The notes under the pieces are model-generated. The model saw only the letters and a program-made list of their open reading frames with translations. It did no database searches and was not told the origin of the DNA. Source: Austropuccinia psidii (lineage: Eukaryota; Basidiomycota; Pucciniomycetes; Pucciniales; Sphaerophragmiaceae). From it: a DNA stretch of 64,000 bases. The DNA lies in the NCBI GenBank assembly GCA_023105745.1, contig JALGQZ010000019.1, positions 1,736,001 through 1,800,000 of the forward strand, written 5' to 3'. Below are positions 1 through 64,000 of the stretch, piece by piece (within the stretch, counting starts at the first letter, position 1; each line of letters opens with the position of its first letter). The position numbers and the translations under genes were made by a program.

Positions 1-3000
1 TACCAATAATTAAGCTAAGAGTAACTAAAAGCTTTGGAGAAAAATATAGGCTAACATTTCCCTAGATACTACTAATTTAAATACAAAATATCTCTCATTT
101 CTTATCTGAAATTTTAAGATATTTCCTCCCTAAAATGAATTTATATATAAATTTCCATATTCCTTTCAAAATATAGTTTATTATGATAATAAATTTTTAT
201 ATAGTAAATTATTTTGATATGAGACAAAGAAAGATATATTCTAATGATTCCTTTTGATTTTTTTTCATTTTGATTTCAATTGAATGAGGGGGGTGTTTCT
301 ATCAAATAAGTGATTGAATCTCAACTAACTAATACTTCCATAGTGAGTATGAATAGAATGAAATTATGTGTTTAATTTTCAGAAAGGTGACCTGCATACA
401 TAAATATAGTTCAACTTGATTAAAATTGATTATTTTCTCAGTTCAAAGTGATCCATTCAGCTTTCTTCCTGTTGAATTTTTTTTGAATTTTTTTTACTTT
501 ATTAGGTTACTGCATTTTCATCTAAACTTTAATAATTTGTATCAATGGACAGTAATTATCATACTCAAGACCTCAATCTAATAGCTGTGGCTTTTAGCAT
601 GGAAAACTCCATTATCCCAAAATAATTTTGTAATTTTATCAATACAAAAAACTAAAAAAATTAGATTTTGAAAATGGATTCAAGGAATTATTTGATCATT
701 TCTCAACCTTAATTTCTTCTCATAAAGGTATGTGGGACACCTCTATTAAAATATGATTAATCATTCATAAATAGACTTTGAGAGGAATTTAAAAACACTT
801 AGTTCTGACAGAAAAAAACTAATTGTTTTGTAATAATTATTATCTTATGTGGTTTTAAGAAATAGCTGAAATGAAGAAGCTCTTTTATAAAAACTCATTT
901 CCAAAGCTTATTTTGTAAACTAATGAAAAGTTTCAGAAGTTAAACTGAAATACAAGAAGTAATATTATATAAAATAACAATAAATTGATAATAACGGGCT
1001 ATGTACAAAGGTTGGTTCATGAAATCATACATTCAACTTAGTAAAGTATTTAAATTCTCCAATATGGGATAATTTCATATTTTCAATTTTAGTATTTATG
1101 ATGTAAAAATGGCTTGAATTATTGCTTCAATTAGTATTCTGGAAGGAGAGTAGACATAAATAAGGTTGAAGATTTTTGAAAGTAAGCTTGAGTTTATACA
1201 CATATAACTTCTAAGCCATTTTCAGATAGATTAAAAGAGTTGTCTCAATCACCTGTCAAGCATTTACCTCCTATTACTGAAAAACTTACAAGAATTTCAC
1301 ACAAATTTTGATATTTGTCTTATTGAAATTTATAAAGTAATTCCTGTCATTATCTCTAAAACCCATGAATGTTATCCCTGTTCATATTCTAAAGTAATTT
1401 TTCATCTGAAAAAATAATCATATCCTTTTTTAAATGAAATTAGGAGTAGATCAGTGAAACAATTAGATCAATATTATCCTTTTTTTGATTGAGAAATCAC
1501 TCTTTTATTTGAATGTTGACATTATTTGAACAGTATTACGACTAAATAGTTATTTCCAGATATGTGAAGATGAAATCTATCAGTAATATGTGCATATATA
1601 TTACAAATAACAAGCTACTTAGACCTCATTTCTTGAAATTTGAACATAATTCTTGAATTTTAAGCTGAAATGATGGAGAGTATATTGAGAAATCTATTTC
1701 TCATTGGTTCTTATTATTTTTTGCATTTCCAAATGCAAGATTTCTTATGTTGATTTTTTGGAGAGAAAATATAAATAAATAAAAAGATTAAACTTTATTC
1801 AGAATATTTAATAAAAGGTCAAAATTATCCCAAAAATTGATTGTATGAAAATTTATGAGAGCTGAGCTGAAGGTTGGTTTTATTTATTAGTATATTATAT
1901 TTCTTTCTCATAATTAAAATTAAATTTCCTTGAAATTTTTAGTATGAAATGAGGAGCGAGATATATTTTCCTTATTTTCAAGAATATATTTTGTATTATT
2001 GTGATCTCTATTCTGAATTTTTATTCTGATGATTATGTTTATATATAAATATATATATTGAATGTTTTTTAAAGATTTCTTGAAGAGTTTGTTCTATTGT
2101 TAATTTTGTTATTTATTTTTACTTAATTGATTTTTTATTCAAAAGAACTGTAGCAGGGATAGTAAGGCCTGCTACTGCAACACTCTCAACAATTTTACAG
2201 TTACAGGATGTACTGTACATCACTGTAACAAATGATGATTCTTTAAATTTTTACAGTAAAATGCTGATACATATATTCTGAATTAAAAGACCTATTAAAT
2301 ATAGCTTCAATAAATTATAAGATATAAATTAATGAATGAGAAATAAATACAAAATTACGAAATTAAAAAAGCCCATAAAAAACAAAAGTCAAGAATTTTC
2401 TTTTTTTACAAAAAATATTATTACTATTGCTGATGAAAATCATTATGCTAAGTTACGAATAATGAAAAAAAATGCAAATAAAAAAACCAAAATAATACTG
2501 AAATCAAAAAATTCAATTCACTAAAGCAAGAAAAATATAAATGTTCTATATTTTTTTGTTTTTATAGATTTTTTTCAAAATAATCTATGCCTATCTTTTC
2601 TCTTAATTTGAAAGAATTTGGTTGTATTAAAAAATCTAGAATTATAGAGGATGTTAAGAAAAGTTTCCGACTTAAAACATATTTTCTTGTAAGTCATCTC
2701 TTGAGGAAAAAATCATAATTAATATTAGTAAATTTATTTTAATGATAAATACCCCCAAAAAAACAAAGGATTTCAGAATTCTCAAGCATGGGCTTGACTT
2801 TTTGAGGCCTTCAAAAGGTAAAATGAAGTACTTAAATTAGTAATGTAATTGTGAAAGTAAATTTTTTATAGTAAATGATACTTTTGTTAAGAGGAGATAA
2901 TTAATCAAGATATTTTTTAATTTATCCCAAACTCTGAAAACATTAAATATAATGTACTATAGGAAACCTGTAAATTCTACAATATTCCAGTGGCTTAGAA

Positions 3001-3259
3001 GGACTGGGAATATTTACAAAAAAGTAAATACTGTGGCCAACCTAGTTCAGAGGAAAGGATCAAGCTCAGTCTAAGCTGGGTCCAAGCTGATTTCCAAATG
3101 AAACACTTTCTGTCAGGTTTAGCCACTTTGATCATGGTGATTGTAGCTCAAACCCTTACAGCTTATTTTGTAATTAAAAAAATGAGTCTTGATAAAAGTG
3201 CCTTAAATGGAATAATTGAAACTAGCAATTGATTCAAAAACATCCTCTGAGGGTGTTAT
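1..3259. other. AT-rich gene-free DNA
   Basis: No coding sequence can be supported here. Open frames are short and follow base composition. The only structure I see is a pair of adjacent inverted repeats. GTAGCAGG and CCTGCTAC face each other at about 2151-2176. At 2200-2229, GTTACAG-GATGTAC is followed by its near-exact reverse complement. Confidence 0.7.
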
Positions 3260-4785
3260 TTTCACAACCATGGGAAAGACCCCTCCCAGTTGGTGTTTTA
3301 TGGAAATTCAAGCCTCCACCAATATATGGCCAATTGACCATATTATCACTTATAGGCCAATTGGCCTCTGGGACACACCCATATGCTCTGGCCATGCATG
3401 ACCCTCAGGGAGTATCCTGTTTAACTGGGACTTTTGGACAATTATTTACCCTCCAAACCCCAGGCCATTTTGTTGATTTTGGGCCTGGGGTCTTTGGCCC
3501 CTGGCCCACCCCCTTTGATTAGGGGGTTTTGAGACATTTAGGCCCCCTGTGGACTGCAATTTACGGCCTGCTGTCTGTGGGACCAATTAGGCCCCCTTTG
3601 GTCTGATTGCAATGAGGCAAAAAAGGTCCAAGGGGGCATCCCATCAGCCCCCAAATCACAAGTGGGCCCACCTGAGCCCCAAGGACCCAAGAACCAAAGA
3701 TTGTCCATAAACACCCATGGCCTCTGGCAACCACCAGAGGCCATCAGCTCAGGTACAGAAATGCTTCCCCTCAATTCAAGGGAGAACCTTTCCTTAGTTA
3801 CGGACCCCTCACTGCAGGAACCAAGAATGTGGCATATATGGTATTATATACCATTATGCACCATTTTTCCTCAGAAATCCAATGATGATGACTTCAGGAC
3901 CCATTATGTAATTTAAAATAAATTCCCCAGATCCATCACTCCACTTTGAAGGAAGGCTTCAGTCAGCCAGTCTTTCAATCCAAGGTGGCCATCAGAAGAC
4001 CTTTTGAGGACACCAATCACCTGGTCCTTAAGGTGTTGGTTATTTTATTTCAACAGTATTCCCTTGGGGAATACTGGCCCAGGATTCTTCAAGGGAAATT
4101 TCAAGAGGTTGTTAATCATTCAAATCAGTTGCCAGGGTATCAAGAACTCCAGCAATTCTTAGAAAACTCAATTGGTCTATACAGGTGGTATTTAGAAAAC
4201 CTTTATGGCATTGGCCCATTTGGGCCAATTCATATTCCACTGGGGTAATTCAAGACACAAAGTTCATTTCTCAAGATGGCCAGATCTGTATTGACCCAAA
4301 ACAGTAAATACAGGTGGGTGACCAACCCTCCATGATCAGTTTCCAGATTTTCAAATATAATGGCCACCTTTTCTTCCCTGGGGAATTTTTCCCAGTTAAT
4401 TAATATATTTGATTTATTTTTATTCTTAGTTTATTTTTCATTATTGAAATTAAATACTGATAATCTTAAGCCATCCATTTGCACCTTTTTCTTCTCCTGT
4501 TGGTGGATATTTGTGTTCATATCCTTTACTAATTCAATTGTTCTTTCTGGCAGGTTGAAACAGTTAATTGAGGATTAATTTGGTTGGCTCTTTGGATTTT
4601 GGCTTTTCTTATCATCTCCTGGCCTTTGGATTCATTCTATCTTTGGCATATCTTGTACTTTCTCCTATTTTCTCTTAAAGAAATATATTCTTGTTTTAAT
4701 TCTTTATCTTTTTGGAGACCTCAGAGTGAGTTCTTGATTCCTGAGTGCCAGGCCACTCTTGTTTTCCATAAGAGCCCCTGTGACA
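3260..4785 (+). mobile_element. Degenerate solo LTR of the chromodomain gypsy family
   Basis: This stretch aligns by eye along its length with the 1.48-kb LTR found at 41692-43166 and 49740-51224. Shared landmarks include the start (TCACAACCATGG), the segment CCCAGTTAATTAATATATTT near 4391, the late motif GAGTGCCAGGCCACTCTTGT and the end AGAGCCCCTGTGACA. It is heavily diverged and has lost most of the TGCGCA tandem region. The flanking pentamers GTTAT (3255-3259) and TTTAT (4786-4790) match at 4 of 5 positions, as expected for an old target-site duplication. No internal gag or pol sequence is present, so it is a solo LTR left by LTR-LTR recombination. Confidence 0.8.
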
Positions 4786-5184
4786 TTTATTTGCAGCACA
4801 AGGGGTATTCTTTGATTACAAGAATATCAATTCTGGTTATGATACTTGAAAAAAAATCACCAGTTAAGACTGGTAGTAATAAGAAATTTCATCATTTCAC
4901 ATCAATGAATGATGAGAAAAAAGTGTTATTTGATTATACACCACTGAATAATAATGACATATGATATGTAATTTATTATCATTTTTGTGAAATTATACTG
5001 AAATTTACCCAAAAAAAAAATTAAAATTGAACAAAATTGAAGGAATAACTCACTATTATGCCATTATAAGTCCAAAAACATTTCCAGGCCCCCAAAATGT
5101 CAAGATGGCTCTATTATATAGTATATGAAAGCCTATGACTGTGCGTGTGAAATTTTGAATTAACTTTGAATGATTTAATAAGGA

Positions 5185-6505
5185 GTTTTACTATGAAATA
5201 GTGATGGTGAATGCTTTTGAAAACACTGGGTTCAGTAGTTATTACTTAATTAATTACAATAAAATGCCACGAAAATTAATCTTTACTTATAGCCTGCTTG
5301 TTTTCTCAATAGTACTATTGTGGTTAGCAATATAACTTCATAATAATTCAAAATCAGTAATGAAATTCTGCTTTTGAGAAGAGGAAGGTTCCTTTTATCC
5401 TTAAAAGGGGTGGCAGGGAATCTGCTCCTTGCTACATAGAAGGAGTGAAGATTTTTTCACTTCAGAGGGTGGGCTTGTGGATCACACAGCCCTCTCAATC
5501 CTTTAATGGGGTCAGATGTGGTTTTAAAGCCCCATAAGCTCACTTTTCTACAATACAGGGTGAAATCTTTCATCAGGGGACCTCAAAGACATGTTCTGAC
5601 AGGTCAGATGTGTACAGTTCTTTACATAATGATTCATTAAGCCTTATATTAGTCACCATATGAGGTATTGAAGGAAAATATAGCCTTGGAATGGTTTTGA
5701 AATGTCCTATTCAGGAGTATGGGAGACTATCCCACAGTATTATGTTTTTTCCAAAAAGGTGAAATTTTATCCATAAAACTGTTATAGCTTTTTAAATCAC
5801 TGGGATAGAGAGCTTCAAAGTGTCTCATTTTGTATACCTTGATGGGTTCCACACAATGGGTAATCATTTGATTCAATTATAATTTATTATGGAAAGGTAT
5901 ATGGAATTTAAACTCCATTATTGTAATTTGGATTTATGATAAATCCTGTATGGAGTTATTATCCTTGATAGCTTTTGTTCTAGATGTGATAAAGGGTTAT
6001 GTAGGGTACCATTAGAGTTCTCTGATTATTCCTGTTTTAAAAGACCCTACATCAGGTATCTCACACCCTAGCTCTAGAAGGTAGATTAGAGGTGTAGATT
6101 TCCTTCACAATTATTTGGCCCATGGTTGGCTCTAGCTTCTGTAATTTTGATTACAGCCCAATTTGGGTAGTACCATTGGATAGCCCTCATGAGGAGCTGT
6201 ATAATTAAAAACAATTTGATGGGGTTCTTAATTCTTTTCTATATTATAGATGACAGATGAAAATTAATGTTCATTATCAGTCCTTCCTTTGATCTTGAAT
6301 AACTTTGTTATTACTTTTCCTATGGCATGGGAGTTGTATATTTGGAATGAGGTGACTTTTATCTTCTTTTTTAATTCCATTGTGAGCTGCTTTGGCCCAG
6401 GTCACTTCTCAGTGGGAATCTTTCTCTACCATTGGTTTATGTTCTCTTGGTATCATGCTTGTGCTCTGGTCTTGAGTCACAGGCTGACAGTGCTCCTTCT
6501 TGTCT
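5185..6505 (+). repeat. Diverged dispersed repeat, copy A
   Basis: This stretch pairs with 15470-16775. Shared segments include CTTTTATCC-TAAAA-GGGGTGG near the start, a block on AATACAGGGTGAA, GGTATCTCACAC, and the end GAGTCACAGGCTGACAGT. The pairing is collinear over about 1.3 kb with many substitutions. I see no coding capacity. A pair of old solo LTRs of an unidentified family is the simplest explanation, because the copies end in GACA and lack internal domains, but I could not fix exact termini or duplications. Confidence 0.55.
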
Positions 6506-8932
6506 TTTTCCATTCTGTGCATGTTCAAATTATGAATAGACTTCTTTGTGAAGGTAAGTAATTCATAAATTCATCATAAAAACATTTATTCAAATAAAAT
6601 ACTATTTTCCTTTCATACAAACCATTAGGCTCACTCCTCCTTTTTGTCATTTCCACTTAGTTCATTTAGAAGGTATCCATATACCTTATTATTCATGGAA
6701 TTCTATAGGTTATGGGTTCCAAATAATTTAATGGCTTAGAAGCTTAAAAGAAGGGGATTAAGATCTGTGGAACAACAATATTTTTGAATGGGATGCAGAC
6801 ATAAAGATATTGTTTCTGTAAATAGGCTTCCTTGACTACATAAATGTATATTTAGTGGAACCATGTAAGGCTATGTCTGAAATACTCATGAAGAGCCACA
6901 AATTTACCCAAAAAAATAATGTATTTTTTTCTAATATCATGAAACAAAGAATTTAACAAAATCACTGAATAAATAAAAGGAACCCAAAGAGTTTTATGAC
7001 TCCATCGCTTCTTACTATTAATAAAATAAAATAAAGATCCAATAAAGAGTGCTCTTCAGAATGATTTCCAAAACATTAAAAGAAAAATAACTATATTCCT
7101 GATATCAAAAAAAGAATAAAAATCATGCATTTCAATTCTGTTGGCTTCAAATTTAGCCAAATTCCAAAAATATGAACATTTATTATGAGCTCCCTGATGG
7201 AATAATTTCCACTAAGCTATTCAATTGACATGAGAACTTAAAAATAATCATTAAGAAGAGAAAATTGTTGGAGACTAATAAAATAGCGGCAAAAATAGAT
7301 TAATATATCAGAAGCTTATCTGATTTGTCATTTTATTTTACTTCCTTTACAAAAGTTAAGAGTTATTTCAAAACAAAAAACTCATTGTAGACATTGGGTG
7401 AAAAAACCTGTGACTCCACATCTAGTTTGATATTGTTTACAACTTCACCTCTATCCAGGAAGTCAAATTCAAAACAGGTTCAGAGGTAAGAAAAGTAGGA
7501 TATAAAACCCCATTGGCTTTTGGAGAAGACTCATTATATGAGGAAATTCAAAATTCCAAATTAAACAAATCTTATTCTTTCAAGTGTAATAAGTATTTAC
7601 CACCAACCTATATTGAATTAGCTTAATCAATCTGCATATTAGGATCCTTCAATTATTTAATATCTTAGAGAAAGAAAACTGAGGAGTTTAATAGTGATAT
7701 TATTTTTATATCTTTATTAAAAGAAAGAAAAACAATAAGAAATTTCAAATAATTTTCTTTTTCATAAAAAAATGATGAAATTTCCTATTGATTTTCAATT
7801 TTGATTTCATTTTCAAAGTTAATCTTTTACATTTGAGAGTTTTACTTATTTTTATAAAAATCAATTTGAATATTGATTGCTATTTCAATCTTTTTATAAT
7901 TAACAAAAAAAAATAATTTCAAATATTGATTTACATTTATATCTGTGTATTTTTTGGTATTTTACAGTACCTCCGAAATCATCATAGGCAATTAGTTACT
8001 TTGATTTTTTTAGAAAACACTGATTTCTAACTATCAAATAATACCAACTATATTGTTATTATCACAATTGGACTCATTTTCAAATATATTGATAGATTTC
8101 AGTACTTCAAAGCTCATTTTAAGTAAAATACTTTCTCCATATAATATATTATTTGTTTTTTTTTTAAAATTCATTATGATGTAATAAAAAAATAAAAAAT
8201 ACAAGATTTAATGTGGGAGTGTGTTTCTCAATGAATAATAGAGATTGTCAACTTATGTATTCATTTATTCCATCTTCTTGGAAAACTAATCGAATTTCAA
8301 AATTCACATCTGAAGCACTTACAAGACTTTTAATAAGACATTAATAATCAGTTTATTGTTGAGATGTATAGATAATTCTCTCCAATTACCTATATTTCAT
8401 CATATCTATAAGAATAGAGGTTATCTTATTTACTAACACATACATTAACTGGCCTGATTACAACATACTATTGTTCCACAAATGTCAATAATCTTGAATA
8501 CTACTTTTACATTCCTACAAGGAAATTGATGTATAGGTACATAGCCCTGGTTGTCCATATTCCATACCGTCATCTCTTGTATTTTATGCCCTTTATTTAT
8601 TAGGTTGACATCAGTCCAACTGCCTTCCATAGCTGTAAATTTATGTTTATAGCAGTTTTCTGCCTTTGTAAATAAAAATAATTTTCTTTGGAAATTTCTG
8701 ATGAATATATACTCATACTTTCAGCTTTTATAGTATTTTATTTAGAATTCATAGAGCTATATAATTAATTTCCAATAGTAATTCTACCTGTGGTTACAAA
8801 TCTGAAGCAGAAAGAATAAGAATAGGGCTTTAATTTAATAAAAATTCATGAGAAATACTCTATCAAATAGCTTATTAATAATGAAAAATTAACATACCTA
8901 ATCTCTTTTCTCAATGGAGACTTTCACTATCA

Positions 8933-8978
<46 letters not shown>

Positions 8979-9700
8979 ATCCATCTCATCCTTATTCTGA
9001 TTATTTCACCAATTTATTTATTTTAATTATTTTCTTTATGTATGATGGCCCCAAAGAGGAGATATTTAACCCTATGAATTCAAGTAACAAAGGCATATTT
9101 CAATAGTTATAGAAAAAAACCAGATGGCACGGGACTATGAATCCATATATTTTTTAATTGCATTCCCCAGATGGGCAGTGTTTTTCTATTGTACCTCTAT
9201 GCATGGTAGATGCCTATAGTAATATATCATTGTGCTTATCCCAATCTTCGCTTTTACAACCGGTACTTTTGAAGAAATTGTTCATATCAGCCTAATCGAC
9301 ACCTTGCACCCATTAGTTCCAAAAAAATTCAAGCAGCTACTCAGGCATATAAATAAAATCTCTTGTTTCTAATTCACCTTTTTAGCTTTATAGATTTGTA
9401 GAATTAATCAAGACAAATTATATAGCTAAATGAACAAAGCTTGTAATCAATATAACTGGTCATTATAGTTATTTTTTACAAAAAAAAGAGTAATAAATTT
9501 GAGAAACAGTGAGCCATAAGTAACACATGTGCTCCTTACCCTAATCTGAAGTACTTAAGGCCAAATATAAGAAGATCTGACCTCATTGGTAATGTTTGGG
9601 AGGTATTCAATGAGGTGCATACTAGAAAAAAAATGAAGATTCCGAGTAAGCATTACTACACATATCTACTGCTTTCTCAAAAGTAATATGGATTTTGGTG
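6506..9700. other. AT-rich gene-free DNA
   Basis: Nothing here can be supported as a gene. The composition is strongly AT-rich and open frames are short and unremarkable. The only distinct item is the TTA microsatellite listed separately. Confidence 0.7.
8935..8973 (+). repeat. (TTA)13 microsatellite
   Basis: Thirteen uninterrupted TTA triplets, 39 bp, lie in AT-rich intergenic DNA. Confidence 0.97.
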
Positions 9701-11775
9701 CTTAGGGAAACTGCTCTCCTATAAGGAATATCAATTTCAAACTTTTCGCACTTTATGAGGAGGCTATGAGAAAGCCCAATCTCATTTTCGCTTCATGCAA
9801 CAAATACTGCAATATGGCCTCTTGTTTCGACAGAGTGACGGCGAGTGAGCCTGGCTCTTTGTCGTATCAAATAATTCTTGTCTTATCTTCGCAAATTAAT
9901 AGTCACAATAAATCGCACCTTCTATGCTACTCGAAGAGAATGTGTCAGAATATTTCCCATCGTGCGGACACCTGCTTTGCCTTTCATGTGATACCCAGGA
10001 GGTCGTCAGGGGTTCGCAAACCGTAATACAGTATTCTCTATCAATATCATGTGGTAGTCCCAGCCTTACACTAGAAAAAAGTTCCTTCAAAATCTAGTCA
10101 ACTCAACCTGATGATTGACCTTAGGAAATGGTCTTCATATAGGATCACTCTTAACATTGCGTTTCCGCTGCAAATCCGCCATAAAAATTATGTGGTTCAA
10201 GATACTATGAGCCTAGCGCGTCCGTCATTCTTGGGTTGTCTGAGTCGTAGAGAGAAACTGAATTCTGAACTACAGCTGAAGTGTAGAGCCCTTTTCCACT
10301 GGCGGCGAAACAGAAATTAACTACACGCATGCCCAATTAGACTGGTCCTCATCCATATAGCTTAATCGGATCCCTACTCTTAAACTGAGTCTTTTTCATG
10401 TTGGGAGGCTTAGGAGAAAATTTTGAGCGATTAACTATAACAGTTTCCCAAATGAGTCGACATATGTAGCCAAAAAAACTGAGGTTAGGATTGTGCGTGC
10501 AAGTTCTTCACCAAATAGGTTGAAACCGAAATACCACGCAACAAATGGTACCTCTCTTCTCTCCGTACCGTGCTTGAGCGATCTCAGCGGTGGAAGTAAA
10601 AATCATGTATTTTGGGAAGATAATATACAGCCGAAGAAATAAAATTAATGTGTTTTTGGACAAAACCCACCCAAACACCTTGTGAGAGTGTTTACATCTT
10701 AAGACGTATCAATTTCTCAGAATTATGCAAACTCGCGATGAGGGAAAATTCACAAAAAATCACGAAAAGCACAGGTTGGCAAGAATCTACAGTAATTCAT
10801 GCGCTGGGAAGGTTGCGGAGCAAAACGTCTAGGAATAAAGGGAAAAGAAGCTGAAGTCAAAAAAGAAATCGCATGAATACATGGTAATGCAAGATCTTCC
10901 AAGTCCCAAAATCATCGAAAATCGGGAAAAATAGTAGGACTCCTGAGATGGGACATTAAGTTTTTTGAAAATGTTTGTTCGGAGCATTCCCAGTAACCGC
11001 TCTGGATCACCGGCGAAGTATGGGTAAGAACGGCGCGGTTCTTAGAGATTCGCAGGTGCTTGCATAAAAGTAACCCAGACATTAGACCAGGTTCTGCAGC
11101 CCAAAAGTGAGCTTGACATGAGGTGATGGTTGTCAAGATTTTTATATATTCTTCATCAAGTGACTTGAAAAACCAGGCTGGTTCTTACGAGTTCAAATGT
11201 GAAACGTGTCACGTGGTATTTTTCGTTTTTGGATTCGATTGGGATGCAAAGAGCCCCTTCTAACAAGCGCTTTAGCTTGCAGAGTTTTCCAAGCTGGTGT
11301 CTTGATTCAAGAACCTTCGACCACAGTCAGCTGAATAGTACCCGGTCGGACTTTTCCAATCACACGCCATGAGATCTATGGGGTCGATCTTCAGTCTCGA
11401 GCGTTTGAAAGAGCAGCCATGAGATTTACTTCGCATAGGATGTCTGAATTTTAGCACTTTCTACGTAGCTCACAGTCGTAGCAACCTTCTGGCATGAGGC
11501 TCCTGTCGCGACTCGACGGCTTGATGAAACATGTACTGTACTAACGCCCCTTTGCTAAAAAGAAATTTCCTTGGTTGCAGCTCACTAAGCTACAAAAAGG
11601 ACTCTTCAGAAGGGTGGAGTCCGTCAATATCCTGCTCAAGAGCTTCTCAAAGAGTTGATTGAAGACCCCGAGTGAAATCTTTTAAACACTATTTAGTGCG
11701 GCGTGGATAATAGATATAGAAAACTTAGCCACTAGTTAAAAGTACTCACAATCGTATATTTATTGTTCACTTGGC

Positions 11776-11781
11776 TTATAA
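11776..11781 (+). promoter_or_regulatory. TATA-like box of the small secreted protein gene
   Basis: TATAAA in the context GGCTTATAAACATC lies 41-46 bp upstream of the ATG at 11822, a normal fungal position if the 5' leader is short. This is inferred from sequence and spacing only. Confidence 0.4.
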
Positions 11782-11821
11782 ACATCTTTCCAAAAATCCT
11801 TGAATATTCTATTGTGAAGAC

Positions 11822-12280
11822 ATGTTCATGCCTTTCTCCACTCAAAGCTTCTTATTAGGCTGTCTTTTGAATCTTTTCCTGTTCTCAGGAGCGCCTCTTA
11901 TTATCTGTAGTCCCAGCGTGCCCTCAATGAAGACTGATACACTCCCAACTAGAAGCATTATTCAGAAGTTAGATCTAGTTGAACATATGAAGGAATCGGG
12001 CGGGGGTACCGTCCGTCATGTCTCTTTGACTAAAGCTAATGAAAAAAAGTACACAAGCCTCTTGGAGGACTGCCACCACAGCCCACCATCCCAAATGGGA
12101 AAAACCGAAGACGAATATTTGCCAAACACCCCCACGGCCGAGCAACCTACTCATCCAGCTTTAAGCCAACGTCACGAGGAACTCGCTGCTGATATAACTG
12201 GGCGTTTAGAGAAAGCAAGAGTTAAGCTATTTCAAGAGAAGACGGAAGAAATAAAAGCCTATCTGAAATCTTCCCTTTAG
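11822..12280 (+). CDS. Candidate small secreted protein (possible effector)
   Basis: This is a single-exon frame of 152 codons opening with ATG. Residues 1 to about 30 form a signal-peptide-like segment: a short N-terminus, then a hydrophobic stretch (FLLGCLLNLFLFSGAPLII) and a likely cleavage site after CS. The mature part is hydrophilic and proline/threonine-containing, and ends in a charged, probably helical segment (residues about 119-152, with EELAADITGRLEKARVKLF). Mature cysteines are few, so it is not a cysteine-rich effector. A TATA-like box lies just upstream, and the gene sits in a GC-richer island surrounded by AT-rich repeats, a typical setting for rust secreted proteins. I recognise no family. 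Secretion is inferred from the N-terminus; an effector role is speculation. Confidence 0.55.
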   Translation: MFMPFSTQSFLLGCLLNLFLFSGAPLIICSPSVPSMKTDTLPTRSIIQKLDLVEHMKESGGGTVRHVSLTKANEKKYTSLLEDCHHSPPSQMGKTEDEYLPNTPTAEQPTHPALSQRHEELAADITGRLEKARVKLFQEKTEEIKAYLKSSL

Positions 12281-12900
12281 GACCATTTCACCTTTCCGCT
12301 TTCCACGTTCTTCTAGTATACGCATTACGCACAATTAAATTAATTCTCCTTCCAGGCCAGGTAATGTCTTAAATCTAAAATCAACACCGAACTGGACGTA
12401 CAGTACATGCAGAAAAGTTCGCAACCTTAAATTTTTGATGTTGCACTTCATCTTTTGATTTTGTAAACAAATGAGTGTCTGGCAAGATTTGCGGTAGTAT
12501 ACTACTTTTATTAGTTTTCTGGGTTGCTTCCTCCCTAACCCTCACGTGAGGCCCGTGTGCTCCTCCTGGGTCCAATGGTGCTTCGAGAAAGGATCAACCC
12601 TTAAGAAACACCAATGCTACTCTTTTCATTAGATGTAAACTGCCAGGGTCTTACAAAAGGGATGATATCTTTTTCCGAATTTTGCTTTCTACGAAATTAT
12701 GCAAGATTATCTTAGTTCTTTTGCAAATATATGCTCAGTAAAGAGACAATTGTTGAGAGAGATATTCTCTCCCAGTCTGTGAGCAGCTAATCAGGAAGGT
12801 ACTAGTTGCACATGCGCAGTTAAGAAAGTAAAAAGATGAAATCGTAAACTAACCCGAGGGGATAAGAGCACATCGTATTACACCTAGAGAAAAGACACAA

Positions 12901-13700
12901 ATCATCATTTGACCTTAGTTATCTAAATACTCTTATTCATTATTATTCTTTATTATTACCGTACACCTCATCTCGACCAACTGTGGTTTGTCATTACTTC
13001 ACTTAGGATACAAAACACCTGAACTAATTGCTAACCATTATATTTAGTGTGTACTGTTGATACTTTAAAGATTCAAACCTGTATTTTGTATTTAAATACA
13101 CTGATAAGTGTTGTAAAGTTTGTGTCACAACTTACATCGTCATATAAAAAAGAACTAACCCAAGTTATATATTATAGTTGTGATAGTTGTCTAGGTAAAG
13201 CGTTTTTCTCGTTGCATATATATTGTTTTATTATAGTTGTTCACTCTTAGGTACATCATTTCTTTATAATAATTCTGTTAAAAAAAAGGGTACTGTGTGT
13301 TAATAAAAACCTATCTTAGTTTGTATAAAATTCACAACATTAGCAGAAACAACTGCGAGTGAAAAGGTATAGGTAAATATGGAATTTGGATATATAGATA
13401 ACAATTAACATATCGCCTATCTGCACAGCTATCATTAGTTGTCTATAGCTATATATCTATGCCCTGAGCGATAATATGAATAAGTTCTAGATAACTTAAT
13501 TACTGTAGAAGAGACCGGGGCACGGGAACTCAATTTCGCACAAACTTTTTCGGGCTTCCCAAAGGGAACAGGGTACGGGAATTGCATTAGACCACATTGG
13601 GTCCCAAAAAGGAAGATGAGCCAGACGTCATGTTTATTTCATAGTAAGTAGTTAAGTAAGAGATGCGAAAAAAAATTATGAAATGTGACAAGAACAATCA
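12901..13700. other. AT-rich gene-free DNA
   Basis: No supported gene. The stretch 13510-13630 is briefly GC-richer (GGGGCACGGG, GGGTACGGG) but has no usable frame. Confidence 0.6.
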
Positions 13701-13719
13701 TTAAGATGAATAGAGTGGG

Positions 13720-15320
13720 CCAAATTTATGGGCTCAGTCTTTGACACATGCTCATTGTTTGCTGTGCACGCTTGAGAGAATTGATCTTTGATACATAAAG
13801 ATCTTTCAACCTCCTGAAAAGAATTTCTTGGAGGAATAACATGAATCTGGTGTTTCCAGATACTTGTGAGCCATTGTGTAGAGTGTTGAGAATATTGCAT
13901 GTTATGACTTCCAAAATTCAAGATTTTTTGTGTCTTTGGGTTCCAGTGGTTCAGCCGAAAATTGTTGGAGTTCATTCTCCAATGTAGTTACCTCTTGGCC
14001 AGATCTCGAATGCATCTTTTCATACAAGCCCTGCACATTGGTGTTGTCTTCCTGCAACTCAATGGGGTCATTGTTGATTTCATTTGGTAAAGTGCTTACA
14101 TCAAAATGAAGCCTGGAGTTTTCTTCAAAGATTTATGAAAGAAACCTGAATTTGGTGCAATATTGACTTAATATGACCTCATGAGTTGTAAATAATTTCA
14201 ATTTGAAGCAAGGGTTAAAAATTTTAGTGCATATTTCTGGATTTTTCCCAAGTAGGATTTTGAGATGTTTTGATAAGTTGTCCTTCCTTGAGATTATGAC
14301 TGGCATCACTGGAGCTACATCATATTTCTGGGAAGCCTAAATTGATATTAGAAAAATTATTTAGTGAAAAAACAGAGGAGGAGATGAATTCAAAAACATA
14401 CCTGTTGAATTTGTTTTATTAATACTATATAGTATATCCATTGGCAAAGCCTAGTTAATAGTAGAATATTTGCTTTGAAAAATCATGAAGGTTTCTTCAT
14501 ACAGTAGATGGAGAAAATTGATCATTGTTCTTAGCTTATTCCACTCAAGTTGGGTCAGTAAATAAGATTTAAGGCTTTCTGACATACAACATTAGTTTAT
14601 CTTTCAATTTCAAGTGCCAAAAAAGCATCTCACATGTTTAATTCAACCTTGTATCTATGTGGGTCAGAATTCTTGATGCTTTAGTTTTCTTTCAATCATC
14701 ATAAACTAAATTTACTGTAAAATTAGAATTTCCTTGGCTCTGAAGACTTTGGCAAAGATATGATCCAAGGCAGGAAATTCAGGAAAAAATTGAATCATAA
14801 TTCAAATTTATTTCATTGGCCTTGCCAATGAGGTTTGAAGCATCAATTCATCCTTGAACTTTCTGTGCATCAGTAGCAGTGGGCACGTTGGCATTGGGTA
14901 GTGCTTTCAGGACATCACATGCTTCCAGATTAATGATATGGGCCATGTACCCTATTGTAGTTGTTTCAAAAATGTATTATGGGAATTGTAGTTGAGTCTC
15001 TTGAGCTATTTGATGATTTTATGATGCATTATCTGTTGTAATGCACATTATTTGTTTCTCTACTTTGTATTGTTGGATTATTCTAATTAACTCATTTGCA
15101 AGTTAATGATCAGAGTGATCACATAAATTAAAAACAAATTAAGAGATTCATGTACTATATGTTAGTGATGCATCATTACCTTGGATCTCTTTTTGTCCTA
15201 ATAGGATCAAATGGAGTTTGAAGTTGTGGTTCATAAAGTACCCAGTGAAAGACATAAATTGAGTCACATTGGGGATTGTCAAGGTGTCTGTGGCAAAAGA
15301 AAAGTGCAAATTTTGATTTG
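13720..15320 (-). pseudogene. hAT-family transposase, degenerate
   Basis: Read on the minus strand, collinear fragments of a hAT (Ac-like) transposase appear in the expected order. First come a DTLTIPN / FMSFTGYF segment (about 15240-15315) and ITTDNAS (about 15011-15050), then HIINLEACDVLKALPNAN (about 14880-14950). The C-terminal dimerisation domain follows (about 13760-14000), with LENELQQF, LEFWKS, LYTMAHKYLETP, FFSGG and RSILSS. TDNAS surrounds a catalytic aspartate, and the last block is the hATC hallmark. In-frame stops and frameshifts split all blocks, so it cannot make a transposase. I did not find terminal inverted repeats or a target duplication. Confidence 0.8.
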
Positions 15321-15469
15321 AAAGGGTAATTTGGATGGGTTTCTCATGGTAATAGTAAGTACCTACCAGGCTGAGTCTATGAAGAGGTGATAATAATAGT
15401 ATTTACAACCTAAACTATGACTGTTAAACAGATAATAAGTACAAAAAAAGGTTTTATTTAAAATATAAG

Positions 15470-16775
15470 GGCTTTACTAAGAGAACTTTAGTGGTGGTGA
15501 GCGCTGTTGAAATCCCTGGGTGCAGCTTTACCAATTGGATTATTATAATGAAGACTACAATACTTAGAATTAGAAGTATACCTGATTATTTTCCAAGAGT
15601 ATAAATGTTTTTGACAGTTTTACTATGTAGGAATTCAAGAGAAGGATGAGGAAACCTTTTCTGGTGGAGAAAAGGCCTCCTTTTATCCTAAAATGGGGTG
15701 GAATGGCCCTCTAGACCATCCATGCAGAGGAAGTGAAGAGTTTTTCACTTTGGAGTACTGGCTTGTGGTTTTCATAGTGCCTGTATGCTCTGTATTGGGC
15801 TCAGATGTGGCTTTGAAACCACATCTGGGCAGTTTGCACCAATACAGGGTGAATATTTTCACCTGGGGACCACATAGCCTTCTTCTGACGTGTATGACAT
15901 GTAGAATGCTGTACAGAACCTGTATGGGACCCAATTATTGAGTGAATTCTGAGTTATTGAAGTATAAACAAGCTCCTTTGTCTGTTTTACACCTCATAAT
16001 CATACTTATGGGAGAATATCCCACAGTAAGACTGTATTGGTCTAATTGTGGGGTTTTTAGCTTAAAGCTACCATACATTTGTCAGTTTTTGAGATATCAA
16101 GCTCAAATTTGGTTCATTGAGTAGCCCTGGATGTGTTATACACAATGGCACCTCATTTGGTATGGTTATCATTAAATATGGCAAAGTTATGCCTTGTACA
16201 AGTTTTCTTATACACATTTATGATTTTCCCAAAAACTGTATGTAGCTTGCTTTCTCCATATCTTTTGTTCTAGATGAGATATGGGGAAATGGATGGCACC
16301 ATAAGATAGCCCTGATTTCCCTCTTTCCAAAAAGACCCCACTTTAGGTATCTCACACTAAAACTGTAGAAGCTAGATGAGAGGTGAATATTTTAATTACC
16401 CTTATTTGACCTTATTTTGGTCATAACTTCTGTAATTCTGGTGCTAGCTCAGTTTGGCTAGTACCATTGGATATCCTTGACTTAGAGCTCCATTTGGAAT
16501 ACCCATTTGATGGGGTTAAGCCTCTTCCTCTGTATTTTAGATGAGAGGTGAAAATTAAGGTTTATGCTCAGCAACAACTTTAAGCAGGAATAACTTTGTT
16601 ATTCTTTGTCCTATGATGATGGGACTTGTATATTTGGAAAGGTGTGAGTTTCCTCTTCCTTTTGATACCTTTTGAGATGATTTGGCTCAGCTCGATGTTT
16701 TGGTGGTATCTTGGCTATACCATTGATTTAAGGTATTTGGCTGTCATGCTTGTGCTCTGGTTTTGAGTCACAGGC
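15470..16775 (+). repeat. Diverged dispersed repeat, copy B
   Basis: This is the partner of the copy at 5185-6505, with shared landmarks in the same order and the same ending (TTTTGAGTCACAGGCTGACAGT). Its start lies close to the 5' side of the dead hAT gene. No coding capacity is seen. Confidence 0.55.
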
Positions 16776-18780
16776 TGACAGTACCAAATGAGTTTTCCGT
16801 CAATTATGTCTGCCTTACTAATATGTTAAAGACTGAAGGGCTAAAGAGCTCAAGGAGCTTATGGAACAAAGGAAATTTGGATATTTATTAAGGTAATTCA
16901 CAATTTCCAATAAAGTATATGTAAGGTTTGACTATGAAACAATAAGTAAAAATTACTAATATTTTACTTATTGTACTATTAATGTTCTTATAAATAAAAT
17001 AAATACAATAAAAAAATTATAATAATTAAGAATTATTATAATTATGGCATAAAAATACTTATATTATTGAATAAATATAATAATATAATTTATATTATGA
17101 AAAAATAATATAATAAATAAATGGATTTAATATAAGATAATTAATATATTTAAAAGCACTTTATTATTGTTACCAACAAATAATAAAGGCGTAAAATATT
17201 GTTTTTTATTAATAAAAAACAATTAATAACAATAGTATCACTAATATTAAAGTTATGAATTAATATAAATACTATTTATATTAATTATAGAATTATTTAA
17301 AGTAATAATAGAGAAACAAATTATCATAATAAGAAGAAATAACCTACTTTTAATACTTAATATAATAATTTTGAATAATTTTATGCCTAAAAATGTAAAT
17401 ACAACCTTTTTAAATTGTATTTACAATAAATTTTAAGAGAAATTACAAATATTCTTAATTTTACGTGGAATTGAGGTTTTTAAGAGAATTTAAACAAAAC
17501 AATTAAATAAATATAATAATCACATCAAAAGATGATGATTAGAATAAGATTATCTTTGGTATTTGATAATATAAGAGTTCTATATATAAAGAATAAAGAA
17601 ATTACCTTTTGATTTAAATATTTTAGTGTTTTGTAAGCGTCTGAGGGGAAAACAGAGTAAAAAGAGCTCTATTTATAGTAAATACCTCCCTCCTAGAGTC
17701 CAGCAGGCTTCTATTAGACGTTTACTGATGCTTTCTACTAGAATTGATCAATATTTTAAGGTTTGGTGATGATTACATCATGATCAAACCATCTTACCTC
17801 ATAATTACACCATTATTTAGAGTTATCACTATAACTTCAAGTTTGATGACATCATAGGCTTGGCAGAAGCCTAAAATTTGTAAATTCTATTAGTATTAAT
17901 CATATTCTAATAGTATTCACCAGTTTTATCATCTATATGACTGTTAAACGTAAAATAAGATTAAAGTGAGTGATCTTAAATGATCAACTTTAAGCTTAAA
18001 CTTTGAATTTATACATGCTAAAGCTATTCTGAGAGTGGATTCTGATAGCTTTGCATGGCCTTATCACACTTCCAAGAGAATTTTATGACATCATCAAAAC
18101 TCTATTTTTGATGATTTTTCTTGTAACTCATCTTTTCTGTCTAAATCTAATATTTTGAACTTCAAACCATGATTTCAAGGGGTTATACCTTGAACATTGT
18201 AATAAAAAATACATCATTATTCAAGAATGGACTAGTAGAATCTGACTGTCTACTTTTTTTAAGTTTGGACCACTTTCACAACAAAGTGGTCAACAGCTCT
18301 ATTAATTTTAATCAATAATCCATTACAGGTTTTAACCTTGTTTATAACTTGTGAAATAAAGTTCATTTCTGTGTTCCTACAGTAATTATGTGGTGAGTTT
18401 TTCTTAATTTATCACTCTATCATGTATATTTCAAAAGATATTAGCTAAAATCCTTGAATATATGCATTGACCAAAAAAGTGCATATATTCAGCTTAACTC
18501 CTGAAGTATTGACTTTGGATATTAGCTTATTAATTATTTTATGTGTATACCTTTATGAGAAATCCAATGTTAAAATTTATTTCACATGTTGCTTCATTGG
18601 TATTTGAAATAATTAAGGATTCATGTTTTTTTATAAGGTTTTATTACTTCTAACTTATTAAATATTGACTTTACGGATATGCCATAAGAATGGTATATGT
18701 GTATTTTACCATGAGAAATCCAATGGTGTAATCTATTTCACATGTTTATTCATTGGGCTTTAAGTTAAACCAAGTTTTAT
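16776..18780. other. Very AT-rich gene-free DNA
   Basis: Positions 16900-17600 are almost entirely A and T and carry no frame. A weak local duplication is visible: about 18500-18600 and 18655-18760 share ATTGACTTT, ATGAGAAATCCAATG and ATTTCACATG in order. No gene is supported. Confidence 0.65.
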
Positions 18781-18799
18781 GCCTCACCAGGGCAAATCT

Positions 18800-18885
18800 C
18801 GTGTCAATCGTCGGCGATTGACTTCACGTCAAGCAAACGTCAAGCAGGATAAAAGTCAAGCTCACGTCAAGCAAACGTCGAGCAC
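18800..18885 (+). repeat. Putative left terminal repeats of the large element
   Basis: GTCAATCG-TCGG-CGATTGAC (18803-18822) is a dyad with perfect 8-bp arms. It is followed by two direct copies of TCACGTCAAGCAAACGTC starting at 18824 and 18862. The composition jumps here from AT-rich to mixed. This is consistent with the subterminal repeats of a DNA transposon. Confidence 0.4.
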
Positions 18886-19474
18886 ACATCACACTCTTGT
18901 CTTACACCAAATCCTGTGACATCCACCAATATTGGTTCCCCTGTGCCTTCAACTCAGATTCCTCACCACCTGATCATCCCGCAACCGTCCAATGGTTGGT
19001 AAAAATTACACAAGACCCGCCTGTTTGCACAAACACACATCAAAGAGGTCCTTCAGCCAGTCTTGATGTAGGCAGGGGGTTTGACTTCACCAGGTCATCC
19101 ATAAAAGGACTCCGCCTGAGGGGGATTGTCGTTTCGCAGGTGACACTGGTAGAGCCCGCCGCACAATACGGCGTGTGCGGGTGCGGGTGCGCTTGCGTGT
19201 GCATTGGCGTGTGCGCAAGGGCCGCTTCCCCTTCCAACATGATGATGGCGCAGTTAGAAATTTTGGATGCTGTGAAAGGTGAGTGTGTGGGTCATTTGAT
19301 CATTGAACTTGGCTTATTCACACTGTACCCAATGTCAAAATAGTAAGTTCTTTGTGGCAATGTGAAATAATGGGCTTTGCTTGTCACAATGGCATGTCTC
19401 TGTCACTCAATTTTGAGGCAGTTATTTCACTAGCCAAATTGCTAATGAATCTGAGAGATTTGCATTTCTGTAGA
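18886..19474. other. Non-coding subterminal stretch
   Basis: No gene is supported. A GC-rich run at about 19150-19230 repeats GTGCGGGTGCGG-type words and contains CATTGGCGTGTG, which recurs in the tandem array at 57917-58480. This is a weak link between the two ends of the proposed element. Confidence 0.4.
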
Positions 19475-22400
19475 CTACATTTCATGAAATAATGGCTTTA
19501 TCATTACAAGCAGTCCACATGACAGAACTTTGTTATCATAAAATCCACAGTTACCTTCAATTTCTTCTTCAGATATAATCAAGTGTCCATCATCAAAACC
19601 AACAGCTTTATAAATATTCAGATGCGGCCAATCTGGTAAGAAATTCACATCAATCTTCAAAGCTTTTAAGATCAGAAAGTTATTCTTCAGTATGCTAGAT
19701 GGCTCAGAGACTTTAAAAATGCTATTAATAATACCAAATTGTCGTGAGTTGCCCCTCAGAAAAGATATAACACTGTTGCTGACATTTTTGGATTCAGTTG
19801 AAAATATATTGTTCCCAATATTAATGTTTGAAACTGGAAAATACCAAGGTGAGACAATCCTTGAAGTGGGAGGACTTGTGGGTTTCACGGTAGTGTCTAA
19901 GCTGATCCAATCAACTATTTCCCTTGTTGCATGAAAATTCTGTAAGTACTCAACCAGGCAATCATAATTTTCTTGGTCATGGCGGGATGGTTTGTTATAT
20001 TTATGGTCATTGAACAGGGCAGGTGGCTGTGATTCGAAAAGCTGTTTTATTTCACATGGCACGGATGGGGATTTCAGGAGAACGGAAAGGTTGGAACATC
20101 GACAGATATGTTGAAGTAAGGTTTTATCTATATCATCTATTCAGAGTTGCAAGAAGTTAATCTTATTCAGTTCAGGTGTTTAATCAATGTGAATATATTG
20201 ATCTTATTAATTGACGTACATATTTTGTTATTTGTTGGCATTTTTGCAAATACTCCAATCAAGCGCTCATAACCCCATGTGGCTGAGGCTTGTGCTGGGC
20301 CCCAACGTTGGAAGAGTTCGGGAATATGATCAGCAAAATGATGATTTGGTTTACTTTTCTGTTTTGGGAACAGGAGTTGATTGGAAAGGCGGAATTTTTT
20401 CCAATGCTCAGCAAATTCAGTTGCATCTCCTATTGAAACAGTCCAACTTGTGGCAATGTTGATAGCACTAATCAAATGGAATGTATTCTTGGTTAGTTCA
20501 TTTGCAAGTTCTTCTGACTGACCTGTTTTTCTTTGAATGTTCGCGGATTGGTGTACATCTAATGACATCTGTTGACTGAGCATTAAAAATGGAATATAGA
20601 CCTTATATAAGAGAGCCCATTCAGCGGCTTTTAAGCTACCATGAGAGGGGGAACCCATGTTGCGAGGTACTCTTGTCCATGATGAGGGAATTATTGTCTC
20701 AGAGATGCTCCAGAGCCTCACCCTTGATCTGGTGATCACTCAGTGCAGTGATATCCAATTCAGAGGGGATTTCAGAAGTGGGGATGTAATCAGCATCAAA
20801 TGAAGGAATCTCCGCAGAACCACTAGATGGATGTTCCGTGTGAGGGGTGCGCATTGGGAAGTAGTGGGGAGGGGCTCATTTATTATTTTTGCTGCGTCTC
20901 TTCTCAGGGAGCGGGCCTCTCTCAATGTGATTTTTTCAAGAGAGCTGTTGAAGGTCATGGAATCTGAGTCTGAACTGTTGGTGTCATTGGATTTCCTGTG
21001 GGACCTGAGGTAAATTTTTGATTTGGACTCTGGAATGCACAATTTGAAAGTTGCATGATCCTTCAAAATTCCAAGTATTAAATTATGCATTATGTCAAGA
21101 TTAACCATTCTGGTTGCATCCCAATACGGAAGGTCTTCTAAAATTGAATATCGCACTCCATACTCAGAGAAAATTGCTTGTCTTTGTTGTGGGGTTGCCC
21201 GAAGCCATTTGGCAATGGTTGATTTATGATTTTGATATGAGCGTGTGTAGTGAAATTGAGGAGCAATTTCGTCAATTTGAGCTTTGTGAATGGTGCAAAA
21301 ATTACAAAAGTGGTTGGCTGAATGGGAAATAAATCCAGTAAGCTTGCGCATGGCAACCACATCCGCAATGGCTGTGAGAATGGCAACACGGATAAAGGAT
21401 CCTGAAGGACCTGTTGAGGTGGGTGAAAAATGGTAACCTTGCCATAGCTCTTTGAGCTCCTTGATGAGTGGCATTAATAAATAATTCAATTGAAGGGAAG
21501 TTGGCTCCTTTGGACCAGGGATGATTCCTGCAAAATAGACATTCTCTGGCTTCAATCTTTCACTTGGGGGGAGATTAAGACAAATAAGCATGATAGGTCC
21601 AATGCTGGCCAACCGGGTTGACTTTCCATGTGCATTAAACCAGTCCACATAAATGGAGAAGGCCAATGCACCAGGAATGGACATGAATGGGGGGTCATGG
21701 ATATTTCTAGTGCCAGTGAAGCATCTCCAGACGTCACGTTTTGGGGAATCTTCGGGAGTTTGGGATTGTTGATGTTGATGCGGAATGTCCATAATTCCAG
21801 CCCGCTGGAGAAATCTGGCAAGCCAATTTTTGAATGGTTGATAAATGAAATGTTTTTTTGGTATAATTTTTTGCTTCATGTTGGTTGTGTTTTGGGTGTG
21901 GGGTTCAAATGAATAGATGAATTTGCCTAATGATTGTGTGCAAGGGGGATCATGATAATTTGGGTCATTATGGCGTTGACAGTGGGGTTGGTCAGTTGTG
22001 ACTGATTCAGTAAGGCCATTAAGAGAGAAACATTGAGGACAACATATATAGTTTTGAATCACTGGCTCCAATTGGAGATGTTCAAATATGGTACTCAGAT
22101 CTTGAGGTATATGGAATGCAGGAATGGGGGGACCACCGGAGCTTGAGATGCTGGACTTGATTAGCAGGTTTAGGGCGGGGTTGAGAATGCGTGAAGCCCG
22201 GCGGGGTATATTATACCTTAATGATAGAATGGCAGATATTATCATTCCAAGGTCTTGTGGAGGAAGGGTTTGACTGCTGCTGTATGGTTTCTGTGCAATT
22301 GAATTGAGCCCCGGTGCTGTGGAGAAGGTGCTTTGGGTCAATGGTGAATAATCAGCTGGGAATATTTGATCCAAAAGAAGTTGTGGGCACTCAGATCCTG

Positions 22401-22587
22401 ATGCAGAAGTAGGGATGTTTGGAAGAGATTTGGGTGCAATGGTTGATTTGAGCTTTTTAATGTGCTGTTTATATTGGAAAGGTGTGAAGGCAACTCCAGG
22501 CCTATCACCCTCAGGGGAAGAGTGTGTTTGAGTTGAGCAGTGTTGACACATGCATATACGCATTGAGGAATAGCGGCCGGTTGTCAT
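19475..22587 (-). pseudogene. Plavaka/Tnp2-type transposase, frameshifted
   Basis: The large frame 22587-20740 shows the order typical of basidiomycete Tnp2-like (Plavaka) DDE transposases. A zinc-ligand-rich N-terminal part contains CCPQC and a later CQRHN. Next come SIYVDWFNAHG (first Asp), FAGIIPGPKEP, AILTAIADVVA (second Asp) and HFCNFC. Then follow LPYWDATRM and DIMHNLILGILKDH. The sequence continues in other frames: DADYIPTSEIPSELDITALS (20825-20710), then SWTRVPRNMGSPSHGSLKAAEW and WGYERLIGVF (likely the catalytic Glu) in 20739-20167. After a probable short intron comes a C-terminal part in 20062-19475. The total is near 1000 residues, normal for the family. At least two frame changes around 20700-20830 break it. 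The ATG at 22587 is preceded by a dyad at 22949-22978. The family call is firm; inactivity assumes the frame changes are real. Confidence 0.8.
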
Positions 22588-22948
22588 TGTTGCAGGAATT
22601 GGGAGTACGGTTGGTTTGTGTATAAATATCTATGGCTGATGTGAAAGTGTTTAGGAGTGTTATTAATTGGAAAAAAAATTGAGTGATTATTTATGAAGGG
22701 GGAGATGATTTGAGCCATCTGCGAATTTTATCCCATTTGTAATGGTGCGTGAGCTGCAGCTGATAGAGTGTAACATGTCTCATCTGGATGGCGGAATTGG
22801 TTAGGAGTTTAATTAGGTAAAATGCCATGCCGCTCAATGCTCATACATATTCTATTTTATTTACACATGGTGATACTGCGGTTTTGACCCTTGAGGGGTG
22901 TTCCAATAGGGATGTGTCAACATTGATTTGAGGGGATTGACATTCAAA

Positions 22949-22978
22949 CCATGTACGCTGGCACGCCATTGTACATGG
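22949..22978. promoter_or_regulatory. 24-bp TGT...ACA dyad between divergent genes
   Basis: The 24-bp core 22952-22975 reads TGTACGCTGGCA then CGCCATTGTACA, with 9 of 12 positions symmetric. Outside it CCATGTAC / GTACATGG form perfect 8-bp outer arms. It lies 365 bp upstream of the transposase ATG (-) and 574 bp upstream of the accessory gene ATG (+), so it could serve both. It belongs to the dyad family also seen at 53477, 53617, 58492 and 60368. Confidence 0.55.
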
Positions 22979-23548
22979 CTTAAACCTTATTACAGACATA
23001 ACGATATAACTCTATTACATAAGGGGTTGGAGTGCAGCTAAAGTCTTGGTATTTGGTTTGAGTGCAGCAGGCTTTTAATTGGTTGGAATGTGATTTGGAT
23101 TTTCTCGCCTTTCTTGAAAAGGTGATGTCTCTTTTGTGGGTAAATCCTTCATGAATATACCCCTTTACAGATGTACAATGCTGTGGAATTTCAATGCATA
23201 TATTGGCAGTTTGGATAATTCACAAAATGTGACAATGGGGAGGCGGAAATGTTACCAAAGATGATTACTTATGGATGATGGGTCCCCTTTGAGATCAAGG
23301 AAATATTACATTATATGATGGTAGGCCGTGCCGGGTGGTTTCCTATAAAAGCGGAGGAGCTCAAGAGGAGGCAGGGAGGATTCTCCTAAAAAGAGGCTTA
23401 TTGGACTTTCACGCAACACTTAGTTCCAACTATTCATAGAATTTCTCTATTCTAAATTTGAAAAGATTTCATCTCATATCACTCTATTTTATCATAATAC
23501 TGTGGTGTTTTATCTAGTTAAAAATATTACTGTACTTTTTTGGCCCTT

Positions 23549-24951
23549 ATGTCATCTTTCAAGTCACATAAATCCCGTTCAGGTTCTGTTCATGACTCAG
23601 ATAGTGAATCTAGCATAGAATATGTTCAAACACAGTCACCATTGAGTCCCAACATTCCTCTCACAACCCCTATCGCATCCTCAATGAATGTATCAGGTCT
23701 TAACATTGATGTGGGCAATCCAAAGGCTCCAACTTCAAGCACTTGGTCGATCCCAAATATTTCCGTCACTCCAATTCCCCCAAATCCCACTAATACACAA
23801 ATGCATGTGTCTCAGGGGCCAGAAGGCACACCTCAAATCTCATCACACGCTAATCCCCAATCAAAATTTCCACGTGAGTTCCTCCTTAATCCCGGTCGGA
23901 ATCCAGTCCCATCCCAGGATCCCTTTGGCCAAAGTAAACAGCCAACCCTCAATATTCCATCAGGATCTCAGGTTCATGTGGGTGATGAAAGGCGCGTGGA
24001 TGGGGGGCGACGAAAAAGACCATTGGAGAATGTAACTTGGAGTGGTCTGTTGGAGGGAAATCTAGGATTGACGCTTCATCAAAGTAAGTCATTTTAATTT
24101 CGGAGTATAACCTTTTTCACCATTTGATATGTTTGTTTCATGGGTTAGATATGGCACCTAAAGGCAAGTCAGTCTGATCTCAGGAGCCAATTGAAGATTG
24201 TGAGTGACCAATCTTCATTAATTTTTTGATGTGTTAACTAATGATGTGCGTGGCAGGTGATGAACTTTATGCATCTTCACCTCTGGTCCATAAAGAGAAA
24301 GTCACTGGACGTCATCATCCATATGCCTCCAAACCAAGAACATCTCATGCCAGCTCATCAAGAGAAAAAATGGTGGATGATGAGGATGAGAACATGTCTC
24401 CAACTCAAATGGAAACAAATGAGGAACCAAGGAGTGACAATTTCACGGCGCATGAGCATGGCACTCAGTCAAATAATGAGTTCACCCATCCTCAAATGCC
24501 CCTTGCTCAGAGTATGCTTGAACAATCCGAGGGCAGACAGCAAAGGAACCAGGCTCGTAAAGCTCACAATGTGGCAAAACGTGCAAGCCAGAAGGAGCAA
24601 CAAAAATGGCTGAAAGCAGAAATTCTAGAGAATGTCCATGGAATGAGATCAGCAGTACATGCACATTGCCTGTTCCTACTTAAAGTTAGGAAAGTTAGGG
24701 ATAAGGATTTTTCCTCACTACCAGCACCACCAAGCACAGAAGAGCGTGAAATTGCAATTCAAGTGGCTGGTCATCTCGGATATGTCCCCAAGGATGTTTT
24801 CAATGAGCCATCAACACAGGTTCAGTCTCAGGGCTTCCAAAGCTACTGCGAAAATGAGCTCCACAAGTTAGGACTAAAGCGATTCACTTGGGACTGGGAG
24901 AGCTCATGGCAACATCCGTTCAATGAGCTGATGTCTATGGTGTTTTACCGT
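23549..24951 (+). pseudogene. Accessory gene of unknown function, 5' part
   Basis: Three exons can be chained by phase: 23549-24083, 24149-24199 and 24257-24951 (GTAAGT and GTGAGT donors, TTAG and GCAG acceptors). The N-terminal 180 residues are low-complexity, rich in Ser, Pro and Thr, ending in a basic patch GGRRKRP. Exon 2 carries an in-frame TGA (24175-24177). Exon 3 is hydrophilic, with a probable coiled segment (RNQARKAHNVAKRASQKEQ) and a conserved-looking C-terminal block (RFTWDWESSWQHPFNELM). It is cut after FYR by a gypsy LTR; the frame resumes at 40182. I recognise no domain. I start at the ATG at 23549, not an upstream TTG. Confidence 0.6.
24948..24951 (+). repeat. Target-site duplication of gypsy element 1, left copy
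   Basis: CCGT precedes the 5' LTR and CCAT (40178-40181) follows the 3' LTR, one mismatch in four. Removing the element and one copy rejoins the accessory gene exon in frame (FYR then TFRLAL). Confidence 0.65.
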
Positions 24952-27564
24952 TGTGGTATTCCATACCATTAGTACCAGTTTCAAGCTTACCAATAAAACA
25001 AAAGAAAAAAATGATAATAAAACAAACTACGCAAAACATTTTTACACATTACAACTACAGATTTCAAACAGAAATATACAATACGCAGCCTCAAGATCTT
25101 ATTAAAACAGTATAGTATCAAAGGATATATCCACCTTATCGCATCATCAATAACAAATTACGTCATTAAAGGTAGTTAATCTAAATAAAGGTATATGAAA
25201 ATAGACCAAAGCATCAGAAGCTGTATTTTCCCCACCTTGATTCAATTTAAAGAAGAAATACCTCAAGGCTATGCATAAAATTTCAATATATTTTCCAAGA
25301 ACAAATGCTTCCTTAGTAATAATAACACACATCAAACTTGATAGAAATGATACAATACTAAAATAAAACCACCAGCATAATTCTCTCAGAACATATGTAA
25401 AAAATAGAAACAAAAAGACTTTCTCCGCCTTCAAGAAAACATCACCAGCCAAATTATCTCAAAGACATCACATGATTTTGATAAGAAACAGAAACACCAG
25501 CATAATTTTCTCATATACATCATATGACTAGAAGACAGTTCAATTGTCAGGAGCTGTATTTTCTCCACTTTCTTGGCAAAAATAAAATCTCACCAGCCAA
25601 ATTATCTCAAAGACATCACATGATTTTGATAAGGAAAAGAACCACCAGCATAATTCTCTCATAACATACGTAAAAAATAGAAACAAAAATACTTTCCCCA
25701 CCTTCAAGAAAACATCACCAGCCATATTATCTCAATGACCTCACTTTCTTGGCAAAAAAGAAAATCTTACCAGCAAAATTATCTCAAATACATCACATGA
25801 TTTTGATAAGAAAAAGCACCACCAGCATAATTCTCTCAGAAAATACGTAACAAAGTCACCAAAAATGTAAGTGTCACCAGCAAAATTATCTCAAAGACAT
25901 CACATGATTTTGATAAGAAACAGAAACACCAGCATAATTTTCTCATATATATCATATGACTAGAAGACAGTTCAATTGTCAGGAGCTGTATTTTCTCCAC
26001 TTTCTTGGCAAAAATAAAATCTCACCAGCCAAATTTTCTCAAAGACATCACATGATTTTGATAAGGAAAAGAACCACCAGCATAATTCTCTCATAACATA
26101 CGTAAAAAATAGAAACAAAAATACTTTCCCCACCTTCAAGAAAACATCACCAGCCATATTATCTCAATGACCTCACTTTCTTGGCAAAAAAGAAAATCTT
26201 ACCAGCAAAATTATCTCAAATACATCACATGATTTTGATAAGAAAAAGAACCACCAGCATAATTCTCTCAGAAAATACGTAACAAAGTCACCAAAAATGT
26301 AAGTGTCACCAGCAAAATTATCTCAAAGACATCACATGATTTTGATAAGAAACAGAAACACCAGCATAATTTTCTCATATATATCATATGACTAGAAGAC
26401 AGTTCAATTGTCAGGAGCTGTATTTTCTCCACTTTCTTGGCAAAAAAGAAAATCTCACCAGCCAAATTATCTCAAATACATCACATGATTTTGATAAGAA
26501 AAAGCACCACCAGCATAATTCTCTCAGAAAATACGTAACAAAGTCACCAAAAATGAAAGTGTCACCAGCAAAATTATCTCAAATACATCACATGATTTTG
26601 ATAAGAAAAAGCACCACCAGCATAATTCTCTCAGCAAACACGCTGCTACACCAAAACTACATGTCTCACTAGCTAAAACCTCTCAGCTATGATTTTTTCT
26701 AAGTACCCTATTTTGAGAAGCTCTATGGAGGCCCAAAAGCTATAAATAGAGGTCCTCTCTCCCTCATTTTTCCCATCATCATGGAACAAGTTCCCACTAT
26801 CCAGGATCATAACCATCCCTGAACTAGCAGGATATCTAGAATAGTAGTAGTGTTTTAGTAGTGAAAAGCTCAGTAGCCTTGCTCAGTAGCTTAGTATTAG
26901 TGAAGAATAGTAGTATAACCATAGTAAAAGCTCAGTAGCCTTGCTCAGTAGCTTAGTATTAGTGAAGACTAGTAGTATTAACGTAGTAAAAAGCTCAGTA
27001 GCCTTGCTCAGTGGCTTAGTATTATTAAAAAAAAAAAGTAGTAGTGATATAAAACCCAGTATTAAAAAAAAATCCTAAAAGAATCAAATCCAGTAGTCTT
27101 ATTATTAGTACTCATATCACAAAAAAAAATCATTATAATCAACCTAAAACCAAAAAAAAAATATATATTCTTATCATTCTTATTAAAAAAAACAAAAAAA
27201 AAATATTCTTATTAGTTTCATTAAAATAACAGAAACCCAAAACATATATATATATATATATTATCATCACTTTTATTAAAATAAAGTAAAAAAATCTAGT
27301 GTTTATTTTATCAGAAATTTTAGATCAGAATTTTTACTGTAGTGTTATTGATAGGTCTGATTTAGAGACTGCTGATAAGTCTTCTCTATCTGTTAAAGCC
27401 ACAAATCTTATTTTATTTTGTGATTCTCTGTAGGCTGACTATTCAGTATTATTTAGAGGGGCAGCTAATACACCTTAGCACCCATGGTTATTGGACAATT
27501 CTGAAATTCAAAACAGACTTACCAATAATTTCCCCCTCAAGGTACTGCCTTATTTCATCCCACA
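24952..27564 (+). repeat. 5' LTR of gypsy element 1 (2613 bp)
   Basis: It starts TGTGGTATTCC and ends CCCACA, giving TGTGG/CCACA termini. The first half is built of tandem variants of a module containing ACCAGCATAATT, TCTCA and ACATCACATGATTTTGATAAG. An extra 432-bp copy of this block (near-identical stretches at 25540-25725 and 25972-26157) makes this LTR longer than its partner. The second half has GCTCAGTAGCCTTGCTCAGT tandem repeats (26870-27015) and A-rich runs. The short frames inside are products of the repeats, not genes. Confidence 0.93.
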
Positions 27565-27640
27565 CCAAAAGGAGTTCCCACATCTGGTGTCCCAACAGTG
27601 GCCAACAACAACTTCAACCATCAATAATCCGTCAATTATC

Positions 27641-27671
<31 letters not shown>

Positions 27672-27772
27672 CAAATTTAGTCCATATAAAAAAAAAAGCC
27701 TTTTATCAATAAAAAATTTCAAGCACCTATCAAGTCAATCTGGAATCAGAAAAACCACAAAGCTCTAAATCA
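27565..27772 (+). other. Leader of gypsy element 1 with possible primer site
   Basis: This sequence lies between the 5' LTR and gag. TGGTGTCCCAACAGTGG at about 27585-27601 begins with TGG, as tRNA-type primer binding sites do, but it lies some 20 nt from the LTR end and I could not match it to a particular tRNA. A long A tract follows at about 27640-27668. Confidence 0.35.
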
Positions 27773-30700
27773 TTGTCACCATCAAGTGCTTCAACAAAAT
27801 CATTTCATTATTATTATCCAAAAAGAGGAGAAACACCACCTGGAGAAGAATCACCTATAGATTATAGTATACCAGTTGGTACACCAAGAACTAAGAAGAA
27901 AGATCAAAAGATAGTTACAGAATATTTTCAGAAATTACTCAAGGAACTATTTGAAATTAAAAAGAAAAGTGAAAAAGAGAAAATCAACAAAGAATATATC
28001 AATATGGATTCAGCATCATCATCAAAGATACCACACAATCCAGATGAATCCAAAGAAGAAATAATAAATGAAGAGACTATGCAAGGACAAGAAGATATTT
28101 CTGATGTAGAAAGACTTCATCAAAAAATGTTGGAAATGCAACAAGAATTAATTGAACTCCTTAAAAAAGAAGGGAAAAGGAAAGAGTCAAGTTTTACCGC
28201 AGAAAACAGCCCAATGGAAGAAACTACGAGCATGCCAAGAATCTTTAGACAAGAAGGGTCACCATCACCATTTTCAAGGCCTATGGCCTCATCAACTCCA
28301 TTCACTTCACAAAGACCAAATACTCTACCAAAGCGGGTTAATATTCATGCACAGGCTTCAAGCCCATTGCAACAAGAAATCCCACGAAACAATACACCCA
28401 TTGTCAAGATCAGACCAAAGGATTATAATTTATGGTTTGATGGAAAGGAAGTGGAAAGATTTATTAAAAGAGTAGAAAATATAGCAGAAATTGAAGGAGC
28501 AAGTGGAAGGGATATAGCAAGACAGATATCCTTTTGGACTAAAGATCAAGAAATTAGCTACCATATTGAAGGAATGCCTGGATATGAAACTGGCGATTGG
28601 GAGCAATTAAAATTGGATATGAAGAGGAGTTGGGGAACAGTGTCACCTGAAAGAAGATACAAGCTGTCCTCAATTACTCAATTATTTACAAAGATTCAAC
28701 AAGAAGGAGGAATTAGAAATATGACCCAATATAAAAAGTTCATTGGTGAATATGAATCCATTATTAATTATCTCAGAAGGTACCAATATATACAAGGAGA
28801 TATCAATCACAATCAAGAAATTTTGGCCAGTCTTTCCTCAAGTGTTCAAGAGTCTATTTACAAAGAAATGATTAAAGATAAGGCCATGGTGCAAGCCTTG
28901 GATGGTGGTTATATTATTCCAAGATTGGAAATCTTAAAGTTATATATTGAACAAGATTTAGAAGCCAAAGTCTTAATTCAACAGAAGGAATTTTCACAAC
29001 CAAAGTCACAAGAGAAGAAAGCTAGGTTTGAAGAGGAAAGCTGGGAAGAAGTCTTAAAGCAAATGAAATATCTTACCCAAAAAAATTCAAAATCCTCAGC
29101 CGCAAGGGCATCAATCAAAGGATACTGGGAAGGAATCAGTTAAGCAAGTATTGAATCAGCTCAAACACCTTTCAGAAGTAGTTGAATCTCCAAATAAAAT
29201 ACAAGCAGGCAATAATCAAGATCAGAAAGTTACACAAAACTCACAGCCACTCAGGCCAAGATATCCTTTACTACCCATATCTTCTGGTTATCAACCATAT
29301 GTTCCAGCACAAATGGCTCCAAGACAGCTACTGAAGTGTTATTACTGCTTAGAAGAAGGACATTCCGCAATAAGATGTAATCACCTCACAGAAGACTTGG
29401 AGAAAAGAATTGTCTTGAAGCGTGGAGGAACATATCTTTTTCCAAATTTTCAAAGAGTACCCACAGAAGGCCCTAAATCTGGAAAAGAATTAGTTAGACA
29501 TTTTGCCAAAGAGCAGGAGGATTTTACAAAGAAAATGATGGAACAATCAAATCCACCCCAAAAGAAGCAAGAGACAACAGTAATTGAGGAAAGCAAAGAA
29601 GAGAAGGCAACTGCTATAGCTCAAATAGAAGAATGGGGAAACTGGAAACCTCCTCAAATGTCACCAGCAAATGAAAATATTCAAATAAATGTTGGGCTTA
29701 GACAGACAAGGCAAAGAGCTTCAAGACAGGAAACTCAAAGTCAAACCCAGCAAGAGGATAAAAATGAAACACACAAACCCTTTAAAAAGAAGATACCAGG
29801 TGCCTACCACAAGGAAGATGAGGCAGAAGAAGAAATAAGAGTTCTAATTCCAACAAAATACAAGAAAACACAAGAAGGAAAGGAAGTAAATAATGATATT
29901 GAAATCATTTCCAAGGAAAAGAATAAGGAGGTACTTAGACAGGATTCACAAAAGATGGAAATAAAAAACAAGGTAAAATCTACACCCAATAACCCAAAGA
30001 TAATAATTGAACATGTGATGAAGAGAATACTTGAACAAAAGATAAATCTTACTCTTGAAGAAATATTATCAATGTCACCAACCTTTATTGATAAACTACA
30101 AAATTTAACTACCCAGGAAAAAGAAGTAATAAAATCAGTCAATACGTCAAATATTCAAGAAAGACTACTTTCAGTAAAGCTACGGGACTATGATACCCCA
30201 AGATTACATTATGCATGCCCACTTGGATTTATGGAAGTATTTATTGGAAGAGAAGAATATCCTACAATGGCATTGGTGGATACTGGATCAGAAATTAATA
30301 TAATACCAGAGGAAATTGCAATTCAAGCCTCACTTACAAGTAGAAAGCTCAATATGAATCTCAGAGGAATTGGTGGACATACCACATCTTTGGTTGGACT
30401 CTCAGAATTTACACCAATTACTATGATAACAGGAGAAGAAAAAGAAATTCATTTATTCATAGCAAAAGGAGCTGTACACACCATACTTGGAAGACCATTT
30501 TTAGCAGATAATAATGTTAAATTGGAATTTTCACACAAGCAAGGGGAGATATTTAGTTATCCAGAGCAAGATGGACGTCGATTATGTTTACCAATATGTA
30601 ACCCTCAAGCTATGGGCTGGCAAATTTCTCCACCAAGAGGTATGGAGCTTTGTGCATCTTCAGAGATCGGAAAATGGTCAATACATGGAGCAGAATCATC

Positions 30701-32246
30701 CAAAAGAAAAGAAACCGAGGAAACAGAAAGTCAATCTTCAACAATAGTGAAGACAGTATTTCTTGGACCAAACAAAATACCCTTCTCAGCTATTTTTGAT
30801 GCAAAAAATGATTTGAATGTAATAACTCAGGAAATAGCCCTAAAAGCAGAATTGAAAATCGGCCCTTACACATCAAAATCAACAGATAACTTTTTGAAGC
30901 CAATTGGTCAAATTAAAAATCTTGAAGTCACTTTTGAAGGTGAAGAGAAAACCTACCTGGACTTCTTAGTATTTGAAAATTTCAACCAGATAATAGATGA
31001 AGAAAAGTCAAGCATATTATCTTCATCTAAAGAAAGTATTCCACCTCAAACTGAAACAAAATCTAAAGGGAAGGATCCAGAAGAGGATGAATTGAAGGTA
31101 GAAGATAGTGAAGCAATAGAAAAAATAAAAATGGAACTGAAGAAGATGAGAAGAAATTTGGACATGGCCATAGAAGACCCAGAGAAATGGCTAGCACTTG
31201 AGCTAAGTGGTATGAATGAAGAAGATAAAGTAGAAAGCCCACAGAAGAAATTTAAAATGGATCTGAAGCCACCTGAAGCAAATTCCTCAGGAATTGCAGA
31301 AGATTATTCAAATTTATTTCAGGAGAAAGCTTGGTACATTAGTGATACTGAAAAAATAAAAAATGACATAATCAATCCATTGGCAAAAAGAAAATTTGAA
31401 GAATTGGAAAAGGAAAGTGCCATAATTACTGAAGACAAAATGGATCAAGTTTGGGATAGAAATATTCAAAAGAGGATCGATAAAAAAATGGAAACAGCAG
31501 AATCAGAAGATGACTTGAAGTTATACCAACAAAATAATGAAGATTTGGAAGATAAATATAAGCAAGGAAGAATATTTGAAGATCTAGAAGAAGGAGAGTT
31601 ATCAGAAAATACACAAAGGCTAGCTGGACTTAGCATTCTAGAAGAATTTAATCATGCCTATGATCAAATATTCTGCTTTTCAAGCGCAACTGATCTATTT
31701 AATCAAAATAAAGGAATTACATCTGAATTACCAAATGACTCCCAGAATCAAAATGGCATACAGGAAGACATACCAGAATATGAAGGACTGGAAGATTACA
31801 TAATACTTCCAATAATAACATTTAAGGAACTGTATGATTATGAGCTAGATTTACCAATAATTCAAACCAAATATATTTCAGAACTACCTGGATCAAATCT
31901 TACAAATGTTGATTTTCTGGAATTACTAACCACTATTGGAATCAAAGGAAATTTAAGGAATCCTTACTGGAAGAAGCCTTATGGATATTATCAAATGACA
32001 ATAGAAGGACTGTATCACAAAATGTTATGGGCTCAAGAAGATTTGAATCTAGATGGTTTGGAAATCTTGGGAGGAACTCTTTGCTGGTGTGATGTTGGGT
32101 ACATGTTTATTCATGAAGTCAAAGGTTTTGTTTCTGAATGGAAAGGAAATACACAAAGAAAACAACGCAACAAGATCTTTGGAGAAATATTGAAGGACAT
32201 ATGTCTTTCAGTAATTCACAACAGAAGGTTGAATATTTCTCAATAA
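27773..32246 (+). CDS. Gag-protease polyprotein of gypsy element 1, split by a frameshift
   Basis: Two frames (27773-29143 and 29151-32246) together make about 1490 codons. The first holds the Gag capsid-like part, with a SPER segment and a C-terminal helix-rich region. The second has a canonical CX2CX4HX4C zinc knuckle (CYYCLEEGHSAIRC, near 29336) and a retropepsin site ALVDTGSEINIIP (near 30275), then a long Lys/Glu-rich tail. The second frame continues open upstream of 29151 with a sensible reading (SKDTGKESVKQVLNQL). The frames therefore overlap, and the break traces to a run of seven A at 29079-29085, where six would keep one frame. There is no in-frame ATG before residue 78 (28004), so the true start is unclear. 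Confidence 0.85.
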
Positions 32247-32397
32247 CAACTGAAGTAATCCAATTTCAATCTCCAATTAAAAAAAAAAAAAACAAAAAAA
32301 AACCACCATAAAAAATAGCAAAAATAATAAAAAAAAATAACCTAAAAAAAAAAAAAAAAAAAAAAAAAGAGAATTTTTTTCATATCTGTATCAGTAT

Positions 32398-32700
32398 CAG
32401 GGCAGTGACCTCCTGCCTTATCAAAGAGGAATTTCAAATAATTAAAAAACATAAAAAAAAATCTTTTTTCAACATTCTTATAATTCAGGGCAGTGACCTC
32501 CTGCCTTATCAAAGAGGAATTTCAAATAATTAAAAAACATAAAAAAAAATCTTTTTTCAACATTCTTATAATTCAGGGCAGTGACCTCCTGCCTTATCAA
32601 AGAGGAATTTCAAATAATTAAAAAACATAAAAAAAAATCTTTTTTCAACATTCCCATAATTCAGGGCAGTGACCTCCTGCCTTATCAAAGAGGAATTTCA
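32398..32700 (+). repeat. 88-bp tandem repeat, about 3.5 copies
   Basis: Units begin CAGGGCAGTGACCTCCTGCC at 32398, 32486, 32574 and 32662 (partial). The first three units are almost identical. They lie in the spacer of gypsy element 1. Confidence 0.95.
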
Positions 32701-33004
32701 ATTTTTTCAATTTTTTTTTCAAGTATCTTATCACTCAAGGCTATAAATCTTTATTCAAGAAAGGACTTCAAACTCAACATTTTCCAAGAGATTATTTTAA
32801 ATGTACAAGTATCATGATTTTATTTAAAAAAACAGGGGTGGTTATCTGTTCTTATGCCACCTCATATCAAAAATGGCACAAGTTTGGGGAAGTGTGGGCC
32901 CATAGGCCTTTATTAATGTTATTTCTCTTTTTTTTCAAAAAAAAAACAAATGAAAGAATGGTGTGCAGATACAGCAAAAGAAGATACATATAGCTCAAAA
33001 TGTC

Positions 33005-33292
33005 AAAATTATGACCGCCGGTCATAATTTGCCATAAAAGCAAGAAAGCTATATCAAGAAAGGGAAGAAAGACCAACCAAACAGGCTAGGCCCTTCAGAT
33101 ACAGAAAAGGAAGATAGAAGAAGTTAAAAATTTCAAAATTATGACCGCCGGTCATAATTTGCCATAAAAGCAAGAAAATTATATCAAGACATGGGAGAAA
33201 AAATCAACCAAACAAGCTAGGCTATTCAGATACAGAAAAGGAAGATCAAAGAATTTAAAATGTCAAATTATGACCGCCGGTCATAAAATGAC
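33005..33292 (+). repeat. 129-bp tandem repeat carrying a 23-bp palindrome
   Basis: Three units of about 129-130 bp share TGCCATAAAAGCAAGAAA and the palindrome AATTATGACCG-C-CGGTCATAATT (11-bp arms). Palindrome cores lie at 33011, 33141 and 33270. The third copy has lost part of the right arm. The GC-rich palindrome stands out in an A-rich setting. Confidence 0.9.
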
Positions 33293-33600
33293 CACCTCAA
33301 TATAGAAAATAATTCAACTCACCAAAAGACTACCCTGAGGTATACTGGATAACATTAGCCCAATATCTATTGGTTTAGCCACTCTTCGACGTACTCCCAT
33401 ACATCCACCTCAGAAATTCAAATTGAACACAGTAATCATAGATATGAAAGAGGGTGTGGGCTCCCCAAACATAGCCAGAATATCATTCAATTAGTCCTAA
33501 CAGATCACCATAACTCAACAGATACTAGGCCATCAGAACAGAGCACCCCCCACAGAGTGATGAACATGATGCCAGCATGATTGTAGTTTGACGACACTGC

Positions 33601-33674
33601 TGCCAGAGGTGGGAATTGAACCCAGGACCTTGGTGAAAGTTGAAAGCAACCCGGAATCACTAACCACTACACCA
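33601..33674 (-). pseudogene. tRNA-like sequence (pseudo-tRNA)
   Basis: On the minus strand an A-box-like TGGTGTAGTGGTTAG and a B-box-like GGTTCAATTCC lie at tRNA-like spacing, ending CTCTGGCA. The 5' acceptor strand that should pair with CTCTGGC is missing and the anticodon arm does not fold cleanly. It is therefore a tRNA remnant or a tRNA-derived promoter captured in gypsy element 1, not a working tRNA gene. Confidence 0.45.
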
Positions 33675-33742
33675 TTTCAAAATATAACATCACTCCTCAA
33701 ATTGAAAACTCATTCAACATCGCTCATCAATTTAATCACTCT

Positions 33743-33798
33743 TAAAAAAAAAAAAAAAAAAAAAATTTCAACATAAAAAAAAAAAAAAAATTTTTTCA

Positions 33799-33834
<36 letters not shown>

Positions 33835-33872
33835 TTTCAACATAAAAAAAAAAAAAAAAAAAAATTTTTTTC

Positions 33873-33911
<39 letters not shown>

Positions 33912-33980
33912 TGACATATAAATAAAAAAAAAAAAAAAAAATTTTGACATAAAATAAAAAAAAAAAAAAAAAAAAAATTA
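33743..33980 (+). repeat. Poly(A) tracts separated by TTTCAACAT
   Basis: Six runs of 15-30 A are separated by short words such as TTTCAACAT and TTTTGACAT. This is low-complexity sequence within the element 1 spacer; frames here give only poly-Lys or poly-Phe. Confidence 0.95.
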
Positions 33981-34064
33981 TAATAATAAAGATACATAAA
34001 ATAAAAAATATTGATTAAAATTAAGGATAAAAGATCAGACCAAATAAAATAAAGCAAAAAAAAG

Positions 34065-34400
34065 TTAGTCCTTGTATGACTTTAAACTACAGGGTAGCAA
34101 CCTGAAGGCTAAAATTAGTCCTTGTATGACTTTAAACTACAGGGTAGCAACCTGAAGGCTAAAATTAGTCCTTGTATGACTTTAAACTACAGGGTAGCAA
34201 CCTGAAGGCTAAAATTAGTCCTTGTATGACTTTAAACTACAGGGTAGCAACCTTAAGGCTAAAATTAGTCCTTGTATGACTTTAAACTACAGGGTAGCAA
34301 CCTGAAGGCTAAAATTAGTCCTTGTATGACTTTAAACTACAGGGTAGCAACCTGAAGGCTAAAATTAGTCCTTGTATGACTCAAATTACAGGGGTAGCAC
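34065..34400 (+). repeat. 50-bp tandem repeat, about 7 copies
   Basis: Units start TTAGTCCTTGTATGACTTTA at 34065 and every 50 bp to 34365. The last unit is diverged, and related single copies follow near 34551 and 34617. The units contain ACTACAGGGTAGCAACC. Role unknown. Confidence 0.95.
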
Positions 34401-34756
34401 ACCAGAGGGCTGAAGATGCAAGTAAAATCAAGGAATCAAGAAAATAAAAAGAAAAGAGAAGATATGAAGAGTAAAACAAAAATGAATAATAGAATAATGA
34501 AAGCCTCAAGTAAAACAGTAAACTCAGGACTAGCATTCACAAATGTCCTTGTATGACATTAAACTGCAGGATTTGGTATACCTAATATACTGGGTTTTAT
34601 CCACCTAGAGGTAAAGTCCTTGCATGACTTAAAACTACAACACAAATTTAATTATGAACAAAAAGGAGAAACTGAAGAGACTGTTTTTATTTCAACTAAA
34701 AAATTATTATTTAAAAAAAAATTATCAATTTATGCTTTAAAACCAGACTAATAATC

Positions 34757-37700
34757 ATGGAAGCTCAAGCCAATGCTGCAAAATATAAGTCAGTACTCAA
34801 GAAGGTTAGACCAGTAAATGAAGCTATGCCTCAAGATCTGAATCCACCTTTGGGAAGACCTGAATTATCAAGAGATCCATATGAAACACCCCTATCACCT
34901 AACCCACCTCCATTTTTTGAAACATCAAAAGTTACAGAAGAAAGAATTTCAATGATAAACTTTGGACCATCTGGATGGTTATCAGAAGAAGAGATTAATT
35001 TATTAAAGAATGTTATATTACTAAGGCAAAAGGCTATAGCATTTTGTGAAGAAGAAAGAGGCGTACTAAAACATTCTTATGGAAAACCTTATAAAATACC
35101 AATTATACCACATGAACCATGGCAAAAGAAACCAATACCAATACCAAAATCAATTTTACCTCAATTTATTGAACTAGTCAGAGAAAGAATACGTACAGGA
35201 CTCTATGAACAATCAACATCAAGCTATAACAGCCCAGTATTTTGTGTAGCAAAGCCCAATGGAAAACTTAGAATAGTTCATGATCTTCAAGACCTCAATA
35301 AAGTAACAATAAAAGATGCAGGATTGCCACCAAATGTTGATGAGTTTGTAGGATCATTTTCAGGAAGAGCATGTTATGGATTGGGAGATATTATGGGAGG
35401 ATACGATGAAAGAGAATTGGATATTACTACAAGACCCCTTACAACATTTGAAACACCACTTGGAAGACTTCAGCTTACAAGACTACCTCAAGGAGCAACA
35501 AACTCTGTGGCAGTTTATCAAGCACAAATGACTTGGATACTTCAGGAGGAAATACCAGAGCACCTTGGAATATTTATAGATGATGGAGGAATTAAAGGAC
35601 CCAGATCAACATATCAGGATGAAACATTGAAGGAGAATCAGCTCATAAGAAGATTTGTTTGGGAATATGCAGTAACATTAGAAAGAATACTTTTCAGGAT
35701 AGAAGAGGCAGGACTCACAATTTCAGGATCAAAATTTGCATGTTGTGTTCCAGCACTTGATATTGTGGGGCATGTTGTGTCTTTGGGAGGAAGAAAGATT
35801 TCAAAACAGAAGATAAACAAGATACAAAACTGGCCTAGACCAACAACAAAGAAGGAAGTTAGAGGATTCTTAGGATTATGCGCATATGTCAGAATGTTTA
35901 TCAAGGACTTTTCACAAGTTGCAGCACCATTGAGAATATTGACAAGGGAGGATGTATTGTGGAAATGGGATGAAAAATGTGAAGAAGCTTTTATAAAACT
36001 CAGGAAGATAGTAGGAGAAGAAATTACTTTGAAGACATTGAATTATGATAAAGGCTCAGGGAAAATAAAATTAGCAATAGATTCAAGTTATATTGCAGCA
36101 GGTGCAGTTCTTATGCAAGAGGATGAAAATGGAAAGGATAGGCCAGTACTATATGAATCAGTAACATTTTCCAGACTATAATCTAAATACTCTCAGCCAA
36201 AATTAGAGCTTTGCGGTGTAGCAAGAATACTCAAAAAAATTCAAACAATATTATGGGGTCAACACTTTGAACTTCAAGTAGATGCTAAAGCTTTAATAGA
36301 AATGATCAACACACCTTGCTTACCAAATGCACCCATGACAAGATGGGTGGCATTCATTCAACTTTTTTCATTTGATCTTGTACACAAACCAGGAAAAACA
36401 TTTACTATGCCGGATGGGTTATCAAGAAGACCAAAAGGAGAAGATGAAGAAGAAAGTGAAAGGGATGATTTTGATGAAGAGGAAGATTGGATCAAACCAC
36501 ATCCAGGATTTGGCCTAAAAGAAGTAAATACAAGCAAAGTGGGAAAATTATCAAGGAATAAAACAAAAAATATTAAAATTCCAATAAAACAGGAAGGATT
36601 TGGAAAACATATGCAGGAATATTTGAATACTTTGAAAAAGCCACAATGTGTTGGGGAAGAATACTTCAAGAAAATTAAGAGAAGATCAGTGAACTTCTAT
36701 TTAGAAGGAGGGCAGCTGAAAAGAAGGAATCAAGCACATCCACAAATAGTTGTATACAATGAAAAAGCTCAGAAACAGATACTAAAGAAAATGCATGAAG
36801 AGCTGGGGCATAGAGGGGAAAATGAAACATACAGGAGAATCAAGAAGAGATATTGGTGGGAAGGAATGAAAAAGATAGTTAAAAAAGGGGTAAAATCATG
36901 TCAAGAATGTCAAAAAAGGAGTCATTTGCAACAAAAAGAAGAAGCAAAGATATCTGTAACATCTACTTTATTTGAAAGAGTCAGCATGGATGCGGTTCAC
37001 ATTAAGGCAGGAAGATGGAAATACTTAGTTGTAGCAAGAGATGACTTTTCAGGATGGCCAGAAACTGTTGCATTAACTAGGCTAATGGCAAAATCAGTCT
37101 CAGAATGGTTTAATTCAGAATGGATTTGTAGATATGGAGCACCCAAAGAAGTCGCAGTAGATGGAGGAGCAGAATTTGGAAAAGAGCTACAAGAAGCAGT
37201 CAAAAGAGCAGGATCAAGAATCAGAATAACTACACCTTACTACCCAGAAGCACAAGGAATGATTGAAAGAGGCCATAAGCAATTGAAGGATGCACTTGTA
37301 AAAATGTGTGGTGAAAATGGATCCAAATGGAAAGAATACTTACCAATTGTAACCTTGGCAGATAGAATTTCGGTAAAAAGAACAACAGGTTACTCACCAT
37401 TTGAGCTTCAGTTTGGTCAGCAGGCTGTCTTACCAATTGACATAGAAACAAACACATACCTGGCCATAGAATGGAATAAAATCTCAACAACAGAAGAGCT
37501 ATTGGAAGCAAGAGCATTACAGATTGCAGCAAAAGAGGAAACAAGATTAGCAGCAGCAGAGAAATTAAGAGATTCAAGACACAAATCAGTTCAATATTTG
37601 GACAAAAAGATGGCACATAGACTGAGAAATCCACTTGTACCAGGGGACTTGGTATTAGTTTATAATAAACCACTTGAGTCACAGTGGGGATTACTCTTCA

Positions 37701-37942
37701 AGAACCGTTGGAATGGACCTTATAGAGTCATAAATCAAGTTAATAATGGACCTTATGAGCTTGAAGAATTGGATGGCACCAAACTTACAAGAAAATTTGC
37801 AGCAAGTCACATCAAGAGGTTTTATCCAAGAGGAAAGGAAGCTCAATTAAGTTCAGAGTCAGAAAATGAAAGCAGTGAAGAAATTGAAGATGAAGAGTTA
37901 ATATTGGAGGGAGAAGAAATTGAACAAAATGAATATGATTGA
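34757..37942 (+). pseudogene. Pol (RT, RNase H, integrase) of gypsy element 1, one stop codon
   Basis: This is one frame of 1062 codons from an ATG, interrupted once by TAA at 36179-36181 (codon 475) inside the RNase H region; the same frame continues to 37942. The RT palm is seen as YNSPVFCVAKPNGKLRIVHD and YGLGDIMGGYDE, and the active site as FIDDGG near codon 271. The integrase has an HHCC zinc domain (HEELGHRGENET ... CQEC, near codon 680), Asp near 744 (SMDAVH), DGGAEFG near 801 and Glu in GMIERGHK near 835, then a GPY/F-type end (NRWNGPYRVI). An acidic tail follows and no chromodomain is present. Apart from the stop the catalytic residues are in place. Readthrough cannot be excluded but nothing around the TAA suggests it. 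Confidence 0.9.
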
Positions 37943-37986
37943 TAATGGCAAGCTTTTCAACTGGAATGCTGGGGACAGCATTAAAT

Positions 37987-37997
37987 GGAGAGGGGGA
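37987..37997 (+). other. Polypurine tract of gypsy element 1
   Basis: GGAGAGGGGGA directly abuts the TG of the 3' LTR at 37998, the expected place for the plus-strand DNA primer. Confidence 0.85.
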
Positions 37998-40177
37998 TGT
38001 GGTATTCCATACCATTAGTACCAGTTTCAAGCTTACCAATAAAACAAAAGAAAAAAATGATAATAAAACAAACTACGCAAAACATTTTTACACATTACAA
38101 CTACAGATTTCAAACAGAAATATACAATACGCAGCCTCAAGATCTTATTAAAACAGTATAGTATCAAAGGATATATCCACCTTATCGCATCATCAATAAC
38201 AAATTACGTCATTAAAGGTAGTTAATCTAAATAAAGGTATATGAAAATAGACCAAAGCATCAGAAGCTGTATTTTCCCCACCTTGATTCAATTTAAAGAA
38301 GAAATACCTCAAGGCTATGCATAAAATTTCAATATATTTTCCAAGAACAAATGCTTCCTTAGTAATAATAACACACATCAAACTTGATAGAAATGATACA
38401 ATACTAAAATAAAACCACCAGCATAATTCTCTCAGAGCATATGTAAAAAATAGAAACAAAAAGACTTTCTCCGCCTTCAAGAAAACATCACCAGCCAAAT
38501 TATCTCAAAGACATCACATGATTTTGATAAGAAACAGAAACACCAGCATAATTTTCTCATATACATCATATGACTAGAAGACAGTTCAATTGTCAGGAGC
38601 TGTATTTTCTCCACTTTCTTGGCAAAAATAAAATCTCACCAGCCAAATTATCTCAAAGACATCACATGATTTTGATAAGGAAAAGAACCACCAGCATAAT
38701 TCTCTCATAACATACGTAAAAAATAGAAACAAAAATACTTTCCCCACCTTCAACAAAACATCACCAGCCATATTATCTCAATGACCTCACTTTCTTGGCA
38801 AAAAAGAAAATCTTACCAGCAAAATTATCTCAAATACATCACATGATTTTGATAAGAAAAAGAACCACCAGCATAATTCTCTCAGAAAATACGTAACAAA
38901 GTCACCAAAAATGTAAGTGTCACCAGCAAAATTATCTCAAAGACATCACATGATTTTGATAAGAAACAGAAACACCAGCATAATTTTCTCATATATATCA
39001 TATGACTAGAAGACAGTTCAATTGTCAGGAGCTGTATTTTCTCCACTTTCTTGGCAAAAAAGAAAATCTCACCAGCCAAATTATCTCAAATACATCACAT
39101 GATTTTGATAAGAAAAAGCACCACCAGCATAATTCTCTCAGAAAATACGTAACAAAGTCACCAAAAATGAAAGTGTCACCAGCAAAATTATCTCAAATAC
39201 ATCACATGATTTTGATAAGAAAAAGCACCACCAGCATAATTCTCTCAGCAAACACGCTGCTACACCAAAACTACATGTCTCACTAGCTAAAACCTCTCAG
39301 CTATGATTTTTTCTAAGTACCCTATTTTGAGAAGCTCTATGGAGGCCCAAAAGCTATAAATAGAGGTCCTCTCTCCCTCATTTTTCCCATCATCATGGAA
39401 CAAGTTCCCACTATCCAGGATCATAACCATCCCTGAACTAGCAGGATATCTAGAATAGTAGTAGTGTTTTAGTAGTGAAAAGCTCAGTAGCCTTGCTCAG
39501 TAGCTTAGTATTAGTGAAGAATAGTAGTATAACCGTAGTAAAAGCTCAGTAGCCTTGCTCAGTAGCTTAGTATTAGTGAAGACTAGTAGTATTAACGTAG
39601 TAAAAAGCTCAGTAGCCTTGCTCAGTGGCTTAGTATTATTAAAAAAAAAAGTAGTAGTGATATAAAACCCAGTATTAAAAAAAAATCCTAAAAGAATCAA
39701 ATCCAGTAGTCTTATTATTAGTACTCATATCACAAAAAAAAATCATTATAATCAACCTAAAACCAAAAAAAAAATATATATTCTTATCATTCTTATTAAA
39801 AAAAACAAAAAAAAAATATTCTTATTAGTTTCATTAAAATAACAGAAACCCAAAACATATATATATATATATATTATCATCACTTTTATTAAAATAAAGT
39901 AAAAAAATCTAGTGTTTATTTTATCAGAAATTTTAGATCAGAATTTTTACTGTAGTGTTATTGATAGGTCTGATTTAGAGACTGCTGATAAGTCTTCTCT
40001 ATCTGTTAAAGCCACAAATCTTATTTTATTTTGTGATTCTCTGTAGGCTGACTATTCAGTATTATTTAGAGGGGCAGCTAATACACCTTAGCACCCATGG
40101 TTATTGGACAATTCTGAAATTCAAAACAGACTTACCAATAATTTCCCCCTCAAGGTACTGCCTTATTTCATCCCACA
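37998..40177 (+). repeat. 3' LTR of gypsy element 1 (2180 bp)
   Basis: It has the same termini as the 5' LTR and is nearly identical to it, but carries only one copy of the 432-bp block. A few substitutions are visible, such as AGAACATATG versus AGAGCATATG near 38435. Confidence 0.93.
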
Positions 40178-40181
40178 CCAT
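40178..40181 (+). repeat. Target-site duplication of gypsy element 1, right copy
   Basis: CCAT, against CCGT at 24948-24951. Confidence 0.6.
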
Positions 40182-40857
40182 ACATTCCGTCTCGCACTGG
40201 TCAGCACCGAGTATCATCATTACTGTTGGAACAAGGATCATAATAACTATGGGGTCGTGGCGGCTTTAATGGAGCGATATTTCACTTATTTGAAAATAGA
40301 ATGGAAGTCTATTCAAAAGGATGCCGAGTATTTGGTTAAAAAGAAGGAGAATCAAAAGCTCGCGAAGATTCGTCAAAGGGTTAGTTAATGTATCTCTTCT
40401 TCATTGTGAGCAAAGACTGATGATGATCTACTTCATTATGTGCAGACCTGTGAGCGGCGTCGTGAATGGTGTGATACGGCTAAATTTCCCATCCTAGCAT
40501 CACAATTCAATGACCCTTGAGTATGCTCAGATACTGAGGAGGTACTGGAAAATGGCCGTCAAGTTTACCGGAAAGTGGGATTACGCTGGCACTCCCAGTT
40601 ATTTTATGAATTGGTATTAAAAATGGATCGAGACATAGAGTTTTGTAATTGCATTAAAAAAAGGGTAAAAAAACTATTGATAGATTGCCAGAATTACGAT
40701 CGACAGATGATGGTGATATTCCGGAAGTCTTATCATTTCAGGTATTTGATCAAGATTGGCTCAAAGGCTGTAGTAAGATGCAGACTAGCGCCCTCAAGAT
40801 ACTTGACATGCCAGTTATTAGGCCGAATGGTGATTCTCTGCAATAACTTAGTAATAT
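40182..40857 (+). pseudogene. Accessory gene of unknown function, 3' part
   Basis: The interrupted exon continues in frame to 40379 (TFRLALVSTEYHHYCWNKDH, then ALMERYFTYLKIEWKSI). An intron of about 66 bp follows (GTTAGT donor, GTGCAG acceptor), then an exon from 40446 (TCERRREWCDTAKFP) with an in-frame TGA at 40518-40520. The frame then reads on (SDTEEVLENGRQVYRKVGLRW) and degenerates after about 40650, where a second frame (RSTDDGDIPEV) looks better, implying a frameshift. The highly basic, tryptophan- and arginine-rich C-terminus would suit nucleic-acid contact, but I recognise no family. Confidence 0.6.
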
Positions 40858-41189
40858 AAATGTATAGCACCGTTACAAATTAACATTTTGTGAATTATTT
40901 GTGCAGGTGTAATACAATCTGAGTATGATTTCTTAAAGATGCAACAACTTGCTAAATATGTCAGAATATAGACAATATGAATTGGAATGTATCACTGTCT
41001 CCCTTAGAAATAAGACTCTATTGCTCATTTTCATTGAGGAAATATTGAAGGAGTTCAATCCAACTCATGGTGTTCATAATTGTGGACCTATGCCAGGGTG
41101 AACAAGAGTTATCAACTTGGTCAAACACAAATTATATAATATCAGTAAGGCTCACGCAGTTAATGATTTTTTCTTTTCTTGGACCTATT

Positions 41190-41691
41190 GGTGTTTGGAA
41201 AATGGCATTTCCATAAAGCAGGATTTTAGAATAGCAATACAATTAGGGTCAAAGATGATCTTGAAAGGTACCTTCTGCATGTTGACCTCAACTGAATGAG
41301 GAGTGATATAGTGGATGACCTTTACAGGTTGTTGTTGGCCAATACGATGGAGTCGATCAACAGCCTGAGCCTCAATGGCTGGGTTCCAATTGGGCTCCTG
41401 GAAATGTGGATGTCAGGGGCCACAAATAAGGGCAGAATTTTGGGGCTCCCCTCAACATTAAATAGACCTTATTAGCACAAGTTATATTGAGGCCAGTTCC
41501 AGCTGCGGCAATGGATGCAATCAGGACTTCACATTCAGGATTATTGAAGAAATCCTCCAGTGCCTTCTCCTGTGCTCGTGCTGTAATTGTTCCATCAATT
41601 CGTGCTGAAAGGATAGAGTGATGGGCAAGTGCAATACCAATTCTACAATATGAAAAACTCAGATGGATTCAATTGGTAATAGATGCATATT
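41190..41691 (-). pseudogene. Rad5-like SNF2 ATPase, C-terminal part
   Basis: On the minus strand, after a probable intron, come HHSILSARIDGTITARAQ and motif V (IAAAGTGLNIT). After a second intron whose donor appears mutated to TT, EAQAVDRLHRIGQQQPV (motif VI) follows, then a short tail. These are the C-terminal helicase lobe motifs that are missing from the fragment at 51225-53109. The two fragments are separated by gypsy element 2, and the 5-bp duplication ATATT marks the junction. Confidence 0.8.
41687..41691 (+). repeat. Target-site duplication of gypsy element 2, left copy
   Basis: ATATT immediately before the 5' LTR, identical to 51225-51229 after the 3' LTR. Confidence 0.95.
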
Positions 41692-43166
41692 TGTCACAAC
41701 CATGGCAATTCACTTCCTTGGATCCCCATATGGCATATCAAGCCACAGTCCTTTTATGGCCAATTGGCCATATCCATCACCAGTGGCCAATATGGCCACG
41801 TCATCATCTTATGGACCATTTATGGCCATTTGTGTTTTGGGGCCTTTATGGCCCTTCACCTCAATCCAGCACCCATAGTGGCAATTTATGCCCAAATGGG
41901 TATTTCTGGTCATTTCCCTCAAAACCAGGGGAAATGGCCCAAATGGCTGTTTTTGGCCATTTGGGCTCATAATGCGCATTTGCGCATTTTTGCGCATTTG
42001 CGCACTTTTTGCGCACTTTTGCGCATTTTGCGCATTTTTGCGCACTTTGACGCAAAGTGTCCAAAAGACACTTTCCCGCCTTTTGGGCCAGTTTTTGGCT
42101 CAGAACCCAAAAATGGCCAAAAACCCCAAAAGGCTCAGAAACACCATTCCAAGCTCTGAAGCCATTACATCCATCCTTTTCCCTCTGCCTTTCCACCTCA
42201 AGACCTTTGGACGTAATCTTCTTGCCAATCAACCAATATGCCATAAATGATGTTATATATCATTGTGCATCATTTTTCAACAGCAATTCAATGGTGGCAA
42301 TATCAAATGTTCATTTCAACATTCCAACATCTCATCACGTCATCAAGGCACCCAATCATTCAGAGGAATCATCAAGGCTCAAGAGCAAGTGTTTCAGCGT
42401 CAAAGACCAATGATGCCATAAAGCAGTCATTGGTTATTCTCATTCCAAGTATTCCTTCCAAGGGAATACTTTCAATTCATTCTCAAGTGTATTCAAGAGG
42501 CAGTGCCAAAAAGAAGTTGTCAAGTGTCAAAGCTCCACTCAATCCATCTTGGCAACCATATTCATTTCAATACAGTCTGGATCCATCAAGACCTGTATTT
42601 CATTTTCAATCATGGGAAAATCATTCAACCCAATTCAATTTCAATATTAGCCAGCTGTATCAATTCCCAAAACAATCAATACAGCCTCAAGGATCAATAC
42701 AGATCAGTTTTCAGCCTGAAGAACTCAAGCTCCCAACTTTTCACATATACCGGCTACCCTTTCCACCCTGGGGGGTTTTTCCCCAGTTAATTAATATATT
42801 TTGATTTTATTTTATCTCTATTTTCTTTTCACTTTAGTTAAGCAAATACTGATATTATTAAGTCAGTCATTTAGCACCTTTCTCTTTCTCTTTCTTCGCC
42901 TGTCAATGGATATTTGGTGGTCATATCCTTACTAATTCCATTATTCATTTTTGGCAGGTTGAAACAGTGATTAAGGACTTACTTGGTTGGCTCTTTGGCC
43001 ATTTGGCTTCCCTTTCCTCTTTTGCATCTCATCTTGTACCTGCATATCTTTTAGAGGAATTTATTCTTTATTTTTATTTCTTTATTCTTTGGAGTCTTCC
43101 AAGTGAGTTCCCTGATTGCTGAGTGCCAGGCCACTCTTGTATTTCTGTCCAAGAGCCCCTGTGACA
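41692..43166 (+). repeat. 5' LTR of gypsy element 2 (1475 bp)
   Basis: It is bounded by TGTCAC and GTGACA. It contains many TGGCCA/GGCCAAT words (41740-41830), a TGCGCA-type array (about 41971-42056), and AGTTAATTAATATA at 42785-42798. That segment is complementary to the primer site just outside the LTR and would be the predicted 5' end of the transcript. Confidence 0.96.
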
Positions 43167-43167
43167 T

Positions 43168-43181
43168 TATATTAATTAACT
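43168..43181 (+). other. Primer binding site of self-priming type
   Basis: TATATTAATTAACT starts one base after the LTR and is the exact reverse complement of 14 nt inside the LTR (42785-42798). No TGG-type tRNA site is seen here. In Tf1-like elements the first nucleotides of the RNA fold back on such a site to prime minus-strand synthesis. Confidence 0.7.
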
Positions 43182-43877
43182 CATAATTTCTTTTTCATTC
43201 TGTTCATTCTTTCTTTATAATTTCATTCACTCATTTCATCGAAATTATGATTCTTTTACGCTTATGAACTTAATGATTCATCGTCACCTCTCAATTTTCT
43301 TTCATTCATTCTTCATTTTGAAAATTGAAAGCTGACCCATTTTTTATTTTTGTTATTCTTTTTTAAATCTTTTCAAATCATCAAATTTTCATTCTCATTC
43401 ATAATTCAGGCGTCATCTTGATTTTCTTTGATTTCAAATTTTTCATCAAGATATTCAGACACGTTATTCACATCAAGATTCATAATTAATTTTTTCTTCA
43501 AGAATTTTGATTTTAAAAGAATAATTCACTTGATTTTGATTGATTGATTGATTTGACATATTTGATATTGACCTCAAGAAAATTGATTGACCTGAAGATT
43601 TCATTGATTTTGCTGATTTTTCACATCAAGAATTTTGACATAAATTGATTTTCTTCAAGATTTCATTTGATTGATTGATTTTCTGCAAGATTTTGATTTT
43701 GATTGATTTGATTCATTGATTTTTTGACTTCAAGACTTCATTTGATTTTGATTTATTGACGTACTTGAAGATTTTCATTTTGATTCATTCATTTTCCTCA
43801 AGATTTGATTGTTGACTCTTTTCACTTTAAGCAAATTTTGATTCTTATTCATTTAATTCAATTTTATTCCTGTTATC
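43182..43877 (+). other. Long A/T-rich 5' leader of gypsy element 2
   Basis: About 700 bp without a credible frame, made of TTGATT/TTTTGA/TCAAGA-type words. It lies between the primer site and the gag ATG. Confidence 0.7.
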
Positions 43878-45215
43878 ATGCCTGTTCAACACTCACCTCC
43901 AGCAAGACAGACAAGATCTCAGGCCAGAGCTCAAGCTGTTCTCACTCCAACTCCAAGAGCTCCTCTAGATGGCACCCCAGCAGTTCCTCAACTGAGGGCC
44001 CAATTAGATAGAGGACCCCGCATGGAGGGAGCAGCACCATCCAGGAAGGAAGGAAGAGGGCCAAGAAGATCATGTTCATTTTCAGGAGTAGTTGGCGGAT
44101 TTCCAGGAACTTCAAGGACTATTTTCAAAGGTCCAGGTGAAGATGGTGAAGAGGAGGAGGAGAATTCTGTGGAAGAGGAAGAGTCTGATGGTACTGAAGG
44201 TGTCCCTGCTCCGGTGGAGGCATCCCAAGGTACTGGAGGGCCAACTCTAGCCCAGTCTAATCAGCCTGTCTCTCATCAGTCTGAACAATCTTTATTGGCC
44301 ATCATGCAGCAAATGACTCAGATTATGGCCAATCTTCAAGTAGCTTCATCTTCTGAAGCATCAAGACCACCAGCCTTCAAGACTCCATCTATGAAGGCAC
44401 CGGAATGCTTTGATGGGACTCAGCCCTTCAAAGTTAGAAGCTTTATTCAGTCTTGTCAATTGATTTTCCATAATGATCCGGCAAACTTCGCTCAAGACAG
44501 AAAGAAGGTCCTTTATGCCACTTCATTTCTCATTGGCAGGGCTGAAAAATGGATTGAGCCTTATCTTTCCACTCTCACCAATCAAGATTCAAATTACCTT
44601 CTCAATTCTTGGCTTTTATTTGAATCTCAACTCTTCACTTTATTTGGTGACCCGAATGAAGTCAGAAAAGCAGAAGCTGAGTTGGATTCTTTAAGAATGA
44701 AAGAAGGTGGGCATGTATCTTTATACATTGCTGATTTCAGAAGCTTAGTATCAAGAATCGGGGATTGGGGTGAAAGAGCTCTCATCCATCATTTCAGGAA
44801 GGGATTGCCATCCAGAATTTTGGATCAATTGGCCTCCCATCCTTCAAGAATTGACTCTCTTCAAGACTTAATGGACGTTACCCTGGAACTTGATACCAGG
44901 TACCATGAGAGGCAAAATGAAAAGAGTCATCATCAAGAGAAGAAGCCAGAAGCCTCAAAGTCAAGTTCTTCTCATCCTCAAAATTCTTCAAGTTCAAGTC
45001 ATAAGAAGAAGAAGAATTTTCAGAAGAGGGACAAGCCCCATTCTTCTTTGTTGAATAAAGATTTCAAGCTCATGAACTCTGAAAAAGAAAGAAGAATCGA
45101 GGAGGGTCTTTGTACCTATTGTGGTGGGAAGCATAGTCTTGAGTCCTGTTTCAAAAGGCCTCAAAACAAGCTTACCCAACCGTCAGGCAAATTTCCCAGC
45201 CAGGGAAAAGCCTGA
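43878..45215 (+). CDS. Gag of gypsy element 2
   Basis: 445 codons from ATG, intact. The N-terminal third is basic then acidic and low-complexity. The central part (residues about 165-345) is a Ty3-type capsid (retrotrans_gag) with APECFDGTQPFKVRSFIQSC, VLYATSFLIGRAEKWIEPYL and LYIADFRSLVSRIGDW. The C-terminal part is Ser/Lys-rich with a zinc-knuckle variant CTYCGGKHSLESC (CX2CX3HX4C). The stop TGA (45213-45215) lies three codons after GGGAAAA, the predicted -1 slip site into pol. Confidence 0.93.
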   Translation: MPVQHSPPARQTRSQARAQAVLTPTPRAPLDGTPAVPQLRAQLDRGPRMEGAAPSRKEGRGPRRSCSFSGVVGGFPGTSRTIFKGPGEDGEEEEENSVEEEESDGTEGVPAPVEASQGTGGPTLAQSNQPVSHQSEQSLLAIMQQMTQIMANLQVASSSEASRPPAFKTPSMKAPECFDGTQPFKVRSFIQSCQLIFHNDPANFAQDRKKVLYATSFLIGRAEKWIEPYLSTLTNQDSNYLLNSWLLFESQLFTLFGDPNEVRKAEAELDSLRMKEGGHVSLYIADFRSLVSRIGDWGERALIHHFRKGLPSRILDQLASHPSRIDSLQDLMDVTLELDTRYHERQNEKSHHQEKKPEASKSSSSHPQNSSSSSHKKKKNFQKRDKPHSSLLNKDFKLMNSEKERRIEEGLCTYCGGKHSLESCFKRPQNKLTQPSGKFPSQGKA

Positions 45216-45247
45216 GTGAAGATCATGCTGTGTTCAATGGTCTTCAC
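45203..45247 (+). promoter_or_regulatory. Predicted -1 programmed ribosomal frameshift signal (gag to pol)
   Basis: The heptamer GGGAAAA (45203-45209) is read G-GGA-AAA in the gag frame, the canonical X-XXY-YYZ form. After a 6-nt spacer (GCCTGA, containing the gag stop), GTGAAGATCAT (45216-45226) pairs with ATGGTCTTCAC (45237-45247): 11 bp with one G-U, loop of 10 nt. Slipping back one base puts the ribosome exactly in the pol frame, which is open across the site. Confidence 0.8.
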
Positions 45248-48200
45248 AGTTTTCCATCCAGAGCACAATTGTGCATTCTGAATACTGGTGTCAAAAATTC
45301 TCTTAAATTTTTTGTTTTTTCTTCTCTCTCTGATATGTTTTACAGTATTCTCATTGATTCTGGTGCTACCAACTCATTTATTGCAAAGCAGTTTGTTCAC
45401 AAGTATTCTTTGACCATGTCAGAACTCCCGGAGAAGATTCCCCTTATTATTCTTGACTCCTCTGAGTCTCCTTCTTTATTTGTGACTCACCATACTAAAT
45501 ATATGGTTGAGCTCCCTTCCTTCCCAAGCTTTGAATGGGACTTTTTAGTCATTGATACTCCCAAGGGAGAAGACCTCATATTGGGCTTTGACTTTCTTAA
45601 TCATTTTAATCCATTTATTGATTGGAGGCAAGGATTGATCACCTTCAATTCTGATCATAAGGACTATAATGATCCTTCAATTTCTTTCAGTAATGACTTT
45701 TCTTCTGCCAAATCATGTGCAGCTCTGGTTGGTGATTCTAGAACACCATCTTTTCCGTCTTCTGTCCATATTCCTTCCCTTAATTCCCATCAGTCATTAC
45801 TATCATCTAGAGATGAAGTCTTCAAAGAGATTCAAGATGTTGGAGAAGATAATTCTGTATCTTCACTTCATCTCTTCTTTGGGAATATGGACCTTCCTCC
45901 TTCATCTTATCATGACTCCCTGGAGGAGTTGTGGGATGAAGAGGAAGAGCCAGAAGAAATAGAAACCGTGATGAAGGTTGTTCCTTCTGTTTATCACCAA
46001 TATTTGGATGTATTTTCCAAGGTGAAAGCAGAGAAACTTCCTCCTCACCGCGCCTGTGATCATCATATCGAGCTGGAGGGGTCTCTACCTCCAGTTGGGG
46101 TGATCTACTCTTTATCAAACCAAGAGTCAGATACACTCAGGGCCTACATTTCAGAGAATGTAGAGAAAGGTTTCATCCGGCCAAGCTCCTCTTCTACAGG
46201 AGCACCTGTTCTTTTTGTCAAAAAGAAAGATGGTGGCCTCCGTTTGTGTGTTGATTACCACAAGCTCAATGCTGTTACTAGGAAGAACAAGTATCCTGTT
46301 CCTCCTATGAATCAGCTTCTCACTGTTTTCAATGGTTCTTCTATCTTCTCCAAGATTGATTTGCGTGGTGCATATAACCTGCTCAGAATCAAGGAAGGTG
46401 ATGAACATTTGACTTGTTTTAGAACCAAATATGGTAGTTATGAGTACTTGGTTATGCCATTTGGGCTTACCAATGCTCCTGCTTCTTTTCAAAATCTCGT
46501 CAATGATATTTTTTATGATCTTCTTGATGTTTATGTTGTGGTTTATTTGGATGACATTATGGTCTTTTCCAAATCTGAGGAAGAACATGTCACTCATGTG
46601 TCCACTGTTCTTTCCAGACTCAGAGCCAATAACCTCTTTGCTAAGGCGTCCAAATGCCTATTTCATGTTTCAAGTGTGGAATATCTTGGTTATGTAGTTT
46701 CTTCTGAAGGCCTCAAGATGGACCAAGCAAAAGTCCAGCAAATTCTCAATTGGCCACCTCCAAGAAACCTCAAGGCTCTTCAATCATTCCTTGGCTTTGC
46801 CAATTTTTACCGCCGTTTCATCAAGAATTATTCAAAGGAAATTAGTTCACTCACAAGTTTCCTCAAAAAAGATTCCCGTTTTCCCCTCAATGAGGAAGCT
46901 CTTAGACAGTTTCATCAACTCAAAGAGGCATTCACCACTGCTCCAATCCTTTCTCATTTCAATCCTTCTCTACCCACCATTGTAGAGACCGATGCATCAG
47001 ATTATGCCTTGGGTGCTGTACTGAGTCAGGTCTCTGACTCAGGAAAACATCCCATTGCATTTGATAGCCGCAAGCTTCTCCCAGCTGAGCTCAATTATGA
47101 GATTCATGACAAGGAACTCCTTGGCATAGTCTGGGCTCTCAAGCGCTGGAGAGCTTTCCTTCTTTCTATTTCTTCCCCTTTTGAAGTTCTCACCGATCAT
47201 TCATCTCTTCAATATTTCATGTCTTCCAAGATTCTCACTCGCCGTCAAGCCCGCTGGGCTGAATTTTTATCTGAATTTCATTTCTCAATCACTTACCGCC
47301 CTGGCCGCTTGGCCACCCTTCCAGATGCCTTGTCACGTCGGGACGACGTTTACCCGGAGAGGGGGGAGGATTTCATCAGCAAGAATCCAATGAACTATCA
47401 GAAGATAATCAAGCAAGATGAAATTCAAGCTTCAAAGTTTTTTGCAGTCAAGGTGGACTCATTTTCAAATTTGATTGATTCAATTCAGAAGGCAGTGTGG
47501 CAAGATTCTCAATATAGAAGTGTCCTTGAAGATTTGGGTAAAGGTAAATCTGTCCAAGATTATTCTCTTGATTCCTCTTCCAAACTTCTCCTTTTCAAAG
47601 ATTGGGTGGTGGTCCCAAATGACCCCACAATTCAACTCAATGTACTTCAAAATCGGCATGACTCTCCTCTAGCTGGACACCCTGGCCAAGAGAAGACTCT
47701 CAAGCTTGTCAAGCGGGATTTCCACTGGTCCGGCATGACTCAATTTATTAAGGATTATGTCTCATCCTGTCAACAGTGTTCAAGAAACAAAAATATTCTT
47801 CACAAGAAGTTTGGACTCCTCAAGCCTCTTCCAATTCCAAGTGGTCCTTGGATTTGTCTTTCAATGGATTTCATCACTCAATTGCCACTGTCCAATTCCT
47901 TTGACTCAATTTTAGTCATAGTGGACAGATTCTCAAAAATGGCGGTTTTTATTCCAACAATAGCTTCAATCACTTCATTAGATTTGGCCCATTTATTCAT
48001 CAAGAATATTTTCTCAAAGCATGGCCTTCCTTCAAGCATTGTTAGTGATCGAGGTTCTCTTTTTGTTTCTTCTTTTTGGACCAACCTTTGTCAGCAGCTC
48101 AAGATTTCAAGAGACTTGTCAACTGCTTACCATCCAGAAACTGATGGACAGACAGAGAGGGTAAATCAGATACTAGAACAGTACCTTCGGATGTATGTCA

Positions 48201-48931
48201 GTTATCATCAAGATGATTGGAACACCTGGCTCCCTCTGGCTGAATTTGCCTACAATAACTCTGACCACTCTTCAACAAAACAATCACCGTTTTTCACTGT
48301 TTATGGAAGAGATCCTCATTTTGACTCAGTTCACATCACTCAAGACACTCCGGCTGGAAAGTTATCAACAAAAATCCAATCAGTACAGCAAGATGTCAAG
48401 AGAGAACTTGAAGTTGCCATAAACAGGTTTAAGAGGTATGCAGATAAAAGTAGAGCAAGTCCATCTGTTTTCAATCCCGGTGACATGGTATGGCTTTCTT
48501 CCAAGAACATCAAATCAACCAGACCCACCAAAAAGCTGTCTGAAAGATGGCTGGGTCCTTTTCCAATCTTGAAGAAAGTCAGCACTCATGCCTACCACCT
48601 CAAGCTTCCATCTCAATGGAAATCCATCCACCCAGTTTTCCATATTTCCCTTTTGGAACCAGTCAAGATGTCAACAATCCCAAATAGGCATCAAGAGCCT
48701 CCTCCTCCAATCACCATTGAAGAAGAAGAGGAATGGGAAGTCTCTCAAATACTGGACTCAAAGCTCAAGAGAGGAAAATTATGGTATCTGGTGGAATGGA
48801 AAGGTTTCAGTCAAGACCCAGAAAGATCCACTTGGGAACCAACCGAAAACCTCAAGAATTGTCCTGAACTTGTCAAAGATTTTCATTCACTATATCCTGA
48901 CAAGCCTGGGCCTAATTCTTCAAAAGCTTGA
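45230..48931 (+). CDS. Pol of gypsy element 2 (protease, RT, RNase H, integrase, chromodomain)
   Basis: 1233 codons are open from 45230 (a GTG; the frame is open further upstream, consistent with entry by frameshifting). Domains in order: retropepsin with ILIDSGATNSF (residue about 40); RT with VLFVKKKDGGLRLCVDYHKL and active site YLDD (about 438); RNase H with ETDASDYALGAVLSQ (about 587) and TDHSSLQYF. The integrase zinc domain (HDSPLAGHPG ... CQQC, about 808-845) follows. The integrase core has Asp at about 879 (SMDFITQLP), Asp at about 938 (VSDRGSLF) and Glu at about 974 (DGQTERVNQ). The C-terminal chromodomain spans about 1162-1220 (ILDSKLKRGKLWYLVEWKGF). No stops or missing catalytic residues were seen, so it may be active. 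Chromodomains in such integrases steer insertion to marked chromatin. Confidence 0.96.
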   Translation: MFNGLHSFPSRAQLCILNTGVKNSLKFFVFSSLSDMFYSILIDSGATNSFIAKQFVHKYSLTMSELPEKIPLIILDSSESPSLFVTHHTKYMVELPSFPSFEWDFLVIDTPKGEDLILGFDFLNHFNPFIDWRQGLITFNSDHKDYNDPSISFSNDFSSAKSCAALVGDSRTPSFPSSVHIPSLNSHQSLLSSRDEVFKEIQDVGEDNSVSSLHLFFGNMDLPPSSYHDSLEELWDEEEEPEEIETVMKVVPSVYHQYLDVFSKVKAEKLPPHRACDHHIELEGSLPPVGVIYSLSNQESDTLRAYISENVEKGFIRPSSSSTGAPVLFVKKKDGGLRLCVDYHKLNAVTRKNKYPVPPMNQLLTVFNGSSIFSKIDLRGAYNLLRIKEGDEHLTCFRTKYGSYEYLVMPFGLTNAPASFQNLVNDIFYDLLDVYVVVYLDDIMVFSKSEEEHVTHVSTVLSRLRANNLFAKASKCLFHVSSVEYLGYVVSSEGLKMDQAKVQQILNWPPPRNLKALQSFLGFANFYRRFIKNYSKEISSLTSFLKKDSRFPLNEEALRQFHQLKEAFTTAPILSHFNPSLPTIVETDASDYALGAVLSQVSDSGKHPIAFDSRKLLPAELNYEIHDKELLGIVWALKRWRAFLLSISSPFEVLTDHSSLQYFMSSKILTRRQARWAEFLSEFHFSITYRPGRLATLPDALSRRDDVYPERGEDFISKNPMNYQKIIKQDEIQASKFFAVKVDSFSNLIDSIQKAVWQDSQYRSVLEDLGKGKSVQDYSLDSSSKLLLFKDWVVVPNDPTIQLNVLQNRHDSPLAGHPGQEKTLKLVKRDFHWSGMTQFIKDYVSSCQQCSRNKNILHKKFGLLKPLPIPSGPWICLSMDFITQLPLSNSFDSILVIVDRFSKMAVFIPTIASITSLDLAHLFIKNIFSKHGLPSSIVSDRGSLFVSSFWTNLCQQLKISRDLSTAYHPETDGQTERVNQILEQYLRMYVSYHQDDWNTWLPLAEFAYNNSDHSSTKQSPFFTVYGRDPHFDSVHITQDTPAGKLSTKIQSVQQDVKRELEVAINRFKRYADKSRASPSVFNPGDMVWLSSKNIKSTRPTKKLSERWLGPFPILKKVSTHAYHLKLPSQWKSIHPVFHISLLEPVKMSTIPNRHQEPPPPITIEEEEEWEVSQILDSKLKRGKLWYLVEWKGFSQDPERSTWEPTENLKNCPELVKDFHSLYPDKPGPNSSKA

Positions 48932-49739
48932 TTTTTTATGGTGCTTGGTGGGGAGAGGAATTACCAAAAGTAAGTCCCACTCCTGGTATGCACCTTTAGG
49001 GGTATTCTACTCTGTTTTGTTGTAAGCATCACCTTGGCCACTCTGTGAGCACTTTGCAATTTTGGACACAGATCTTTGGCATGGCTTTCAACTTCATTTC
49101 CAATCTTGTGGCCATTTTCACTTGGGACAATGGGCCATTCACTTTTCAATTCATTTCCAAGATTCCAAATTCAAATTCATTCCTTCAACAGTTTTGTTTT
49201 ATTGTTATGGCACTGGCGGGAGTGGTAACTACCAAAAGTAAGTTCCTCTCCTGGTGTGCACTTCCCTGAGGGGTCTACAATCTTGTCAAAACATCACCTT
49301 GGCCACTTTGTGAGCACCTGGCATCAATTTTATCTTTCCAGGTCCTTGGCCAATTTCAAAATCAGTTATCAACCTCCGTGATGAAGATTGGAACCTCCTC
49401 AAGATTCAATTCATTTCCCTTTTTCTTTTTCCTTTTCTTTTCTTCATTTCATTTTCATTCTTTATTATTATTTTATTTTCATTTTAAATTTTCTTTTATC
49501 ACGTCAATTATCACGTCAAAAATTTTCATTCATTTCAAAATTAAATTCAAATCATGAAGCCAATGTCAAAAGAAGATCAAGCAAGTCCTGCGTCAAATGT
49601 CAAATTCTTAATATCAGTTTTCAAATTTTTTACATTAATTAGTCCTCTTGAATCACTCTCTCAAAATCTTTCCAATAGCCTCAACAGGCTTCACCTTGTA
49701 TTGGTGCTCAGGAGCTCACCATTTCAAGGTGGGGGGTAC
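48932..49739 (+). other. 3' untranslated region and polypurine tract of gypsy element 2
   Basis: No frame is supported. Two diverged copies of a segment of about 90 bp are present (about 48960-49050 and 49229-49325; both contain ACCAAAAGTAAGT, CATCACCTTGGCCACT and GTGAGCAC). The polypurine tract AAGGTGGGGGG (49726-49736) lies three bases before the 3' LTR. Confidence 0.8.
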
Positions 49740-51224
49740 TGTCACAACCATGGCAATTCACTTCCTTGGATCCCCATATGGCATATCAAGCCACAGTCCT
49801 TTTATGGCCAATTGGCCATATCCATCACCAGTGGCCAATATGGCCACGTCATCATCTTATGGACCATTTATGGCCATTTGTGTTTTGGGGCCTTTAAGGC
49901 CCTTCACCTCAATCCAGCACCCATAGTGGCAATTTATGCCCAAATGGGTATTTCTGGTCATTTCCCTCAAAACCAGGGGAAATGGCCCAAATGGCTGTTT
50001 TTGGCCATTTGGGCTCATAATGCGCATTTGCGCATATTTGCGCACTTTTGCGCATTTTGCGCATTTTTGCGCACTTTTGCGCATTTTGCGCATTTTTGCG
50101 CACTTTGACGCAAAGTGTCCAAAAGACACTTTCCCGCCTTTTGGGCCAGTTTTTGGCTCAGAACCCAAAAATGGCCAAAAACCCCAAAAGGCTCAGAAAC
50201 ACCATTCCAAGCTCTGAAGCCATTACATCCATCCTTTTCCCTCTGCCTTTCCACCTCAAGACCTTTGGACGTAATCTTCTTGCCAATCAACCAATATGCC
50301 ATAAATGATGTTATATATCATTGTGCATCATTTTTCAACAGCAATTCAATGGTGGCAATATCAAATGTTCATTTCAACATTCCAACATCTCATCACGTCA
50401 TCAAGGCACCCAATCATTCAGAGGAATCATCAAGGCTCAAGAGCAAGTGTTTCAGCGTCAAAGACCAATGACGCCATCAAGCAGTCATTGGTTATTCTCA
50501 TTCCAAGTATTCCTTCCAAGGGAATACTTTCAATTCATTCTCAAGTGTATTCAAGAGGCAGTGCCAAAAAGAAGTTGTCAAGTGTCAAAGCTCCACTCAA
50601 TCCATCTTGGCAACCATATTCATTTCAATACAGTCTGGATCCATCAAGACCTGTATTTCATTTTCAATCATGGGAAAATCATTCAACCCAATTCAATTTC
50701 AATATTAGCCAGCTGTATCAATTCCCAAAACAATCAATACAGCCTCAAGGATCAATACAGATCAGTTTTCAGCCTGAAGAACTCAAGCTCCCAACTTTTC
50801 ACATATACCGGCTACCCTTTCCACCCTGGGGGGTTTTTCCCCAGTTAATTAATATATTTTGATTTTATTTTATCTCTATTTTCTTTTCACTTCAGTTAAG
50901 CAAATACTGATATTATTAAGTCAGTCATTTAGCACCTTTCTCTTTCTCTTTCTTCGCCTGTCAATGGATATTTGGTGGTCATATCCTTACTAATTCCATT
51001 ATTCATTTTTGGCAGGTTGAAACAGTGATTAAGGACTTACTTGGTTGGCTCTTTGGCCATTTGGCTTCCCTTTCCTCTTTTGCATCTCATCTTGTACCTG
51101 CATATCTTTTAGAGGAATTTATTCTTTATTTTTATTTCTTTATTCTTTGGAGTCTTCCAAGTGAGTTCCCTGATTGCTGAGTGCCAGGCCACTCTTGTAT
51201 TTCTGTCCAAGAGCCCCTGTGACA
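49740..51224 (+). repeat. 3' LTR of gypsy element 2 (1485 bp)
   Basis: Same ends as the 5' LTR. It differs mainly in the TGCGCA array (about 50021-50114, one unit longer), plus isolated changes such as CCTTTATGG to CCTTTAAGG and ACTTTAGTT to ACTTCAGTT. Confidence 0.96.
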
Positions 51225-51229
51225 ATATT
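51225..51229 (+). repeat. Target-site duplication of gypsy element 2, right copy
   Basis: ATATT, identical to 41687-41691. Confidence 0.95.
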
Positions 51230-53109
51230 AGAATTAACGCACAAATCTAGAAATTGGGTCCATTGGGTATAAACCACTGATTTGGTTGGACCACACCTTG
51301 TTTGTTTGTTCTTCATTAAGCTTTGTAGGAGGTGTGCAATTTTACTACTCATCCTGCATGTTTCCACATCCACAATAGTTCGTGTGATTCTTGGGGAGTT
51401 ATCCTGAGTGCTCCTGCCCTCATGGTCTTCCAAGTCTGCCTCTGCAATTGTGTTAAGCATGATGTGATGGTTACAACATATTCACAGCTTATTAATATTT
51501 CTGAAAAATTCTCCTGGTCCTTTCCTTTTGGATGATAGGAATTCTTCATATAATATGGAATATTCTTGCTGCATGGTTGGGTTGAGTGGGAGCAGCTCAT
51601 AATGATGGCTAATAGTGGGGAGGGATTTGAGATGTGTGGTTTTGGTGCGGCGCAAACTTAAATGCTGCAATGCAAAATGCAAGATATCATTGCAACCTTT
51701 GGAAAGACTACTCAGGATGAATGGTGACCAGTTATCTTGATTGGTGCTCTGGGGTTGAGTGATGAATGATATTATGCCCAAAAGGTCATAAATGGTGTTG
51801 TGAATAGGTGTGCCCATTAAACATATTCGACGGGATGAAAGGAGGCTATTAATGGCACGGTGAGTGGCAGTGTATTGAGAGTGAATATAGCTATAAGATG
51901 GGGCAAGGGTTATTGGATATAAAAGGTAATTTGAATCATTTAAGATCAGACACTCACTGTGCTTCATCCAAAATTATACGATGCCAATTGATTTGAAAAA
52001 TGAATGATGTAGAGGTATTGGTTTGCTTAAATTCTTGGGTGATAGTATTGTAAGAAGTGATGATGATATCATATTTTAAGATGTCGTCTTTGGATAATGA
52101 GTGATGAGTGGGACCATGGTAGATTTTGGAATGCAGCGCTCCAGCCTGAGCATGCTTGCATATTTCTGATTGCCAGTTGGTAATTAAGCGAGGGGGGCAG
52201 ATGATCATGGTGGGCGTGGAGCGATGGGGGTTTGCAATCATCCGCTCCTTGGAGGTACCAATTAGAGCAATGGCCTGAATGGTTTTACCTAATCCCATAT
52301 CATCCACGAGCAGTCCCCCAAGAGGGGTATTGGTCGAAAGGGATTCAAATGAGCTAACGACCCTGTTTGTAATGATGTGCCTGGCATTGAAAGTGGATCC
52401 TGGGGGTGAGGTGGCCCAAAGGTTACGGGCTGATTGGCCATTGGGGATTTCTCGATCCCAGAGAAAAGCTAGTCCAGTCTTTTGATGAGGGAGGAGGGGG
52501 GTTTGAATAATGGCATGGGGCGGGGTCATCATGGGGAGGTCTGATCCACTGGGTAATTGTATCAGTTTCTGCTTGGAAACCAATGATGAAACAGCAGGAT
52601 ATGAAACTGGCGTCGAGCTTGAAGCGGGAAATGTCGGAGTGAAGAGTTGAAATTGACTATGAGTATTACAGTCATATTCTTTGGGCATTTTAAGCTTGAA
52701 AGCTTTCCATTATGAATAAAATGTTTGGATACCATGTGAAGAACATCAATGCTAGATTGGGTTTCTGAGATGAGGAGGGATCATTTGCATCAGTCATAAA
52801 TACTCCCTCAACAAATAATATTTGAGTAGGATTGGTTTGGCAATTTTCAATCCATGCCCCACCAGGACCACAGTGCATGAACGTTTTTGGTGCCCCAAGG
52901 AATGGTATCAACATTTGGGAAAGGGTTCCCGGGAGAGAGCCAATAGCATGCTGGTGATTGGGGAGATATACGAATATGTTGTGTTGATTGTGCCATAGGA
53001 TAATCCAAGAACCTAAGTGGGAATTCTCAGGCTTTAAGGTTATATCACTATTTATTTGAATACGAATATTAATCATCCCAATGCAAAGTGGTTGTGAAGG
53101 GGTTGACAT
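51225..53109 (-). pseudogene. Rad5-like SNF2 ATPase, N-terminal part, split by gypsy element 2
   Basis: From an ATG at 53109 the first frame (to 52690) has no recognised domain. A second frame from 52688 gives a substrate-binding TPLLPHQKTGLAFLWDRE, motif I GGLLVDDMGLGKT and motif Ia (TMIICPPRLITNWQSEI). Motif II, DEAH, is completed only across a 67-bp intron at 51891-51957 (GTGAGT ... TATAG), a good sign the intron is real. Then follow LMGTPIHNTIYDL (motif III) and LSLRRTKT. After a frame change near 51480, motif IV (TKSVVYTQWTQFL) is reached. Motifs V and VI lie at 41190-41691 beyond the inserted element. Motif style (GGLLVDDMGLGKT, DRLHRIGQ) is Rad5/Rad16-like. Frame changes near 52690 and 51480 suggest decay even before or besides the insertion. 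Confidence 0.82.
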
Positions 53110-53474
53110 GATGGCTATTTTAAATTATTTGGCGACAGTTGGAAATTATATGATTGGGAGGGGTTATCTAAACGGAATGAAGAGAAATAGGCGCAGATGG
53201 GGAACTTATATGAGAGGCAGCAATGGGGTGAAGGGGGGATGGCCTGTGGTTACATGCATGGTCTTGATGGGGATGGGCCTCTTGGGCTCAAAATTTTCAT
53301 ATCCGATTTGGGGCATATATCAAGGCAAGGTGGCCAAAATGTGGGTGCACCGATATGACTGCTGGATCTGCAGCAAGGTACAAAACCTTTGGTGGAACAA
53401 CGTTGACATTAGCATATCCGAAATTGGGTGGGTTGTAGCAACTTATTGTGGAGGGCATATCAGAGGCATGCAGT

Positions 53475-53502
53475 CATGTTCGCTGGTGTGACAGCGAACA
53501 TG
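53475..53502. promoter_or_regulatory. 24-bp TGT...ACA dyad upstream of the SNF2 gene
   Basis: Core 53477-53500 with perfect 9-bp arms TGTTCGCTG / CAGCGAACA around GTGTGA, extended to 11-bp arms by flanking CA/TG. It lies 368 bp upstream of the SNF2 ATG at 53109. The core triplets are CGC-N10-GCG. Confidence 0.6.
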
Positions 53503-53616
53503 GATGCATATATATCTTCCCCAGGTTAATTGTTGCACAGGGACCTACTGGGCAATGTTGGCCGTTTCAAAGGGCAATCTCACTGTGGGGATGTTTGTGT
53601 GTGGGCGGGTGAGATA

Positions 53617-53640
53617 TGTTCGGTGGCATGCCACCGAACA
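53617..53640. promoter_or_regulatory. Perfect 24-bp palindrome, CGG-N10-CCG type
   Basis: TGTTCGGTGGCA followed by its exact reverse complement (12-bp arms, no spacer). It contains an inverted CGG/CCG pair separated by 10 bp, the geometry bound by some Zn2Cys6 factors. It lies 508 bp upstream of the SNF2 ATG and is the best copy of the dyad family in the window. Confidence 0.65.
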
Positions 53641-54828
53641 TGACTTTGGTTTTGCGTGAAGTTTTTTGATGACTGATTCCAACTAGGCTTCAGGGGGGAA
53701 AGTGTGGCATGATCAAACGGGGCACCGACCGTGAGGCATGATCCACATCTACATTCACCCCTATTGCGTTTGAGGAGGCTACTAATCCCCCGAGATTGGG
53801 ATCACGGTCTTTGCCTCACGCGTGTACAAAACTCCGGAGAAAGAGGCCACCCACCCAAGGGAATTTCTGGCTGCAAGCCAGGTGCCACAACTTGCGCGGG
53901 GCGTGTGAGAACGTGAAGAAAATTACCCGCGGTGGGAGATACCCACGCAAACATAACCAGCCTCAGAAATCATAGGCTGGGATTATTCTAATGTGAATGA
54001 GGCTGAAGCAAATCCACACTGATTGGCATCAGGTTTCCACGCGTGAGGAGGTGAGCGTCTGCAGTAAAGCTGACCACCCGACCAAGAAACTAGCCGGTCG
54101 GAACACTGGCAGTAAAATGTCTTCCAGGCATGTGAAAGCTGCCTGTGTATGACCCGTTGGGGGGTGCGTATGAAAGCGTGTGGCTGCCCAACAATGAGCA
54201 CGCGCAATGAACAAGCAGGGCCAGTCATTGTTGGCCCCGACAATGGCACCAGAGTGAATCCACTGTTTGTGTATTACCCAAATAATAAGTCATCCTATTA
54301 TGAACCACTTTCATTAACTCGGATTACACCCGCGTCTATGCCATTGTTGGGCAGAGCTCTCCAAAAAGGTGCACCAAAGGGATGCAGTTGAGATATATGA
54401 CTCAATGGCTTGACGTGATTTTCATGTTACATTGCTGAACAGCTTTTGCTCTGCCCTGCAGCATACATTTACAAAGGTGTACTGTGTACTACAGTGTTGG
54501 CTGTACAGATTAGGAAGTTGTAATACTACTTGAGCCTGCATGCACCTTCCGATCGTTTGCATATACGTAGCTCATGTGCCACATGCTCAGCATTGCATTT
54601 CACCCGATTTGCACACGCAAGCTGAGCATGTCATGGTCAAAAGCACCGTGTGAAAGTGCTCAGTAAAGCCATGGAATGAACTTTTTTTGCAATAGTTCAT
54701 TGGAAGGCTCAGTTTGGAGCACTTCACCAAAGCGTGTGAAATGCTGCACCTGGCTGAAATGTCACCCGATGCTGTGCCAAATGCTCAGATTGTGGGCATA
54801 CAAAAACGACTGAGCAATGGCTCAGCAT
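53641..54828. other. Gene-free stretch with inverted repeat
   Basis: No supportable gene. ACATGCTCAGC (54581-54591) and GCTGAGCATGT (54621-54631) form a perfect 11-bp inverted repeat with a 29-nt loop. TGAGCA/TGCTCA words recur through 54400-55570. Confidence 0.5.
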
Positions 54829-55572
54829 GGTGCATTTCATATTGCTATATCACTTGTTCAATTACTGTGCAATTAAAATGTTCAGCCACTGAGCATTTCA
54901 ATTATGACCCAAAAGCAAACCTGAGCAATGGGTCGAGGCAAGCTCACGCTGTATTCACTTGCCTTACAGCCCCCCCTTTGTTCAAAGACTATCACCAGGC
55001 CATACGGCCGGTGATCTTGCCGCGGTCACTTGTGACCCAATGCACCGGGTGCATTTCTGCATGGGTCACTTGTGCATTGCACCCACAATGCACATTCAAC
55101 AAGGGCCTCACGACCACCCTCCCGGGTGATCGGGTGGCTATTTAAAGAAACAAAGGGGATTTGACTCAGCTTGACAATTCAATAAATTGCAATACTCAGC
55201 GGTGCATTTGATATTGTTATATCAATTGTTCAATTACTGTGCAATTAAAATGTTCAGCCACTGAGCATTTCAATTATGACCCGAAAGCAAACCTGAGCAA
55301 TGGGTCGAGGCAAGCTCACGCTGTATTCACTTGTCTTACAGCCCCCCCTTTGTTCAAAGACTATCACCAGGCCATACGGCCGGTGATCTTGCCGCGGTCA
55401 CTTGTGACCAAATGCACCGGGTGCATTTCTGCATGGGTCACTTGTGCATTGCACGTTGAATGCACATTCAACAAGGGCCTCATGACCACCCTCTTGGGTG
55501 ATCGGGTGGCTATTTAAGTAAACAAAGGGGATTTGACTCAGCTTGACAATTCAATAAATTGCAATACTCAGC
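54829..55572 (+). repeat. 372-bp tandem duplication upstream of the Zn2Cys6 gene, with dyads and TATA-like sites
   Basis: Two head-to-tail copies: 54829-55200 and 55201-55572. Each carries ATCACC-A-GGCC / GGCC-GGTGAT (54991-55014), GGTCAC-TT-GTGACC (55024-55037), AATGCACC-G-GGTGCATT (55039-55055) and a 24-bp TGTGCATTG...CAATGCACA dyad (55071-55094). The last is weakened to 8-bp arms in copy 2. Each copy ends with CTATTTAA, a TATA-like box (about 55138 and 55510). This looks like a duplicated promoter. Open frames here merely repeat between copies and I do not call them genes. Confidence 0.7.
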
Positions 55573-55718
55573 CAGACCCCCATTGTTCTTCTGCCTCACG
55601 CGACCATTTCACTTCTCAGTTGCAGCATTCGCTGAGACTCAGGTTCAATTTTGCCCACACGCCTTGAAGCTGAGACTTTTGCGGGTGCTGCAACTGCTGA
55701 GATCGTCTCAGCTTCACC

Positions 55719-55726
55719 ATGGTATA
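55719..55726 (+). promoter_or_regulatory. TATA-like box of the Zn2Cys6 gene
   Basis: GGTATAAAAG is a strong TATA match. It precedes a pyrimidine-rich leader and a probable 5' UTR intron whose branch-like CTAAC (about 56129) and TTTTTAG end directly before the ATG at 56153. Confidence 0.45.
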
Positions 55727-56152
55727 AAAGACCATCTTCACACAACACGCACTTCACTTTCTCTCTCACCCGCTCCACTTCGTTCAACCTCACCCGTGTT
55801 TGTCCTTCTTGTGCATATTCCCCTTTGTCTTCCTGCCTTTCTATTTTTGTCTTTCGCACCCCACTAAACCCACTTCCCTTCCTTTTGCCTGTTTGTTTAT
55901 TCTTCTGATCCGTTCAGAACCTCACTTCTATCCACCTCGTGTGTTACCTCTTTTTTAAACTTTTGTCAACATTACATACCGATATTAATACTTATTTTTC
56001 TTCATGACTCTTTTCCAGACTTTTAAAAACTTCCAACTAGAGAATTCTTATTTTGTTTCGGTTTTAAATTCATAATTCATCGTACATCTTCATTTTCTTT
56101 CTTGATTGTTTACTTTGTATGCAGTTACTAACCTCAATTGTTTTGTTTTTAG

Positions 56153-57515
56153 ATGTTGTGCACTTTATGCACTAAGCGGGGTATCCCCTGCATTCGTTCC
56201 TCGACGACGAACGACGCTTGTGATGCTTGCCGACAAGCACACAAGAAATGTTCTTTCATTGTGCGCCCCTTCCAACCACGAGGCCAGAGGAGTTCCCGCC
56301 CAAGACGCCCTTGCAAGGACTCCTTTGTGGTCGGCGATGATGAAACCATTTCCGAGCATGAATGGACGCCGGGCCCCCAAACAGGCCAACAGGAACGATT
56401 CCGGACGATCAGCCCTGTCCCCTCCAGTATCAATTTGTCCACTCCCCCTCCTAGGCCACCATCCGATGGTCACTTCACTCCTCGACCGGAGCGAAGTGAT
56501 TATCCGGCCGATGAAGGATGGCGATGGCGAGAGGACATTCGAGCTTGGGCTGATCGTCACCATGTCTTGTCACCGATGGGATTCAAACGCCAAAGTAAGT
56601 TTTCTTTCTCCTCCTTATCTCATTTCTCTTCACGCAATAATACTGACTTTTTTCCATCACTCATAGAACAAAACCCCCCGAATCCCCCCCAACATGACTC
56701 TCCCGTTCCTAGTTTGCCTCGCAAGCAAACCCCCCGGCAAACCACTCCAGGCCCGAGTGGCACCCGATAGTCTGAGGAATTATTCCACGGTAAGCAGCCA
56801 AAGTTTCATTTCATTTTCACTTTCACTTTCGAGTCGAGTGAACTGACTCTTACTCCTTTTTTAGAACCCTCCTGAACTGAAGAGCCACCTATTCCTGGCC
56901 CAAGTCCATCGTCCCAACCACCTGAGGACAATACGACTTGTGAGCCAGAACCTGAGGTGGCTCCTACGCAATCCATGGAGGAACCTTATGGTAAGTCACC
57001 CCTTCTTTCTCTTTGATCCATATCCACTTTTCCTCATTTTTTCTTTGACCGTCTCCAGATCGTCCCGCCACTCCTCGCTCGATCATCATCATCGACGATA
57101 CGCCCGTCGGATCCCCCCATGCCCCTCCCCCTTCTTCTTCACTGACTCCACCATCTTCCCCTCCTCTCCTACCCCGGTTCCTTCCCAGGATCTCCCTCCC
57201 ATTGCCCCCAAGAACCCAACAACCTCCTCCCCCCCGGTGCCAAGCTCTTCTCATTCCCACAATGACGCTCGCCAGGAATTCACCGACCTGCGACCGACCC
57301 TAATGATTCCTCGAGCCATCATCCACAAATCGATCAACCGAATCTTGTTGGAGCATCGCCGCTTGCTCAACATGATTCCTTTCGTGGATGCAACTCATTG
57401 AAATGAGATGCACCGGGAATTCCGGGAGGAACTAAACTCCCTCCTTGCCCAGGCGCAGGAGGCTTATCCAAAGGAGGACATCACCGGGATAGTCTCCAAA
57501 TTCCTCAAAAAATAA
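56153..57515 (+). pseudogene. Zn2Cys6 (Gal4-type) DNA-binding protein, with nonsense mutations
   Basis: The protein begins MLCTLCTKRGIPC and its six cysteines follow C-X2-C-X6-C-X9-C-X2-C-X6-C (residues 3 to 33), the spacing of a fungal Zn(II)2Cys6 cluster, with a basic HKKC end and basic flank. Four exons chain in phase: 56153-56594, 56667-56789, 56865-56990, and 57059-57515. The rest is Pro/Ser-rich and disordered. The last 50 residues (NEMHREFREELNSLL, ending SKFLKK) look helical. In-frame stops: TAG 56768-56770, TGA 56873-56875 and TGA 57399-57401, plus a frameshift in the proline-rich part of exon 4. A role as regulator of the element's own genes is inferred from the CGG-N10-CCG dyads nearby. 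Alternatively it is an ordinary captured host factor. Confidence 0.65.
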
Positions 57516-57916
57516 TCTCATTATTTCCACTTTTTATCATTTTTAATACTTTCTTTTAAATAAATTATCATTTGTATTCAATTATTATTATGTTCAAATT
57601 CTATTACATTCTTCGTTCACGTAAAAATTACTTATTTCCTCCTTAGAGAAAAACCCTGATTGCGTGAGAATTATTTTTGTAAGTGCCCCACCAAGAGTTT
57701 GAGTGAGTATTTGTTTTCGTGAACCTCTTTTTCCCAAAATGCGCCAATAGTTGCCATTACCGTCTCCTATATTTTCTTCTTCCATGGTTTAGAGCCATAT
57801 CCATTCTTAACTGTAAAAAAGCGGGAGCTTCCCGCATGTGAGCAATCCACTCCAGATTTGTGAAACATGGCCTTTCCTATGGTCACACGCTATTAATCTT
57901 ACTCATGTATTGAATT
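57516..57916. other. Gene-free stretch with GCGGGA/TCCCGC hairpin
   Basis: AT-rich sequence without a gene. GCGGGA-GCT-TCCCGC lies at 57821-57835. A similar GCGGGAAGT/ACTTCCCGC pair occurs at 60267-60294. Confidence 0.5.
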
Positions 57917-58480
57917 ATTTAAATCGTCTGGAACCTTCACAAGCATAAGCATTGGCGTGTGACTTGTCGGGAGGCTGCACAGGCATAAGGATTGGCGTGT
58001 GAATTATCGGGATCCTGCACAGGCGTAAGAATATGTCAGCATTGTTGGCAACCTTCCCAAGCGTAAGGATTGGCGTGTGAACCGTCGCAAGCCTGTACAG
58101 GCATAAGGAATTTTTAGCATTTTTGGGACCCTTCACAAGCATAAGGATTGGCGTGTGAAGTTTTGTGAGCCTGCACAGGCGTAAGAATTAGCGTGTGAAT
58201 TCTCGGGATCCTGCACAGGCCAAGGAATTTTCAGCATTGTGGGGAACCTTCACAAGCGTAAGGATTGGTGTGTGAATCGCTGGAAGCCTGTACAGGCATA
58301 AGGAATTTTTAGCATTTTTGGGAACATTCACAAGCGTCAGGATTGGTGTGTAAATTTTCTGGAGCCTGCACAGAAGTAAGGATTGGCGTGTGTAGCGTCG
58401 GCACCCCGCATAGGCGTAAGGAACTTTTAGCGTTGTCGAAACCTGCACAAGCATAAGGATTTGCGTGTGAAGCATTGGCA
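57917..58480 (+). repeat. Tandem array with GCGTAAGGATTGGCGTGTGA units
   Basis: About ten imperfect units of 50-65 bp, each containing CCTGCACAGG- or CTTCACAAG-type words followed by GCGTAAGGAT(T) and often GGCGTGTGAA. It ends directly before the dyad at 58492. It shares the core AAGCGTAAGGAT in the same orientation with the array at 63262-63680. Minus-strand frames across it are products of the repeat. Confidence 0.85.
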
Positions 58481-58491
58481 TCCTGGACAGA

Positions 58492-58515
58492 TGTATGATG
58501 GCATGCCACCGTACA
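58492..58515. promoter_or_regulatory. 24-bp TGT...ACA dyad beside the tandem array
   Basis: TGTATGATGGCA then TGCCACCGTACA, 10 of 12 positions symmetric. The right half-site is intact (CCG), and the left CGG is replaced by TGA. It lies 3' of the TET/JBP gene and abuts the array at 57917-58480. Confidence 0.55.
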
Positions 58516-58615
58516 TAATCCACTTCACCCCTTTTTCATGTGAGACACCCCATCTCCCGCACTCGAATCCATCCAATCCTGGTGTATATTGTCCTCTGCC
58601 TTACCCCACCATTAC

Positions 58616-59968
58616 TTACCCAACCCACATGCAAATCTCCTCATTCTTTGAATCGGCATGAGATTGTATTACCATCCCTGATTTGATAGCCCGCTCTCTC
58701 GCCAATCTCATAATAGCCATGGTTTTTGCTAACCTGCTTGAGCATTGTGCGGACATACCCATTAGTGTTGTGCTTTCGTTGTCCTGTGCTGGATCAGTAT
58801 AATGAACAAATGTACTACTGGCCCACACTACCTGAATGAGCCCATGACATGCGGATAGATCAATCCAAAAATGCTCATTTGGGAAAATCAATTTTCCCCT
58901 GTACACTGCTTTGACACATCTCTTTGAATTTGCCCGGTCCGCTTATCAGCTTGAAACCACCATCCCGAAGCATACAGCGATGCATCCTTATCAACATGAG
59001 GTGCGTTTTTGAATCCATTCATGGTGAAAGTGAGTGCGGAAGCGAACTCGAATGCACCCTGATTTGCCGGAATATTGCCTTCATAGTTGACTTGATCAAA
59101 AGACGGAACCCCCAATGAATTGTAGAAATTTTGAATCTTCTCAAATAAATTATCCCCAACATATTGTAAGGATTGACCTAGAATGCAACCCACTGAGCTA
59201 AGATTGAAACCTCGGTTCTGCCATTCATCTTTTGCGTTTTCAATTTTCCCGACACTTCCATACAGACCAAATTGTTCATTCTTGGTGCTGCATTTGCGCC
59301 ACCCAATTGCAAACATAAATCCCTCCAGTAATGCTCCATTGGTTGCAATCGGGTCGGTGAATCTCTTTTCGCGAAATAAGAATTGTGATAATTCATCCCA
59401 TTGATTGACCTCGACTTCACTAATTGTTGTGAATGGTCGGAATTCGACAAGGGCAATGAGTAATCCGGTTGAAGAGAAAATTGCCACACGGCCAAAGTGA
59501 ATGCGTTTGATCTGATTGACATCCACAACCCTCCGAATTTCACTTGGGGTGATATTTGCTGATACTGGCATTGATATTTGTGCTGTTGGGCGAGAGGAGG
59601 AAAACAACCTATTCATTTGGCTCTTTTTGCGCTCATTTGTCTTTTGGGATCTGCTACTATTCCCGAGTGGTTGCGGGATCACTATGTGTTGAAGCACACA
59701 AGATATCAGATACTGCCAAGGAGCTTTCTTTGGCACACATCCTTTGACTTCCCTGTTGGAGCCCACATGACATTGGCACAATCTGAACCGACTAAAGCCA
59801 ATGTTCTTCCGTGGGGCCCAATGAGGGTGCCACATAAATGTGGAAGCATATATATATATCTATATATATACACTGAGATTAAGCGAGCAACTCACACTTT
59901 CCTTCCTCAGCCCGACGCTTTCTGGCGAGTTCCCTTTTACGCTCTTTTCCTTTTTTCGTGAATGGCAT
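58616..59968 (-). pseudogene. TET/JBP-type 2OG-Fe(II) dioxygenase, single-base frameshift
   Basis: The protein resembles the TET-like dioxygenases expanded in basidiomycetes, which oxidise 5-methylpyrimidines in DNA. A probable first exon from the ATG at 59968 encodes a very basic leader (KKGKERKRELARKRRAEEG) before a GTGAGT donor. The main frame 59835-58888 contains RVAIFSSTGLLIALVEFRPF, NQGAFEFASALTFTMNGF and the iron-binding H-x-D in NAPHVDKDAS. The C-terminal half is in another frame (58906-58616): LIFPNEHFWIDLS, IQVVWASSTFVHYTDPA (distal iron His) and QCSSRLAKTM (basic 2OG contact). The two frames meet at ACAGGGGAAAA, where one missing G breaks the reading. All catalytic residues I expect are present, so the lesion is slight and could be an assembly error. 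Dyads flank the gene on both sides (58492, 60368). Confidence 0.78.
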
Positions 59969-60266
59969 GCTTTCAGCAGAAAATGAAATGAAACCGAATG
60001 ATTACTGATTTATTAATATCACCTAAATTGAATTGCGGTTGATGAATCTTTTTTGATTGCGGCTAAAGAGAAAGATCACACCTGACCTTGGCAAATTCGC
60101 GATCTCAAATACCTGAACCTGAAAATTGCAGTGGATAGTGCATTATTCAATTTGACATATTGATGTTCCCATGCAATCACTTTCCAATCCAACCATTTGG
60201 AATGCGCATCCCTAGCTATCCTAGTCCTCTTGAAAGACACAGGAACATTTGGCCTATTAGGGGCTG

Positions 60267-60294
60267 GCGGGAAGTGATAAACGCGACTTCCCGC
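60267..60294. promoter_or_regulatory. Inverted GCGGGAAGT/ACTTCCCGC repeat upstream of TET/JBP gene
   Basis: Perfect 9-bp arms separated by 10 bp that contain ACGCG. TTCCCGC/GCGGGAA resembles E2F-type sites and ACGCG the MCB core of fungal S-phase promoters. It lies about 300 bp upstream of the ATG at 59968. The function is inference. Confidence 0.35.
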
Positions 60295-60367
60295 ATTTCC
60301 CCCGCGTGTGCTACTCGCGGGCACAACGCCTGACTCAGCTTGCGTCTTGTCGGAGTCTTTGAAATGA

Positions 60368-60391
60368 TGTACGGAGGCATGCCGCTGTACA
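60368..60391. promoter_or_regulatory. 24-bp TGT...ACA dyad upstream of TET/JBP gene
   Basis: TGTACGGAGGCA then TGCCGCTGTACA, 10 of 12 positions symmetric. The left CGG is intact, and the right triplet is CTG instead of CCG. It lies 400 bp upstream of the TET/JBP ATG and just 3' of the unknown gene ending at 60510. Confidence 0.6.
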
Positions 60392-60509
60392 ATTACTATT
60401 GGTACTCAGACTGTGGCATCCAGGGAGTAGTAGGATAGGAAGTCATGATTATTAAATTCATAAATCACTTTGCAAAATTAAATTACAATATATCTAGTAC
60501 AAAGCTAAT

Positions 60510-62745
60510 CTAAAACGGGTCAATCCTGGTTGTGAGTTTTGCTGACCTGGGTACCGTCAAGGTGACCTCATCACTTGAACCAAGACCACGTTTCGCCACC
60601 CAGGCATCACCAAAGTCTAATACTAAGCATTGTGCAAATTCAAATCTAAGAGGTACAGTGGGGTTAAAAGACTCTGATGAGAAGAAGCTTTTATTCAGTA
60701 AATCACATATATACTTATTAGTATGTAGCCACACTGGCTCCACTAGATTTTTACCCTCTGAAAGTTTTGCGGAAATGTCAATTAGTGATAAAGCCCCTTT
60801 AACTGAGCTTGTTCTCCAGTCATCTGAGCATACCATCAAACCACAAACCCCCGCCGCACAGAATGCCGCTAATATACCATAGCAAATTCGATTTATTCCG
60901 AGATTCTTGTGACACGCCAAAAGATCTTTGATGGCCTCATTTTTTTTTGAGTTCGTGAGTTTGCCTTTGATGCCATTAACTTTGACCTTTGTATGTGCAC
61001 GTACCATGTTGTACGCAATCATCAAATGGATAACTGTATCCATTAGATCCTCCAGGTTCTTGTGTGGCTTCGTGGATATCTCATTGTCAGCCCCGCCACC
61101 TTCAATGCTGAGTTGGGTTGCACGTTGCTTCAATTTACTCAAGCAGGAGGCAAGGTATTCAACTGCTCCCCATTCGGGTCCAAGAGGATCGGTCGAATTT
61201 GATGTTGGTGCAACATATGGTTTGGGTGCAACCACATCGTATGAGACTAAACTAATGGATTCAAACATAACATTTGCCCAAAAATGTTTAACTGGATTGG
61301 CGGGGTAAAGAAGGCTCTGAACCATTTTGAAGAAGGAGTGTTCAGATTTTGGGAGATTCTCTGGAGGTTTAGCTGATTCCTTCATCAATTTGAGATTCCA
61401 AATGTTGTGATCAAAAAACGCTTCTGTTTCGGTTGGCTTAAAAAAATCTAACCCTGTATATTGCAATTTATATCACCAGTCAACAGCCAATAAACATGTA
61501 TCATGCACAAAGATAAAACTCACCTGCCATCTCAAGGTCCTCCAGCCAGGCCGACATTTTAAGCTCTCGGTTACTGATCACCTTAATACCAACAGGCAGG
61601 AATGTATGAGCATCTTTTGTTGGTAAATTGTCCCATCAATTTTTGTAAATACTATTGATATTATCAAGCCCCCTTTTCCATGATTGTTGAGTAATATTGG
61701 AATGATAATTCAAAATGCCTGCAAACTCTTCCATGCGGGATAAAAATATCCCTTGAAAATTAGCAGAGGATGACACTTCGGGCTCAGGGTCAGGAACTAT
61801 ATCAGTCATATCTCATCCCATTGTATCATGTTTAATTGTTTCCCTTTCTTGAAAGGCTTGAATATTCCAAGGAGAGGCGGGAGGGGTTGCATCATGCATT
61901 GTTTCATTGGGTATTGGGGGACTTTCAGTATGTGGAGCTTCATCATGGATTGTTTCATTGAGTATTGGGGGGGTTCAGTATGCGGAGGTTGATTATCAAT
62001 ATGGTCCCCTTCAACATTGATAATTTCATGACCTTGATCGCGAGAATCGTTTGCGGCTTCAAAGGTACAGCGTTTTTTGTTTGTTTTTTTGGTCGCATGT
62101 ATATTTGGTCTTTTTCCTAATCCTTTGCCTGGAAATCCAATGACAACTCGAGATCCTTCAGGTAGAGATTCTCCCACCTCCACACCTGCCCATATATTGT
62201 AAGCAGCTATTGATATCAATTTTGTTTTGAATTAGTAATGGACTTACGGTTCAAATCCATTTTGAGCAGGCTCATGGCTTCAGCAATCTTTTGACGCACA
62301 TAATCAGGAATTTTACTATCATTTTGGATTTTTTCGAGCCTTGGGATTGTTTGAGCAATGTTGGAGACAAATTGTTCCTTGGATATAATTTCCACCTCCC
62401 CACTGAAAATAACATCATCTTGCCCATCATCTTCTGTCGGTGCACAAGGTTCAACAGTCTTTTCCTTCTCATAAGTTTCAAAATTCGGTTTCTGAGAGCT
62501 TGGAAGTTGACCTGAAATAAAGGCTATGACACAATATCAGGTTTTGAGAGATTAGAAATACTCAAGATGGATGTATACTCACATTCTGGAAGAACTGGTG
62601 GATCTTGATTATCTTCATGTGACTGGCTCTCTGCTTCAATGCCTAATTCACGACTACTGGCCATATCAGATATTTCACTTCCACTCTCTGGGGCTGAAGT
62701 TGGTTGTTCATTAAATTCCTTTGAATTTCCTGGGGTTTGGGCCAT
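60510..62745 (-). pseudogene. Unknown conserved-looking gene next to TET/JBP, with nonsense mutations
   Basis: Exons chain by phase on the minus strand: 62745-62583 (acidic, Ser/Pro-rich N-terminus), about 62512-62249 (helical: FVSNIAQTIPRLEKIQND), then from 62185 (EGSRVVIGFPGKGLGKRP, basic KKTNKKR). A further coding stretch follows to about 61527 (ISNRELKMSAWLEDLEMA). After a GTGAGT intron comes a long last exon 61466-60510 of about 318 codons (FFKMVQSLLYP, LMIAYNMVRAHTKVKVNG, LGINRICYGILAAFCAAG, VTLTVPRSAKL). In-frame TGA codons occur at 61815-61813 and 61638-61636, and a frameshift lies in a C run near 61970. I recognise no domain. The large last exon is globular in composition, and two short near-repeats (NETMHDA-like) precede it. 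Confidence 0.6.
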
Positions 62746-63240
62746 CGCGGAGGTAGTTTAGTAAGCAAATAGATGGTGACGAGTTGATTGATAACTTGTT
62801 TGAAAATTTTGAATAAAAAGATCCAAATTGAAGAAAATAGGTGCAAGTAAAATAATCTCATTTGCAAAATGCGATTTGTCGGGCAATTGAAGGAGGCGAT
62901 GTTTTGCAAATTATTTCATATCATGCAAATGAAATCACTTCCCTGTGAGACATTGAATAAAGTTGACTAGTGAGAAACCTACTAAAGTCAACTTTTGAAC
63001 TATTCAACGCTCATGAGGTAAGGACTAAGCAAAGTGTTCCATTTGAATGATATGATATAAAATGGTTTTGTCGGCGAAACAGGAGACACAATTCTCTTGT
63101 CTTAAATAGTCCACTTATTAGGTTTTAATTTGTGAGTCTCATGATTTAAACCCTAACCACAACATTGTGAATATACTGACCAATTTCCCCTTAGGTCCTG
63201 TTGGCAGAGAAGGCCACTCAGCATATTTTGGCGATTGCCA
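62746..63240. other. Gene-free upstream region
   Basis: This stretch holds the presumed promoter of the gene starting at 62745. No TATA box is obvious and no other gene is supported. Confidence 0.5.
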
Positions 63241-63241
63241 A

Positions 63242-63270
63242 GCCACCGTACACTATGGATGTAGTACGGA
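63242..63270. promoter_or_regulatory. Everted half-sites of the dyad family
   Basis: A full right half-site GCCACCGTACA (63243-63253) is followed by TGTAGTACGG, giving CCGTAC...GTACGG outward-facing arms over 24 bp (63247-63270). It lies about 500 bp upstream of the ATG at 62745 and abuts the tandem array at 63262, mirroring the dyad next to the array at 57917-58480. Confidence 0.4.
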
Positions 63271-63680
63271 AGCGTAAGGATAAGTCGTGTCGGGAGCATG
63301 TTGAGAGGCACTCCACGAGCATAAGGATAAGTGGTGTCGGGAGGGCACTACACAAGCGTAAGGATAAGTGGTGTCGGGAGCATGTCGGGAGTGCACTCCG
63401 CAAGCGTAAGGATGGTAAGCAGTGTCGGGAGGGCACTACACAAGCGTAAGGATAAGCAGTGTCGGGAGCATGTTGGGAGGGCACTACACAAGCGTAAGGA
63501 TAAGCAGTGTAGGGAGCATGTCGGGAGGGCACTTGAGCGAGCGTAAGGATAAGTGATGTCAGGAGCATGTCGGGAGTGCACTCCGCGAGCGTAATGATCG
63601 TAAGCAGTGTCGGGAGCATATTGGGAGGGCACTTGAGCGAGCGTAAGGATAAGTGATGTCGGGAGTGCACCACGTGAGCA
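63262..63680 (+). repeat. Tandem array with AAGCGTAAGGATAAG..GTGTCGGGAG units
   Basis: About nine imperfect units of roughly 45-50 bp contain GCGTAAGGATAAG, GTGTCGGGAG and CATGTCGGGAGGGCACT. It shares AAGCGTAAGGAT with the array at 57917-58480. Frames on either strand repeat with the unit and are not genes. Confidence 0.85.
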
Positions 63681-64000
63681 TAAAGATGGTATGGGCGGGG
63701 GTGTGAAAGCGTAAGGAGTGGTGAGGACGGAGATGGGGGGGCAGTGTCGGAGTCTCATCTGGAGGGCGGTGCGGGCTCGTAAGCATGCGAAGCATCGGGG
63801 CGGATTAGGTGGGGATGCGGAAGCCAATGAGGTGAAATTACCCGAACATTGTGAATAGTGTTGAAATGGGTTTGGGCTTTGAGTGACATTTGCATGTGAC
63901 ACATGTGACGATTGACATTGTCTTGACGCTGACGTGACGTGACCCACTAAATCCAGTGACTATAAAGTGACACTAACGCGACTGAAGCAAGATTTTATAC
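63681..64000. other. Putative right terminal region of the large element
   Basis: No gene. GACGATTGAC (63907-63916) is the reverse complement of GTCAATCGTC at 18803-18812. It is followed by CTTGACGCTGACGTGACGTGAC-type words, echoing the ACGTCA/GTCAAG words of the left end. The element may continue past the window. Confidence 0.35.

What the first reader, a model, noticed from the sequence alone, without database searches (positions are those of the whole stretch)
22949..63270. Family of 24-bp dyads, best copy CGG-N10-CCG, placed 365-530 bp upstream of the element's genes
Dyads of identical length with TGT...ACA ends occur at 22952, 53477, 53617, 58492 and 60368, with relatives at 55071 and 63247. 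Their distances to the minus-strand start codons are 365 (transposase), 368 and 508 (SNF2), 400 (TET/JBP) and about 500 (unknown gene). The half-site is TGTWCGGTGGCA. CGG-N10-CCG inverted repeats are classic targets of Zn2Cys6 factors, and a Zn2Cys6 protein is encoded at 56153. This suggests a transposon-encoded regulator controlling its own regulon. The alternatives are recombination sites or old terminal repeats.
Basis: partly seen in the sequence, partly recalled or inferred. Interest (0 to 1): 0.88.

Follow-up and report, generated by a model that had tools for sequence, protein, structure and literature searches.

The report
Repeated 24-bp palindromes inside rust transposons
A very large jumping gene of a rust fungus carries the same 24-letter palindrome at six fixed places between its genes, probably docking sites for a paired DNA-binding protein with which the element controls itself.

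Summary
The dyads are real and beyond chance. The window (Austropuccinia psidii, inferred from protein matches) holds one ~20.5-kb EnSpm/CACTA-type transposon, 18785-64058: 46-bp inverted termini CACCAGGGC..GCCCTGGTG, 3-bp duplication CCT, split by two nested insertions. It encodes a tnp2/Plavaka-like transposase, SNF2, TET/JBP, a zinc-cluster-like protein and two unknown proteins. It has six dyad places. 55071 is not a member. Pattern searches of the genome gave 8472 and 4240 places, reversed control 0. All places whose context or letters I saw belong to this family or to a second repeat family that carries the dyads in a tandem array of variable length. CGG-N10-CCG is not the core: 7 of 18 half-sites have CGG, 17 have TGTWC. 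Between related copies the dyads are not significantly better conserved than their flanks. Best reading: sites of a dimeric, probably element-encoded protein, working like TNPA sites of CACTA or VANC sites of VANDAL elements. Which protein binds is untested. New variant of a known kind.

The parts
18785..64000 (.). EnSpm/CACTA-type transposon; right terminus lies 58 bp beyond the window (L034:58)
   Evidence: 46-bp inverted termini; CCT outside both ends
24952..40176 (.). nested insertion with long direct terminal repeats
   Evidence: direct repeats; absent from other copies
41692..51224 (.). second nested insertion with direct terminal repeats
   Evidence: direct repeats; absent from other copies
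20740..22587 (-). transposase, tnp2/Plavaka-like
   Evidence: PF02992 E 1.2e-14, PF18759 E 1.3e-6
22952..22975 (.). dyad D1; 365 bp from transposase start, 574 bp from divergent plus-strand start
   Evidence: family form
23549..24951 (+). first part of an unknown plus-strand gene (ORF-X), approximate, continues beyond the nested insertion
   Evidence: ORFs; no Pfam match
51482..53109 (-). SNF2-type helicase, broken into pieces in the window
   Evidence: PF00176 E 1.2e-30 and 9.6e-12; longer frames in L021
53477..53500 (.). dyad D2; 368 bp from SNF2 start
53617..53640 (.). dyad D3, perfect palindrome; 508 bp from SNF2 start
56153..57514 (+). zinc-cluster-like gene with introns, C-x2-C-x6-C-x9-C-x2-C-x6-C; end approximate
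57922..58471 (.). tandem array beside D4
58492..58515 (.). dyad D4, between convergent gene ends
58888..59968 (-). TET/JBP dioxygenase, two exons
   Evidence: PF20515 E 2.3e-35; start inferred
60368..60391 (.). dyad D5; 400 bp from TET/JBP start
60510..62745 (-). unknown gene ORF-Y, several exons
   Evidence: weak CDC24-type match below cut-off; start inferred
62963..62991 (-). second short block shared with family B, TTGACT..AGTCAA ends
   Evidence: E 2.9e-6, reversed control best 0.39
63229..63252 (.). dyad D6, left half lost in the window copy
63265..63680 (+). right subterminal tandem array with units TGTCGGGAG

Best explanation
The dyads are fixed cis-acting sites of an EnSpm/CACTA-type transposon: two-fold sites, half-site about TGTWCG-N-TGGCA, for a protein that binds as a dimer. 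The protein is most likely encoded by the element (the zinc-cluster-like protein first, then the unknown proteins or the transposase). It would mark the intergenic control regions of each copy, adjusting transcription and perhaps helping transposition complexes or keeping these regions unsilenced. A second repeat family with the same sites in tandem would use the same protein in trans. Shown: the sites, their fixed places, their presence in two families that are otherwise unalignable except for one more short block, and no other context among the places seen. Inferred: that a protein binds, that it is a dimer, which one it is, and the effect.
For: Six non-homologous places of one element share one palindrome. 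8472 places within 3 mismatches and 4240 with the symmetric skeleton, reversed control 0 each. Near-constant spacing in copies, for example C1:4396047, 4402281, 4402415 and 4407363. Context seen: 15 of 15 exact TTCG loci are D3; of 20 slices at exact TACG sites 13 are D4-type and 7 family B; 42 of 42 places printed with letters are D1-D4 forms (by letters only). Family B: tandem arrays, three dyads in L018 and five in the copy at C8:51155 kb, and a second block shared with the element near the dyads. The element encodes a zinc-cluster-like protein.
Against: No binding data. Dyads are not better conserved than flanks between L017 and L016 (63 of 72 against 945 of 1166, p 0.10) or window and L016 (63 of 72 against 939 of 1157, p 0.11); D3 is intact beside only 34 of 98 intact left flanks on contig 1. 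Among close copies D5 and D6 are no better conserved than flanks (n = 3 each) and D2 and D4 only slightly. D4 is not a promoter position. CGG is not invariant. Family B shows no element gene in the 6.5 kb seen, and 6 of the 42 exact TACG places were not looked at.
Confidence: 0.5

Rival explanations
1. The site belongs to a host transcription factor that the transposons exploit; the element's own zinc-cluster protein has nothing to do with it.
For: Family B shares the site without any element gene in the 6.5 kb seen. CGG, the usual Zn2Cys6 contact (recalled), is not invariant.
Against: None of the places whose context or letters I saw lay outside the two repeat families, but the whole genome could not be masked and scanned.
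Confidence: 0.25
2. The sites serve transposition (assembly of the transposase complex, as subterminal repeats do) and not gene control.
For: D4 and D6 stand beside tandem arrays and D6 is about 0.8 kb from the right end; the right array has units resembling the half-site with one base missing; D4 is not upstream of a gene.
Against: D1-D3 and D5 are many kilobases from either end of the 20.5-kb element and lie upstream of genes. The array resemblance was found after leaving out one base.
Confidence: 0.15
3. Inserted palindromic scraps of another transposon, such as joined termini of a PlavakaA element, whose termini are TGT..ACA.
For: PlavakaA termini TGT..ACA with 2-bp duplications are reported by Kojima 2025 (PMC12730594, passage).
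Against: The element's own termini are CAC..GTG with a CCT duplication. None of D1-D5 has a direct 2- or 3-bp duplication at its sides. Places are fixed between copies.
Confidence: 0.04
4. Mere leftovers of tandem or segmental duplication inside the element, with no function.
For: No excess conservation over flanks between related copies.
Against: The flanks of the six places do not match each other, symmetry is kept although the letters differ (D2, D3), and family B shares the dyad and one more short block while the rest is unalignable.
Confidence: 0.06

Closest known systems
TET+ EnSpm DNA transposons of rust fungi (Kojima 2025, PMC12730594; abstract, passages and part 1 of Results read)
   Same: CAC..GTG termini, 3-bp duplications, Plavaka-like transposase, TET/JBP gene; reported also from A. 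psidii
   Different: In what I read no dyads, SNF2 or zinc-cluster gene are mentioned; the words zinc, SNF2 and subterminal do not occur and palindrom- occurs once, about gene borders
TNPA and subterminal repeats of plant CACTA elements (PMC2613891, passages)
   Same: Element-encoded DNA-binding protein with many short sites in the element; motifs differ between families
   Different: Those sites cluster at the ends; here palindromes are spread over the element. No protein is shown to bind here
VANC anti-silencing proteins of VANDAL elements (PMC5735166, passages)
   Same: Short motif concentrated in non-coding parts of one transposon family and rare elsewhere; arrays change by tandem duplication, as in family B
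   Different: VANC binding and demethylation were shown by experiment; here the motif is a 24-bp palindrome and the element carries its own TET/JBP and SNF2 genes
Gal4/Put3-type Zn2Cys6 sites, CGG-N10/11-CCG (recalled)
   Same: Two-fold symmetric site; D3 contains CGG-N10-CCG
   Different: CGG in 7 of 18 half-sites; the outer TGTWC is the better kept part

Membership tests
EnSpm/CACTA transposon | CAC..GTG inverted termini | tested here: met
   CACCAGGGC..GCCCTGGTG, 46 bp at 91%
EnSpm/CACTA transposon | 3-bp target site duplication | tested here: met
   CCT on both sides
EnSpm/CACTA transposon | tnp2-type transposase | tested here: met
   PF02992 54.5 bits against cut-off 28.6
PlavakaA transposon | TGT..ACA termini with 2-bp duplication | tested here: not met
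   termini CAC..GTG, CCT
Zn2Cys6 target site | inverted CGG triplets at constant spacing | tested here: not met
   both halves CGG in 2 of 9 dyads
Zn2Cys6 protein | six cysteines in the family's spacing and a significant family match | tested here: inconclusive
   C-x2-C-x6-C-x9-C-x2-C-x6-C in 15 of the 120 listed relatives; Pfam 17 bits, cut-off 21; no PDB or NCBIfam match; model too poor, mean pLDDT 54
TNPA/VANC-like system | motif concentrated in non-coding parts of the element and rare elsewhere | tested here: met
   on the places sampled only; gene models are approximate
TNPA/VANC-like system | element-encoded protein binds the motif and changes expression, methylation or transposition | not testable with these tools
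   no binding, RNA or methylation data held

The most novel reading that the evidence does not exclude
The dyads are the address label of a self-targeted demethylation system: an element-encoded dimeric zinc-cluster protein with swapped cluster halves binds TGTWCG..CGWACA dyads, whose half-sites mostly carry a CpG, and brings the element's own TET/JBP and SNF2 proteins to its control regions; a second repeat family has copied the label, in tandem, to be opened in trans. That would be a fungal, enzyme-carrying counterpart of VANC anti-silencing.
Probability: 0.15. Interest if true: 0.85.

Novelty: new variant of a known kind. Interest (0 to 1): 0.5.

Why it matters
CACTA elements are reported to be second only to Ty3 elements among the transposons of this gigabase rust genome (PMC12774611, passage). 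A defined 24-bp site in thousands of places gives a concrete handle on how such elements regulate themselves under CpG methylation, and on why they keep TET/JBP genes. The idea is testable site by site on methylation and expression data.

Tried and rejected
Terminal-repeat and inserted-scrap readings: contradicted by termini and duplications. CGG triplets as the core: not borne out. 55071 as a relative: it is part of a 372-bp tandem pair. Link of family B to the transposase relic 3.9 kb away in L018: of 42 matches of that relic only L018's own lies near a family B dyad known to me; family B is an insertion with a sharp end at L018:6560. Conservation tests on copies: no significant signal. Structure of the zinc-cluster protein: too poor to search. 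IMG/VR scan for the dyad: 0. NCBIfam and PDB sequence searches: none. Other rust genomes are not held, so relatives there could not be searched.

Rows dropped: D1 had no second copy among the fetched slices; D5 and D6 rest on three rows each; the D3 rows had been chosen by an exact D3, apart from L016 and L017. In one search D4 was left out because L016 and L017 had been chosen by it.
Full report
What the window is. The 30 best protein matches of the transposase are hypothetical proteins of Austropuccinia psidii MF-1 at 66-91% identity, and the genome holding the window has 1,015,390,075 bases in 84 contigs. The species name is inferred; the genome itself is unnamed. The window is C19:1736001-1800000.

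The element. A 46-bp inverted repeat, CACCAGGGC..GCCCTGGTG, starts at 18785 and ends 58 bp beyond the window; CCT stands directly outside both ends. Two nested insertions with long direct repeats (24952-40176, 41692-51224) are missing from other copies. I fetched 20 slices of 9.9 kb: 15 around exact D3 sites (L019-L033), L016-L018 around exact TACG sites, and two beside the window. Of the 15, 14 lack both insertions (L030 also lacks 20 bp at the second junction) and L028 reaches only the second junction, where the insertion is missing too. Without the insertions the element is about 20.5 kb. It carries a transposase (PF02992, PF18759), SNF2 pieces, a Tet-like oxygenase (PF20515), a zinc-cluster-like gene below Pfam's cut-off, and two genes without a convincing family. 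By termini, duplication and transposase it is an EnSpm/CACTA element of the TET+ kind that Kojima reports from rusts including A. psidii (PMC12730594; abstract, passages and part 1 of Results seen).

The dyads. They match the consensus at 17-22 of 24; 100 simulated windows gave 14-17 at best, so D2 is not significant by this score alone but is by consensus and symmetry together (28 against at most 25 in 20 simulations). The sixth lies at 63229-63252, whole in L017 and L037 as TGTACGCCAACAAGCCACCGTACA; 2457 places match that form within two mismatches, control 0. D1 reads TGTACGCTGGCACGCCATCGTACA in other copies. The window's D1 and D4 have each lost a CpG by a C-to-T-type change; D5 may have, but its family form rests on three copies.

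Placement. D1 is 365 bp from the transposase start and 574 bp from a divergent plus-strand start; D2 and D3 are 368 and 508 bp from the SNF2 start; D5 is 400 bp from TET/JBP; the right half of D6 is 496 bp from ORF-Y (starts inferred). D4 lies between convergent ends, next to a tandem array. D6 also stands beside an array, the right subterminal one.

Genome-wide. Consensus with up to three mismatches: 8472 places, reversed control 0. Symmetric skeleton TGTNCGNTG-N6-CANCGNACA without mismatch: 4240 places, control 0; the 42 places printed with letters, the first on contig 1, are all D1-D4 forms by their letters, and in several copies D1 to D4 follow with near-constant spacing. D4 with 14 bp of flank, up to three mismatches: 2282 places. 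The exact 24 bp left of D3: 1360 places. A TET protein search scored only 126 of 6312 candidates, all at 94% or more. So most of the 8472 places can be copies of one transposon: copy number, not independent evidence. The independent evidence is that six places with unlike flanks share one palindrome, and that a second family has it.

The second family. There are 42 exact TGTACGGTGGCATGCCACCGTACA places. L016 and L017 are D4 of this element, L018 is family B. Of 20 others fetched as 241-bp slices, 13 have the D4 context (one, L042, diverged) and 7 are family B. Coordinates put 13 more in family B. In all 21 of 42 are family B, 15 of 42 D4, and 6 were not looked at. In family B the dyads stand 48-49 bp apart: three in L018, five in the copy at C8:51155 kb, the extra ones in a repeated 97-bp unit. 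Besides L018, 18 copies match L018:1-4250 at 96-97%, and 18 match the right part at 97-98% up to a sharp end at L018:6560; six more at 90-91% share that end. Only the best 40 candidates were scored. A transposase relic 3.9 kb from the dyads in L018 is not part of it.

A second shared block. Family B and the element do not align, except for the dyads and for TTGACTTTAGTnGGTTTnnCACTAGTCAA (window 62963-62991; L018:4795-4823), E 2.9e-6, best hit against the reversed element 0.39. In the element it lies between ORF-Y and D6, in family B 62 bp before the first dyad. Two short symmetric blocks kept together in otherwise unlike DNA look like a shared control module; common descent of a small segment is the alternative. 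It strengthens the reading a little; I left the odds as they were.

The motif. Over nine distinct dyads (18 half-sites: D1-D4 and D6 in family form, D5 as in the window, three of L018) TGT is invariant, TGTWC is in 17, CpG at positions 5-6 in 13, CGG in 7. The right subterminal array has units TGTCGGGAGCATG, in L037 TGTCGGAGGCATG, like the half-site with one base missing; this may be chance, as the base was left out after looking.

Against function. Between L017 and L016 dyads are no better kept than flanks (63 of 72 against 945 of 1166, p 0.10; window against L016 similar), and D3 is intact in 34 of the 98 contig-1 copies whose left flank is intact. In one search D2 and D4 are slightly above their flanks, D5 and D6 are not, and D3 was preselected. 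Most copies are probably dead, so this does not exclude function at the time of transposition, but it gives no support.

How it most likely works. Palindromes at fixed intergenic places, mostly upstream of starts, fit sites of a dimeric protein acting on the whole element. In plant CACTA elements TNPA binds subterminal repeats, is required for transposition and regulates the element (PMC2613891, passages). In VANDAL elements VANC binds short motifs in non-coding parts, causes loss of methylation, and its motifs spread in tandem repeats (PMC5735166, passages). The zinc-cluster-like protein is the natural candidate: N-terminal C-x2-C-x6-C-x9-C-x2-C-x6-C and a proline-rich middle; the 120 listed of 189 relatives are all named A. 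psidii. Its cluster looks reversed, with the basic residues in the second half; that comparison rests on recall of Gal4-type clusters. A. psidii methylates young transposons at CpG (PMC12774611, passages), and most half-sites carry a CpG, which makes a methylation-sensitive site conceivable. No call shows binding.

Literature. Seven searches listed no paper whose title or abstract start describes these dyads; one search found no paper with all its terms. Only open-licence papers are held, so this is not proof of novelty.

Noticed in passing
62963-62991; L016:9617, L017:9418, L018:4795, L058:149: A second short block, TTGACTTTAGTnGGTTTnnCACTAGTCAA, is shared by the element and family B close to the dyads.
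   Followed up: partly
56153-57514 and proteins P0121-P0240: A large A. psidii family of zinc-cluster-like proteins whose cluster halves look swapped relative to Gal4-type clusters (comparison from recall).
   Followed up: partly
L018:1-6560 and copies: Family B is a repeat of more than 6.5 kb that contains pieces of a Copia-type and probably a LINE-type element (weak RNase H match) in its near-identical copies, so these were inside before it multiplied.
   Followed up: partly
18785-18830 and right terminus: The 46-bp terminal repeat contains its own imperfect palindrome, GTCAATCG-TCGG-CGATTGAC.
   Followed up: no
54829-55572: 372-bp tandem pair upstream of the zinc-cluster gene; each unit has its own 24-bp dyad TGTGCATTGCAC..TGCACA.
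   Followed up: no
25361-26650 and 38407-39263: The two terminal repeats of the first nested insertion differ in the number of 432-bp units although the rest is nearly identical.
   Followed up: no
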